From the NCBI GenBank assembly GCA_030867875.1, contig JAOWCC010000345.1, forward strand, positions 62,001-126,000: a stretch of 64,000 bases of DNA. The letters are read 5' to 3'. Source of the stretch: Actinernus sp. WN-2022 (taxonomy: Eukaryota > Cnidaria > Anthozoa > Actiniaria > Actinernidae). The notes beneath the pieces are model-generated. The model saw nothing but the letters and a program-made list of their open reading frames with translations, did not search any database and was not told the DNA's origin. A program made the translations under genes and the position numbers. Below are positions 1-64,000 of this stretch, piece by piece (the stretch's first letter is position 1; the number at the start of each line of letters is the position of its first letter).

Positions 1-1371
1 GCGCTCTGGCGCTAGCGGATAGGCGTTGTGCGCGTTGTGGAGTTCTTGTGGGTATTCGAGATCCACTTCTAGTATGTAGCCCTTAGGGCTATCAGATGGG
101 CAGTCCACTATGGTATTGGTGAGTTCTTGAAGGTCCTCTACCCACTCAAAGCCTCCTGTTGGTAGTGGCTGACTCATCGCCCATCCATATAGGTTGTTGG
201 CATCGAGGTACTGGATGTACGTTGTGGGCTTGGATTGGTCATGGCACCCAACCAGAGGATTGTTGGCTTTGGCATGTCTCTTGGATACCATAGATATGCC
301 TCCGCGAAGACCTTTCTCTACGAAGAGATGCTGGTCATAGTCCACGAGCAGCTCGAGCTCCACACCTGTAGTTTTCAAGAGCGCATCCCAAGAGAGACCA
401 GGGCTGGTGTAGTAGTGTGCAGGATCCAAGCCATACTGATGTAGGCACGTTTCCCGAAAGTTGTGGAATACGACTGGTATGGTTGTGGTTTTGGGGTTCA
501 ACCGCAGCTTGAGGTTACAAGCATTGTGGGCTGCGCCTCTGTACTTGCCTGTGATGTGGCAATGGTCGCGAACTGAGTCACAGTAGAGTGGCTTCTCACA
601 CACATGGCAGATTGTGGCCGTATCGTGGGCAAACTCATTCTCTTGGGTCATCCATATTGCTTTTGGATTTTCCAAAACTACTTTGATTCTCGATTCTTCT
701 CGCTGCATTGCCTCCAGGAACCGTTTTGCGGCATCCCGACCTCTGTAAACGACTGGAGGCTCCGTATGACCATCGCATCGCACCACGACGTAGCCAAAGC
801 CACAAGCCACATGATGTTGCGTGTTCTGAGTGTTGCTCTTTGTGGGATCCAACTCTGGTCCTGCGATCTTCGTGGTCAAAGCCTCAAAGTCAGCGTAGAT
901 AACGTACGGAGCTGGTAGCTGTTTGTGGTGGTTTTGGAAGGAGAGCTTGTTTTCACCCTCTTTAGGCATTTCCACTCTCATGGTGGTTCCCCCTATACCT
1001 TGACACTCGGGCTTGTGTTTTTCGAGGAGATCCTTTCGATAGTACCCATGTAAGCATCGCTCACAAAAGTGCTTTCGATGTTCGTGCTTGCTATGGCTGT
1101 AAAGGAGGCGGTTCAAGTCCTTGATCCAGGTATAGTGGTACTTTCCGGACTTCTCTATGAGCAGCATGTTGATGCGGTGGATGTCCCCACATTGCTCGCT
1201 AAGCCTATAGACTACCACCACACCTTTCTCCCAGCCGAAGGCATTGATTGCGAGGTCGTTTTGCTTCTCAACCTTACGAATCTGTGATATGGGTGTTGGT
1301 GCATCGATTCCTGTAAAGTCTAGGCCGTCGTCTATAGGATACTTAGATGGTCTGTATGCATGTCCTCCGTT
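1..1371 (-). pseudogene. Virus-like type B DNA polymerase, middle and palm part (runs off window edge)
   Basis: One uninterrupted minus-strand frame of 457 codons runs from 1371 to the window edge. In order it shows a Cys-rich segment with FCERCLHGYYRKDLLE (about 1080-1021), an exonuclease I motif YADFEAL (about 897-877), a Cys/His segment ending VRDHCHITGKYRGAA, and polymerase motif A in the context YLDANNLYGWAMSQPLP (about 207-157). This is the protein-primed DNA_pol_B_2 type found in Polinton/adintovirus-like elements and scattered through invertebrate genomes. At about 455-462 the chain passes directly from VVFHNF to RETCLHQYG. In the family a long stretch with the later exonuclease motifs lies here, so I infer an in-frame internal deletion. 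The N-terminal part lies at 4122-4761 beyond an inserted element. The gene is disrupted and probably non-functional. Confidence 0.85.
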
Positions 1372-1429
1372 GGCCTCGCGCACGGTGTTGGTGATCACTC
1401 GCGTAACAAAAACTTCACAACGTACATCG

Positions 1430-1665
1430 TGCGTTATACATCGTGCATCGAGCCTTCCTGAAATGCTCGATGCACGATGGCTGATGCACGATGCTCGAAT
1501 ATCGAGCCTGCATTCCTTTCATCGTGCATCTATCGTGCCTTCATGGAGCCTAGATCGAGCCTTGAATGATTTTGGATCGTGCCTTCATCGAGCCTGGCAT
1601 CATGCCTGCATCGAGCCTTGGATCGTGTCTACATCGAGCCTGGCATCAATTCATTCGTTTTTGCT
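1430..1665. repeat. Left subterminal repeat array of the TIR element
   Basis: Repeated copies, in both orientations, of CATCGTGC(C/A)TTCATCGAGCCT-like words spaced roughly 20-30 bp. Such arrays next to TIRs are commonly transposase-binding sites; that role is inferred. Confidence 0.7.
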
Positions 1666-3313
1666 GCAAGTTGTTTAGTATCTTTCAAAATGTATGGGTT
1701 TTATCGAATTTGGAAAAGCTTGGTCAATAAGGTTTTTATTATATGGCGAAAATAGTGCTAAAACACACGTTTTGACGCGCCGACCAGGAACCCACTTCGC
1801 GGTAAACTGAACAGCGAATAGAAATTAAGCTAAAATTAGACCGAGACCCGACGAGTTTTACTTGAAATTGAACTCGTGGTGTTCACAACAGTTGTTTTTT
1901 TTTACATCAAAAATGCTTTTTATGGATGAAAACTGACCTGTACTTCACTTCAGATGCACTGAGTTTCAATGACAACTTTACCAAGAACCCGAATGGCATT
2001 ATCTGGAGACAAACATGTGCATATTTGTGGAAGATTCGAAAGTTGAAAACAGGCACGTTGAAATCACTAGAGTTGAGTGGCGATACGATAAGCACACTGA
2101 AAAACTTGACAAAATGAGCTGTAGAAGAATACGAACAAACTTGTAAGTACTATATAACTAGTAAACACTCTCGTGTTAAATGCCAGTTACCAAATGTGAA
2201 TGCTGAATTTCTCAACCCATATGTAATAAAACAATTTGATTTATTTGATGAAACTGTGTGCTAATTATAAGTTAGTTTACGCGTGTTCCCGGAATAATTT
2301 CTTTGTACTGCGATTTTAGAAGCGTCGAGGTAGCTGAACTTTTCATTGTGTTTTTGGAAGTCTGCATGTACAGCAATTTCAGCTTTTGTGTATTTAATTT
2401 GACAGCTACATGTAAAAAGTTATTTATCCACTAATCCAGCTTCTAACGTTCAATTCATTCGTTTTTGCTGCAGTCATTTTCATCGAACTTGCGAGAGTCG
2501 GAAAGCCTCTTCTTTAGTTTGCTCTATAAAGTTGAATTTTAGCCGAACAACGGAAATTAGAAAGATACTTTAAATTAGTATTTGCCTTCATGTGACAAGT
2601 TGTTTAGTTCTTTCAAAATGTATGGGTTTTATCGCCATTTGTTTACGAATGGTTGTGAAGGAATTAGGAAAATCTTGAGCGGTCAAGATGAAAAATTTTG
2701 CCCGCTGAGCAACCATTCAGATTGCAGCATTCAGAGTCCTCTTGGCGTCTTGCCTGCCCACGGAGCTGCCATATAATAAAGAGATAATTTATTATACCAT
2801 TTCGATGTCCTGATATAAGATTGTAAAGATTAAGTGGACCAGTTGAAAAAACCGATTATTCTAGAAACTGATTTCGGTTACACAGAGTGAACCGATTCTC
2901 TAAATCTCTCTTAAAAACACATTGCATCACGCGAATCTTTGCCATACTTCATCAAAAACTTCTCAAGTATACTTGTCAAATCGTGCATCCAAAATGAAGA
3001 AACTATATATTTGTAAATAAGAAAGAAATGAAAATAGGAACTAATTCCTTGGCTGATAGATGTACATGTATGGTCAATCTGAGCAACATTTCTTTCTTCG
3101 AAACTATATACTCAAAGCTTACAGTTTTTAATAATAATAGTATGGCTCGCAGTTTAAAACCACAGACTGCTTCAACTTTAGTTCTATTATGCATTTTGGG
3201 TGTTTTTCGGTATTTCTCTCACTTTAGAAAATCCATTCTTGTAGTCTCGCCTGAAAATCATAGCTTAAATTAAGTTGAGTCGAGTTGGTATGTGCAATGA
3301 ACTCAGTGTAGTG

Positions 3314-3465
3314 ACTACCCTGGATTCCAGAGGTTAAATGTTTTGCCTTTTGTCAGTAAATTCGGTGAGCGCACGGAAGGCAAAACAAATTGTTTTGCCT
3401 TCCGCGCGCTCACCGAATTTACCAACAAAAGGCAAAACATTTAACCTCTGGAACCCAGGGTATGT
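3314..3465. repeat. Hairpin MITE nested in the TIR element
   Basis: A near-perfect 150-bp palindrome. The left arm starts TACCCTGGATTCCAG, the right arm ends with its complement, and the centre is GGCAAAACAAATTGTTTTGCC. It has no coding capacity. Confidence 0.8.
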
Positions 3466-3494
3466 AGTGACATGATTATGCAAAATGTTATGAA

Positions 3495-3690
3495 CCTGGC
3501 ATCGTGCCTTCATCGAGCTTTGGATCGTGCCTTCATCGAGCCTTTGCCTGAATATTATCGTGCCTTTATAGAGCCCTAATGGTGCCCTCATCGAGCTTAA
3601 CGTAAAAGGCACGATCTAGAGCTTTAAAGGCTCGATAATCGTGCCTCTATGCTCGATCCGAACATCGAGCCCCGAGGGCACGATACGCGA
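3495..3690. repeat. Right subterminal repeat array of the TIR element
   Basis: Same degenerate CATCGTGCCTT / CATCGAGCC words as at 1430-1665, about 400 bp inside the right TIR. Short frames across it are repeat translations only. Confidence 0.7.
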
Positions 3691-4121
3691 ATCTGGCAAT
3701 TTTGTGCATTTAAAATGGCAGTCTAACGCTATAAAATGGATTGTGTTTGTAAAACCATCAACAAACCACAAAAAACACGAAGTGCAAATGAAACTATAGT
3801 TAATGTGCATCACAAATGTATAACCTTTTGCCGGATGTTGGGGCTCGTATCGAAGATGAGTGACTTCTAAGTTTTTCTATCGGGATGAAAAATAGGTCAA
3901 AAACAGCTAAAATTAAGTGGTGTGCTATAGAAAAAAAGCGCTTTTAAAAATCGTTTCGAAACTTCAGAAAACGATTTTCACTCCTCTTGGTGCACACGAA
4001 CTACATCATCTTCCTGTGAAAAATCAAGGTACTACATTAAAGCATAGTGAAATTATGACACTAAATCTAGCGTTAGACTGTAAAATGTGAAAAGGTGATC
4101 ACCAACATCGTGCGCGAGGCC

Positions 4122-4761
4122 CGTTAGGAACTGGAAATAACGATGACCGAAGAGCCCATCGTAGGCAGTCATCATCCTTATTTTTTACATTGATAACGGC
4201 TTTCTTGTTCACAACTTCCGGAGGTAGTTCAATGAAGGATCCACCTCTCAGAGGTTGGTAGAGAGCGATGTTTACATATAGGAGGAGGATGTGGTCGACA
4301 ACCCATCCAGAGCCTCTATTCGTCCACGTCTCGAGACGCTCTAGAATCGTTGGGATGGCTCTGTCTAAGGCCTCATGGATCTCGTCGGTCTGCATGACGG
4401 CCTCCTGGCTATGGCGCATCGTAGGGTCAGTAAACTCATTTCTACCGTCCGGATGGTCCTTCCTGACCATCACCTTTAGGGCAAGTTGAAACTTCACGCC
4501 ATGTAGGTCATTGACTTCTTCCACCAACTTCTGATGAATATCGTGGCGCATGCCTTCTAGGAAGGCCCTTGGGTCAACGCCTAGTTCATGGCCTACGGGG
4601 ACATCCATCTGCCACCCACGTAGATACTTACCGATGGTCCGATGGGTTCGCTCAAACGTGAGGTGTTCCATATTGGGCGAAAGACGCACAATCGGTGTCA
4701 ATATACTATATGCTGATCGTATCTCTAATAGGTGTTTGCACTCTTGGATTTTTAGGTGCAA
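4122..4761 (-). pseudogene. Virus-like type B DNA polymerase, N-terminal part
   Basis: A minus-strand frame of about 213 codons before the inserted element. It includes HRTIGKYLRGWQMD, SGWVVDHILLLYVNI and VNKKAVINVKNKDDDCLRWA, the usual N-terminal region of the invertebrate virus-like PolB family. The frame runs 7-8 codons into the inserted element and stops there. No ATG is visible at the 5' end; the frame opens after a stop near 4768, so the true N-terminus is missing or on another exon. The flanking CGTT duplication and the frame phase on both sides show that this and 1-1371 were one gene before the insertion. Confidence 0.8.
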
Positions 4762-4798
4762 GGATGCCTAGAGACAGTTTTGAGCAACTCTATGTTAT

Positions 4799-4965
4799 AG
4801 TAGTATGTAAACTGGCGGGTTTTGGGCCACTTTTTTGTTGTGCAACGAGAGGATGTCGTGGAGGTCTTCGTTTGTTTTCGCAGAAAACAACGAACGAAGA
4901 CCTCCATGACATTCTCTCGTTGTGCAATAAAAAAGTGGCCCAGAACCGCCAGTTTACATACTACT
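4799..4965. repeat. Hairpin MITE
   Basis: A 167-bp palindrome: AGTAGTATGTAAACTGGCGG on the left, its exact complement on the right, and a centre near TTTTCGCAGAAAAC. It lies between the polymerase N-terminal piece and the next pseudogene. An open frame crossing it is only an artefact of the hairpin. I could not identify a clear target duplication. Confidence 0.8.
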
Positions 4966-4974
4966 CACATTGAG

Positions 4975-7900
4975 TCTATGGAAATGCCATGGCCGCCATC
5001 GGCTGACTTTCTAATGAGTGATAGGATACAGCCACCACTGTGCCTGCAAAAATTCCTCAGACGCTTGATCACTTCAAAGGAAGACCTCTCTGAAAAGAAG
5101 CAAAGAATGGTGTCCTCAATTTCGCAGGATCTCTGCAAGGCAGGAACGAATGGACAGTGGACAATGCCTAAGCATCTCCTGCTTGGCATGACATTAAGAC
5201 ATCTCACGGGTAGTGCAGAAATAATATCGATTGTTAATCGTTTTGGCCATTGTGCATCTTACTCAAGGCTTCTGGAGCTTGAAACAGCAATCTGCAAAGC
5301 AATTGACGAGAAAGAAGGCGTTATCCCAGCGACCATTAATCCTCGAGAGAACGTAGTGACACACCTCTGCTGGGACAACTTCGACTTGAAGGAGGAAACA
5401 CCTTCAGGTGCTGGAACTACCCACACTGCGCATGGGATAATTATCCAGGACGTATCAGAGCACTGTCAGAGTACTGGAGCTGCGACCAATTCCAGCCATA
5501 TCCCAAAGACAAAACAGCGCTCCACGAAATGTTCTGTTCACGATATTGAGCCATGCTTTGCTAAGAACAAGGTGGAACCAAGGCCAACAATATCCAAGAC
5601 AGAGGTTACTAATACTCAAGCTGAAAGTAAGGCTCGATTGTCAGACATGTTGTGGGTAATGTGTCGGTTCCGCCTTATTGCAGCATGCTGCACAGATCGT
5701 TCCACCATGGGCAGGTTGGGTCTCATTGACAGAGACTGGCATGACTTCCTCTCTTCAGCAGTCGACCGTAGATTACATGGCCCTGTCTTTTCACCCATTA
5801 CAGAAAATGCTACAGTTCAACATATCTTGAAGGTCAGCCAGAAAGCCTCAGAGGAAGTTCACCAACAACACACGATTGTAACATTTGATCTTGCAGTTGC
5901 CAAGAAGGCCTATGCGATTGTTTGGCAGAACCCTGAAATCTTCAAGGACGTTATCGTCATAATGGGTAGCTTTCACCTCATCTGTTCGTATATGGGAGCC
6001 CTTGGGAAGAGATTGAGCTGTAGCGGCTTCGAAGAGATACTCGTTGAATCTGGAGTATGTGCAAGTGGCTCAATAGAACAAGTGATGACAGGGAAGCATT
6101 ACAACAGGGCACTCCGAGTGCACAAGATTGTCTACGAAGCTCTGGAACGTCTGCTTCTTTCGATCTTCGAATCGTGCAATGGCAATGTCCTTGATGAAGA
6201 GGCGAATCTTGTGCTACTCCGCCTTGCCAATGATCCATGTTTGGAAAGTCTTACTGCCGGCACAGCAAGTGCAAGCTGCCAAACCTTCATCAGTCTCTAC
6301 TCCGAGTTTAAGGAAAGCGTTCGGCAAGGCACGTGAGCTTGGGAAGACGGCACAATTCTGGCTGAACTACATGGATAAGGTGTGCTTGATGTTACTATTT
6401 CAGCGAGCAACGAAAGAGAACAATTTAGACCTGCATCTCTCCAGCCTCCAACAGATGAGTACCTTATTCTTCAGCTATGACCACCCCAACTATGCCAGAT
6501 ATTCTACTGTGTATCTGCTGAAGCAATGGTTTCAGCGTGAACAGGTCTGATGTTTCCTCATCTAGGAATGAGGTGGACATAACAATTGAGCAGACCATCA
6601 ATCGCCATGCCAAGTCCCATGGAGGCATTGTGGGCTTCAGCAGAAATCACTCTGCCTACTACAGATGGTGTAAGACCAGACACACCAGAGGAAGTTATCT
6701 CCAAGCAACCAAAGAAGTAACATCTATGGAGAGCCAAGAAGGTACAGGAACAAGCCACAAGGACACAAGACAGTCGCAGATCCGACAAAGCGAAGAGGAC
6801 ACCACCAACGTCATGAATGCTATCCAGAACTTTGTAAATCCATTTGAGGTCGAAGAGAAAGGTGTCCTATATTGTGTTTCCTCTGGTGCCCCTGTAAGCG
6901 AAGACGTTGCACAAGATCTCCTGAATGCAGACAAGGTAGGGAAGAAAGTACGCAACGAATTTATTACAGACATACTCGTTAACAAGAAAACAAGCTTTCA
7001 CTCTCCACTAAAGAGGGATAGAACGATCTAGGAGAGGTTCGTCAAAGACACACCCAGTGAGAGGGCCTTCGACAAAGGTGCCGAGAGACTGGAAGAGGTT
7101 CCTCCGAAATGACGAGAACAACTAACGGTTGGACAACTTTCTCTTGCAGGAGTGGAGCGCCAACAGGTATGCTCCCAAACTTCTTGGAAGAACGGTTGTT
7201 GTTGTCAGCGAGAGCAAGTGTGTGAGCTTGACAAGTCTGAATGGCGAGACCACACTCTCAGAAGAACTAGAGGAACTCGAGTCCACCCAAGAAGAGGCAG
7301 ATACTAAAGTAATCCTTCACTGCAGCCACATTGCAGCAAGCTCACCAGAGGAGACTACGATTGTCATCAGATCGCCGGACACAGATGTATTTATCCTGCT
7401 TCTCAGTTCAGTGCATGATGTGCAGCAGACCGTGCTATTCGACACTGGGACTGGCGATAAGCGTCGTCTCTTGGACATCAAGGGCATAACAGAAGACATC
7501 GGGAAGGAGATCAGCTTAGCACTGCCAGGCTTTCATGCGTTCACGGGCTGTGACACCACCAGTGCCTTTGTGCGCCAAGGAGAATTGAAGCCATTCAAAC
7601 TACTCCTGAAGCATCCGGAATTTACACCAACGTTTCAACGCCTTGGCACAGCGACAGACATTGAAGACTGTGTTTTTGATGCACTCGAGCACTTCACCTG
7701 TCTGATGTACGGAATTAAGCACCACGACGTCCATCAACCAAGTGCGGTACGACAAATTTCTGGAGAGATTCAGCGTCAAACCTGGAATGGTCCTCACCAG
7801 TTACAACGGTGTGGACATGAGCCTTCTTCCCCCTTGCCGCGAAAGCTTAAGAATGCAAGCTCAAAGAACCAACTTTCAAGCGCTGATATGGAAGAAAGCA

Positions 7901-8113
7901 AAACAGCGAGCACCATGCATTCCAGAACCTGATGGCTACGGCTGGCAGACCAACGACTGCGGCGGGCTAGAGTTTAAGTGGACTGATGGTGCCCTCATGC
8001 CGCAGCAATTGGCTGACATCCTCACGGAAGCCCCATGCCAAGGTCATGATGACATGTCTGATGACTTTGAATTCGATGACTTCACTGATGTAATTTTCCA
8101 GTCAGAGAACTAG
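4975..8113 (+). pseudogene. Decayed transposase-like gene with XPG/FEN1-like domain (possible Academ)
   Basis: Coding similarity runs through at least five frame segments: about 4975-6336, 6300-6550, 6537-7031, 7129-7750 and 7740-8113. It is thus one gene broken by four or more frameshifts or stops. The first third has WDNFDLKEETPSGAG and VTFDLAVAKKAYAIVWQNP. The middle has NRHAKSHGGIVGFSRN. The last third has EEADTKVILHC, IRSPDTDVFILLL and FHAFTGCDTTSAF, which follow the acidic pattern of XPG/FEN1 (PIN-like) nucleases. The C-terminal motif is SLLPPCRESLRMQ. The family is heavily multiplied in invertebrate genomes. Academ transposons are reported to carry an XPG-like nuclease, so that superfamily is my best guess, at low certainty. 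The chain ends with an acidic tail before the stop at 8113. Confidence 0.6.
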
Positions 8114-8400
8114 GGTAACTGTGGAAATAGTTATAAGACGAACCCAGTAACTCGATACGCATGGCGAACAATTTCGTACAGTCAGCGGTTGTCATTGCGG
8201 GCGCGTACGTGAAAATCTATTTTTTTAAAGAAAGCCGTTGATGAGTGTTTATAGAATGAGGAGAGGTTACATGGACATCGACAGTCAAAATGGCGGACAA
8301 GCTGCTGTTTTCAACGTCCTGCGCGAAGGGAAATGTAACAGCTGAACGAGTCGGGTCTGTCCCTTTAAACTTTGTACGTTTGGGAAGTTTTGGCGTTAAA
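8114..8400. other. Intergenic, no feature recognised
   Basis: No coding region or clear repeat seen. It may include the 3' end of the decayed element on the left. Confidence 0.5.
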
Positions 8401-8890
8401 ATGCAGTTATTTACTACTGACATTTAAGGCTTTAAATAATATGGCACCTTTTTATCTTAATGAACTTTTAACTCCATATGTTCCGAAACGGTCACTACGC
8501 TCTGCTACCAAAAATTATTTAGTTATTCCTAAGTACAATTTAGAGTCCTATGGTCGCAAAGCTTTTTCAGTTATGGCGCCGTCCTTATGGAATAATCTAC
8601 CAGAAAACATAAGGATTATTCAATCTTTGACTGATTTTAAAAGTGCCATTAAAACATTTCTTTTTAAGCGCGCATACTATTCATGATGTAATTTTAAATT
8701 ATTCTTCTGTTTATTAATCTTAATATTTTTATTCGTATGTTTTTATATATAGATGTATTTTTAATCTTATCATAGTTAACTACATCAGTGGTTATAGTTT
8801 TAATATGTTTTTACAGAATGTAAAGCGCTTTTGGATTTTCGAAGAAACAGCGCTATATAAATCTATTATTATTATTATTATTATTATTTA
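8401..8890 (+). mobile_element. 5'-truncated non-LTR retrotransposon (CR1/L2-like) 3' end
   Basis: The frame to 8686 gives LLTFKALNNMAPFYLNELL, PYVPKRSLRSA and MAPSLWNNLPENIR, then FKSAIKTFLFKR before the stop. This is the typical C-terminus of CR1/L2-type reverse transcriptase ORFs. A 3' UTR with GCGCTATATAAATC follows, then a (TTA)n tail at about 8865-8890. Only the last ~100 codons are present, as expected for a truncated insertion. Confidence 0.8.
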
Positions 8891-9690
8891 CAGGACGTTT
8901 GGAACCACCAAAGCAAGTATTTCAACTCGTTTTTCTGGCGTTAGAATCTACTTTGGTATCTGCAGAACAGATTCAAACTTGTGGACCTCAAACATGAACT
9001 ACTCGGAAGTCTTTGTAATTGAGCTTTCCGACTGGCCTTTACAGTATTTAACAGAAGATGTATGGCGGCTCTAGCTAATTTGGGTCGTTTTTTAGCAGAG
9101 CATCGGGAACTGGTCTAATCATCCACAACTTGTTAGCAATCATAGTCGAGGGCAGGAGCAGGCATGTTAACTGAATTTAAAACTTGTGGACCTCAAAGAA
9201 ATATAAATATTAAAGCAGCAAATTGGAAAATTGCGAAAAGGTAAGCCTTGTCTTCACTGTTTTCACTAAATTTGGAACGACGTGTAATGCATTATACGCA
9301 TGCGCGGCGGCCATGATCTACGATATTGTTCGCCATGATACAGTATTATAAATTTGACAGTTTTTCTGTGAATAAGCGGGGAAGCTGATGCAAAGACGTA
9401 CGAGACTGTGGAACTTATGGAAAATCTGACATGCGCAGTAGCTACTTCCTGTGCTTAGTTATATCACTTACGTACCTATGGAGTCGTGGAATACTTTATG
9501 AAGGTTAGTAATTTCACCAGGTTTATCTCTGCAACTGTTATAATAATACGAAACTTGGGTACCCTGTGTTTTTAGGAACATTTGGCATGCGCAGTAGCTG
9601 CTTCCGATGCTTAATTGTGTCACTTACCTATGGAGTCGTGGAAAGCCTATGCAGGTGAGTAACTTCACAAGGTTTATTTCATATATCATT
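8891..9690. repeat. Non-coding stretch with a diverged ~165-bp tandem duplication
   Basis: Two related segments, about 9426-9520 and 9590-9685, share ATGCGCAGTAGCT, TATGGAGTCGTGGAA and TTCAC(C/A)AGGTTTAT. GTGGACCTCAAA occurs at about 8980 and 9185. No supported gene. Confidence 0.5.
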
Positions 9691-9985
9691 CGTTTTTAGA
9701 GTTGTTATCAATTTGTGAACAAAAATACAAGACTTGGGTACCCTGTGGTTTTTGCTCAGATGAAGAATGCAGCTGTACAGCTACACCCACCAACAGATCA
9801 AATGCAGACATCCCATTTCGGAACACCCTCGGGCCAAGCTTCAAAATGGTACATGTCTCCAAAAATACCCATGTCAAGAGGGGGAGGGTTTCACCCGCTG
9901 GCCCATGGACTACAAGGGTTGTTCTTCCAATGCTTTTTATTGGCCGCAACGGACTGAGTCCAGAGAGATGGCTGCTTGCCCAACA

Positions 9986-10239
9986 AATTGATACTGAAGA
10001 ATATATGGTTATTGGGGCAAAGCAGAGATTAGCCACTGTAGATATGGATATAGAGCTTTCAGTAAATAACAGTTCCATCAAAAGAGTAATGAAACCAAGT
10101 ACCTGGGTATACACCTTAGTTGGGGCACCCATGTAGAAAAGGTAATTAAGAAAGTGTCCTCTGGTTTGGGAATATTCAGAAGGGTGAGGCCTTATGTGCC
10201 CAGAAATGCACTAATCAATGTTTATAGGGCACTTATTCC
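9986..10239 (+). mobile_element. Fragment of non-LTR reverse transcriptase
   Basis: Shows EYMVIGAKQRLATVDMDIEL, then after a frameshift THVEKVIKKVSSGLGIFRR and VPRNALINVYRALIP. This is the thumb/connection part after the catalytic palm in L2/CR1-like RTs. It stops abruptly at the GGGGGCTACTC repeat at 10240. Upstream (9690-9985) I recognise no family. Confidence 0.7.
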
Positions 10240-10615
10240 CGGGGGCTACTCAGACGATTTTTGGGTAGGGGTGTGCCGCGGAGACCTCAAAACCCTGACC
10301 CTATCCCAGACTTAAAAATGCCGTTTACCATACCCAATCCCAGACTTGAAGCAAAATTCTATACCCTATCCCAGGCCAGATGTTTACACAGCATAACATT
10401 AGATATGAAATTACACTACGAAAGCCGTTGTTTTGTTTTAATATGGTATTTTAAGCTGTAGTGTGGTCGATAGAGCGCTAAGCATGGCGTCAACGACAAG
10501 TATCACGGCCCTTTCCCAGACCAAAACCGTAAAAAGCTAGGATACCCTATTCCAGCAGACCTCGGCAGCTCAAAAACCATACCGTATCCCTCGCGGCACA
10601 TACCAAATAACGTTA
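10240..10615. repeat. Interspersed repeat with CCCTATCCCAGAC words
   Basis: Begins GGGGGCTACTCAGACG and GGTGTGCCGCGG. The body has degenerate repeats of ACCCTATCCCAGAC, and it ends near CTCGCGGCACATACC, a partial inverse of the start. It is probably a short dispersed non-coding element. From 10616 to 10998 I see only AT-rich sequence. Confidence 0.5.
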
Positions 10616-10998
10616 GTGTTACCATAATTTAAAAAGATAATTTTACAATAATTTACATTTGACTTTATAACAGTAGTTTTACGAATTCTATCAGAGATAA
10701 CTATATATAAAATTATATTATCGGACGTCTCCTCTTTTTTTTTAAAACAATCGTAAACATATTTAGCTAATGCCTTTTGGAGTATTTTTTTTTGGTTTAT
10801 CAGTGCGAGAAACAATTGTTTCTCTGTCATTGTCTCGGTTTTTTTTTGGCAAGTCTAAATGATATCTTTTTGACATTTTAAAGAGATTCGTTCTTCCGGT
10901 TTTTTGTATGGCCTTGCGTGTCTGCCTTTTTCTATTGCTAGGTTGTGAATACTAATTCTTAGTCTAGTTAGGGCTATCCTGGGCCGGTGCCAGAGGTT

Positions 10999-11044
10999 CT
11001 ACTGCCCTCTCTAAGCGAAAATAAACTTTGGCTTAGAGGGCAGT
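10999..11044. repeat. Short inverted repeat
   Basis: TACTGCCCTCTCTAAGC and its near complement GCTTAGAGGGCAGTAC enclose about 13 bp, at the 3' limit of the RT remnant that follows. Confidence 0.6.
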
Positions 11045-12835
11045 ACTTACAATATTGTCTTGATCATACCAAAGATTTCCAAAGCCGCAATGAAATGATA
11101 TTTCTTTGACTTTCTTACTCCAGTACGCCTTGTTATTTTCGTTTTTTGTTTCATGATAGATACAGTAAGATAATTTTTGAACGTTATCTAGATCAACAAG
11201 TTTTATCCATAATTTTATGCATCTATGTTTTGCATCCACATTTAGGGGAAAACGACGTAGCTCTGCACGGCACGCGTTAGTTGGTTGCGGCTCCAAGTAA
11301 CATCTTGCAATAGTCGATGTGAACGACCTCCAAGTTGTCTCTGTTTATCCTAGCTTGCACCCCGTATTTCACTTCCATAGAGGATTATAGGTCTCACTAT
11401 TATATCAAAACGTGGCATTGTAAGTTTGAGATTTGTTCTAAAAAAACGTCCCATTTCTTTTCTGAGTTTATAAAGTGCTTTGAGAGCAGTCTTTTTTAAC
11501 TCTTCTCTGGCTAAGTTGAAGTAACCGTAGCGGGTACTAAAATGGAGGCCAAGATATTTATAAGTTCTTGCATTTTCAAATTCCTTATCTTTATAGTAAA
11601 AGCAGTAATTCTTCATTCTTTTGCCGTTATTGTTAAAAATAAGCACTTTGGTTTTCTCGAGGTTCACATCTATTTGAAATTCATTACAAAAGCTCTCTAG
11701 TTTGTTTAAGTAATTTTGTAAACCAACAGCACTTTTTGACATAATAACTAAGTCGTCTGCATATAAAAGGCAACTTAGTGGTGCGCCACTGGCTGTGATA
11801 TCATTATTATTTGCGTCAGTCATTTAACGTTTCAGGAAGGTGGTGTAAATACGGAGATTGAACAGGGTGGGGGATAACATGCACCCTTGCTTGACGACTG
11901 TATAACATCTAAAGGCGGGTGTTACCTTATTGTCTAGTTTAACTACTGAAGAGTCATGGGAATACATCGCCAATTAATATTGGAATAGAAGCGTCCGTTC
12001 ACTCCGGTTTTCTTTAATTTGTCAAGTAATTTCTCTCTTGGAATGCTATCGAACGCTTTTTTGAAATCAACAAAACACGTAAAGAGGAGATTACTTTTCT
12101 TTTTAGGTTTACTTTTTACATATTGATCATTGTTTTCAGGATAAATATATTATCGGTCGTACTAAAACTTTTCCGAAATCCACCTTGTTCGCGTTCCAAA
12201 ATTCCTTTCTCGTCGAGGTCGTTGAATAATCTTCCGTTTAAAATTGATGTAAACAATTTACCGAGAGAAGAAAGGAGCGTGATTCCTCTATAGTTATCCA
12301 TCAGCCTAGTCCCTAGGCCTTCTGGCTGGTATTTTGTCTGAGTGGGTTAATGGGATCCCTGTGGTTTGTAATGGCTTGTGACGTCACCGCTCACTGTTAC
12401 CAGAGTGAGCGGTGACGTCACAAGCCATTACAAACCACAGGGATCCCATTAACCCACTCAGACAAAATACCAGCCAGAAGGCCTAGGCTGGTTATCCAAT
12501 CAGATACGATTTGTCTTCTTTTTTGTGAATTGCATGAGACTATGAGTCCCAGTCCCCAGCTTTTCTGATATTTACCTGAGATAAGTATCGCATTGAATAA
12601 CTTTTTCAGCGGTGCTTTTAATTGTTCTTTTCCATATTTCAGTATCTCATTTAGTATATTGTCTTTTTCCGTAGCTTTTTTATATTTTAGCCCGTTGATT
12701 GCATTGATTATCTCTTCCTCACTTATTTCGTCATCTAATGGGCCGGTAACATTTTCATCTTCCTCTGTATTGTTGGTTCTTGCTCATTCGTATCTCTCTT
12801 CTCGTTTAATTTGCTTATTAAAATTATGTTTTAAC
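11033..12835 (-). pseudogene. Non-LTR retrotransposon reverse transcriptase remnant
   Basis: Read on the minus strand. The pre-RT linker (about 12780-12590) has LDDEISEEEIINAINGL and KATEKDNILNEILK. The fingers (12301-12116) have MDNYRGITLLSSLGKL and QGGFRKSFSTTDNIFIL. The palm (11823-11350) has LLYADDLVIMSKS, with both catalytic aspartates, and YKYLGLHFSTRYG. The post-RT part (11296-11033) has AKHRCIKLWIKL and WSKKVKEISF. Several frame breaks separate these blocks, and a 189-bp MITE splits linker from fingers at 12302-12490. The endonuclease domain is absent. A long G tract at 12852 lies just beyond the 5' limit. Confidence 0.75.
12302..12490. mobile_element. Palindromic MITE, hAT-like, inside the RT remnant
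   Basis: The arms CAGCCTAG...GCCTTCTGGCTGG are complementary over about 85 bp around CTCACTGTTACCAGAGTGAG. The left arm has an extra 7 bp. The 8-bp word GTTATCCA occurs at 12293-12300 and 12491-12498. An 8-bp duplication and CAG...CTG ends fit hAT elements. One extra T at 12301 blurs the left boundary. Confidence 0.75.
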
Positions 12836-12851
12836 TGTATGCCTTGTTCAA

Positions 12852-12870
12852 GGGGGGGGGGGGGGGGGGG
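12852..12870. repeat. G homopolymer (19 bp)
   Basis: An uninterrupted G run. Length is likely unreliable in the assembly. Confidence 0.9.
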
Positions 12871-13116
12871 CATTTGTGATCTACTGAACACGTGATATCT
12901 CCATGAATTTTTGTTGTATCACGAAACTGTTTGTCGCATTCATGTCCATCTCGCAAGCTCTTTAAAAGCTGCTATACCGAAATTATGTACATGTTCAACT
13001 TTGTAAAATGGTATGAAAATATAGTTTACGTCATGATCAACCTCAACAAGAACAAACGAAAATTAAACTGGCCAGCTTCTTTATACTATTTTTGTTGTGT
13101 AATTTTGAACAAAATA
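12871..13116. other. Intergenic, no feature recognised
   Basis: AT-rich, with no supported gene. Confidence 0.5.
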
Positions 13117-13332
13117 CACTCGTATGTACTCGTATGTTAGTCGTATGAACACTGGTATGATCAACTAAAAGTCTAGAAGGGTAGGTTACTCGTATGTACT
13201 CGTATGCTAATCGTATGTACCCCTATGTTAGTCGTGTATTACTCGTATGTACTCGTATGAACACGTTAGTCGTATGTACTCGTATGTTAATCGTAAGTAC
13301 TCGTATGTTATTCGTGTGTTACTCGTATGAAC
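13117..13332. repeat. Degenerate CGTATG tandem repeat
   Basis: About 20 imperfect copies of ACTCGTATGT / TAGTCGTATGT, with a short interruption near 13145-13185. Unit length is 10-11 bp. Confidence 0.85.
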
Positions 13333-13416
13333 AACGATCCAGAACACAGGCTTGACTTGATGGCTTGACTGAGACGAGAGAAAGCTATACATTTTACAGA
13401 TGCCTTTCTACAGAAA

Positions 13417-13763
13417 CTAGTGTTGATGCCAGTTTAATTTCAAAGAAGAAACACTCTATTTAGGAGTACGAAAAAATGGCGCCACAGTAAGTGAACAATT
13501 AATATTATAGAACAGGGAAAACCAAGCTTTACTCCATACTAAGTCGGCTGTTTATGTCGCATTCTTCTTTTTTTCAATACCACGAAGTGCGATCTAATTT
13601 TACTTTACAAACGAAAAGTAGCGCAGAAAATCACAGGATAGCAAGACTAACGCTCAGTGAATGACAGCAGCTGTCAATTATTTTTCGCGCCTTTATAGCG
13701 GGAAATCAGTCTCCTTTGCAAGGCTTTGAGAATTTAGTTAGTTTGATTTTTTTGCGATGCTAG
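13417..13763. repeat. Left copy of the direct duplication flanking the Penelope-like composite
   Basis: A 347-bp block starting CTAGTGTTGATG and ending GCGATGCTAG. It is repeated in the same orientation, with roughly 8-10% differences by eye, at 33259-33607. Homology starts and stops at the same points in both copies. It contains no gene that I can see. Confidence 0.85.
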
Positions 13764-14046
13764 TGTGCTTGTGCAAGCAAGCACCACCAATTCACACTTA
13801 TTTTTTTTATTTTTTTATTTTTTTTTATTTTTGTGGTTATAGTATTAATATGGCATTAATAAAATATAATTATTATAAGGTGTTAATAAGATATAATTAT
13901 TATAAGGTGTTAACCCTTTCAGGTTCAAGTTGTTAACAGTATTTCTAGATTGAAAAAACCCTCCCCTCTAATTAAATAGTCATTGTTACCATGGAATTTT
14001 TAACTGACCTATAATACTAGGGGCTCAGAGTTTTTAGACGGCCATT

Positions 14047-14289
14047 TTGAAGGCAGTTGTGGATTACTTATCGGATCCGGCGGGAAGTTTGTTCGGAGGA
14101 ATATGGAGAATTGTAGGCTTTTTAAAAACCTTTTTTACCATTTATAGAGTGCTGGAGGACATCATTAAGTCTGATGAGAGCTTCAATCAGTACTCTCTCA
14201 AAGAACCGAGTTTGTGCCAGTTTATTGTGACAGAGAAAGAGCCTCATTTTTCACTCGTGAAAGGGCCAGGACGTCTTCTGTCACTTTAG
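14047..14289 (+). CDS. Short sense frame in pseudo-LTR, unknown function
   Basis: Eighty codons without an ATG at the start (the frame opens at TTG), containing GGIWRIVGFLKTFFTIYRVL, a possible hydrophobic helix. No family recognised. An identical frame lies in the second repeat. It may be non-coding sequence that is open by chance. Confidence 0.25.
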   Translation: MKAVVDYLSDPAGSLFGGIWRIVGFLKTFFTIYRVLEDIIKSDESFNQYSLKEPSLCQFIVTEKEPHFSLVKGPGRLLSL

Positions 14290-15744
14290 CGTGGGCTTTA
14301 TAAATGGGGGTCTGGAGCCACCTACATGTATCATAGCTTTTTGGGAATATTGGACAATATTTACTTGCCATTGATTCCAATATGAAGGTATTAGGTCGAA
14401 ATGGCTTTAGACTTAGTATATATTTTGAAGAACGAAGATGGGGGAAGTGCCATGTCGTTGTTTGTTAGGATTTCCCGGCATGTATTGCGGTCATTTTAGG
14501 TGAAATTGTTTGTGGACAGAATGGCTTGTTTCTGGGCAAGTTTGGGTGTTGGGAGATAGAAAGTGAGGTTAGTGCAAACATGAAACTCTAAAATGTGTTG
14601 TGAAATATGTATTTTTGAGAGAAAATGTTAAATCTGAGGAGAAATAATTTTGAAATAATGTAACCTATGTTGGCTTATGCAGAGAAAGGATTTAGATGAA
14701 ATTATTCTTTCATTAACTTGCCAATTGTAGTTCATTAGGATGAAATTATTTGGTGATATGCGATGATTATGATAGTGATAGAGTGATAGTATTGAGGTAC
14801 GAAGTTAATATTATTGTATTGTATTGTTATTATAGTGTTATACCATGTTATATTGTTATATTATGATGACAGTGATATAATCATTAGTGAGAGAAATTAG
14901 TGAGAGAATTAAGGATGACAGTATTGGTAGGAGTTACAATAGAGTTACAATATAAGGTATATCGGTATTAAAAGTAGGATTAAAATAAATTTGAATTTGA
15001 ATGAAATAAATTATGAATGAGATTATAAATACAATAAGATGTTATCATAGTAATTTATATATACTATGAAGAAGTATGACATATACCCATTCTGATTCCA
15101 TTTGATTATAGGATCTATAGATAACAGTGATGTACATGCAAATAAAGGATGACCGTGTTGGTGTGCAATAGAGGATGACCATGTCTATATAACATTGGAG
15201 GATTGTATTCTCAAAACAATATTAAAACCAATTATAACTGTCATCGTTTGGATACTTTCAACGTACTGGAGGATTGCATTCATCGTTTGGATATTTTTAA
15301 TGTACTGGAGGATTGCATTTAACCCATGACCCTTCACATAATATGGGATATATCAGTGATATCCATACATGTATATAAAGCTACAGGAGGATTGTATCCT
15401 CAGGATGTTGAAAACATAATTGCTGAGGACTGTGTTCTCAAGAATAGATGATTGCGTCCGACTTAGAACAGACAAAGAATCGAGGGATGACATAACAAGT
15501 ATTATTTAAAAAGTTTTTTAATTATTATTATCATATGTTATGATATGGGATTTCATATATCCAATTATTAAGTTATGATTGGCCCATTAAGAGAAAAGGA
15601 AAAATATATTTATATATGACAACAATAAATTTACTGTCATGGCATAGCTGGCCATTTTGGTTTGTTAGCCCGTTAGAACAGAAAGTTTGTAAGCCAGGGT
15701 TTACTGGCTTAAAAACAGCTATGCCCATGACTGGTATTTTCTGT

Positions 15745-16041
15745 TCATAGTGGGCAAATTTGGCTATGTTTCTTAATTTTAATTTTAATTTCTTCTTTTT
15801 GTTTTTCTATTGCAATTAGTCTCTTTACAATAACTGCTTTCTGCTTATTCAGCTCTTCTTCCTCCCTTTCGAGGCTGTTGTTTAAAGTGCACAGTGCACC
15901 CATCTTTTTGACCCATGGCCGTTTGGGGGTTCTCTCCTCTGTTAATTTTGTTTCTTGAATTTGGGTTTGAATGTCATTTTCATCTTCACCAAAGGTCCAC
16001 ATCTGGTTGTCGCCGTCAGTAATGTCCTCGGATACATTCAT
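15745..16041 (-). CDS. Antisense coiled-coil protein frame in pseudo-LTR
   Basis: Starts with ATG and codes 98 residues, on the strand opposite to the RT. The acidic N-terminus (SEDITDGDNQMWTFGEDEND) is followed by a basic patch (RTPKRPWVKK). A charged heptad-like helix then runs from about residue 52 to the end (EREEEELNKQKAV, AIEKQKEEIKIKIKK), which is a clear coiled-coil pattern. The composition looks protein-like, unlike the AT-rich surroundings. The identical copy in the second repeat is at 22778-23074. No family recognised. It may be an accessory protein of the element or a captured fragment. Confidence 0.45.
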   Translation of the reverse strand: MNVSEDITDGDNQMWTFGEDENDIQTQIQETKLTEERTPKRPWVKKMGALCTLNNSLEREEEELNKQKAVIVKRLIAIEKQKEEIKIKIKKHSQICPL

Positions 16042-17174
16042 GTTGATTACTAGTTAGGAAGAAAGTTAAACGTTTGCTAGTTAGGAATAAGATCAAAAAT
16101 TTGCTAGTTTTTGTAATTTATTTTATATTAATTTATAAATTTGGTTTTAATTTTGGTAATTTTTTATATAAATTATCAATTTGGTTTTTATTTTTATTTA
16201 ATTTTATCTTTATTAAATTTATTTTTAATGATTAACGACTAGGGGTACTAAATTCAACTTCCAATGACTGAATAAGAGTATTAATAATTTATTAAAATGA
16301 CTAAAAGCATTAATTTATTAAAATGACTAAAAGCATTAATTATTAAAATGACTAAAAGCATAGAACCAAAGAATTATCAAATGTGTATTTCTGAATAACA
16401 AGCCCCTTTATCAAGGGTTAGGAAGCTTGTTAGGACCTAGAACATAGTGGTGTTCTGAGACGGTCACGTGTTTCTGCCTTGGGCCCAGGCCTAACCCGAC
16501 ACGTAAATACACACGGTTGATTCTATGCGCCATTTTGTTTTTGTTAAGCCTAAAGGATTTAGAGGTTTAGAGTTGAAATATTGATCGTTTAAACCGTTTG
16601 AGACAATTGGAGATTTCATGGAGACTATATGGAGGTTAGTAGAATTAAAAGTTCATTATGTCTGTAATTAAAGAATGCGTTTATGATTATATTTACCTAC
16701 CTCACTTGGATGACTTGGTTTGCTTTACTTACGAATGTACGGATTATTAAAACTGTGCTTGTTCTTGCTTTATCTAAAATTGTTTATAACGATGTTAACG
16801 TTAGTCTTAGATCGTAGAGTGAATATAAACCGTCAAAGTTAACATGCTTACCGTGATTTACTTGTGAAGGTTTTTTTACGAACAGCTTGCTAATTATTAT
16901 CACGTCGTGTTTAAAGAGGATTTCTAACAGTCATATGATTGCGTTTTTTTGGAATATACGTTATTTTAAAAGAGAGTGCGAGCAAGTTAAAGATCGTTAT
17001 TTTTCAAAAATATTTATGAGGATTATATAACGTTATAAAAACGAGTGCTGTGTCTGTTGAGTGCCTTCATTCTGAGTGAGCAGGACAGAGAGAGGTTTTT
17101 GATTCTGAGTGAGCAGGAGTAAGCAATGTGATTTATTTAGAAACAGTGAGGAGTTTATAGCTAGGATTTAGTAT
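16042..17174. other. Untranslated region between antisense frame and RT gene
   Basis: Holds the end of the pseudo-LTR (to 16618), with a tandem TTATTAAAATGACTAAAAGCA repeat at about 16290-16360, and then the presumed RT 5' UTR (16619-17174), which has a duplicated ATTCTGAGTGAGCAGGA at about 17070 and 17101. No gene seen. Confidence 0.6.
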
Positions 17175-19892
17175 ATGATAAAACGATCTAACATGATCCG
17201 TTTGTGGCGACAACGTTTGAACAACTGGCATAAGGGTGGAAACATTTTAAAAAATGAGTTGAGAGATTTGGATCAAAAGATGTTGGAGATGGTTAATGTC
17301 GAGGTTGCTATGTATGGGTTATACTTGAAGACAAGTGAACAATGCACATATAATGCTGATGACTATGCAGGATGCAGACAGGATGTAAAGAAAGAAACAG
17401 AAAGAGGGGCAGATGATGATCATGGAGGGGCGGTTGCTAATCATCATAACATGTTAGATGGAGATGAAGGGAAATTAGATTTGGTTAAAGATCATGGACA
17501 GGAGGATGTGGTTAAAGATCATGGACAGGAGGATGTTATTAATATTGGACATAAAGAAGAAAAAGGCGATCATGGAGAAGATGAGAATCGGAGAGAGATG
17601 GTTAATGATCAAATGGACGGTGAAGAAAAGGAGAACCATAGGAAGGATGAATTGGTTAATTTAAAGTTAAGATTGAAACTTTTAGAAGGAGATGTTAATA
17701 ACATTATTCAAAACCGTAGCATTTTCTTTAAGAGATGCAAGCAAGAAATTCTGGGCGCAAGGAGGATTAAGAGAGTAAGGGGTAGACCAAGTATTGACAT
17801 GTTAGAATTACACGATGTTACAAGAGTATATATGGATTTGATATATGAAAGGAAGAAGATGTTATTAAAGTGAAGATTATACAAGAAGGATAGGAGACCT
17901 AAGGAAACAACAATTAGAACAAGATATAAACAATGAGAAGAAGTCAAAAGGAGACAGTTTCCATAATTTTACTTATGAAGGATTTAGTAAGGAAGAGATT
18001 AGTGTATTAAATCAGAATCCAGGTTATGTACCAAGGGTGGTAATTAATGACAGTAATGAGTGTTTGAAATTAATAGGTGATGATATATTGCTTGAATATT
18101 TAAGGGTGTCTATGTATAAGAATTGTTCCAATAGGGTTAGGAGACTAGGGATTTATGCTAAGTTAAGGCGACTTAGGAAGAGAAATAAGATAAATTTACA
18201 GTGTAAATTAGTGGGGGATAGTAAACGTAAAGAAGTATTGCGATTGTTGAGACACCCCGATATATCTTCTGTTGATAAGGCTTTTGTATATAGAGTTTTA
18301 GAGGCTATGGATATAGGTATACCATCGGCTAAAAAAGAGGTAGTGAGAAAGAGTAAAGAATTGGGAGTAACTAAGCCAGTGCTGGTTAGAAATAGTAGAG
18401 AGTTGAAGGCGATTAAGAGGTTAGCTAATCTGAAAGGGGTAGTGGTTAGAGAGGCTGATAAGGGTTTAGGTTGGGCTGTGAATACATTAGGGTGGTATAA
18501 ACATGAGTATGAGCGGCATATAAATAGTGATTTTTATGAGCGTATCGGTCCGAGGTGCAGTGTTGTTCACGAAATTATAAGTAATTACAAGTTGAGTTTA
18601 ACCTCTATTTTGAAGAATTATAATGCTTCTGAAGATTTGTGTAAGGTACTATTGACTACTCCGAAAGATGGATACGTGTTACCGAGTATGAATATTATGC
18701 CAAAAATTCATAAATTGGATGGGATGGCTGAGCCACAAACTGAAAAATATTTAACCGGTCGACCTATAATAACCGGTTATGGGTGGTGTACTGTTGAGCT
18801 ATCAAAGTTTTTGCAACATGAATTTTCTCTTTTTAGTAGTAAGCTTAAAGATCATATGAAAGAATTAAGTTTAGATGTAGGTGTGATAAGTAGTACTTTA
18901 GAGTTTTTACAGAGGATAGAAAATTTTGAGTTATTAGACAATTTGAAGTATACATTTGTTACTTATGATTTTAAGGATTTATTCACTAATATATTAGATG
19001 TAGATGTGAAACGAGTATTAGAAGGTACATTGTATGTGTGATTCGTTAGGTTACACAGAGGGTTATATTTCCTTTTTGTTAGATTTGTACCATTTGTGTA
19101 ATAGTAGTAATTATTTTCATGTAGGGAATTATGTTTATAGGCAATGTAAGGGTGTACCAATGGGTTGTTATTACTCTAAGGAGGTATCTGATTTAGTGTT
19201 GTTATATTCAGAGTATTTATATCTTCTTACCCGTAGTGTTGATAATAAGATTGTATGTCTGATGAGCAGGTATGCTGATGATGGATTTTTGTTATTGAGT
19301 ACAAGAGATAAGGTCGAGATTAAGAGTGAATTAGATAGACTATTGTAGTTGTATATTTTTGGATGTAAAATTATTTTTGGATGACATATCTATGTGTTTG
19401 AAGAGGGTGCATAGGATGACCCATTTTAAATTGCATCATCGGTTTAACTATTTAAAATTAAAATCTAATCATCCTGCCAATGTTTTTAAGGGATTGGTGC
19501 GTAATGAGAGTATAAGGTACGCAAGGATATCTAGTACAAAGGAAGATTTTGATCATACGATGACTTTATATTCTATAAGGATGAGGAAATTAGGTTATAA
19601 GTTACGAACTATTAGAAAGTACAGTGTACCTTATAGTGTGTATAGTAATGTTAATTCTGTGGGGTTGTCAGGAATGAGGACAAGGTTGCCAGTAGGGATA
19701 AGAACTATTAGATTACCTTATACTGGTAATAAGTTGTTAGATAGGAAATTAACAATGATAATAAATATGGCAGCTCGCTATCGTGGAAGTTTAAGGCGAA
19801 TATTATTAGTAAGATATGTAATGCCTAAATTACGAGAGCGGATAAGTACTAAGGTTAATCTACATAAACGACTACACCAATGGCATGTATAG
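17175..19892 (+). pseudogene. Penelope-like reverse transcriptase (frameshifted)
   Basis: The first frame, 17175-17873, starts with ATG and codes a charged N-terminal region with a duplicated VVKDHGQEDV, then an AT-hook-like KRVRGRPS. The second frame, about 17872-19041, has READKGLGWAVN, MPKIHKLDG, RPIITGYGW and motif A TFVTYDFKDLFTNI. The third, about 19034-19348, has motif B QCKGVPMGCYYSK and motif C SRYADDGFLLLS, with the catalytic YADD kept. The fourth, about 19350-19892, has FLDVKLFLDD, SNHPANVFKGLVRNESIRY and TKEDFDH, as in the C-terminal part of Penelope-like RTs. Three frame changes separate the parts. No C-terminal GIY-YIG is present before the stop. An intact fused protein would be about 900 residues. 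Family assignment rests on motif order and the pseudo-LTR layout. Confidence 0.7.
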
Positions 19893-20801
19893 AGGTTAAA
19901 TATGGAGGTACAGAGGTTAATATACAGAGGTTAATATACAGAGGTTAATATACAGAGATATATTATAGAGGTTATATATTGAGGTTAAAATATAGTGATT
20001 GTATTAGATTAATGTATTATTGTGTTATTGGACTAATGAAGACAGAAGTTATTATTTAAATAAAGTCAATTATGGTTTTGTCTAAGATGTTGTATTTTGG
20101 TTTTGTTTTGTCTATTAAGATGTTGCATTTTTTTGTGTGTTTATGTAGGTTAAGGGTTAATTTATGTTGTAATTGGTTGTGTGTTTATTATGTTTTTATT
20201 ATGTTTAGTGAATTAATTAAATTAAATGGTGTGAATTAATTAAATTAAATGGTGTGAAATAGAGTGGAGAAGGGTGGAGTTAATTAATTTAATCTAATTA
20301 ATTGGTGTGAAGAAGAGTGGAGAAGGGTGGAGTGGTTAAGATTTGAATGAACTGGTGTGAAGAAGAATGGAGAAGATTAGAGTTGTTAATAATATAATTG
20401 TTAATAATAATAAAATAGGATGAACTTGTGTGAAGAAGATTGGAGTTACTAAGAATAGATTTATTAAGAATGTATTTTTGATGTGGTTGGTTGGTTAAAA
20501 TATTTATTAAAGTGTTTTTGATTATATTTATTTATATATATGGATGGTGATTAATTATTATATTAGAATTGTTATTAAAATTGTTAATAGATTAGAGAGT
20601 TAATGATAAGTATATATGTTAATTATGATAAAATAAGTATTTGAATATGGTATGGTGGACTAAAGGAGCTACCTGGTTCCTTCCTGTATGGAACAGTTGT
20701 AGGTTATGCAATGTCCTCCTCGTAGGAGGGCGACCGAGCCATCTGAACGGTCCAGGTTAGGTGGTACCGAACCCCATCATACTAGATGATGTCAACATTG
20801 T
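19893..20801 (+). other. 3' non-coding region of the Penelope-like element
   Basis: Opens with four tandem GAGGTTAATATACA-like words (19890-19990), followed by AT-rich DNA with repeated GGTGTGAAGAAGAGTGGAGA words (20240-20440). The segment 20660-20770 is GC-richer and is conserved in inverted form at 24755-24865, 28530-28640 and 31175-31285. It includes CCTCCTCGTAGGAGG and GGTGGTACCGAACCC. A structured RNA role is possible but not shown. Confidence 0.6.
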
Positions 20802-21079
20802 TAGTGTGCTTGTGCAAGCAAGCACCACCAATTCACACTTATTTTTTTTATTTTATTTTATTTTTGTGGTTATAGTATTAATATGGCATTAATAAAATAT
20901 AATTATTATAAGGTGTTAATAAGATATAATTATTATAAGGTGTTAACCCTTTCAGGTTCAAGTTGTTAACAGTATTTCTAGATTGAAAAAACCCTCCCCT
21001 CTAATTAAATAGTCATTGTTACCATGGAATTTTTAACTGACCTATAATACTAGGGGCTCAGAGTTTTTAGACGGCCATT

Positions 21080-21322
21080 TTGAAGGCAGTTGTGGATTAC
21101 TTATCGGATCCGGCGGGAAGTTTGTTCGGAGGAATATGGAGAATTGTAGGCTTTTTAAAAACCTTTTTTACCATTTATAGAGTGCTGGAGGACATCATTA
21201 AGTCTGATGAGAGCTTCAATCAGTACTCTCTCAAAGAACCGAGTTTGTGCCAGTTTATTGTGACAGAGAAAGAGCCTCATTTTTCACTCGTGAAAGGGCC
21301 AGGACGTCTTCTGTCACTTTAG
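21080..21322 (+). CDS. Short sense frame in pseudo-LTR, second copy
   Basis: Same 80-codon frame as 14047-14289, with no ATG start; function and reality unproven. Confidence 0.25.
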   Translation: MKAVVDYLSDPAGSLFGGIWRIVGFLKTFFTIYRVLEDIIKSDESFNQYSLKEPSLCQFIVTEKEPHFSLVKGPGRLLSL

Positions 21323-22777
21323 CGTGGGCTTTATAAATGGGGGTCTGGAGCCACCTACATGTATCATAGCTTTTTGGGAATATTGGACAATATTTACTTG
21401 CCATTGATTCCAATATGAAGGTATTAGGTCGAAATGGCTTTAGACTTAGTATATATTTTGAAGAACGAAGATGGGGGAAGTGCCATGTCGTTGTTTGTTA
21501 GGATTTCCCGGCATGTATTGCGGTCATTTTAGGTGAAATTGTTTGTGGACAGAATGGCTTGTTTCTGGGCAAGTTTGGGTGTTGGGAGATAGAAAGTGAG
21601 GTTAGTGCAAACATGAAACTCTAAAATGTGTTGTGAAATATGTATTTTTGAGAGAAAATGTTAAATCTGAGGAGAAATAATTTTGAAATAATGTAACCTA
21701 TGTTGGCTTATGCAGAGAAAGGATTTAGATGAAATTATTCTTTCATTAACTTGCCAATTGTAGTTCATTAGGATGAAATTATTTGGTGATATGCGATGAT
21801 TATGATAGTGATAGAGTGATAGTATTGAGGTACGAAGTTAATATTATTGTATTGTATTGTTATTATAGTGTTATACCATGTTATATTGTTATATTATGAT
21901 GACAGTGATATAATCATTAGTGAGAGAAATTAGTGAGAGAATTAAGGATGACAGTATTGGTAGGAGTTACAATAGAGTTACAATATAAGGTATATCGGTA
22001 TTAAAAGTAGGATTAAAATAAATTTGAATTTGAATGAAATAAATTATGAATGAGATTATAAATACAATAAGATGTTATCATAGTAATTTATATATACTAT
22101 GAAGAAGTATGACATATACCCATTCTGATTCCATTTGATTATAGGATCTATAGATAACAGTGATGTACATGCAAATAAAGGATGACCGTGTTGGTGTGCA
22201 ATAGAGGATGACCATGTCTATATAACATTGGAGGATTGTATTCTCAAAACAATATTAAAACCAATTATAACTGTCATCGTTTGGATACTTTCAACGTACT
22301 GGAGGATTGCATTCATCGTTTGGATATTTTTAATGTACTGGAGGATTGCATTTAACCCATGACCCTTCACATAATATGGGATATATCAGTGATATCCATA
22401 CATGTATATAAAGCTACAGGAGGATTGTATCCTCAGGATGTTGAAAACATAATTGCTGAGGACTGTGTTCTCAAGAATAGATGATTGCGTCCGACTTAGA
22501 ACAGACAAAGAATCGAGGGATGACATAACAAGTATTATTTAAAAAGTTTTTTAATTATTATTATCATATGTTATGATATGGGATTTCATATATCCAATTA
22601 TTAAGTTATGATTGGCCCATTAAGAGAAAAGGAAAAATATATTTATATATGACAACAATAAATTTACTGTCATGGCATAGCTGGCCATTTTGGTTTGTTA
22701 GCCCGTTAGAACAGAAAGTTTGTAAGCCAGGGTTTACTGGCTTAAAAACAGCTATGCCCATGACTGGTATTTTCTGT

Positions 22778-23074
22778 TCATAGTGGGCAAATTTGGCTAT
22801 GTTTCTTAATTTTAATTTTAATTTCTTCTTTTTGTTTTTCTATTGCAATTAGTCTCTTTACAATAACTGCTTTCTGCTTATTCAGCTCTTCTTCCTCCCT
22901 TTCGAGGCTGTTGTTTAAAGTGCACAGTGCACCCATCTTTTTGACCCATGGCCGTTTGGGGGTTCTCTCCTCTGTTAATTTTGTTTCTTGAATTTGGGTT
23001 TGAATGTCATTTTCATCTTCACCAAAGGTCCACATCTGGTTGTCGCCGTCAGTAATGTCCTCGGATACATTCAT
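22778..23074 (-). CDS. Antisense coiled-coil protein frame, second copy
   Basis: Identical 98-residue frame to 15745-16041, including the acidic N-terminus and C-terminal coiled-coil helix. Identity between repeats follows from their recent origin and is not by itself evidence of selection. Confidence 0.45.
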   Translation of the reverse strand: MNVSEDITDGDNQMWTFGEDENDIQTQIQETKLTEERTPKRPWVKKMGALCTLNNSLEREEEELNKQKAVIVKRLIAIEKQKEEIKIKIKKHSQICPL

Positions 23075-24999
23075 GTTGATTACTAGTTAGGAAGAAAGTT
23101 AAACGTTTGCTAGTTAGGAATAAGATCAAAAATTTGCTAGTTTTTGTAATTTATTTTATATTAATTTATAAATTTGGTTTTAATTTTGGTAATTTTTTAT
23201 ATAAATTATCAATTTGGTTTTTATTTTTATTTAATTTTATCTTTATTAAATTTATTTTTAATGATTAACGACTAGGGGTACTAAATTCAACTTCCAATGA
23301 CTGAATAAGAGTATTAATAATTTATTAAAATGACTAAAAGCATTAATTTATTAAAATGACTAAAAGCATTAATTATTAAAATGACTAAAAGCATAGAACC
23401 AAAGAATTATCAAATGTGTATTTCTGAATAACAAGCCCCTTTATCAAGGGTTAGGAAGCTTGTTAGGACCTAGAACATAGTGGTGTTCTGAGACGGTCAC
23501 GTGTTTCTGCCTTGGGCCCAGGCCTAACCCGACACGTAAATACACACGGTTGATTCTATGCGCCATTTTGTTTTTGTTAAGCCTAAAGGATTTAGAGGTT
23601 TAGAGTTGAAATATTGATCGTTTAAACCGTTTGGAGATTTCAGAAACACGCGACCGTCTCAGAGCACCTCTGGGATTTAGGTCCTAACAGACTTCCTAAT
23701 CCCTGAAGAAGGAGTCCGTTAATCAGAAATACACGTTTGGCAATTTAATTCTAGTGCAGCCTTAATGTAATAGTATTTTTCATATATTTTTACTCTAAAT
23801 ATTTTACTCTAAATATTTTAGATAAATAAAATAAAATGCAAAGGGGGGGTAGAGTGAACATCATTTAACCAATAATGATTACAATTATATACTAGCTTAA
23901 GACATATTTTTATACTCAATATTCAAAAAGTTATTTCCATAGTATATTGTTCCCCTACATAATTTATTCACATATCATATTTTATCAAATCATATCCATG
24001 GCATAATCACATTAATCAATTTTCATACCACTATTTATATATTTCATAATAACCCACTCTTCAAATTATCACTCAACATTTTTAAAATAAGTATGAATTG
24101 GTGGTGCTTGCTTGCACAAGCACACTAACACTGTTGGCATAATCACATTAATCAGTTTCATACCATAATCACATTAATCAATTTCATACCACTATTTAAA
24201 TATATTTCATAATAACCCACTCTTCAAATTAATTAATTATCACTATAATCTACATGTAACACACTGTCACTAGTCTGACACATATAAATACAATACACAT
24301 AAGATAATAATACACAAAAGAAAGGAATAAGTATGAATTGGTGATGCTTGTCTTATACAAGTAAATATACACATACCAACATCATTTAACCAATAATGGT
24401 TATAGTTATATACTAGCTTAAGATATATATTTTTATACTCAACATTCAAAGTTCCCATCCCATATCATATCCATGGCATAATCAGTTTCATACCATAATC
24501 ACATTAATCAATTTCATACCACTATTTAAATATATTTCATAATAACCCACTCTTCAAATTAATTAATTATCACTATAATCTACATGTAACACACTGTCAC
24601 TAGTCTGACACATATAAATACAATACACATAAGATAATAATACACAAAAGAAAGGAATAAGTAATAATAATACACAAAAGAAAGGAATAAGTATGAATTG
24701 GTGATGCTTGTCTTATACAAGTAAATATACACATACCAATGTAATTAGTAATAGGGTTCGGTACCACCTAGCCTGGACAGTTTCAGATGTCTCGGTTGCC
24801 CTTCTGCGAGGAGGACATTGCATAACCTACAACTGATCCATAAAGGAAGGAACCTGGTAGCTCTATAGACCAACCATAATTAGCCATATTCAATACTTAT
24901 TTCGCCTCAACATCATATTAATCACATTATTAATACCCATGTCAGCTGACCAGCTGTCAACCAACCATATCATAACACCCATACATACATGTAACACCC

Positions 25000-25085
25000 A
25001 TATCACCCACACAACAACATAACATCCATAACCCACACAACAACATAACATCCATAACCCACACAACAACATAACATCCATAACC
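25000..25085. repeat. 26-bp tandem repeat in array unit 1
   Basis: Three copies of CCCACACAACAACATAACAT plus CCATAA. Two copies occur at the equivalent place in later units (about 28765 and 31410). Confidence 0.8.
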
Positions 25086-27913
25086 AAGCAACCATACCAA
25101 CCATGTGCTCATCATATCATATCAAACATGAATCCAATTAAACTGAGCCAAATATATATACTTATTCCACCTCAGCATCATATTACTCTCAGCATCATAC
25201 TAATCACATTACTAATACCATCCACAGTCATTAAACAGTCATAAAACATTAATTAAAATATATTACACACATAACATCCAGTCATATAGTCATAATCATG
25301 GAACACTTAATACTTTTTGTCAGTTTTAAACCCCAATAAAATCTCAGCTTAAAGCTAGTACACAAGCACTAAGCACAGGAACATTAAACAATGAACAACA
25401 ATACTGAGGCTAATGTCTCCTTGTAAACATTTTATTTAATTAAAAACCTATCAACCTATATAACATTTAATTTAAGCCTATCGACCTGTACAACTTTTAA
25501 ATCATCTGCTCGCTCTACTTGAATTCAAATCATTTTTGCTCGCTCTATTCAAAACGATCATTTCCTATGACATCAGCTCTTTCGTAAAAAATTACGTATT
25601 ATCCTCACGTTTGTAAATTGTCATCGTAATCAGCCGTTTTCTTTTGATCATCAACAGCTCATGCTTACGGTAAGCCAAAATTCCTAATTTTCTGACTCTT
25701 AACTTATTGCTCTCAATGTTATCTCTTATTAAGTCACATAACTAACTATATATAAAACGTTTAGACCTATTTTACATCCAAGGGTAAAGCACAAGACTGA
25801 TCAAAGACTGATCAAAGGGGTGAAAACTACAAGAGCCAAGAGTTAAACATAACCAGTCTACTAACGAATAACACGAAAAAGTAAGTAAAACATATTTTAG
25901 CATACCTAACATATTTTAGCATACCTAACTTTATGTCCCTTGTCAACTTAATCTCCCTTGTCCACTTAACATAAACGAGCCAAATAATCCTACCGGTTCA
26001 TTCAATAAAATTTGACGACCTAACTTACACTAGTCTAATTTATAAACAAAATGGCTGACATATAGAATTGGCCGTGTGTATTTACGTGTTGGGTTAGGCC
26101 TGGGCCCGAGGCAGAAACACGCGACCGTCTCAGAGCACCTCTGGGATTTAGGTCCTAACAGACTTCCTAATCCCTGAAGAAGGAGTCCGTTAATCAGAAA
26201 TACACGTTTGGCAATTTAATTCTAGTGCAGCCTTAATGTAATAGTATTTTTCATATATTTTTACTCTAAATATTTTACTCTAAATATTTTAGATAAATAA
26301 AATAAAATGCAAAGGGGGGTAGAGTGAACATCATTTAACCAATAATGATTACAATTATATACTAGCTTAAGACATATTTTTATACTCAATATTCAAAAAG
26401 TTATTTCCATAGTATATTGTTCCCCTACATAATTTATTCACATATCATATTTTATCAAATCATATCCATGGCATAATCACATTAATCAATTTTCATACCA
26501 CTATTTATATATTTCATAATAACCCACTCTTCAAATTATCACTCAACATTTTTAAAATAAGTATGAATTGGTGGTGCTTGCTTGCACAAGCACACTAACA
26601 CTGTTGGCATAATCACATTAATCAGTTTCATACCATAATCACATTAATCAATTTCATACCACTATTTAAATATATTTCATAATAACCCACTCTTCAAATT
26701 AATTAATTATCACTATAATCTACATGTAACACACTGTCACTAGTCTGACACATATAAATACAATACACATAAGATAATAATACACAAAAGAAAGGAATAA
26801 GTATGAATTGGTGATGCTTGTCTTATACAAGTAAATATACACATACCAACATCATTTAACCAATAATGGTTATAGTTATATACTAGCTTAAGATATATAT
26901 TTTTATACTCAACATTCAAAGTTCCCATCCCATATCATATCCATGGCATAATCAGTTTCATACCATAATCACATTAATCAATTTCATACCACTATTTAAA
27001 TATATTTCATAATAACCCACTCTTCAAATTAATTAATTATCACTATAATCTACATGTAACACACTGTCACTAGTCTGACACATATAAATACAATACACAT
27101 AAGATAATAATACACAAAAGAAAGGAATAAGTAATAATAATACACAAAAGAAAGGAATAAGTATGAATTGGTGATGCTTGTCTTATACAAGTAAATATAC
27201 ACATACCAAATCATTTTTGCTCGCTCTATTCTAAACGATCATTTCCTATGACATCAGCTCTTTCGTAAAAAATAACGTATTATCCTCACGTTTGTAAATT
27301 GTCATCGTAATCAGCCGTTTTCTTTTGATCAACAGCTCATGTTTATACGGTAAGCCAAAATTCCTAATTTTCTGACTCTTAACTTATTGCTCTCAATGTT
27401 ATCTCTTATTAAGTCACACAACTAACTATATATAAAACGTTTAGACCTATATTACACTAATTTACATCCAAGGGTAAAGCACAAGACTGATCAAAGGGGT
27501 GAAAACTACAAGAGCCAAGAGTTAAACATAACCAGTCTACTAACGAAAAACACGAAAAAGTAAGTAAAACATATTTTAGCATACTTAACTTTATGTCCCT
27601 TGTCAACTTAATCTCCCTTGTCCACTTAACATAAACAAGCCAAATAATCCTACCGGTTCATTCAATAAAATTTGACGACCTAACTTGCACTAGTCTAGTT
27701 TATAAACAAATTAAAATGGCTGACATATAGAATTGGCCGTGTGTATTTACGTGTTGGGTTAGGCCTGGGCCCGAGGCAGAAACACGTGACCGTCTCAGAG
27801 CACCTCTGTGATTTAGGTCCTAACAGACTTCCTAAACCCTGAAGAAGGGGTCTGTTAATCAGAAATACACGTTTGGCAATCCAATTCTAGTGTAGCCTTA
27901 GTGTAAAAGTATT

Positions 27914-28053
27914 GCTGGGTTGCATGTGACGTCATGGCCGCCATGTTGGATGACAATAACAAAAGATTCCTCGTTAACTTCTCTTGTTAGTTCATCCAAC
28001 ATGGCGGCCACGTCTTTGTTATTTGAATCTCTGGGGATTGGGTTGCAACCCAC
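27914..28053. repeat. MITE-like insertion carried by array units 3-5
   Basis: Begins GCTGGGTTGCATGTGACG and ends GGGTTGCAACCCACC. It contains the inverted pair TGGCCGCCATGTTGGATGA / TCATCCAACATGGCGGCCA. It is absent from units 1 and 2 and recurs at 30007-30146 and 32652-32792, so it entered before those units were copied. Confidence 0.75.
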
Positions 28054-30006
28054 CAATTATTTTTTTTCACATAATTTTTACTCTAAATATTTTAGATAAA
28101 TAAATTAGAAATAAATAAATTGTTGTAAATAAAATGAAAATAAGGGGGGTAGGGGGAACATCATTTAACTAATAATGGTTATAGTTATATACTAGCTTAA
28201 GATATATATATTTTTATACTCAACATTCAAAGTTCCCATCCCATATCATATCCATGGCATAATCACATTAATCAGTTTCATACCATAATCACATTAATCA
28301 ATTTCATATCAATTTCATACCACTATTTAAATATATTTCATAATAACCCACTCTTCAAATTAATTAATTATCACTATAATCTACATGTAACACACACTAG
28401 TCTGACACATATAAACACATATAAATACAATACACATAAGATAATAATACACAAAAGAAAGGAATAAGTATTAATTGGTGATGCTTGTCTTATACAAGTA
28501 AATATACACATACCATTGTAATTAGTAATAGGGTTCGGTACCACCTAGCCTGGACAGTTTCAGATGTCTCGGTTGCCCTTCTGCGAGGAGGACATTGCAT
28601 AACCTACAACTGATCCATAAAGGAAGGAACCAGGTAGCTCTATAGACCAACCATAATTAGCCATATTCAATACTTATTTCGCCTCAACATCATATTAATC
28701 ACATTATTAATACCCATGTCAACCAACCATATCATAACACCCATACATACATGTAACACCCATATCACCCACACAACAACATAACATCCATAACCCACAC
28801 AACAACATAACATCCATAACCAAGCAACCATACCAAACATGTGCTCATCATATCATATCAAACATGAATCCAATTAAACTGAGCCATATATATATACTTA
28901 TTCCACCTCAGCATCATATTACTCTCAGCATCATACTAATCACATTACTAATACCATCCACAGTCATTAAACAGTCATAAATCATTAAACAGTCATAAAA
29001 CATTAATTAAAATATATTACACACATAACATCCAGTCATAGTCATAATCATGGAACACTTAGTACTTTTTGTCAGTTTTAAACCCCAACTACACAATCTT
29101 ATTGATAACAATAAAATCTCAGCTTAAAGCTAGTACACAAGCACTAAACACAGGAACATTAAACAATGAACAACAATACTGAGGCTAATGTCTCCTTGTA
29201 AACATTTTATTTAATTAAAACCTATCAACCTATACAACATTTAATTTAAGCCTATCGACCTGTACAACTTTTAAATCATCTGCTCGCTCTACTTGAATTC
29301 AAATCATTTTTGCTCGCTCTATTCTAAACGATCATTTCCTATGACATCAGCTCTTTCGTAAAAAATAACGTATTATCCTCACGTTTGTAAATTGTCATCG
29401 TAATCAGCCGTTTTCTTTTGATCAACAGCTCATGTTTATACGGTAAGCCAAAATTCCTAATTTTCTGACTCTTAACTTATTGCTCTCAATGTTATCTCTT
29501 ATTAAGTCACACAACTAACTATATATAAAACGTTTAGACCTATATTACACTAATTTACATCCAAGGGTAAAGCACAAGACTGATCAAAGGGGTGAAAACT
29601 ACAAGAGCCAAGAGTTAAACATAACCAGTCTACTAACGAAAAACACGAAAAAGTAAGTAAAACATATTTTAGCATACTTAACTTTATGTCCCTTGTCAAC
29701 TTAATCTCCCTTGTCCACTTAACATAAACAAGCCAAATAATCCTACCGGTTCATTCAATAAAATTTGACGACCTAACTTGCACTAGTCTAGTTTATAAAC
29801 AAATTAAAATGGCTGACATATAGAATTGGCCGTGTGTATTTACGTGTTGGGTTAGGCCTGGGCCCGAGGCAGAAACACGTGACCGTCTCAGAGCACCTCT
29901 GTGATTTAGGTCCTAACAGACTTCCTAATCCCTGAAGAAGGGGTCTGTTAATCAGAAATACACGTTTGGCAATCCAATTCTAGTGTAGCCTTAGTGTAAA
30001 AGTATT

Positions 30007-30146
30007 GCTGGGTTGCATGTGACGTCATGGCCGCCATGTTGGATGACAATAACAAAAGATTCCTCGTTAACTTCTCTTGTTAGTTCATCCAACATGGCGG
30101 CCACGTCTTTGTTATTTGAATCTCTGGGGATTGGGTTGCAACCCAC
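30007..30146. repeat. Same MITE-like insertion, unit 4
   Basis: Copy of 27914-28053. The 60-codon frame across it is not a gene. Confidence 0.75.
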
Positions 30147-30605
30147 CAATTATTTTTTTCACATAATTTTTACTCTAAATATTTTAGATAAATAAATTAG
30201 AAATAAATAAATTGTTGTAAATAAAATGAAAATAAGGGGGGTAGGGGGAACATCATTTAACTAATAATGGTTATAGTTATATACTAGCTTAAGATATATA
30301 TATTTTTATACTCAACATTCAAAGTTCCCATCCCATATCATATCCATGGCATAATCACATTAATCAGTTTCATACCATAATCACATTAATCAATTTCATA
30401 TCAATTTCATACCACTATTTAAATATATTTCATAATAACCCACTCTTCAAATTAATTAATTATCACTATAATCTACATGTAACACACACTAGTCTGACAC
30501 ATATAAACACATATAAATACAATACACATAAGATAATAATACACAAAAGAAAGGAATAAGTATTAATTGGTGATGCTTGTCTTATACAAGTAAATATACA
30601 CATAC

Positions 30606-30700
30606 CAAAAGATTCCTCGTTAACTTCTCTTGTTAGTTCATCCAACATGGCGGCCACGTCTTTGTTATTTGAATCTCTGGGGATTGGGTTGCAACCCACC
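30606..30700. repeat. Truncated copy of the MITE-like insertion at a unit junction
   Basis: Starts inside the element (AAGATTCCTCGTTAAC) directly after the unit terminus ACACATACC, marking a junction with a truncated copy. Confidence 0.75.
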
Positions 30701-32651
30701 AATTATTTTTTTCACATAATTTTTACTCTAAATATTTTAGATAAATAAATTAGAAATAAATAAATTGTTGTAAATAAAATGAAAATAAGGGGGGTAGGGG
30801 GAACATCATTTAACTAATAATGGTTATAGTTATATACTAGCTTAAGATATATATATTTTTATACTCAACATTCAAAGTTCCCATCCCATATCATATCCAT
30901 GGCATAATCACATTAATCAGTTTCATACCATAATCACATTAATCAATTTCATATCAATTTCATACCACTATTTAAATATATTTCATAATAACCCACTCTT
31001 CAAATTAATTAATTATCACTATAATCTACATGTAACACACACTAGTCTGACACATATAAACACATATAAATACAATACACATAAGATAATAATACACAAA
31101 AGAAAGGAATAAGTATTAATTGGTGATGCTTGTCTTATACAAGTAAATATACACATACCATTGTAATTAGTAATAGGGTTCGGTACCACCTAGCCTGGAC
31201 AGTTTCAGATGTCTCGGTTGCCCTTCTGCGAGGAGGACATTGCATAACCTACAACTGATCCATAAAGGAAGGAACCAGGTAGCTCTATAGACCAACCATA
31301 ATTAGCCATATTCAATACTTATTTCGCCTCAACATCATATTAATCACATTATTAATACCCATGTCAACCAACCATATCATAACACCCATACATACATGTA
31401 ACACCCATATCACCCACACAACAACATAACATCCATAACCCACACAACAACATAACATCCATAACCAAGCAACCATACCAAACATGTGCTCATCATATCA
31501 TATCAAACATGAATCCAATTAAACTGAGCCATATATATATACTTATTCCACCTCAGCATCATATTACTCTCAGCATCATACTAATCACATTACTAATACC
31601 ATCCACAGTCATTAAACAGTCATAAATCATTAAACAGTCATAAAACATTAATTAAAATATATTACACACATAACATCCAGTCATAGTCATAATCATGGAA
31701 CACTTAGTACTTTTTGTCAGTTTTAAACCCCAACTACACAATCTTATTGATAACAATAAAATCTCAGCTTAAAGCTAGTACACAAGCACTAAACACAGGA
31801 ACATTAAACAATGAACAACAATACTGAGGCTAATGTCTCCTTGTAAACATTTTATTTAATTAAAACCTATCAACCTATACAACATTTAATTTAAGCCTAT
31901 CGACCTGTACAACTTTTAAATCATCTGCTCGCTCTACTTGAATTCAAATCATTTTTGCTCGCTCTATTCTAAACGATCATTTCCTATGACATCAGCTCTT
32001 TCGTAAAAAATAACGTATTATCCTCACGTTTGTAAATTGTCATCGTAATCAGCCGTTTTCTTTTGATCAGCAGCTCATGTTTATACGGTAAGCCAAAATT
32101 CCTAATTTTCTGACTCTTAACTTATTGCTCTCAATGTTATCTCTTATTAAGTCACACAACTAACTATATATAAAACGTTTAGACCTATATTACACTAATT
32201 TACATCCAAGGGTAAAGCACAAGACTGATCAAAGGGGTGAAAACTACAAGAGCCAAGAGTTAAACATAACCAGTCTACTAACGAAAAACACGAAAAAGTA
32301 AGTAAAACATATTTTAGCATACTTAACTTTATGTCCCTTGTCAACTTAATCTCCCTTGTCCACTTAACATAAACAAGCCAAATAATCCTACCGGTTCATT
32401 CAATAAAATTTGACGACCTAACTTGCACTAGTCTAGTTTATAAACAAATTAAAATGGCTGACATATAGAATTGGCCGTGTGTATTTACGTGTTGGGTTAG
32501 GCCTGGGCCCGAGGCAGAAACACGTGACCGTCTCAGAGCACCTCTGTGATTTAGGTCCTAACAGACTTCCTAATCCCTGAAGAAGGGGTCTGTTAATCAG
32601 AAATACACGTTTGGCAATCCAATTCTAGTGTAGCCTTAGTGTAAAAGTATT

Positions 32652-32792
32652 GCTGGGTTGCATGTGACGTCATGGCCGCCATGTTGGATGACAATAACAA
32701 AAGATTCCTCGTTAACTTCTCTTGTTAGTTCATCCAACATGGCGGCCACGTCTTTGTTATTTGAATCTCTGGGGATTGGGTTGCAACCCACC
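32652..32792. repeat. Same MITE-like insertion, unit 5
   Basis: Copy of 27914-28053 in the last, shortest unit. Confidence 0.75.
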
Positions 32793-33247
32793 AATTATTT
32801 TTTTCACATAATTTTTACTCTAAATATTTTAGATAAATAAATTAGAAATAAATAAATTGTTGTAAATAAAATGAAAATAAGGGGGGTAGGGGGAACATCA
32901 TTTAACTAATAATGGTTATAGTTATATACTAGCTTAAGATATATATATTTTTATACTCAACATTCAAAGTTCCCATCCCATATCATATCCATGGCATAAT
33001 CACATTAATCAGTTTCATACCATAATCACATTAATCAATTTCATATCAATTTCATACCACTATTTAAATATATTTCATAATAACCCACTCTTCAAATTAA
33101 TTAATTATCACTATAATCTACATGTAACACACACTAGTCTGACACATATAAACACATATAAATACAATACACATAAGATAATAATACACAAAAGAAAGGA
33201 ATAAGTATTAATTGGTGATGCTTGTCTTATACAAGTAAATATACACA

Positions 33248-33262
33248 TAACCCTAACCCTAG
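33248..33262. repeat. Two telomere-type repeats at the composite boundary
   Basis: TAACCCTAACCCTAG joins the element terminus (ATATACACA) to the right flanking duplication. TTAGGG is the usual animal telomere unit. Confidence 0.75.
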
Positions 33263-33607
33263 TGTCGATGACAGTTTAATTTCAAAGAAGAAACACTATT
33301 TAGGAGTACAAAAAAATGGCACCACAGTAAGCGAACAATTAATATTATAGAACAGGGAAAACCAAGTCAGCTAGCGCTGTTTATGTCGCATTCTTCTTTT
33401 TTTCGAATACCACGAAGAGCTATCTACTTTTACTTTACGAACGAAAAGTGCGCAGAAAATCACAGGATAGCAAGACTAAAATATACTGATGCTCAGTGAA
33501 TGACAGCAGCTGTCAATTATTTTTCACGCCTTTCTTAGCGGGAAATCAGAAAGTCTCCTTTTCAAGGCTTTGAGAATTTATTAGTTCGATTTTTTTTGCG
33601 ATGCTAG
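33259..33607. repeat. Right copy of the direct duplication flanking the composite
   Basis: Starts CTAGTGTCGATG and ends GCGATGCTAG; same orientation as 13417-13763. The stretch to the next element (33608-33796) holds no gene. Confidence 0.85.
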
Positions 33608-33796
33608 ATTAGGCCTTTTAGATTCGAAATTTGCGAAAAGAAACGCATCTTAAAACGTTTCCATTTTTAATCTTTATCGATACCTTACACAGTCAAGCCG
33701 CAAAACAGTCAGTGATACTGGGGACAATTTCGAAATATCATGCCGCCGTACTCATACACGTACAAATCATATTAAATAGAATCGTACTGAAATCTA

Positions 33797-34140
33797 CGGT
33801 GGCCCAGAAGGGACAAGGCAACAAACAAAACAATTCTGCAAACAAGAAGCAATTGCACTGCCTCAAATATATCGCACTGCAAACAAAATATATCGCACTG
33901 CAAACAAAATATATCGCACTGCAAACTAAAAATGTATCGCACTGCAAACTAAAAATGTATCGCACTGCAAACTAAAATATATCGCACTGCAAACTAAAAA
34001 TGTACCGCACTGCAAACTAAAAAATATTGCACTGCAAACTAAAAATGTATCGCACTGCAAACTAAAAAAAAATGGAATGCAAGCTAAAAAATTATTGCAC
34101 TGCAAATAGAGCATAAAACCCTTGCGCACGCATGGTGCTT
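33797..34140 (+). repeat. Left terminal inverted repeat with ~22-bp array
   Basis: About eleven tandem units of CGCACTGCAAACTAAAAATG-like sequence at 33860-34110, inside the 60-bp terminus. They are likely transposase-binding sites (inference). Confidence 0.8.
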
Positions 34141-34192
34141 GTCAGCGGTTGTGAACAGCGGGTTCGAAGGTTTCCCGCCAAAACAATCCAAA

Positions 34193-35413
34193 ATGGCGTC
34201 CGGAAGTAGCGAACATGATTTTCATGAAGCTTTACCAAATGGTTCAGAAAGGGACTTAATCGAGCATTATTTCCATAAAGGATTTAGGTACAAGGAAATC
34301 ATACTGATGCTGGAAAAACATCATGAAATAAGCATGAATATAAGAACACTTAAACGAAGGTTAAATGATTACGGGCTCAAGCGTCGTGATGTGCCAGACG
34401 AAAATGTTCTGCAGTGCGTCAAGGAAATAATAGTTCGTGAAATAGCAAATGGACCGGATAGCCTGAATGGTTATCGTACTATGTGGCACATTTTGCGTAT
34501 TAGATATCATATCCATGTTCCTAGACGTATAGTGGAGTCTATTTTACGCGAGGTTGATTCTCGTGGTGTGGAAGAAAGGAAACGCCGTTCTTTCCATCGT
34601 CGTAGTTACGTTTCACCCGGGCCCAATTTTTGCTGGCACATAGATGGCTATGATAAACTTAAATCATTTGGATTTCCAATCCACGGATGTGTTGATGGTT
34701 TCAGCAGGAGAATTTTGTGGCTTGAAGTACAACGGTCAAACAAAAATCCTCAGGTAATTGTTCAGTACTTTTTCAATTATGTTAAAGCTGCACGAGGATG
34801 TCCAGTACGTGTGTACACCGACCTTGGAACTGAAAATGGACTTGTTGCTGCTATGCAGTGTTATTTCCGTGCTGATGGATTGGATGAATATGCAGGCATT
34901 AATGCTCACAAATATGTCCCAAGTACAAGTAACCAAAGAATCGAATGTTTCTGGTCTTCCTTTAGGAAGCAACGCGCAAGTTGGTGGATGGACTTTTTCA
35001 ATGACCTTCACGAATCTGACATTCTTGACCTCACTAGTGAGATTCATAAAGAGGCGTTGTGGTTTTGTTTTGCTGATTTGATCCAAAGCGACCTGGACAA
35101 AACAAAAGATTACTGGAATATACATCGAATCAGAAAGTCAAAGCATGCCACTGTCTCTGGTGTACCTGATGTGATGTATTTTTTGCCAGAGGATTATGGA
35201 CACGCAGATTGCTTGATTCCTGTCTCTTCACAAAAACTATCAGAAATGAAAGGCAAGTTACAAGCAGCTGAGTCAGTCCAAGAAAACCAAGTGTGGGAAG
35301 AGTATTTCCTGTATGTCATGGAGAAAAATGGGCTTTCTCAACCAGCTACTATCCAAGAAGCAGGCAAACTTTTCCAGAAGTTAGTCAAATTTGCCAAACC
35401 TAGTGTGCCATAA
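34193..35413 (+). CDS. Integrase-like DDE transposase (left copy)
   Basis: The frame gives 406 residues from the ATG at 34193 (context CAAAATGG). The frame is open further upstream without an ATG. Residues 22-64 form a helix-turn-helix-like segment (LIEHYFHKGFRYKEIILML...LKRRLNDYGLKRR). The catalytic core follows the rve/integrase pattern: D151 in CWHIDGYDK, D210 in VYTDLGTENG and E251 in SNQRIECFW, giving D-58-D-40-E. The core also contains CVDGFSRRILWLEV, typical of integrase folds. The role would be cutting and joining of element ends in the nucleus. It converges on the HECT gene, with 880 bp between stops. The same frame is intact in the other copy. It resembles Ginger/IS3EU-type eukaryotic integrase-like transposases, but the superfamily is unresolved. 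Confidence 0.85.
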   Translation: MASGSSEHDFHEALPNGSERDLIEHYFHKGFRYKEIILMLEKHHEISMNIRTLKRRLNDYGLKRRDVPDENVLQCVKEIIVREIANGPDSLNGYRTMWHILRIRYHIHVPRRIVESILREVDSRGVEERKRRSFHRRSYVSPGPNFCWHIDGYDKLKSFGFPIHGCVDGFSRRILWLEVQRSNKNPQVIVQYFFNYVKAARGCPVRVYTDLGTENGLVAAMQCYFRADGLDEYAGINAHKYVPSTSNQRIECFWSSFRKQRASWWMDFFNDLHESDILDLTSEIHKEALWFCFADLIQSDLDKTKDYWNIHRIRKSKHATVSGVPDVMYFLPEDYGHADCLIPVSSQKLSEMKGKLQAAESVQENQVWEEYFLYVMEKNGLSQPATIQEAGKLFQKLVKFAKPSVP

Positions 35414-36296
35414 ACATGTAGTGACTGTCTAGTATACAGTGAACTGGGATAGACTTTGAAACAAGGGTATACTTGAAAAGTAAAGGGAATACCGCCCCCC
35501 AAAAAAGGAGATTAATTAGAATATAAAGAAAGCTGAACGTATTTGCATTTGTTGAAATTGAAGCTTTATTTCTTTCAAAATTAGTTGAATTTTCAACATA
35601 ATTATTCACTACTTTATTATCCCAAAATTATACAAACTTGGGCAATACTTGGGGGGGGGGGGGGGGCACTTTACATAAACACGGAAGTTTTTGTATCTCC
35701 TATGCCAAGTACCCTCCAAAAAATGACATAATTTGGGGATAAGAAAGAACCGGTAGATGTAGTGAGTACAATGTAAACTAAACAATTAATGCAACATACA
35801 TAATTTAAACTTATATAGTGTAAATATTTCAAAACAGCTTGTAGACAGCAAACACTTTTCCATGCAAGAATCAAAATGTTGCTTACACATGTCTACTTAA
35901 AACGATAACTTAATTCATGTGTTTAACAAGTATTCACTAGTTTCACGAGGCAACTATGTTGGCAAGAAACAAGTTTCACAATGTCAAGCCTCACACTGAG
36001 CAGTTTCAGAACGAGGAAAACTAAATGTTTATTCTCCTGGGATTCAACATGCTGCTGCATCAAACTAGTGAATTATATGTGATGGACACTTGTCAGATAT
36101 AATCAGACATGAAAACTAGATGAACGTTAAACTAAGCCAATGATTATAAACCATATATTATATAATTATCATGGCACTGATGGTTAACTCTTTATGGAAA
36201 CATCCCAAACAATTAAATCAAGCCATCTTCAGAACAAAATGAAATTTTAAGCACAATGCATTTCACGTGCTTATAAGCCTTAGACTGATCCAAATC
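35414..36296. other. Spacer between convergent transposase and HECT genes
   Basis: AT-rich 3' region for both genes. It has a 16-bp G tract (35651-35666) and AATAAA-like signals on both strands. No gene seen. Confidence 0.6.
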
Positions 36297-38839
36297 CTAG
36301 GGCATTCCAAAGCCAAAGTCTTGGAATATGTCTTCCATGAGACGAAATGCAAATTCACCACTGTTGCAACTGTTAGAGTATCTACTGTTAACTGGAATTG
36401 TAATAGACATTGCACATGTATTTGCCTTAATTCTCCTGCCTTTCTCTGCTACTTCATGTTCAAAACATAGCTTGCCTCTAAAATTTGGGTACCTTGAACC
36501 ACTGCCAAACTGCAAAACATCACCTAGTGTGAGAACCTTATGCTTTGGACCTGTCTCATCCGTTATCCAGTTATAGCATGGCAGTACATCATATGTCAGC
36601 TTTCCTTTGCTAGCACTCTTCAAAAATTGATGCCATTTGTATACAATTTCTATTTCTACTTCAAGCCTTTCAGACTTAGTTGAAGGTGAATAAGAAGGCT
36701 CAAAGCAAGCTTTTACTTCTTCAACAGAAACTTCACAATGCACAAAGTGTTTGATACTCTCTTTTGGAAACTGGCATAAAATATCATAAACACCAAAACT
36801 GGCAAGACCCTTTCTAAAGCTGAAAATCTCTTCAGCAACACTACTTACAACAACGTGCTTAACACATGCACTCAGAAGCTCATCTTTGTCCTGTAAAGAC
36901 AAAACAGCTTTATTATAGCCCATATCAAAACGCTCTGGGAAATCACTTACATCCTGCAAAAATGATTCATCATTACAATTGTCAATATTAGTAAGCTGTA
37001 GAAGAAATTCACTGTCCCTTGGTACCTCCTCTAGAACTGGCTTTACTGGGATATCAAACAAAAAGTTTGCCAGTGATGGTGTAAAGAAATGAGGCCCAGG
37101 GCAACCATTTAAAAGAGCAATGGCAACTAACTTCCCTAACAATTCAAACTTCCCTTGACTTAAGGCATTTAAGTCATGCCTGAAGGTTATGTATGGGTAC
37201 TTACCACGAACTAGTTCACTAAAATCTGAAAGACTACGAAATAGCTCAGAGAAATATTCTCTCATAACCCCCCCTGTATCAACTGCATCTTCCCCTATAA
37301 ATTTCACTGTTACATGAGGATGAATATCTTCATCTTCTAAACATTCAAATGTCCTTTGTACAATGTTCTTTCTTGTCATTTCGATCACTGAAAACTTCTC
37401 TTTTGGGAAGGTCTTCAAAGTTCCTTCTACTGCTTCAGCAAGTGATGTGGGAGGCGATAGTGCCTTATCATCCAACTTTTGATCTTCTTTGCTTTGCTGT
37501 ATTGCAAATTGTAGAATTTCGTCATCAAAGTCATCAGGTGTATCTGCAATTGTGTAATAATGAAGTAATGTATTCTGTTTCAAACATTTAAAACACAATA
37601 TTTAACTTTGTTTTTCCCTATGTACCATACCAGCTACCGGCAGCATCAGTATTCATTATTTACAGTCAAACCAGCCTAGACCCTCACCCATTTGCTCTAG
37701 TGGAGTGACTGCAGAATACCCCACCACCATGCATTGTCCTGACCCTTTGTAGAACGTTGCATGTCACAATAGAAGGTATTGTTATTCAAATAAGTGGTGG
37801 GTATTCTGCAATCTAGCCCATTTGCCTACCTTGCCAAAAATAGCTTCCAATTTCTTGGTGGGAAATCCAAAACACATTCACGTGGGAAATTGATTTTTAG
37901 ACGAGCTTTTTAAAAAATATTAACCTCGCAGTCGCACCTGTTTAGCGGTTTGAATAAAATAATTTTGGCAGGCTACATCTCTAAAATAAAAGCAAACTAG
38001 TTATTACCTGGTATTTCAAATAGATCATCGCACGTGTTCAACTCTCTTGGAGGTTTACGACCATCTGGCGCACTGTTAGGAGTCTGAGAACTGTGAGGAG
38101 TGGACGAATTTGAGACACCTGGGAAAACAGCTGGAACGTGACTGAGCTGATAATGACCATTGATCGTTTACCAGTACCGCTGTATGAATTTGCGTTATCT
38201 GATTCTGACCCGAGTCGCCAAAAAACTCACTGCAAGGAATTAGGTAAAATGTCAGTCGCTTGTAGTCCTTTCCCTATGGCCATCCTTGTAAGCAGATAAT
38301 GAAAACAGTTCTTTGGTTCCTGGTATAAAATTTGCTTCTCTGAAGTCTGGATATAGTAACGTGTAGGGTACGGAATCGTCGAAATGTTTGGTGTCAAAGT
38401 CTGAGTGCTTTTCCACAGCTTTCAGAATAATATCCTCCTTGCTAGAGGAAGTCTTGACTTGAATTATTTGAGTCTTCCCACGACGAGGCTTAGTTATGCA
38501 ATCACTCTGGGAAGCAAGACTAACTTTAACTTCTACGTCTTTCTTTACGGAGTTCTTGTGGCAGATATTCAGCTTACTTTGCTTTTTCTTCTTAGACTTG
38601 GGTTAAAATCGTTCTTGTCTTGCTTTTTCTCGCTTTCGGGTAAATTCCTCAAACGTCAAAGTATTTATACTATCACTCGAAGACCCAGTGGCCGAAATTC
38701 GTCCAACTGTTCCTGATGAGGTCCCCGGTGTATTAGCATTGCTAGAAACAGTGCTGGGGCTTGCAGTCGCAAGTGCACGAGATATTTCTTCTCTCACAGT
38801 CTCGCGAATTTCATCCTTCCACCTACTTCCAGACGCCAT
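36297..38839 (-). pseudogene. UIM-HECT E3 ubiquitin ligase, left copy (exon 1 frame broken)
   Basis: Minus-strand counterpart of 53622-56158. Exon 2 (37543-36297) is open and encodes the same UIM and HECT domain. The intron lies at about 38007-37544 with the same GT/AG ends. Exon 1 (38839-38008) is 832 bp against 826 in the other copy. It has at least five small indels, for example an extra A near 38606 that gives a stop right after KREKARQERF, and extra or missing G and A bases near 38175-38290. The differences are nearly all 1-2 nt length changes. They may be assembly errors, so calling it a pseudogene is provisional. Confidence 0.75.
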
Positions 38840-38859
38840 TTTGGAATAGTTTTGGCGGG

Positions 38860-39269
38860 AAACCTTTGAGCCCGCTGTTCACTACCGCTCACAAGCATCG
38901 TGCGTGCGCAGTGGTTTTATGCTCTATTTGCAGTGCGATAATTTTTTAGTTTGCAGTGCGATAAACTTCTAGTTTGCAAGGCGATACATTTTTACCAATT
39001 TTAGCTTGCAGTGCGATACATTTTTAGTTTGCAGTGCAATATTTTTTAGTTTGCAGTGCGGTACATTTTTTAGTTTGCAGTGCGATATATTTTAGTTTGC
39101 AGTGCGGTACATTTTTAGTTTGCAGTGCGATATATTTTGTTTGCCAGTGCGATATATTTTGTTTGCAGTGCGATATATTTTGTTTGCAGTGCGATATTTT
39201 TGAGGCAGTGCAATTGCTTCTTGTTTGCAGAATTGTTTTGTTTGTTGCCTTGTCCCTTCTGGGCCACCG
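38860..39269 (-). repeat. Right terminal inverted repeat with ~22-bp array (left copy)
   Basis: Inverse of the left end: start region of the HECT gene, then about eleven ~22-bp units (TTTGCAGTGCGATAYATTTT-like, 38925-39205), then the terminus TTGTCCCTTCTGGGCCACCG. Confidence 0.8.
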
Positions 39270-39271
39270 TA

Positions 39272-39735
39272 CGTTTTCGTATAGCGTATTCACTTCATCT
39301 CTAGTTAAAGCTACCGAAGCGTTTGGCTTATTTCCTTTTCCTTTTTTCTTTAGCTCTTTCTGTTTGGAGAGAAGGACTTTCCTTGTCTTCTCAAATACGA
39401 GGTCATTCATTGATACTGGCGGAGTAGCTTTTCTTCTTCAGGTGTCGCTCAAAACTTGCTACTAAACTTCGGAGCGAAGAAGGCTCGTAGTCTTTCCCAT
39501 CTTTTGTCCTGACCGAAATGACAAACTCACACATGTATTCGTTCAGCTCCACAGCTGGAATTTCTTCAATTTTTCTAAGCTCATTCTTGGTTTCTACAAA
39601 CTTTTGAAGAAGCTTTATGTCTCGTTGTGTTTTTTGTACAGTGGCTTTGTTTTCTTGTCCTGAAATAAAATCAGCAACCGAACCGGCAGTCAACAAATCT
39701 TTCCGACATATTGAATTTTCATCTGGTGCAAGATA
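39272..39735 (-). pseudogene. Crypton-type tyrosine recombinase, 5' half
   Basis: The minus-strand frame has KIYLAPDENSICRKDLL, SVADFISGQENKATVQKTQ, a helical KLLQKFVETKNELRKI, then NEYMCEFVISVRTKDGKDY and SSLRSLVASFERHLKK. A 4-bp duplication near 39405 shifts the frame. It continues as DLVFEKTRKVLLSKQKEL and SVALTRDEVNTLYENV, ending at 39272 at the transposon. This is the N-terminal, SAM-like and linker part of Crypton/DUF3504-type recombinases. It begins after a possible splice acceptor (TTTACAG near 39755). The catalytic half is not next to it; it lies on the other strand at 58661. Confidence 0.8.
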
Positions 39736-39822
39736 TATTTTTTCTGTAAACGCCTAGGCTATGTGGTTGTACGCGTAACACGTAACAACCGAGTGAAGCA
39801 CTGGAAACAACATATTTCACAC

Positions 39823-41268
39823 AAGCAGTCTTTCAGACAGTCAGTGTAACAAGCAGTCACAGAGTCTGTAACAAGCTGAGTTACAGCTACAGAGTGTAAC
39901 AATCCGTCACAGAGTGTAACATTGAGCAGTCACAGAGTGTAACAAGCAGTCACAGCGTGTAACAAGCAGTCATGCACAGTGTAACAAGCAGTCACAGAGT
40001 GTAACAAGCAGTCGCAGAGTGTAACAAACAGGTCACAGAGTGTAACAATTAAGCAGTCACAGAGTGTAACAAACAGTCACAGAGTGTAACAAGCAAGTCA
40101 CAGAGTGTACCAAGCAGTCACAGCGTGTACCAAGCAGTCACAGAGTGTAACAAACAGTCACAAAGTGTAACAAGCCGTCACAGAGTGTAACAAGCCGTCA
40201 CACAGTGTAACAAACAGTCACAGAGTGTAACAAGCCGCCACAGAGTGTAACAAGCAGTCACAGAGTGTAACAATTAAGCCGTCACAGAGTTGTAACAAAC
40301 AGTCACAGAGTGTAACAAGCCGTCACAGAATGTAACAAGCAGTCACAGAGTGTAACAAGCCGTTACAGAGTGTAACAAGCCGCCACAGAGTGTAACAAGC
40401 TGTCACAGAGTGTAACAAGGCGTCACAAGAGCAGACTATAATACGACCTCCAGGTTACTTTTAGATACCCTAGGATGGGATAAAACTAGATGAACGAAGG
40501 GCTAAACGCAAAGCGGTCACTATGCACAAAATCCGAAATAATTTCGCGCCAACAGGCCTTACCGAGTTATTTACAACAGTTGGAAACTCGACTCATTATA
40601 ATTTAAGAGGATCTGACACAAAACTTTGCCTCCCTCAACCAAGAACTGAATTCCTGAAAAAAAGTTTATCATACAATGGTGCAAAAATATGGAATGGGCT
40701 TCCAGCCAAACTACGCGAAACAAAGTCTCTTGTTTCTTTTAAGAAACAAGTTGCGACCACCACTCTCCTTAGTGACTAATGTAATTATTTATTTATTTAT
40801 CTAGTAGTTATCATTTGATAGGATATCTTTTATAATTATTTAAATCATTTATGACCCAGAAAAATTGTAAATAAAACATAATTATAATATATTAGCTTAA
40901 GCCTAGATATATCGCAATTTTGTAATTAGAAATATTTTTTACCACACGGCTTCTATGGAAATCAGATTGTATCTGTTAGAATTCTCCGTGTTTTTAAATA
41001 AATAAAGTACGAAGTACAAAAGTGTAACAAGCAGTCACAGAGTGTAAACAAGCCAGTCGCAGAGTGTAACAAACAGTCACAAAGTGTAACAAGCCGTCAC
41101 AGAGTGTAACAAGCCGTCACAGAGTGTAACAAGCCGTCACAGAGTGTAACAAGGCAGTCACAGAGTGTAACAAACAGTCACAGAGTGTAACAAGCCGCCA
41201 CAGAGTGTAACAAGCAGTCACAGAGTGTAACAAACAGTCACAGAGTGTACCAAGCAATCACAGTATTT
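39823..41268 (+). repeat. ~20-bp satellite array (interrupted)
   Basis: Dozens of imperfect copies of ACAAGCAGTCACAGAGTGTA at 39823-40435 and 41021-41268, split by a retrotransposon fragment. There are no unique spacers. The same satellite occurs in opposite orientation at 49258-49885. Both outer edges carry TTTCAGACAGTCAGTGT. Confidence 0.9.
40463..41020 (+). mobile_element. 5'-truncated CR1/L2-like retrotransposon end inside the satellite
   Basis: The frame to 40779 has LDERRAKRKAVTMHKIRNN, LTELFTTVGNSTHYNLRGS and AKIWNGLPAKLRETKS, an RT ORF C-terminus. A 3' UTR ending in AAATAAATAAAGTACGAAGT follows. The array resumes immediately afterwards. Confidence 0.8.
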
Positions 41269-42301
41269 TTACCGCGCCGATGAACACCACAGTAGTGGGA
41301 GAGGGATGGAATTAGCCGGTTTTTTAAGGCGTATGCTAATTTTTAAGGCGTATGCATTAATTAGGGTGACGTCACGGTCCTATTGTCTTAGGTCATGCAT
41401 AAATTAATTAGGGCGTACGGCCCTTTTTGAAGGCGCTATGCTAATTTTTAAGGCGCGCTCATGAATAAAGTGGTGAGCTCATGAATAAAGTGGTGAGCTC
41501 ATGAATAAATACGGCGCGCTCATGAATAACAATTGTTCCTTTGGATGAGGTCATCGATCTATTCGGGCATGTTTGGTAAAAGCCTATTGTTTGGAGTCGT
41601 CTCTAAAACCAGGAGCGATCGGCCCTGAATACATTCGAAATTGAATAAAAAAAATAAAAAAAATACCTCGCAATATCTAAACCCCTTTGTAGCGTCAATA
41701 GTAAGAACAAACTACTCGTGATAGACTCTAAACTGTCTTTATTATTTTCCCTTTACAGTTAATAACTCATAAGGTAATTGTATACAAAATCCACTGTGAC
41801 TCATAAGATAATTGTATACAAAATCCGGTATGGTTTATTAGATCAACTCTGCTATCGTTCTTAGGGATTAGCGAAACTGAAGAGCTATTGTTTTTGAGAA
41901 AAACTCTTGTGATGCAAATTCTTCTCTAAAACTAACTGTAATTACCATACGAATAAAAACAAACCTCCAAAACAAAGTTTATTCAATCTCAAAAACACCA
42001 ATTTACAGTTCGTTTTCCTTATAGTCGCGGAGTTGATAACTTTCTTATTTCTCAGTTCTTGGGTTGATATAATGTACCGTGTTACAAGATTACACTGATT
42101 TATGTTTCATTGATTTTTTTCTTGTTGACAAATGCTGCTTCACTTGGATAAGCTAACAATTAGAAGGGGGAAACAAATAGTTTTTCATTCCCAGGCTACA
42201 CTCTATTCGTAAAGAATAAAACACGCGTTATCGTTGTTTTAGGTTATTTTCCAAACTAGACCGAAGAGATATTTACCATATCTGAAAGAATACCAAGACC
42301 T

Positions 42302-42517
42302 GTCTATCGTTTAAAGGACTATCATGGATAACTTTTAGAAGGAACATTGTACGAAGCCGAGTTACAGAGAGTCGAAAAGCAAGATGATTTCTACCGGGTA
42401 GAAAAAGTCTTTAAAAAGCGTAAACGGAAAGGCAGGATTGAATACCTTGTCCAGTGGAAGGGGTATCCCGAGAGTTTTAATACTTGGGTAGATGAAAGGG
42501 ATATAAAATACTTGTAA
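42302..42517 (+). pseudogene. Polinton integrase C-terminus with chromodomain
   Basis: The frame shows LYEAELQRVEKQDD, then a chromodomain: FYRVEKVFKK, RIEYLVQWKGYPESFNTWV, ending ERDIKYL and a stop at 42515. An in-frame stop lies just upstream of LLEGTLYE. The integrase core is missing. The right arm keeps only the last part of the same end (44506-44550, minus strand), next to about 90 bp not shared with the left arm. Confidence 0.75.
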
Positions 42518-43319
42518 TTAGATAGCTGATCGTTTTAATAAATTAATAAAGAAAACCTATTTATACTATCTGAAATGAGCCATCAATTAGCTGATTGGTT
42601 ATACACTCGAACCACTTTAGGTTTTTGTAATGTTGCTTCCTGTAAATAATACTTGTGCTCCTCTTGTGATAAGGGTATGTACTTGCGATAAATAATTGGA
42701 AAGTTTCACTAAATATTTTGATCCACAATTCGGCACCGGACAATTTTTACAAACGCGTTGACTCCTGTTAATCCTTTGAAGATCAAGATAAAACTAATTC
42801 AAAAAATAAAACATTGTGAATTTTATCGTAATTTGTCAGGATAAACAGGACAAAAAGGACAAACGAATAGAGACGTGTTCATTTCCATAACACATTTATT
42901 GGAAGTTTGTACATTTTAAGTAAGAATAAAATAACTGTTTACATTAAGCTTGAAAATACTATTTACGATAATATAACTATTTTACAGCACTTGGTTCTTC
43001 GTTTATATCTCTAGAGGTAAAGTGGTCAGTCCATCTGCTAACACGTTGCGCTTAGGGTAAAAATAAGAAAACCCGGCCCTTACTTGTTGATAAGTATACA
43101 TAGTGTTGTTGACAACACGAAACCCCTTATTGATACCCGAGCAACACATTTAGATAGTTTTCTTTATCGATCTCATTACATCTCTTATGAACTCCCTTAC
43201 GACTAAACTTATCCGAAGCTCCAAAGCAATAATAGGGTTTACTACCCAACGCCCGCCGCCCGTCAAAGACCGTCAACGCCCGCCGCCCGTCAACGCCCGC
43301 CGCCCGTCAAAGACCGTCA

Positions 43320-43645
43320 ACGCCCGTCGCCTCCTCCTCCTCCTCCTCCCTCCTCCTCCTCCTCCTCCTCCTCCTCCTCCTCCTCCCTCCTCCTCCTCCT
43401 CCTCCCTCCTCCTCCTCCTCCTCCTCCCTCCACCTCCACCTCATCGCTACCCCAAAGCTTCCTTATGTTACAGAAAATATCTGGCCAATCGAAAGTGTAA
43501 CATAAGGAAGCTTTGGGGTAGCGATGAGGAGGAGGCGGAGGGAGGAGGAGGAGGAGGAGGGAGGAGGAGGAGGGAGGAGGAGGGAGGAGGGAGGAGGAGG
43601 AGGAGGAGGAGGAGGGAGGAGGAGGAGGAGGAGGAGGCGGTGGGC
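43320..43645. repeat. (TCC)n / (GGA)n inverted core
   Basis: Polypyrimidine TCC repeats (about 43330-43425) and polypurine GGA repeats (about 43525-43640) mirror each other across the palindrome centre. They are bordered by ACGCCCGCCGCCCGTCAA-type repeats (43245-43325) and their complements (43645-43760). The long frame of Pro, Ser, Leu, Arg and Glu runs here is a repeat translation. Confidence 0.9.
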
Positions 43646-45385
43646 GTTGACGGTCTTTGACGGGCGGCGGGCGTTGACGGGCGTCGACGGGCGTTGACGG
43701 GCGTTGACGGGCGTTGACGGGCGGCGGGCGTTGACGGTCGTCGACGGGCGGCGGGCGTTGGGTAGTAAACCCTATTATTGCTTTGGAGCTTCGGATAAGT
43801 TTAGTCGTAAGGGAGTTAATAAGAGATGTAATGAGACCGATAAAGAAAACTATCTAAATGTGTTGCTCGGGTATCAATAAGGGGTTTCGTGTTGTCAACA
43901 ACACTATGTATACTTATCAACAAGTAAGGGCCGGGTTTTCTTATTTTTACCCTAAGCGCAAAGTGTTAGCAGATGGACTGACCACTTTACCTCTAGAGAT
44001 ATAAACTTAGAACCAAGTGCTGTAAAATAGTTATATTATCGTAAATAGTATTTTTAAGCTTAATGTAAACAGTTATTTTATTCTTACTTAAAATGTACAA
44101 ACTTCCAATAAATGTGTTATGGAAATGAACACGTCTCTATTCATTTGTCCTTTTTGTCCTGTTTATCCTGTTTGTCCTGACAAATTACGATAAAATTCAC
44201 AATGTTTTATTTTTTGAATTAGTTTTATCTTGATCTTCAAAGGATTAACAGGAGTCAACGCGTTTGTAAAAATTGTCCGGTGCCGAATTGTGGATCAAAA
44301 TAGTTAGTGAAACTTTCCAATCATTTATCGCAAGTACATACCTTATCGCCAGAGGAGCACAAGTATTATTTACAGGAGGCAACATTACAAAAACCTAAAG
44401 TGGTTCGAGTTTATAACCAATCAGCTAATTCATGGCTCATTTCAGATAGTATAAATAGGTTTTCTTTATTAATTTATTAAAACGATCAGCTATCTAATTA
44501 CAAGTATTTGATATCCCTTTCATCTACCCAAGTATTAAAACTCTCGGGTGATGCCGAAGAAAGTGTTGGACCTTATCTAAAAGCCGACCGGATCAGACGA
44601 TCAATGCGAATTCGGAAGCCTTATCCCTACAAGTATTAACATTGTAAATCTTATCGCTTATCATAGTTTGGATCAATAAAATCCTGTTCCGAGTAGTTTG
44701 TTTATATTCGTATGGTAATTATTGTTCAGTTTTAGAGAATAATTTGCATCACAAGAGTTTTCCTCCAAACAATAGGCTCTTCAGGTATCGTTAATCCCTA
44801 ACGACAATAGCAGAGTTGCTCTAATAAACCATACCGGATTTTGTATACTTATGAGTTATTAACTGTAAAGGAAAATAATAAAGACAGTTTAGAGTCTATC
44901 ACGAGTAGTTTGTTCTTACTATTAACGTTACAAAGGGGTTTAGATATTGCGAGATATTTATTACTTTTTTCATTCAATTTCGAATGGTTTCAGGGCCGAT
45001 CGCTCCTGGTTTTAGAGACGACTCCAAACAATAGGCTTTTACCAAACATGCCCGAATAGATTGATGACCTCATTCACAGAAATAATAGATAATCCTCTGA
45101 GTTAATGAGATTCCACTTTATTCATGAGACGCTGCACTTTACCGCACTTTATTCATGAGCTCACCACTTTATTCATGAGCCCACCACTTTATTCATGAGT
45201 CTAAGACAATAGAACACCTTAAAAATTAGCATAGCGCCTTAAAAAATGGCCGTACGCCCTAATTAATTTATGCATGACCTAAGACAATAGGACCGTGACG
45301 TCACCCTAATTAATGCATACGCCTTAAAAATTAGCATACGCCTTAAAAAACCGGCTAATTCCATCCCTCTCCCACTACTCACCAC

Positions 45386-45870
45386 TTTTACAGACAAATA
45401 TATGGAAAACTAAAAATGCAACTGCTTGCTCTCCATAAAAGCTACAGGCCTCAAACTTGGCCAATAAAATATTTTACCTAGTATCTGAAGTTTGCAATTG
45501 ATCTTTGGCTTAAAACACGGAATAGGCAATACCGTCCTAAATCCTATTTACATGATCATTAAAATGTGGCTCCCCTGTGAAGCCCAAAAAACGCATCAAT
45601 GAAGTTGAAATATGCTACACCTATGTTTTTTTCACAATTATTAAACTAAATTTGAATTTTATCAGTTGGTTACTCTGAAAAGAAAAATTACAAAAAAAAA
45701 CTTTCTTAAATCTTATTTTCTTTGATGAGTTTCATTACCATTCTAAAATGGCTTCTAATTAATACTGTCTAGAATAAAAATAAAAATACTAAGTGCCAAG
45801 CTACTGATTTATTATTATGGCGGTTTCCATTAAATATATTTTCACTGTAACTTACCTCTTCTCATCTCTT
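45386..45870. other. Intergenic, no feature recognised
   Basis: AT-rich, no gene or clear repeat seen. Confidence 0.5.
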
Positions 45871-45872
45871 AG

Positions 45873-46915
45873 TTAAAGTGCCTATCACCCTTTTGCAATT
45901 TTGATAGCGTATGAACCTCAGAAACGTTTTGAGTACTTCTGTGAAGAAAGTTTTGGTTTAAAGTGAATACTTTATGTTCTACGCTTGTTTGAAATGGGGC
46001 GGCCTTCACCTCCTCGGAACCTGGAATAGTACTGGCTATCCAAACAATAGCCTACCCTGAAACAATTAATACAAACCCTAACCCTAAAACAATGGAATTC
46101 TTTGACAGTGCAGTCCAAATGGGGTCCAATAAAATGCAAGGTATTGAGAGGTGAAGGCCTCCTGGTTTGAAATCGTGTAAATTGTGACCTTTCCTGACCC
46201 ATGACCGCATAAGTAAAGGCCTGGGTCGAAACCTGGGTAGACGTCATCTCATTAATGCATTATTCTCCATGGCGCCTTTTTATCACAACAACATCGATGC
46301 ATAGAAAATATACACATTTTTTGAGTTTTTCTAAATCTAAATATATGTACTGCCATATATAGCTTAAAGCTAATCCCGGCAGGAGGCTGGTACAGCGGTC
46401 TGTGTCGGTGGCCAGTTCTAAAAACTACTTAATCACTAAGTTAATTGTCAAGTGACAGAAAATTAAATTAGAAATAAATAATCAAATATTACAAATAATA
46501 AAGTTAAGTGATTCAGAGGGAGGCACGAGCTTGGGCTGGAAACGCGGACAGAGTGGTGGCAGTTACAGCAGCAGCGGGGAGAGACAGTTCCAGAGCGGTA
46601 TAGTGCGGACGTAGAACGAATGTCTAAATGTTAGTAAAGAAACAAGTCATTTTAGTCAACTTGTTAAGTATTTCTTCGAATTATTGCTAAGCCGAATTAA
46701 TTATATGATTTCAAGATGACGTCTATACAGGTATCGACCCGGGGCAGGCTTTTACTTACGCGGTCATGGGTCAGGAAAGGTTACATTTACACGATTTCAA
46801 ACAAGCGTAGAAGATATAGTATTCACTCAAAACCAAAACTTTCTTCACAGAAGTACTCAAAACTTTTCGGAGGTTCATAATCTATAAAAAAATGGAAAAG
46901 GTTTATAGGTACTTT
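45873..46915. repeat. Fold-back repeat with ~460-bp spacer
   Basis: The left arm (45873-46250) and right arm (46714-46915) are diverged inverted copies sharing GTACTTCTGTGAAGAAAGTT, CGTTTGAAAT and TGACCCATGACCGC with their complements. The left arm has an extra 150-bp segment containing AAACCCTAACCCTAAA. No gene seen. Confidence 0.7.
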
Positions 46916-48180
46916 AACAGTTTACCTCTACCTTAAATCCACTCACATTAGGACTGCACTGACAAATAATTCCATTGTTTTAGCTACCTGATATGCAGTT
47001 AAATAGCTATATACCAAACAAAAAAATATATTAATATACGGAGCGTGACTAACAAAAGCTTCCAGTTTCTTATGAAATTTAAACAGTGATTTATCCCTCA
47101 AACAGTCGCAATAAAAAAAATCTGGCTCGCATGCCTCATGTCTCGCATCCTGACTTGCATACTCGCACCCTGACTCGCATGGCTCGCACGTTAATACAAC
47201 TCCAGAAAGACATTTTATAGGCGAGTTGTCAAATGGGTTTTACGCCCAAAAAGTACCGTTTACTACAATACGACTATTATAACTTTTTTGTCATTTCCTT
47301 TACACTAGTAAAGTTTTACGCCCAATTTTCGTTTATTAGTTCACAAAGTTAGCGTGTATATGAATTCCCGTCAAGTAGCATTTCTTTTCACAGAGAAAAT
47401 AATAAATTTAATTTAGCACGGAGCCTCGTATTGAAACCTTTGTGCGTGACAAGTAAAGCATATCGCGGGAGTCCGACTGCATGGCTATTCAAAGATAGTC
47501 ATTTATAAAACTTTTTTTTTAGCATGAGCCGTACGGTACTCAGAGTAATACGAGCTCAGAGTGCACGTAATACTGAGAGTGCCCGCATGCTCATGCTACA
47601 TCGCTGTGTTTTGTACTATAACAAAGGGTGTGGTGACTTACGGAAGCTGGTCGCTTACCGAGAATGGCATCAAAGGGAGCTCACTGGATTGTCTGTAATT
47701 GCGAGAACGAAAAATATTAATAGGGAACAGTAGATGGTGAACGGGAACTTGTATCCCATCTTCTTTTAACCATTTCTTCTAAGACTTCTTTCTCTCTCAT
47801 CTTAATCTGCATCGGAGTTACATTCTAACTGAGATACGTGGTTACTGATATGGATGCATGGATGCCACTTCGAACTGTCTCTCTGTCCTCTAGTGATCCA
47901 GCTTGGATTACTCCACTCGTAAATACGATACAATACTTTTTACAATTTAACTATTAAATTCAGGACAAATTACATATACACAGTATAATAAAGTCTATAA
48001 TATTATAGGAAAGTGCCTAGAGGCTAAATTAACCGTAAGGTTTTCTAGTTAGCCAATAGCCTACATTAGTTACATTTTAGTGTGTAGCAGTCTAGGACCA
48101 GTAAAGAAAATAAAGGGAGGAAGACAAAGAGATAATGATGTAAATACAGTAGTAGTTTCGAGCATTACTTTATATTTTAA
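46916..48180. other. Intergenic, no convincing gene
   Basis: Holds a short degenerate CTCGCATCCTGACT repeat (about 47120-47195) and a 69-codon frame at 47524-47733 that resembles nothing I know. Confidence 0.5.
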
Positions 48181-48189
48181 ATTGTTCCG

Positions 48190-48840
48190 TTCATAGGAAC
48201 TGTTTGACTTTTTTTGAAAAAGATAAGACGCTTTGTTCTTTTAGAGAATATGAAAGTTGTTGCCAATAAGTGTTTGTTATGCCAGTGTTTGTTGTAATAC
48301 ATGATTTATAGAGAGATTATTTGTAGAGGCATAGTCTGGTGTTGTATGAATGTGCAAAGATAATTTTCAAATGGGAGTGGTAATTGTTTTTTATGCCATA
48401 AATGGTTAAATTTAAGGATTTGTAGACGAAAAACATTAACTGTGAGGATGTTTAATAAATTCAATAAAGGGAGAGCACTGTATTTTTACTATAAGATATT
48501 GCAAAGAACATTGACCTTATCACTTTTTGTTTTATTTGGATGTTATTGTATGTGGGTTTTATAAGCACTACCCCATGCAAGTATTGCATATGAGACTGAT
48601 AAGGATAAATTATGTTATAATAGATTTGTTTTAATTGCTGGAGGGATAGGTAATGTCTCAGTTTATAAATTATGCCAGCATTCCTCGCAATACGCGAGCA
48701 AACATGATATATGGTATTTCCAGGATAAGGTATTATCAATCATGACACCTGAGTACTTTATGTGGTCTTTTATTTCTAGTGGGTAAGTTGTTCTATCTTT
48801 GTTGGTTAACTTTATATCAATATTTCTTTCTTTTTTGCGT
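48190..48840 (-). mobile_element. L2/CR1-like reverse transcriptase C-terminal remnant
   Basis: Minus strand: YHVCSRIARNAGIIYKLRH, LSLQQLKQIYYNIIYPY, QIKQKVIRSMFFA, then after a frameshift LPLLNLLNILTVNVF and FNHLWHKKQLPLPF. This is the RT thumb and C-terminus of L2/CR1-type elements, with stops. Confidence 0.75.
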
Positions 48841-48866
48841 GATGACTTAAGTAATATATAAAAAAA

Positions 48867-48988
48867 CGAGAGCTAGTGTTTTACCAGGGGATCCAAACAC
48901 CGAGAAAGATGAAAGCACGAGGCCGCTTCGGCCGAGTACTTTTATTATTTCGAGGTGTTTGGATTCCCTGGTGAAACACGAAGCTTGA
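48867..48988. repeat. Hairpin MITE
   Basis: Arms GTGTTTTACCAGGGGATCC and GGATTCCCTGGTGAAACAC enclose a GC-rich centre with GGCCGCTTCGGCC. Confidence 0.8.
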
Positions 48989-49017
48989 GTTAAATTTAGT
49001 ATACAGGTTATTGTCAA

Positions 49018-49257
49018 TTGCTGGCTAGATTACCGGTATCAATACATGTTGAGACTAGAGTTTCAATTCAGTTTATAAGGATTTCCGAGGTTATCTTTGA
49101 TAATCGAAGAAATATAGGAACTCATGCAAGGTTGTATATAGGCACTCGTGAATGGTGGAAAAGAGTCAACTCGATCTCACAGCGATATCTTATGGCAGAA
49201 TTAAACAAATATTATGGAAGATTGTGTTATGATGATAATTACATTGAGCCGGCCAAC
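49018..49257 (+). mobile_element. Possible RT linker fragment of a non-LTR element
   Basis: The frame shows TREWWKRVNSISQR and AELNKYYGRLCYDDNYIEP, which resembles the endonuclease-RT linker of L2/CR1-like ORFs. It is cut off where the satellite begins. Confidence 0.45.
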
Positions 49258-49885
49258 ATTACACTCTGTGACCGCTTGTTACACTGTGTGATGGCTTGTT
49301 ACACTCTGTGACGGTTTGTTACACTCTGTGACTGCTTGTTACACTCTGTGACTGCTTGTTACACACTGTGACTGCTTGTTACACTTTGTAACTGTTTGTT
49401 ACACTCTGTGACGGCTTGTTACACTCTGTGACGGTTTGTTACACTGTGTGATGGCTTGTTACACTCTGCGACTGTTTGTTACACTCTGTGACTGCTTGTT
49501 ACGCTCTGTGACTGCTTGTTACACTCTGTGACGGCTTGTTACACTTTGTAACTGTTTGTTACACTCTGTGACGGCTTGTTACACTCTGTGACGGTTTGTT
49601 ACACTCTGTGACTGCTTGTTACACTTTGTGACTGCTTGTTACACTCTGTGACGGTTTGTTACGCTCTGTGACTGCTTGTTACACTCTGTGACGGTTTGTT
49701 ACGATCTGTGACTGCTTGTTACACTCTGTGACTGCTTGTTACACTCTGTGACTGCTTGGTACACTCTGTGACTGCTTGTTATATACTCTGTGACTGCTTG
49801 GTACACTCTGTGGCTGATTGTTACACTCTGTGACTGCTTGGTACACTCTGTGACTGCTTGTTATATACTCTGTGACTGCTTCTAA
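49258..49885 (-). repeat. ~20-bp satellite array, opposite orientation
   Basis: About 30 imperfect copies of TACACTCTGTGACTGCTTGT, the complement of the 39.8-41.3 kb satellite. The outer edge reads CACTGACTGTCTGAAAGA. Confidence 0.9.
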
Positions 49886-50120
49886 CACTGACTGTCTGAA
49901 AGATGGACTGCATGCTTTTGTTGGACAGTAAAGATAACGAAGGAATGCTATAGCTGTTGAAGGATTATGATCTTTAGGAATGTAGAGAACTAAAGTTACA
50001 GTGTGACACGTCACAAAACATATCCACCATTTGCCCAAAAATATATCTTGTATGGTATATGAATTTTGATCAAAGCCAAAGCGCGGCCAGCTTTCGCGCC
50101 AAGGATGACGTAGTTTCCCG

Positions 50121-50211
50121 TACGATCATTTTTCACTAGTGAAGAAACATCGTTCGTCCAATCAGAAGCCGCGAACGATGTTTTTTCACTAGTGAAATTT
50201 CATCGTTCGCG
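50121..50211. repeat. Nested hairpin repeat
   Basis: Two arms, each with TTTTTCACTAGTGAA flanked by CGATG/CATCG words, inverted around CCAATCAGAAGCC. The downstream 50268-50320 ends in a (TTATC)n run, a typical retroposon tail. 50321-50859 shows no gene. Confidence 0.7.
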
Positions 50212-50859
50212 TCGCTTATTGGCTCTGCCTAAAAACAGAACGACTGTTTCATCACTGTCATTTCTGTGAATAAATCTCAGTACTTATAGAATAAATAAAG
50301 TTATCTTATCTTATCTTATCAGTGGGAGAATGCTCATCGTTTTTCTTTTTTCATGATTGTGAGCCTCCTGAATCAGAAACCATCACTAGTGGGATAGTAT
50401 TACTTCACATTTTTGGCGAGTTTCACCAGAAAGTGATTGTTGAATTTTGAGGTAACTCCATCCCAACATGCTCCTCAAATTTATCAAATTAACTTGCCTT
50501 TCGGTGAAGAGTTAGAGGTGCATTTTAACGTATTTCTTCTTCAGCGTATAGTGATTCTTGAAAACAGTTGTGTAACACAAAACAGCTTTGTAACACAGCC
50601 CGGTCACGTTAGGTCATAATGTTGACCAATACTGAGATCAATACTCGGATCGGGAGTATATCGAGTGTTGTTGCTTTTCCAGTTCGGTATTTCCATATCC
50701 TAGAGATTGAAAATGTGTGCAAACAGTATTCCACCACATTTATTTATAAACTTTGATCAAGTGAGTCATAGCATGCAATCAGCCAGCTGCGGAATGCAAA
50801 AAAATAGGAGAATATTTGCAACTTTATACCTGGTACGCGTGTGCATTTCAACACATCTC

Positions 50860-52008
50860 ATTGGCTGACTTTATCTGTTCGGGAGGGCGCTTCATTGTCA
50901 TTCCGAAATTCTTAATAGGTGTGGCAGAGGCCTTGACGAAAGCATGACATTTTGCCAATCAGTGATAGAAAATTTTAGCCAAGCTTTTTCTCAGAATCTT
51001 AGCTTTCACTGTTGACACCGAAACTTCTAGGGACTATAAACTGCATCCGAAAATCTCCGGTGCTAACCAGGTGTTTCGAAATACTCCGCATTCCCTAACA
51101 TTGGTTGAGCATGTGACCTGAAAATGTTTTGATGTTTTGCGATATTCGAGAAATCGAAAAGCGGAGAAATTTACCGATTTTTACGAAACATTTTAGGCGA
51201 GTATATTCATTCTTTTCTTTATTCCGTCGATGTTCCGAAAATTGTAGCCCAAAATATCTGTACTCGCAAATTTAAGAAAATTCCGAAAATTTTAGCCTAT
51301 ACGTTTTGCAATTACAGAAAAGTATAGAGATTTACAAATTATTATGACTTAGGGTAAAGCATCAAGCAACTTACCTTTTCTTCCAACCCCTTAGTCTTTT
51401 TGTAGCTTCTTCTTTAATTTGGCTCAAAAGGCAGGGACACCCATCTCCCACTTTCGGCTAAATATATGTTCGGATGAAAAAGGTTGTCTATATTGGAAAA
51501 CGTGGGCTAAAGCTTTCGGAATTTTGGCCTAAATTTGCGAGTTGAGATATTTTGGGCTACAATTTTCGGAACATCGGCGGAATAAAGAAAAAAAATATTT
51601 TGCTCGCCTAAACTTTTCGTAAAAATCAGTAAATTTCTACGCTTTTCGATTTCTCGAATATCGCAAAACAATCAAAACATTTTCAGGTCACATGTTAGTG
51701 AATGCGGAGTATTTCGAAACACCTGGTTAACACCTGAGATTTTCGGAAGCAGTTTTTTCCTCTGTCTGATTCGACAACCAATTTACAGTCCCTAGAAGTT
51801 TCGGTGTACTCAGTGACAGCTAAGATTCTGAGAAAAAAGTTGCCTAAAATGTTTTGTCACTGATCGACAAAATGTCAGAATCGTATGTTTTAATTCGTCA
51901 AGGCCTCTGCCACACCTAAGAATTTCGGAATGACAATGAAAGCGCCCTAAAATATTAGATACTGCCCTAGTTCCCCTAGGTTCACCGAACAGATAAAGTC
52001 TTAGGCCA
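50860..52008. repeat. 1.1-kb fold-back element
   Basis: Arms of about 450 bp (50860-51330 and 51490-52008) are inverted, diverged copies sharing GACTTTATCTGTTCGG, GGTGTGGCAGAGGCCTTGACG, GGTGTTTCGAAATACTCCGC and CGATTTCTCGAATATCGC with their complements. No coding region. Each arm has small private indels, so it is not recent. Confidence 0.8.
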
Positions 52009-52360
52009 TCCAAAATCTTTTTTCCGTTTCTCATCGTCCGACCGACCCATTTTTGTGGCTTTTTGTAAAAATAAAAACAAATTGGGGGGAGGGGTTGGGG
52101 TGAAGAAACCCTAGAGAAAAGAAGACTCCGGAATTGTCTACTGCCTTTATTTGTAATTCCATGTTTGTAGCGTATACGGACAACGACATCGATGGTTTCG
52201 TCGTCCATCTTGGTTTGTAACCTCGCCTGTGTAACCGCGCCTTATTAGTTCCAGTCTCTCCGCGCATTTTTTATTATCTTTTTTTTTTCTCACCCGACCG
52301 ACCGACCCAATTTTTGAAAACCCCACCGATGAGAAACGGGAAAAAAATAGGATGGCCTTA
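52002..52360. mobile_element. Small TIR element
   Basis: Ends TTAGGCCATCC / GGATGGCCTTA, with inner TTTTTTCCGTTTCTCATCG and its complement. The minus-strand frame inside has GYKPRWTTKPSMSLSVYATN; no family recognised. It abuts the fold-back on the left. Confidence 0.6.
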
Positions 52361-52800
52361 CCAGCGCAGTTTGAAATTCATTTAGTTAGCGTTTAAAAGT
52401 GCTTTTAATAGAAGTAACACAATGGCATATTAAAGCATTTTAGCGAAAATTGTCGGGGAAAAAAGAGCGGAAACGACCCTAGAAGAGCTCAGAGGTATGA
52501 AACCACAACTGAAACATTGTAGGGTGAAGTCGTTTATTTATTTGTCTAACATACATGTTTTGGAAGGATTTATAATAGGGGGTTATTTAAGCGATAATAC
52601 ACAAATCACGAGATTGGGCTGCCTGTGGCAAGGGTCCGCCATTTTGATTCAAAAGACGCGCATGCTCAGTCGTTTGACCGCGGTGTCTGTCTCGATGGGG
52701 GTATCATCTTATTCAGATCTCATGCGACACCGGAATAGGTATGGTAACGAGGTTCCAAATATTGCAAAATTGGAGTCGGTAAGAAATGTCTTAAGGTTGG
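52361..52800. other. Intergenic, no feature recognised
   Basis: The 115-codon frame at 52497-52844 shows no recognisable domain. Confidence 0.4.
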
Positions 52801-52975
52801 TTTTCACGAGCGACGCAAGCACAAGAGTCCTTATTTCACAGTGAAAGCGAGCTCGACGCAAGCGCAAGCACAAGGATCATTTTTTTCCTTTTCCTTGTGC
52901 TTGTGCTTATGCTTGCGTTCGCGTTGTACTAGTGAAAACGGAAGCAACGCAAGCACAAGGAGAATTACTAGAAGC
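52801..52975. repeat. Hairpin MITE with GACGCAAGCGCAAGCACAAG arms
   Basis: GACGCAAGCGCAAGCACAAG is inverted at TCCTTGTGCTTGTGCTTATG, with outer TTTTCAC / GTGAAAA borders. Confidence 0.75.
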
Positions 52976-53089
52976 CTGAAGAGAATGACTACAAGCAATA
53001 CTAGCTGTTCGAGCACGACGGCTGCCATATTGGATTATTGGCCGCTACACAAAGAGACAAGTGACCAGCGAGTCTTGCGCTTATTGCAC

Positions 53090-53191
53090 GGTTCGTTTTC
53101 ACCCCGGGGGGGGGGGGGGGGACTCCCATATAAAAGGGGTAGGGATGCTCGTCGGACATTTTCGATTTGACCCCCAAGAGGTACTAAAATG
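53090..53191. repeat. Poly-G interspersed repeat
   Basis: CCCC then a 16-bp G run (53106-53121), then ACTCCCATATAAAAGGGGTA and GACCCCCAAGAGGTACT, up to the transposon. Confidence 0.6.
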
Positions 53192-53193
53192 TA

Positions 53194-53610
53194 CGGTGGC
53201 CCAGAAGGGACAAGGCAACAAACAAAACAATTCTGCAAACAAGAAGCAATTGCACTGCCTCAAAAATATCGCACTGCAAACAAAATATATCGCACTGCAA
53301 ACAAAATATATCGCACTGCAAACAAAATATATCGCACTGCAAACTAAAAATGTACCGCACTGCAAACTAAAATATATCGCACTGCAAACTAAAAATGTAC
53401 CGCACTGCAAACTAAAAAATATTGCACTGCAAACTAAAAATGTATCGCACTGCAAGCTAAAATTGGTAAAAATGTATCGCCTTGCAAACTAGAAGTTTAT
53501 CGCACTGCAAACTAAAAAATTATCGCACTGCAAATAGAGCATAAAACCACTGCGCACGCACGATGCTTGTGAGCGGTAGTGAACAGCGGGCTCAAAGGTT
53601 TCCCGCCAAA
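53194..53610 (+). promoter_or_regulatory. TIR and presumed HECT promoter (right copy)
   Basis: Terminus, ~22-bp repeat array, then GAGCATAAAACC and CGCACG, the 5' leader, and GGTTTCCCGCCAAAAC just before the ATG. Nearly the same sequence precedes the transposase ATG at the other end, so both genes should use the same promoter elements (inference). Confidence 0.6.
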
Positions 53611-53621
53611 ACTATTCCAAA

Positions 53622-56158
53622 ATGGCGTCTGGAAGTAGGTGGAAGGATGAAATTCGCGAGACTGTGAGAGAAGAAATATCTCGTGCACTTGCGACTGCAA
53701 GCCCCAGCACTGTTTCTAGCAATGCTAATACACCGGGGACCTCATCAGGAACAGTTGGACGAATTTCGGCCACTGGGTCTTCGAGTGATAGTATAAATAC
53801 TTTGACGTTTGAGGAATTTTACCGAAAGCGAGAAAAAGCAAGACAAGACGATTTTAACCCAAAGTCTAAGAAGAAAAAGCAAAGTAAGCTGAATATCTGC
53901 CACAAGAACTCCGTAAAGAAAGACGTAGAAGTTAAAGTTAGTCTTGCTTCCCAGAGTGATTGCATAACTAAGCCTCGTCGTGGGAAGACTCAAATAATTC
54001 AAGTCAAGACTTCCTCTAGCAAGGAGGATATTATTCTGAAAGCTGTGGAAAAGCACTCAGACTTTGACCAAACATTCGACGATTCCGTACCCTACACGTT
54101 ACTATATCCAGACTTCAGAGAAGCAAATTTTATACCAGGAACCAAAGAACTGTTTTCATTATCTGCTTACAAGGATGCCATAGGAAAGGACTACAAGCGA
54201 CTGACATTTTACCTAATTCCTTGCAGTGAGTTTTTTGGCGACTCGGGGTCAGAATCAGATAACGCAAATTCATACAGCGGTACTGGTAACGATCAATGGT
54301 CATTATCAGCTCAGTCACGTTCCAGCTGTTTTCCAGGTGTCTCAAATTCGTCCACTCCTCACAGTTCTCAGACTCCTAACAGTGCGCCAGATGGTCGTAA
54401 ACCTCCAAGAGAGTTGAACACGTGCGATGATCTATTTGAAATACCAGGTAATAACTAGTTTGCTTTTATTTTAGAGATGTAGCCTGCCAAAATTATTTTA
54501 TTCAAACCGCTAAACAGGTGCGACTGCGAGGTTAATATTTTTTAAAAAGCTCGTCTAAAAATCAATTTCCCACGTGAATGTGTTTTGGATTTCCCACCAA
54601 GAAATTGGAAGCTATTTTTGGCAAGGTAGGCAAATGGGCTAGATTGCAGAATACCCACCACTTATTTGAATAACAATACCTTCTATTGTGACATGCAACG
54701 TTCTACAAAGGGTCAGGACAATGCATGGTGGTGGGGTATTCTGCAGTCACTCCACTAGAGCAAATGGGTGAGGGTCTAGGCTGGTTTGACTGTAAATAAT
54801 GAATACTGATGCTGCCGGTAGCTGGTATGGTACATAGGGAAAAACAAAGTTAAATATTGTGTTTTAAATGTTTGAAACAGAATACATTACTTCATTATTA
54901 CACAATTGCAGATACACCTGATGACTTTGATGACGAAATTCTACAATTTGCAATACAGCAAAGCAAAGAAGATCAAAAGTTGGATGATAAGGCACTATCG
55001 CCTCCCACATCACTTGCTGAAGCAGTAGAAGGAACTTTGAAGACCTTCCCAAAAGAGAAGTTTTCAGTGATCGAAATGACAAGAAAGAACATTGTACAAA
55101 GGACATTTGAATGTTTAGAAGATGAAGATATTCATCCTCATGTAACAGTGAAATTTATAGGGGAAGATGCAGTTGATACAGGGGGGGTTATGAGAGAATA
55201 TTTCTCTGAGCTATTTCGTAGTCTTTCAGATTTTAGTGAACTAGTTCGTGGTAAGTACCCATACATAACCTTCAGGCATGACTTAAATGCCTTAAGTCAA
55301 GGGAAGTTTGAATTGTTAGGGAAGTTAGTTGCCATTGCTCTTTTAAATGGTTGCCCTGGGCCTCATTTCTTTACACCATCACTGGCAAACTTTTTGTTTG
55401 ATATCCCAGTAAAGCCAGTTCTAGAGGAGGTACCAAGGGACAGTGAATTTCTTCTACAGCTTACTAATATTGACAATTGTAATGATGAATCATTTTTGCA
55501 GGATGTAAGTGATTTCCCAGAGCGTTTTGATATGGGCTATAATAAAGCTGTTTTGTCTTTACAGGACAAAGATGAGCTTCTGAGTGCATGTGTTAAGCAC
55601 GTTGTTGTAAGTAGTGTTGCTGAAGAGATTTTCAGCTTTAGAAAGGGTCTTGCCAGTTTTGGTGTTTATGATATTTTATGCCAGTTTCCAAAAGAGAGTA
55701 TCAAACACTTTGTGCATTGTGAAGTTTCTGTTGAAGAAGTAAAAGCTTGCTTTGAGCCTTCTTATTCACCTTCAACTAAGTCTGAAAGGCTTGAAGTAGA
55801 AATAGAAATTGTATACAAATGGCATCAATTTTTGAAGAGTGCTAGCAAAGGAAAGCTGACATATGATGTACTGCCATGCTATAACTGGATAACGGATGAG
55901 ACAGGTCCAAAGCATAAGGTTCTCACACTAGGTGATGTTTTGCAGTTTGGCAGTGGTTCAAGGTACCCAAATTTTAGAGGCAAGCTATGTTTTGAACATG
56001 AAGTAGCAGAGAAAGGCAGGAGAATTAAGGCAAATACATGTGCAATGTCTATTACAATTCCAGTTAACAGTAGATACTCTAACAGTTGCAACAGTGGTGA
56101 ATTTGCATTTCGTCTCATGGAAGACATATTCCAAGACTTTGGCTTTGGAATGCCCTAG
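53622..56158 (+). CDS. UIM-HECT E3 ubiquitin ligase, G2E3-like (right copy, intact)
   Basis: Two exons. Exon 1, 53622-54447, starts at ATG in CAAAATGG. The intron, 54448-54911, runs CCAG|GTAATAAC to ATTGCAG|ATAC. Exon 2 is 54912-56158. The phases match and give 690 residues. Residues 1-275 are Ser/Thr-rich and basic (PKSKKKKQSK) with LTFEEFYRKREKA and a folded-looking YTLLYPDFREANF segment. A ubiquitin-interacting motif (DDEILQFAIQQSKED) sits near 282-296. The HECT domain follows, with FIGEDAVDTGGVMREYF near 357-373. The catalytic Cys is likely C652 in IKANTCAMSI, and the tail is FGFGMP. It would move ubiquitin from an E2 to a target. It resembles the expanded G2/M-phase E3-like proteins of fish and invertebrates. 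Its place inside TIRs, convergent with a transposase, indicates that it is carried by the transposon. Confidence 0.85.
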
Positions 56159-57041
56159 GATTTGGATCAGTCTAAGGCTTATAAGCACGTGAAATGCATT
56201 GTGCTTAAAATTTCATTTTGTTCTGAAGATGGCTTGATTTAATTGTTTGGGATGTTTCCATAAAGAGTTAACCATCAGTGCCATGATAATTATATAATAT
56301 ATGGTTTATAATCATTGGCTTAGTTTAACGTTCATCTAGTTTTCATGTCTGATTATATCTGACAAGTGTCCATCACATATAATTCACTAGTTTGATGCAG
56401 CAGCATGTTGAATCCCAGGAGAATAAACATTTAGTTTTCCTCGTTCTGAAACTGCTCAGTGTGAGGCTTGACATTGTGAAACTTGTTTCTTGCCAACATA
56501 GTTGCCTCGTGAAACTAGTGAATACTTGTTAAACACATGAATTAAGTTATCGTTTTAAGTAGACATGTGTAAGCAACATTTTGATTCTTGCATGGAAAAG
56601 TGTTTGCTGTCTACAAGCTGTTTTGAAATATTTACACTATATAAGTTTAAATTATGTATGTTGCATTAATTGTTTAGTTTACATTGTACTCACTACATCT
56701 ACCGGTTCTTTCTTATCCCCAAATTATGTCATTTTTTGGAGGGTACTTGGCATAGGAGATACAAAAACTTCCGTGTTTATGTAAAGTGCCCCCCCCCCCC
56801 CCCCAAGTATTGCCCAAGTTTGTATAATTTTGGGATAATAAAGTAGTGAATAATTATGTTGAAAATTCAACTAATTTTGAAAGAAATAAAGCTTCAATTT
56901 CAACAAATGCAAATACGTTCAGCTTTCTTTATATTCTAATTAATCTCCTTTTTTGGGGGGCGGTATTCCCTTTACTTTTCAAGTATACCCTTGTTTCAAA
57001 GTCTATCCCAGTTCACTGTATACTAGACAGTCACTACATGT

Positions 57042-58262
57042 TTATGGCACACTAGGTTTGGCAAATTTGACTAACTTCTGGAAAAGTTTGCCTGCTTCTT
57101 GGATAGTAGCTGGTTGAGAAAGCCCATTTTTCTCCATGACATACAGGAAATACTCTTCCCACACTTGGTTTTCTTGGACTGACTCAGCTGCTTGTAACTT
57201 GCCTTTCATTTCTGATAGTTTTTGTGAAGAGACAGGAATCAAGCAATCTGCGTGTCCATAATCCTCTGGCAAAAAATACATCACATCAGGTACACCAGAG
57301 ACAGTGGCATGCTTTGACTTTCTGATTCGATGTATATTCCAGTAATCTTTTGTTTTGTCCAGGTCGCTTTGGATCAAATCAGCAAAACAAAACCACAACG
57401 CCTCTTTATGAATCTCACTAGTGAGGTCAAGAATGTCAGATTCGTGAAGGTCATTGAAAAAGTCCATCCACCAACTTGCGCGTTGCTTCCTAAAGGAAGA
57501 CCAGAAACATTCGATTCTTTGGTTACTTGTACTTGGGACATATTTGTGAGCATTAATGCCTGCATATTCATCCAATCCATCAGCACGGAAATAACACTGC
57601 ATAGCAGCAACAAGTCCATTTTCAGTTCCAAGGTCGGTGTACACACGTACTGGACATCCTCGTGCAGCTTTAACATAATTGAAAAAGTACTGAACAATTA
57701 CCTGAGGATTTTTGTTTGACCGTTGTACTTCAAGCCACAAAATTCTCCTGCTGAAACCATCAACACATCCGTGGATTGGAAATCCAAATGATTTAAGTTT
57801 ATCATAGCCATCTATGTGCCAGCAAAAATTGGGCCCGGGTGAAACGTAACTACGACGATGGAAAGAACGGCGTTTCCTTTCTTCCACACCACGAGAATCA
57901 ACCTCGCGTAAAATAGACTCCACTATACGTCTAGGAACATGGATATGATATCTAATACGCAAAATGTGCCACATAGTACGATAACCATTCAGGCTATCCG
58001 GTCCATTTGCTATTTCACGAACTATTATTTCCTTGACGCACTGCAGAACATTTTCGTCTGGCACATCACGACGCTTGAGCCCGTAATCATTTAACCTTCG
58101 TTTAAGTGTTCTTATATTCATGCTTATTTCATGATGTTTTTCCAGCATCAGTATGATTTCCTTGTACCTAAATCCTTTATGGAAATAATGCTCGATTAAG
58201 TCCCTTTCTGAACCATTTGGTAAAGCTTCATGAAAATCATGTTCGCTACTTCCGGACGCCAT
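57042..58262 (-). CDS. Integrase-like DDE transposase (right copy)
   Basis: Same 406-residue protein as 34193-35413, on the minus strand, with the ATG at 58262. It keeps D151, D210 and E251 and the N-terminal helix-turn-helix-like segment. With both copies intact and identical, either could supply transposase. The spacer to the HECT gene (56159-57041) holds a 16-bp C tract at 56789-56804 and no gene. Confidence 0.85.
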   Translation of the reverse strand: MASGSSEHDFHEALPNGSERDLIEHYFHKGFRYKEIILMLEKHHEISMNIRTLKRRLNDYGLKRRDVPDENVLQCVKEIIVREIANGPDSLNGYRTMWHILRIRYHIHVPRRIVESILREVDSRGVEERKRRSFHRRSYVSPGPNFCWHIDGYDKLKSFGFPIHGCVDGFSRRILWLEVQRSNKNPQVIVQYFFNYVKAARGCPVRVYTDLGTENGLVAAMQCYFRADGLDEYAGINAHKYVPSTSNQRIECFWSSFRKQRASWWMDFFNDLHESDILDLTSEIHKEALWFCFADLIQSDLDKTKDYWNIHRIRKSKHATVSGVPDVMYFLPEDYGHADCLIPVSSQKLSEMKGKLQAAESVQENQVWEEYFLYVMEKNGLSQPATIQEAGKLFQKLVKFAKPSVP

Positions 58263-58660
58263 TTTGGATTGTTTTGGCGGGAAACCTTCGAACCCGCTGT
58301 TCACAACCGCTGACAAGCACCATGCGTGCGCAAGGGTTTTATGCTCTATTTGCAGTGCAATAATTTTTTAGCTTGCATTCCATTTTTTTTTAGTTTGCAG
58401 TGCGATACATTTTTAGTTTGCAGTGCAATATTTTTTAGTTTGCAGTGCGGTACATTTTTAGTTTGCAGTGCGATATATTTTAGTTTGCAGTGCGATACAT
58501 TTTTAGTTTGCAGTGCGATACATTTTTAGTTTGCAGTGCGATATATTTTGTTTGCAGTGCGATATATTTTGTTTGCAGTGCGATATATTTGAGGCAGTGC
58601 AATTGCTTCTTGTTTGCAGAATTGTTTTGTTTGTTGCCTTGTCCCTTCTGGGCCACCGTA

Positions 58661-59554
58661 AAAAAGGCCTTCTTGGTACACGAAATCCTGCAGCGCTTCT
58701 GAACACACTCTGGTTAAATAACACCATACATTTTGGACTCAGAGGCTGTAAAGAAAATAGAGATATGTGCTGGGGTGATGTAAAGTTGAAGAAAACGGAC
58801 GGCAAGGAGTTTTTGGAGTTTAATGAAAGACAAACGAAAACAAGAACCGGTTCAGACTGCCGTGATGTCAGGGCAATGCCGCCTAAAATGTTTGCTACCG
58901 ACGGATCAGAAAAAGATCCTGTAGTGGTCTACAAGCTCTTCGCTCAGAAGAGACCTGAGAAAATGAAGGAAGACGATTCTCCTTTTTATCTAGCTGTCAA
59001 TAACAACTTAAAGGCAGATTCGCTTGAAACGAAAGACTGGTTCAAGTGTAGTCCTGTTGGCATAAACAAACTTAAACAGTCTCATGAAAACTATGGCTCA
59101 AAAAGCAGGAATCAACAACGACCGCCTCCGAAATCACAGCAGTAGAAAGACTATGATTCAAACTATAAGCGATAATGATATTCCACCGACTCATATCGCT
59201 CAACTATCAGGACATAAAAACTTAAAGAGTATAGAAAACTACAGCAAAGTGTCAACAAAACAGCAAATGCACATGTCCAAAGTTCTTAGCACTGCTATAG
59301 CTGGTACAGCAACAAAGACATCCTCGTACGAAACTGCTAATATTAATCCAACCATATCTCCATCCACTTCTGACTCACAGCAATCTATGGCTTTATTCAG
59401 CGGGGCTGTCATTCAAGGTGGCCATTTTCCCATCAACATAAACACAGTTAATCAATCACCAAAGTTCACACTAGAGGAATCTAACTTAGCTACTGCTGAA
59501 GCATCGACACGATGGAAGAGAGTGAGGCCTTTGGTCGACAGTGATGATGAGTGA
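58661..59554 (+). pseudogene. Crypton-type tyrosine recombinase, catalytic half
   Basis: Starts directly at the transposon end with GLLGTRNPAALLNTLWLNN. It continues IHFGLRGCKENRDM and NERQTKTRTG, which probably includes the first catalytic Arg. A frameshift near 59080 leads to AQKAGINNDRLRNHSSRKT (HxxR box) and QLSGHKNLKSIENYSKV (second His and the Tyr nucleophile). A low-complexity C-terminal tail ends DSDDE. These are the tyrosine-recombinase catalytic boxes in the Crypton/DUF3504 arrangement. The missing 5' half is at 39272-39735 on the minus strand. A polyadenylation-like AATAAA is at about 59690. Confidence 0.8.
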
Positions 59555-59759
59555 GCTTGACTTGACTTTAAATAACATTAATCTTTATTTTGAATAGATA
59601 AAAGTAAATTTAGCTGCTTTATGATTTCCTTTTTTTTCATTTTGCAAAAACTTTGAAAAGAAAATGTTGAACTTTTATACCTTTGAGTGAATAAAACTCA
59701 TATTGACTATTGATTGTTTGATTTGAAAGAAATCTCAGTACTTATAAAATAAACAAATA

Positions 59760-59903
59760 ACTTCATGGTTGGTTCGCTTGTACGATTTTTATTCACTTGT
59801 TGTGAAAGAATCACAAACTCACTCGCTCGAGGACTCGCTCGTTCGTTTGTGATTCTTTCACAACTCGTGAATAAAAATCGTACGCGCTCACCAACCATGA
59901 AGT
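59760..59903. repeat. Hairpin MITE
   Basis: ACTTCATGGTTGGT and its complement ACCAACCATGAAGT bound a near-perfect palindrome with a GCTCGAGGACTCGC centre. The preceding AATCTCAGTACTTATAAAAT also occurs near 50275 beside another hairpin. Confidence 0.85.
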
Positions 59904-60029
59904 AATCTCTATTTATACACGGTAGGTCCTTCAGGAGTGATAAAAATACAATTATGGAAATGGATATATACTATGGTATCTAAATACACTAATGACTATA
60001 GCTAATATAATAATTACTATTACTACTAC

Positions 60030-61310
60030 TACTATATGATAAAAACTAAAAATAAATAAAATTTCCCTGCTTTACAAGGACGCCGTGTCTTTAAGTGCTC
60101 ACCCCGAAAAATCATGGCAGCGTACTTGAGATTTAAAAGTTGTCAGTGATGACGTCTGTCTAAGGTCTGATGGCAAGCTATTCCACAGTACCGCCCCACT
60201 GTAACTCAAACTCCATTTGTAAAAGTCGGTGCGGGGGAGCGGCACTGCCAGCTGTGTTTCTCAAGTTGTATACACCTTATTCCAAAATGGCAAAACTTGT
60301 TTGACTAGTTTGAGAGCAGTAAATAACAGTTGAATGCTACCACGTTAAAGAGTATGCCAAGATTAGCAATACTCTGAATGTTAGGTGTGATAGCATAAAA
60401 TGGTACTAAGTTATCGAGATTTCAATATAGAGAGTTTTGTATGGGTTTAAGCCAGTTATACCTACTAGCCTCGTTTTCGTGATTTACACTGTTTTTAAAT
60501 GTCCATAACTTTGCAACAATGAAAGACCAAACTCTCAAACTGCTCAGTATTACTTACTTTTGCATGCTTTAATAAAGACGCCATTCACTTCGCCTAATAT
60601 CCTAAGTTTTTTGGCATTATGCAAATAGAGCAGCCATATTGGAATAAGGTGTATGAGGCGACATCAGTCCGATTGATAAACCTCGAGGTCAAATATTCAG
60701 GAGCTTAATTATGTAACACTTTGTACTGATTAAAATCGATTTACTGACCTTTCGTTGTCGGTCTAGTTTATTCCAGTTAAGTAACTGAAAGAGGTTATCG
60801 GCGTTAGCGTCATAGCTTGGAAATGTTATTATGCGTGCCGCGCGATTTTGTAACTTTTGTAATTTTCGGGAAAGGCGGCCTTTGTTACAGTCGCCCCAAA
60901 CTACACTACAATAGTCAAAGTGCGGTTGTACTAATGCATTATAAATGGTAAGCAGTGTCTCTTGAGGAACAAAGTGCCTAACGCGTTTGATGGCACTTAT
61001 CCCAGAGGCGATTTGTTTGGATATCATGTGAACATGATTTTCCCAATTTAGGTTTTGATCAATTTGTACACCAAGAGACTTTGAAACTGAGACCTGCTTT
61101 ACTGGGGCTTCGTCAATAACGAAGTTTGAGCTCCCCGTGAGATTGCATAGCCTTTGTCTTGAGCCAATGAGTAAAAATTCGGTTTTCGTCATGTTTAGCG
61201 TGAGCTTATTGGCAGCCAACCAAACATGAATCCTATTCAAATCAAAACTCATACGCTCATTTATTTCTTCTATACTAGTAGTAATCATAGATTATCAAAG
61301 TGCGTTCGCC
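60030..61310 (-). pseudogene. L2/CR1-like reverse transcriptase, C-terminal part and 3' region
   Basis: The minus-strand frame 61288-60689 has DLNRIHVWLAANKLTLNM, KTEFLLIGSRQRL, SKSLGVQIDQNLNWENHV, then YNALVQPHFDYCSVVWGD and LQKLQNRAARIITF, the post-catalytic part of an L2/CR1 RT. Just upstream, where YADDT is expected, the sequence gives YGERT in a shifted frame (about 61311-61295), so the catalytic centre is destroyed. Downstream to about 60030 is probable 3' UTR; 59904-60029 has no feature. Confidence 0.75.
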
Positions 61311-61320
61311 ATATTTTTTG

Positions 61321-61488
61321 AAAGAGACTGTGGTAACAGTCTGAAAAGCTGTAAAATTGCTGCAATGATGTGGACGGTGTACATAATCCTGATCAAAAGT
61401 GCTTGAAAGAGACTGTGGCAACAGTCTGAAAAGCTGTAAAATTGCTTCAACGATGTGGATGGTGTAGACAATCCTGATCAAAAGTGCT
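61321..61488. repeat. 84-bp tandem duplication
   Basis: Two copies (61321-61404 and 61405-61488) starting GAAAGAGACTGTGG and ending GATCAAAAGTGCTT, with a few differences. They sit where the RT palm should be. Confidence 0.85.
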
Positions 61489-63012
61489 TGTTTTTTAACT
61501 AATGTGAAAATTTTGATGTCTTGACTTATATGTTAATATACAAGGGGATGCATCTGGGTATAAAACTGTAATTATCTTTGTGTAACATTAAATCATTGGA
61601 TGAGATGCTTATGGGGCTATATGTATACATGTGTGTTTTATATGGTTGTGGCATTGATTTGAGAATTAGTAGCACATTTTGCTGTGAGTGTAGAACACAA
61701 ATCAACCCAGGCTATAGCTACATATTACATTTACATACATACATGGATCCATTGAACATGAACTTTATTTGAGTGTCAAAAGTATTTAGCTGTAAAGCTA
61801 ATTACAGGATATATAAAATACAGTATATTATTACAGGATAAATAAAGGGATTCATATAAAGTACGTATAAATAAATATTACTTTTCAGTTGTGTATAAAC
61901 TGAATTCCAGTTCCTAGAACATAAACTATATATGGATGTGTATAAAGTGCAGCCCATGCAGTTCCTTCGATTCAGTCTTTCAGATCATTCACATTATGTT
62001 TCCCGGGTATTTTTCAAGTGAGAACAAGGTTGGCTGCAGAATATTGAGCGCCATTGTAAGTTCCAGAATAATTTATGGTCAATGTTGGTAGCCCTTTGTT
62101 TCAGGTCCGTTAGAAATTCAGTGTAGATTAATTGAACACAGCAATGAAGTCAATACTTTAAATTTCCCTCACCTTGTACTGTGTTGATATTCCAGTTCCT
62201 TGGCATATCAAAGTGTCGGTATAGATTAACTCTCTATCTAAATCAGTAAATGTAGTGTTAATTATGTTGAAGGTCCTCCAGATGTACTACACACTTTCCT
62301 CAGGCTTTGCTCAATTGTACTTGCGAACCTTTGAAAACATCATTGCATTGGATTGTCGAAATAAGGCAAGTTCACTAACCGATCGCGAAACAAAACAAAA
62401 GCCATGCTGGCATTCACCAAAATGGCCGCTCGCATCGTGAACGTGTGGTTACCAGTTCCCCGGCCGAGATAATTTATTCTAAAAAGTACAAACAAGAGGA
62501 TGGACGGACTCTTTAGCCTGGGGAAGCACAGGTAGCCCACACAGGACCACAGGGAGTCCACTGCAAGATTAGTATGCGTTCTCCTTCGTCGAACGCAATT
62601 ATTACTTGCGTATGTTATGCTAGTGTCATCTGCGTCGGCATTTCATCTGCTTCTCTTGTTAGAACTTTTATGACCCCCCTATGAATGAATAAAACTTAGA
62701 TGACCCCCCCAAAAAATTGCTCAAAACTTTATTGACCCCCCTCTCCCCAACAAAAAAGATGGATGTGCAAGAAAGAATGCAAACTGCATATACATGTAAT
62801 CTATTAAATTTACTTTCAAAAACTCATGAATAATTAATGAGCATTTTGTCCAATCAGATGAAGCAAATCAGTCACGTGCATGCTCCTTTATACCTGATAA
62901 AATCTCATCATTCTAAAAGGCCCGCGGAGGGATTTGAATTTTGTCCCAGGGGTTAACGGGGTTAATGATTGAGACAATGGAATTTCTATTGATGTTTCAG
63001 CTTTCTCATTGA
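61489..63012. other. Long non-coding stretch
   Basis: AT-rich, without a convincing gene. At about 62670-62750 there are three TGACCCCCC words, a motif of a dispersed repeat. A short ATG frame in AAAATGGCCGCTCGC near 62420 is too short to call. Confidence 0.5.
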
Positions 63013-63108
63013 ATTGCTAATTAGGATGAACGTTTTATATAAAGAATACTAATGAACATGAAATTTTATATAAAGTTTCATCCTAATTAAGAATTCACTG
63101 ATAAAGAC
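63013..63108. repeat. Short inverted repeat
   Basis: GAATTGCTAATTAGGATGAA and TTCATCCTAATTAAGAATTC flank TTTTATATAAAG words. Confidence 0.7.
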
Positions 63109-63310
63109 CCAAAAATAGCAAAAAGTACACGGAACATAAGGTACCTAGATAATAAATTTTGCACTAAATTATCAGCAGACTACCGAGATACACAGATAAT
63201 ATTTTTTAAATGAAGTTATCCAACTACCATTACTTGTTTACCGAGCCACTGTTTAGTTCCAATTATGAAACCAAACTCAAAGCCGTAAAATAATAAAAAC
63301 GTGCATTAAA

Positions 63311-63468
63311 CTTACATATTTTGTGCCGGAGTCAAAAATTTAGAGTCTGCCATCATGTCAGTCACATCGCTTTCCAAGTCTTGAACTTTATCGAGGTAAG
63401 CCACGACACCTTCAAGTGCATTGCGAAACGCCGCTTCAAACAACACGGTATGGTAATTTCTTCATGTC
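63311..63468 (-). CDS. Candidate internal exon of an unknown gene
   Basis: The minus-strand frame has YHTVLFEAAFRNALEGVVAY, LDKVQDLESDVTDMMADS and KFLTPAQNM, ending at a consensus donor ATGTAAGT. The composition is protein-like and helical. The acceptor side is unclear; an in-frame stop lies just upstream. No family recognised. It is the only hint of a host gene in the last 2 kb. Confidence 0.3.
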
Positions 63469-63620
63469 ATTCCCTTGAGATGTTCCGCGTAATTGCAGGC
63501 GGTGATTACTCGAATATTTTGCATTGCGTTGTGAATACAAAGGTTCAATGGTTCATTAAGTAACTATTCCCTTGAGATGTGCGTCTTTCTTTCATTGCAT
63601 TCTTAAAGCGTTTTTGAAGC

Positions 63621-63726
63621 CGTTTAAAACACTCACAGCACGTGTTTTATCAAGTCTAAAAATTCTCGGGCTTCGCCCTCGAATTTTTAAACTTGATAAA
63701 ACACTGCTGTTCGTGTTTTAAACAGT
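63621..63726. repeat. Hairpin MITE
   Basis: GTTTAAAACACTCACAGCAC and GTGTTTTAAAC arms, with inner GTTTTATCAAGT / ACTTGATAAAAC and a TCGGGCTTCGCCCTCGA centre. Confidence 0.8.
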
Positions 63727-63786
63727 ACATTAATGTTTCTAGATTTATGGTATTTCCCATGATACATTACCTTTGTTTAGTAGAAA

Positions 63787-63890
63787 ACATATATATACAT
63801 TATAAGCCTCTCCGAATATAAGCCCCTCTAAAAAACCTCCTATAATAAGCCCCCCCGAATATAAGCCCCCGGGCTTATATTTGGGATTTG
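63787..63890. repeat. GAATATAAGCCCC repeat
   Basis: Four imperfect copies of GAATATAAGCCCC and one inverted copy (GGGCTTATATTTGGG). The rest to 64000 shows no feature. Confidence 0.7.
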
Positions 63891-64000
63891 CCCTAAAATA
63901 CAAAATAAACCAAAGCAAATTACAAATACCGGTACCATTATGGTTAAGCTTTTTTTATTATTATTTTTATTGTCGTTTACGTAGTGCACTCCTCACCCTC

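Follow-up and report, generated by a model that had tools for sequence, protein, structure and literature searches.

Nested insertion and transposon-mediated inversion are both events of known kinds. Ectopic recombination between oppositely oriented copies has been documented for a Galileo inversion of Drosophila (PMC2775673), and inversion 2z3 of Drosophila buzzatii, bounded by Galileo (GalileoN) copies, is among the closest described parallels to the arrangement considered here. An inversion of this type, made by ectopic recombination, is expected to show exchanged target duplications at both sites, chimeric copies and, on uninverted chromosomes, single target sequences. Among Cryptons, those of medaka are interrupted by piggyBac or RTE inserts (PMC3212892, Table 2); the same source gives R-H-R-Y as the catalytic tetrad of these recombinases and reports that terminal repeats were not found in animal Cryptons. 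IS3EU/GingerRoot elements follow a terminus rule of TA..TA ends, of the form TAYGG..CCRTA (PMC10045372, PMC12730594).

The window analysed is a stretch of 64,000 nucleotides from a contig of the cnidarian Actinernus sp. WN-2022. It holds two near-identical IS3EU-like copies of about 5.47 kb in opposite orientation, as the first-pass annotation had reported, and a Crypton-type recombinase gene in two halves (Table 1). As in Galileo 2z3, opposite-orientation copies bound a segment and a near-match duplication appears exchanged at one site; unlike in 2z3, the second site is without an exchanged duplication and the segment measures only 13.9 kb. As in the medaka Cryptons, a DUF3504 recombinase gene is interrupted by another transposon, but here that transposon is of the IS3EU-like type and the assembly places the two halves of the gene apart.

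Table 1. Coordinates of the features discussed, in positions of the window
Feature	Positions	Strand	Basis or remark
Left outer flank (L-out), GAAATC	33789..33794	+	
Left IS3EU-like transposon copy, TACGG...CCGTA	33795..39271	+	5477 bp; borders and alignment to right copy
Integrase-type transposase ORF, left copy	34088..35413	+	441 aa stop to stop; Pfam PF24764 rva_4, E 8.1e-34
HECT-domain exon, left copy	36297..37601	-	434 aa; Pfam PF00632, E 4.7e-7
Left-copy stretch holding every difference from right copy	38121..39144		11-13 run-length indels, 0-2 substitutions
Left inner flank (L-in), AAAACG	39272..39277	-	One half of Crypton 6-bp duplication
Crypton-type recombinase, 5' half	39272..39709	-	ATG (MSERFVD) at 39709 to residue 144; tblastn, translation, homologue starts
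Segment whose flip reunites the Crypton halves	39272..53191		13.9 kb; flank, tblastn and join evidence
Right inner flank (R-in), AAAATG	53186..53191	+	
Right IS3EU-like transposon copy, reversed	53192..58660	-	5469 bp; borders and alignment
Upstream open frame, right copy	53583..54458	+	291 aa; Pfam, no match
HECT-domain exon, right copy	54854..56158	+	Same translation as left copy; 37 homologues
Integrase ORF, right copy	57042..58367	-	Translation identical to left copy's
Right outer flank (R-out), AAAAAG	58661..58666	+	Other half of Crypton 6-bp duplication
Crypton-type recombinase, catalytic (3') half	58661..59554	+	PF12012 DUF3504, E 1.3e-17; PF00589 Phage_integrase, E 6.7e-7; tblastn

The IS3EU-like copies and their genes

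Both copies carry TACGGTGG...CCACCGTA termini, in agreement with the IS3EU/GingerRoot rule. On sequence grounds, the TACGG..CCGTA ends, the DDE integrase and the HECT gene identify the inserted element as IS3EU-like, and the likeness to IS3EU/GingerRoot extends to the integrase-core transposase, a passenger gene lying opposite the transposase and, less clearly, the 6-bp duplication (5/6 at the Crypton, 2/6 at the other pair of flanks). The passenger itself differs, being a HECT-domain gene here, whereas in the fungal IS3EU families that bear TET the passengers are alpha-kinase and TET/JBP genes (PMC12730594). No further copies of the transposon end were found in the viral_contigs or genome_contigs collections.

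The integrase ORF shows a catalytic spacing of D-58-D-40-E; when 12 sequences were aligned, the first D and the E proved invariant and the second D almost so. Its search returned 937 homologues, of which the best 120 were listed; in viral_contigs, 44 pattern matches to integrase relatives were obtained and none was confirmed, and a sequence search of the PDB gave no meaningful match (best E 0.28). PDB matches were also sought for the ORF at 17869-19041, and none was found. The 291-aa frame upstream of the HECT-domain exon in the right copy probably serves the HECT gene as its first exon, a role that we infer; the stretch matching it in the left copy holds most of the indels between the copies, together with in-frame stops.

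A Crypton-type gene divided at one codon

Using the Crypton homologues P0003 and P0001 as tblastn queries (E up to 0.01), the 5' half was matched on the minus strand only (39684-39276, residues 9-144 of P0003; 39687-39276, residues 8-144 of P0001) and the 3' half on the plus strand only (58660-59551, residues 144-437), confirming that the halves lie on opposite strands, each adjoining a transposon copy. The best named matches of the gene are to Porites proteins (83%). The PF12012 and PF00589 matches place it with the DUF3504/tyrosine recombinase domains of animal Cryptons, and candidate residues of the R-H-R-Y tetrad can be placed by eye, the placement being our own, in LRGCKE, NHSSR and ENYSKVS.

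The 5' half ends and the 3' half starts at homologue residue 144, so that the halves meet at one codon, and their divergence from the homologues is similar. When the segment between the copies is flipped, both halves fall on one strand around a single element, as the first-pass annotation proposed. A single residue occupies the join in 58 of the 60 aligned homologues (P0018 is deleted there and P0051 does not cover it). With the TA removed and the 6-bp duplication collapsed, the halves join in frame and at native length with 364.9 bits, the best of ten join models, although the margins among in-frame models are small (351.8-359.4 vs 364.9 bits). Duplication lengths of 3, 4, 5, 7, 8 and 9 all scored below the 6-bp collapse. 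If the target duplication is instead taken to be TA and one TA is retained, the halves no longer share a frame and the join scores 275.6 bits, and the choice runs against the IS3EU terminus rule; the TA at each side, earlier read as a signature of the flanks, is the element's own terminus. The continuity in one frame that had also been claimed was recovered at the join, but elsewhere the halves are frameshifted: the 5' half carries two one-base insertions and the 3' half a single one, near 59073.

The Crypton flanks AAAACG and AAAAAG agree at 5/6 positions, a match that taken alone is weak, as 1.3% of random 6-mers of the window do as well. That two fragments, both at transposon edges, should complement each other exactly at a single codon of a ~437-residue protein is nevertheless not expected by chance, which is a judgement rather than a simulated value. 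The protein join, the homologue spacing, the similar divergence and the 5/6 six-base duplication support the earlier claim of a transposon insertion into the Crypton, and that one IS3EU-like element landed within the coding sequence of one Crypton-type gene is well supported.

Differences between the two copies

The copy-to-copy alignment was repeated under six gap scorings. Under the loosest, the copies had 0 substitutions between them and differed by 13 indel events (14 gap columns); the other five each left 11 indel events plus 2 substitutions at neighbouring positions. A MAFFT global alignment put 13 apparent substitutions into 38121-39144 along with 9 indels, one of which is an artefact of the border chosen at the end. 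The indels are length changes in single-base runs or in a GT-repeat, all within 1024 of 5469 bp, in a cluster adjoining the Crypton 5' half. Inside the 291-aa frame they sum to +6, a multiple of three, but in-frame stops remain. Four other near-identical repeat pairs in the window differ by 0-2 substitutions and 1-2 indels over 1.1-2.8 kb.

The left-copy stretch 38121-39144 is likely a low-quality consensus. Natural divergence is judged an unlikely source of 11-13 run-length indels vs 0-2 substitutions in one kilobase, and gene conversion need not be invoked for the 4.3 kb of identity if the differences are consensus errors. Because they resemble such errors, no date can be put on the order of events, and a wrong join becomes a serious rival to an inversion; the datable order previously claimed is unsupported, as only an upper bound can be set on the divergence of the copies.

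Possible origins of the apparently exchanged flanks

In contrast to the Crypton pair, the L-out and R-in flanks (GAAATC vs CATTTT) match at 2/6 positions, so that the exchanged duplication is absent there, and the Galileo pattern of exchanged duplications at both sites is found at the Crypton site only. The right copy's present flanks, AAAATG/AAAAAG, match at 5/6 as well. To predict the missing flank, the G-rich repeat next to R-in was used as a query; its only match in the window was the query itself, with 0 in viral_contigs and genome_contigs; the comparison of the flipped segment with the two outer flanks retrieved only one 31-bp match.

The reading that we slightly favour over a real inversion, at a little under even chances, is that the flanks were exchanged by an assembly join. 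It starts from the well-supported insertion of an IS3EU-like transposon with a HECT-ligase-like gene into the coding region of a cnidarian Crypton-type tyrosine recombinase gene, with AAAAAG as the probable 6-bp target duplication, one copy of which now reads AAAACG. With a second, nearly identical element present in the assembled sequence, we infer that the flanks of the two were swapped, leaving the Crypton halves on opposite strands, and the swap would be the work of an assembler that took the wrong path through a tangle of at least two such copies. The excess of indels over substitutions and their clustering point in this direction, as do the two additional one-base insertions in the about 440 bp of the neighbouring Crypton 5' half and the lack of the L-out/R-in duplication, expected if these flanks come from different loci. 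However, the contig crosses both copies without N, presumably with some read support, the little-differing four other repeat pairs indicate that the assembly is not generally poor, and run indels also arise naturally, those of the 291-aa frame summing to a multiple of three. A simple wrong join of two copies also predicts the L-out/R-in duplication, and because this is absent a third copy must be assumed. The indel excess and its clustering persist under all six gap scorings.

A real chromosomal inversion, in which ectopic recombination between inverted IS3EU-like copies flipped the segment after the insertion into the Crypton, is only slightly less probable. The recombination claimed by the first-pass annotation is possible given two nearly identical, oppositely oriented copies, the Crypton flanks with their near-match duplication exchanged between them and the Galileo precedent (PMC2775673), but the second duplication of that model fails; moreover, the 0-2 substitutions between the copies are too few to reveal chimerism, and the error-like cluster lies beside the breakpoint. 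The IS3EU transposase might instead have used the ends of two different or sister copies and re-inserted them, yielding an inversion bounded by identical copies. Such events are known for Ac/Ds (PMC8225341) and the hybrid-element model predicts near-identical copies (PMC2775673); nevertheless, the simple form requires a fresh L-out/R-in duplication, which is absent. A deletion that removed one flank would explain the missing duplication, but this origin appears improbable. Least credible, to the point of being very improbable, is that Crypton fragments of separate origin came by chance to adjoin the two IS3EU-like copies, AAAATG/AAAAAG being the right copy's own duplication: this pair is as good as the Crypton pair, but the fragments complement each other exactly at one codon and have diverged from the homologues to a similar degree, and no tblastn match to the Crypton reaches the R-in flank.

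It is also conceivable, although unlikely, that a currently active HECT-carrying IS3EU-like family is spreading in cnidarians and has already made a real and very recent Crypton-splitting inversion, the second site having lost or never had its duplication, which would point to a transposase-driven event rather than to ordinary recombination. If real, the inversion would be very young and resolved in sequence; complete copies of a transposon superfamily that has been little studied would bound it, and the split Crypton gene would attest the earlier order from within. If the flanks were instead joined by the assembler, the locus is a useful warning, showing that a wrong join between near-identical inverted repeats can be exposed by a broken reading frame together with target duplications.

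As a side finding, an IS3EU-like element carries a HECT gene, and the combination of an integrase and a HECT-ligase-like gene in one DNA transposon deserves description under an inversion and an assembly join alike.

Structure and affinity of the transposon copies

A transposon of 5.47 kb occurs twice in the window, its copies facing opposite ways, in agreement with the first-pass annotation, which had described two near-identical, oppositely oriented elements. Both copies start with TACGGTGGCCC and finish with GGGCCACCGTA, and subterminal repeats of ~22-23 bp lie inward of the termini in each. On one strand, each copy encodes an integrase-type transposase whose open frame spans 441 aa and has the spacing D-58-D-40-E (PF24764, E 8.1e-34); on the other strand it encodes a HECT-domain protein (PF00632, E 4.7e-7). 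In complete IS3EU families the termini are always TA..TA, and a target duplication of 6 bp is usual (PMC10045372, section 3.3); a fungal IS3EU set is described with ends TAYGG..CCRTA, 6-bp duplications and extra genes beside the transposase, including an alpha-kinase gene opposite to it (PMC12730594). The element found here resembles these in its TACGG..CCGTA ends, integrase core and other-strand passenger gene. The assignment, based on termini, integrase core and passenger layout, is probable, and we refer to the transposon as IS3EU-like. A limited literature search found no paper treating IS3EU together with HECT, or IS3EU together with coral.

The integrase has 937 relatives, the named ones among the 120 listed including Stylophora pistillata, Porites evermanni, Dendronephthya gigantea and Actinia tenebrosa; 37 relatives were found for the HECT gene, one of which bears the annotation G2/M phase-specific E3 ubiquitin ligase. 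The longest contig given for an integrase relative (P0136) and for a HECT relative (P0262) is 456147 bases in both cases, which suggests linkage of both genes in a further species as well.

Coordinates of the features in the window
Feature	Position	Strand	Remarks
Transposon, left copy	33795-39271	+	
Transposon, right copy	53192-58660	-	
HECT-domain gene of IS3EU-like element	36297-37601 and 53583-56158		
Crypton 5' piece	39687 to 39276	-	residues 8-144 of homologue P0001
Crypton 5' piece	39684 to 39276	-	residues 9-144 of homologue P0003
Crypton 3' piece	58660-59551	+	homologue residues 144-437
Low-GC block	13758-33249		19.5 kb
Direct repeats in low-GC block	13758-16603, 20799-23637		2.85 kb, 99.6%
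Direct repeats flanking low-GC block	13417-13763, 33259-33607		~350 bp, 87% alike
Array-bounded stretch	~39825-49911		~10 kb; ends placed by eye
Inverted repeat	42467-44548		arms ~0.83 kb (42467-43299, 43708-44548), 97-98% in three pieces

A Crypton gene interrupted by one insertion

A Crypton homologue of ~437 aa (DUF3504 and Phage_integrase domains), starting with an ATG at 39709, is present as two pieces, beyond which no Crypton match was found in the window at E up to 0.01. Identity to P0003 is 82 and 89% in the two stretches of the 5' half and 86 and 82% in those of the 3' half, and both pieces are similarly diverged from it. Among the 120 listed of 393 relatives, the best with a name (83%) belong to Porites lobata and P. 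lutea; with the named integrase relatives above, this makes a cnidarian host probable.

When the 13.9-kb segment between the copies (39272-53191) is flipped, the halves fall on one strand and the gene reads ...CTATACG AAAACG (transposon) AAAAAG GCCTTCTTGG... In 58 of the 60 best homologues, all aligned, a single residue separates the sides of the join, mostly as YE-K-GLLG or close, the exceptions being P0018, deleted at the join, and P0051, which does not cover it. A profile built from the 50 best homologues served to score ten join models, using the in-frame stretches 39410-39272 and 58661-59073. Collapse of six bases ranked first (364.9 bits when the right copy is retained, 363.2 bits with the left), followed by 3-base collapse (359.4), removal of TA only (358.0) and 9-base collapse (351.8); the frame-breaking models (one TA kept, or 4, 5, 7 or 8 bases collapsed) reached 275-279. 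The differences among in-frame models are small, and six-base collapse is favoured because of the homologue length agreement and the published 6-bp habit. Therefore, from the join scores and this agreement in length, it is almost certain that, as the first-pass annotation had held, one insertion interrupted one Crypton gene; its pieces meet at residue 144. The TA on each side, which that annotation had noted, is the element's own, and keeping one breaks the frame. Its claim that the halves continue in one frame holds at the join under six-base collapse, but the otherwise open halves are interrupted by one-base insertions at three places: close behind the seventh codon or so, at 39411, and near 59073.

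Inversion or wrong assembly join

All differences between the copies lie, in left-copy coordinates, at 38121-39144; the initial 4326 bp and the final 127 bp are identical. The loosest gap scoring gives no substitutions but 13 indel events in 14 gap columns, 12 of them altering the length of a single-base run and one that of a GT repeat; five other scorings give 11 indel events and two neighbouring substitutions, at 38640-38641. If evenly spread, all would fall in 1024 of 5469 bp with a probability of ~3.5e-10 (13 events) or ~1.9e-9 (12 events). Of the 13 indel events, 11 sit in a stretch that forms a 291-aa open frame in the right copy; in the left copy the same stretch is broken by stops whichever of the three frames is read, with 81.5% identity in translated comparison. 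Its indels sum to +6, so both ends share one frame, and this in-phase total, expected by chance about one time in three, counts against pure noise. Mutation is expected to yield mostly substitutions, and an excess of run-length indels is typical of unpolished long-read consensus. The cluster adjoins the Crypton 5' half, itself with two more one-base insertions. In each of four further near-identical repeat pairs of the window, 0-2 substitutions and 1-2 indels were counted. Weak support for the sequence beside one of the questioned joins is circumstantial evidence, at most, for a wrong join.

The probabilities attached to these readings are judgements rather than computed values. That a wrong assembly join separated the Crypton halves has close to an even chance. 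Recombination between the inverted copies, as proposed at first pass, is a serious possibility though short of even: the opposite orientation and the near-matching duplication at the Crypton site (AAAACG/AAAAAG) speak for it, but the exchanged duplication is missing at the other site. Indeed, in the flipped frame the remaining flanks, GAAATC and CATTTT, match at 2/6 bases, as do 55% of random 6-mers of the window. A duplication common to these flanks, expected from recombination between two insertions or from a misread two-copy tangle, was rejected on this count. Because this second site fails, a history of two insertions and one inversion is incomplete; a flank may have been lost, or more than two copies may be involved, whether in the genome or the assembly. 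As the sequence now stands, the flanks of the left copy match at 1/6 and those of the right copy (AAAATG/AAAAAG) at 5/6, reached by 1.3% of random 6-mers, the same figure as for the Crypton pair. Therefore, six-base agreement on its own decides nothing; the protein join decides. Alternative transposition (PMC8225341) is improbable, as the fresh duplication that it predicts is missing; like a wrong join or a real inversion, it keeps the Crypton insertion. Fragments without shared history, which do not keep it, are hardly credible.

The best comparison is inversion 2z3 of Drosophila buzzatii, whose bounding GalileoN copies are opposite in orientation and both chimeric, with exchanged duplications (PMC2775673). 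The orientation is likewise opposite here, but the exchanged duplication is found at one of two sites only and the 0-2 substitutions between the copies are too few to reveal chimerism; for these reasons we do not class this as a Galileo-type inversion.

The first-pass expectation of a datable order of events was not borne out, as 0-2 substitutions between the copies give only an upper bound. If there are no substitutions, divergence has an upper 95% bound of 0.055%, or an age of at most ~0.27 to 0.07 million years at assumed yearly rates of 1e-9 to 4e-9 per site; 2 substitutions would roughly double the bound, by hand estimate. The order is thus undatable beyond "recent", and the same divergence would also suit a single sequence assembled in two versions.

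Neighbouring sequences

Before the transposon, in the same orientation, 33784-33794 (GTACTGAAATC) and 53181-53191 (GTACTAAAATG) are alike at 9/11 positions, reached by 0.017% of random 11-mers of the window (uncorrected for multiple comparisons), which could reflect target preference or chance. At 53106-53191 a G-run is followed by GACTCCCATATAAAAGGGGTAGGGATGCTCGTCGG, and the stretch resembles an abundant coral repeat; searches of the window, of viral_contigs and of genome_contigs yielded no other copy.

The low-GC block shows strong GC skew, with a sign change near 23 kb, and repeated units spaced ~2.1-2.65 kb. At its right edge (33249-33260) stands AACCCTAACCCT, to which a second short match lies at 46074-46085, inside the flipped segment. 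By eye, its ORFs at 17172-19892 look like a putative Penelope-like reverse transcriptase; three of them had no match in Pfam and one had none in PDB. The array-bounded stretch, perhaps another large transposon with subterminal arrays, is bounded by inverted arrays (~600 bp each) of the 20-bp unit AAGCAGTCACAGAGTGTAAC; upstream of the Crypton ATG, slightly more than 100 bp separate it from that codon. In and around the inverted repeat, translations include poly-P, poly-R and poly-E. At 4804-8113, several overlapping plus-strand frames resemble one long frameshifted protein, which could be a pseudogene or reflect more consensus errors.
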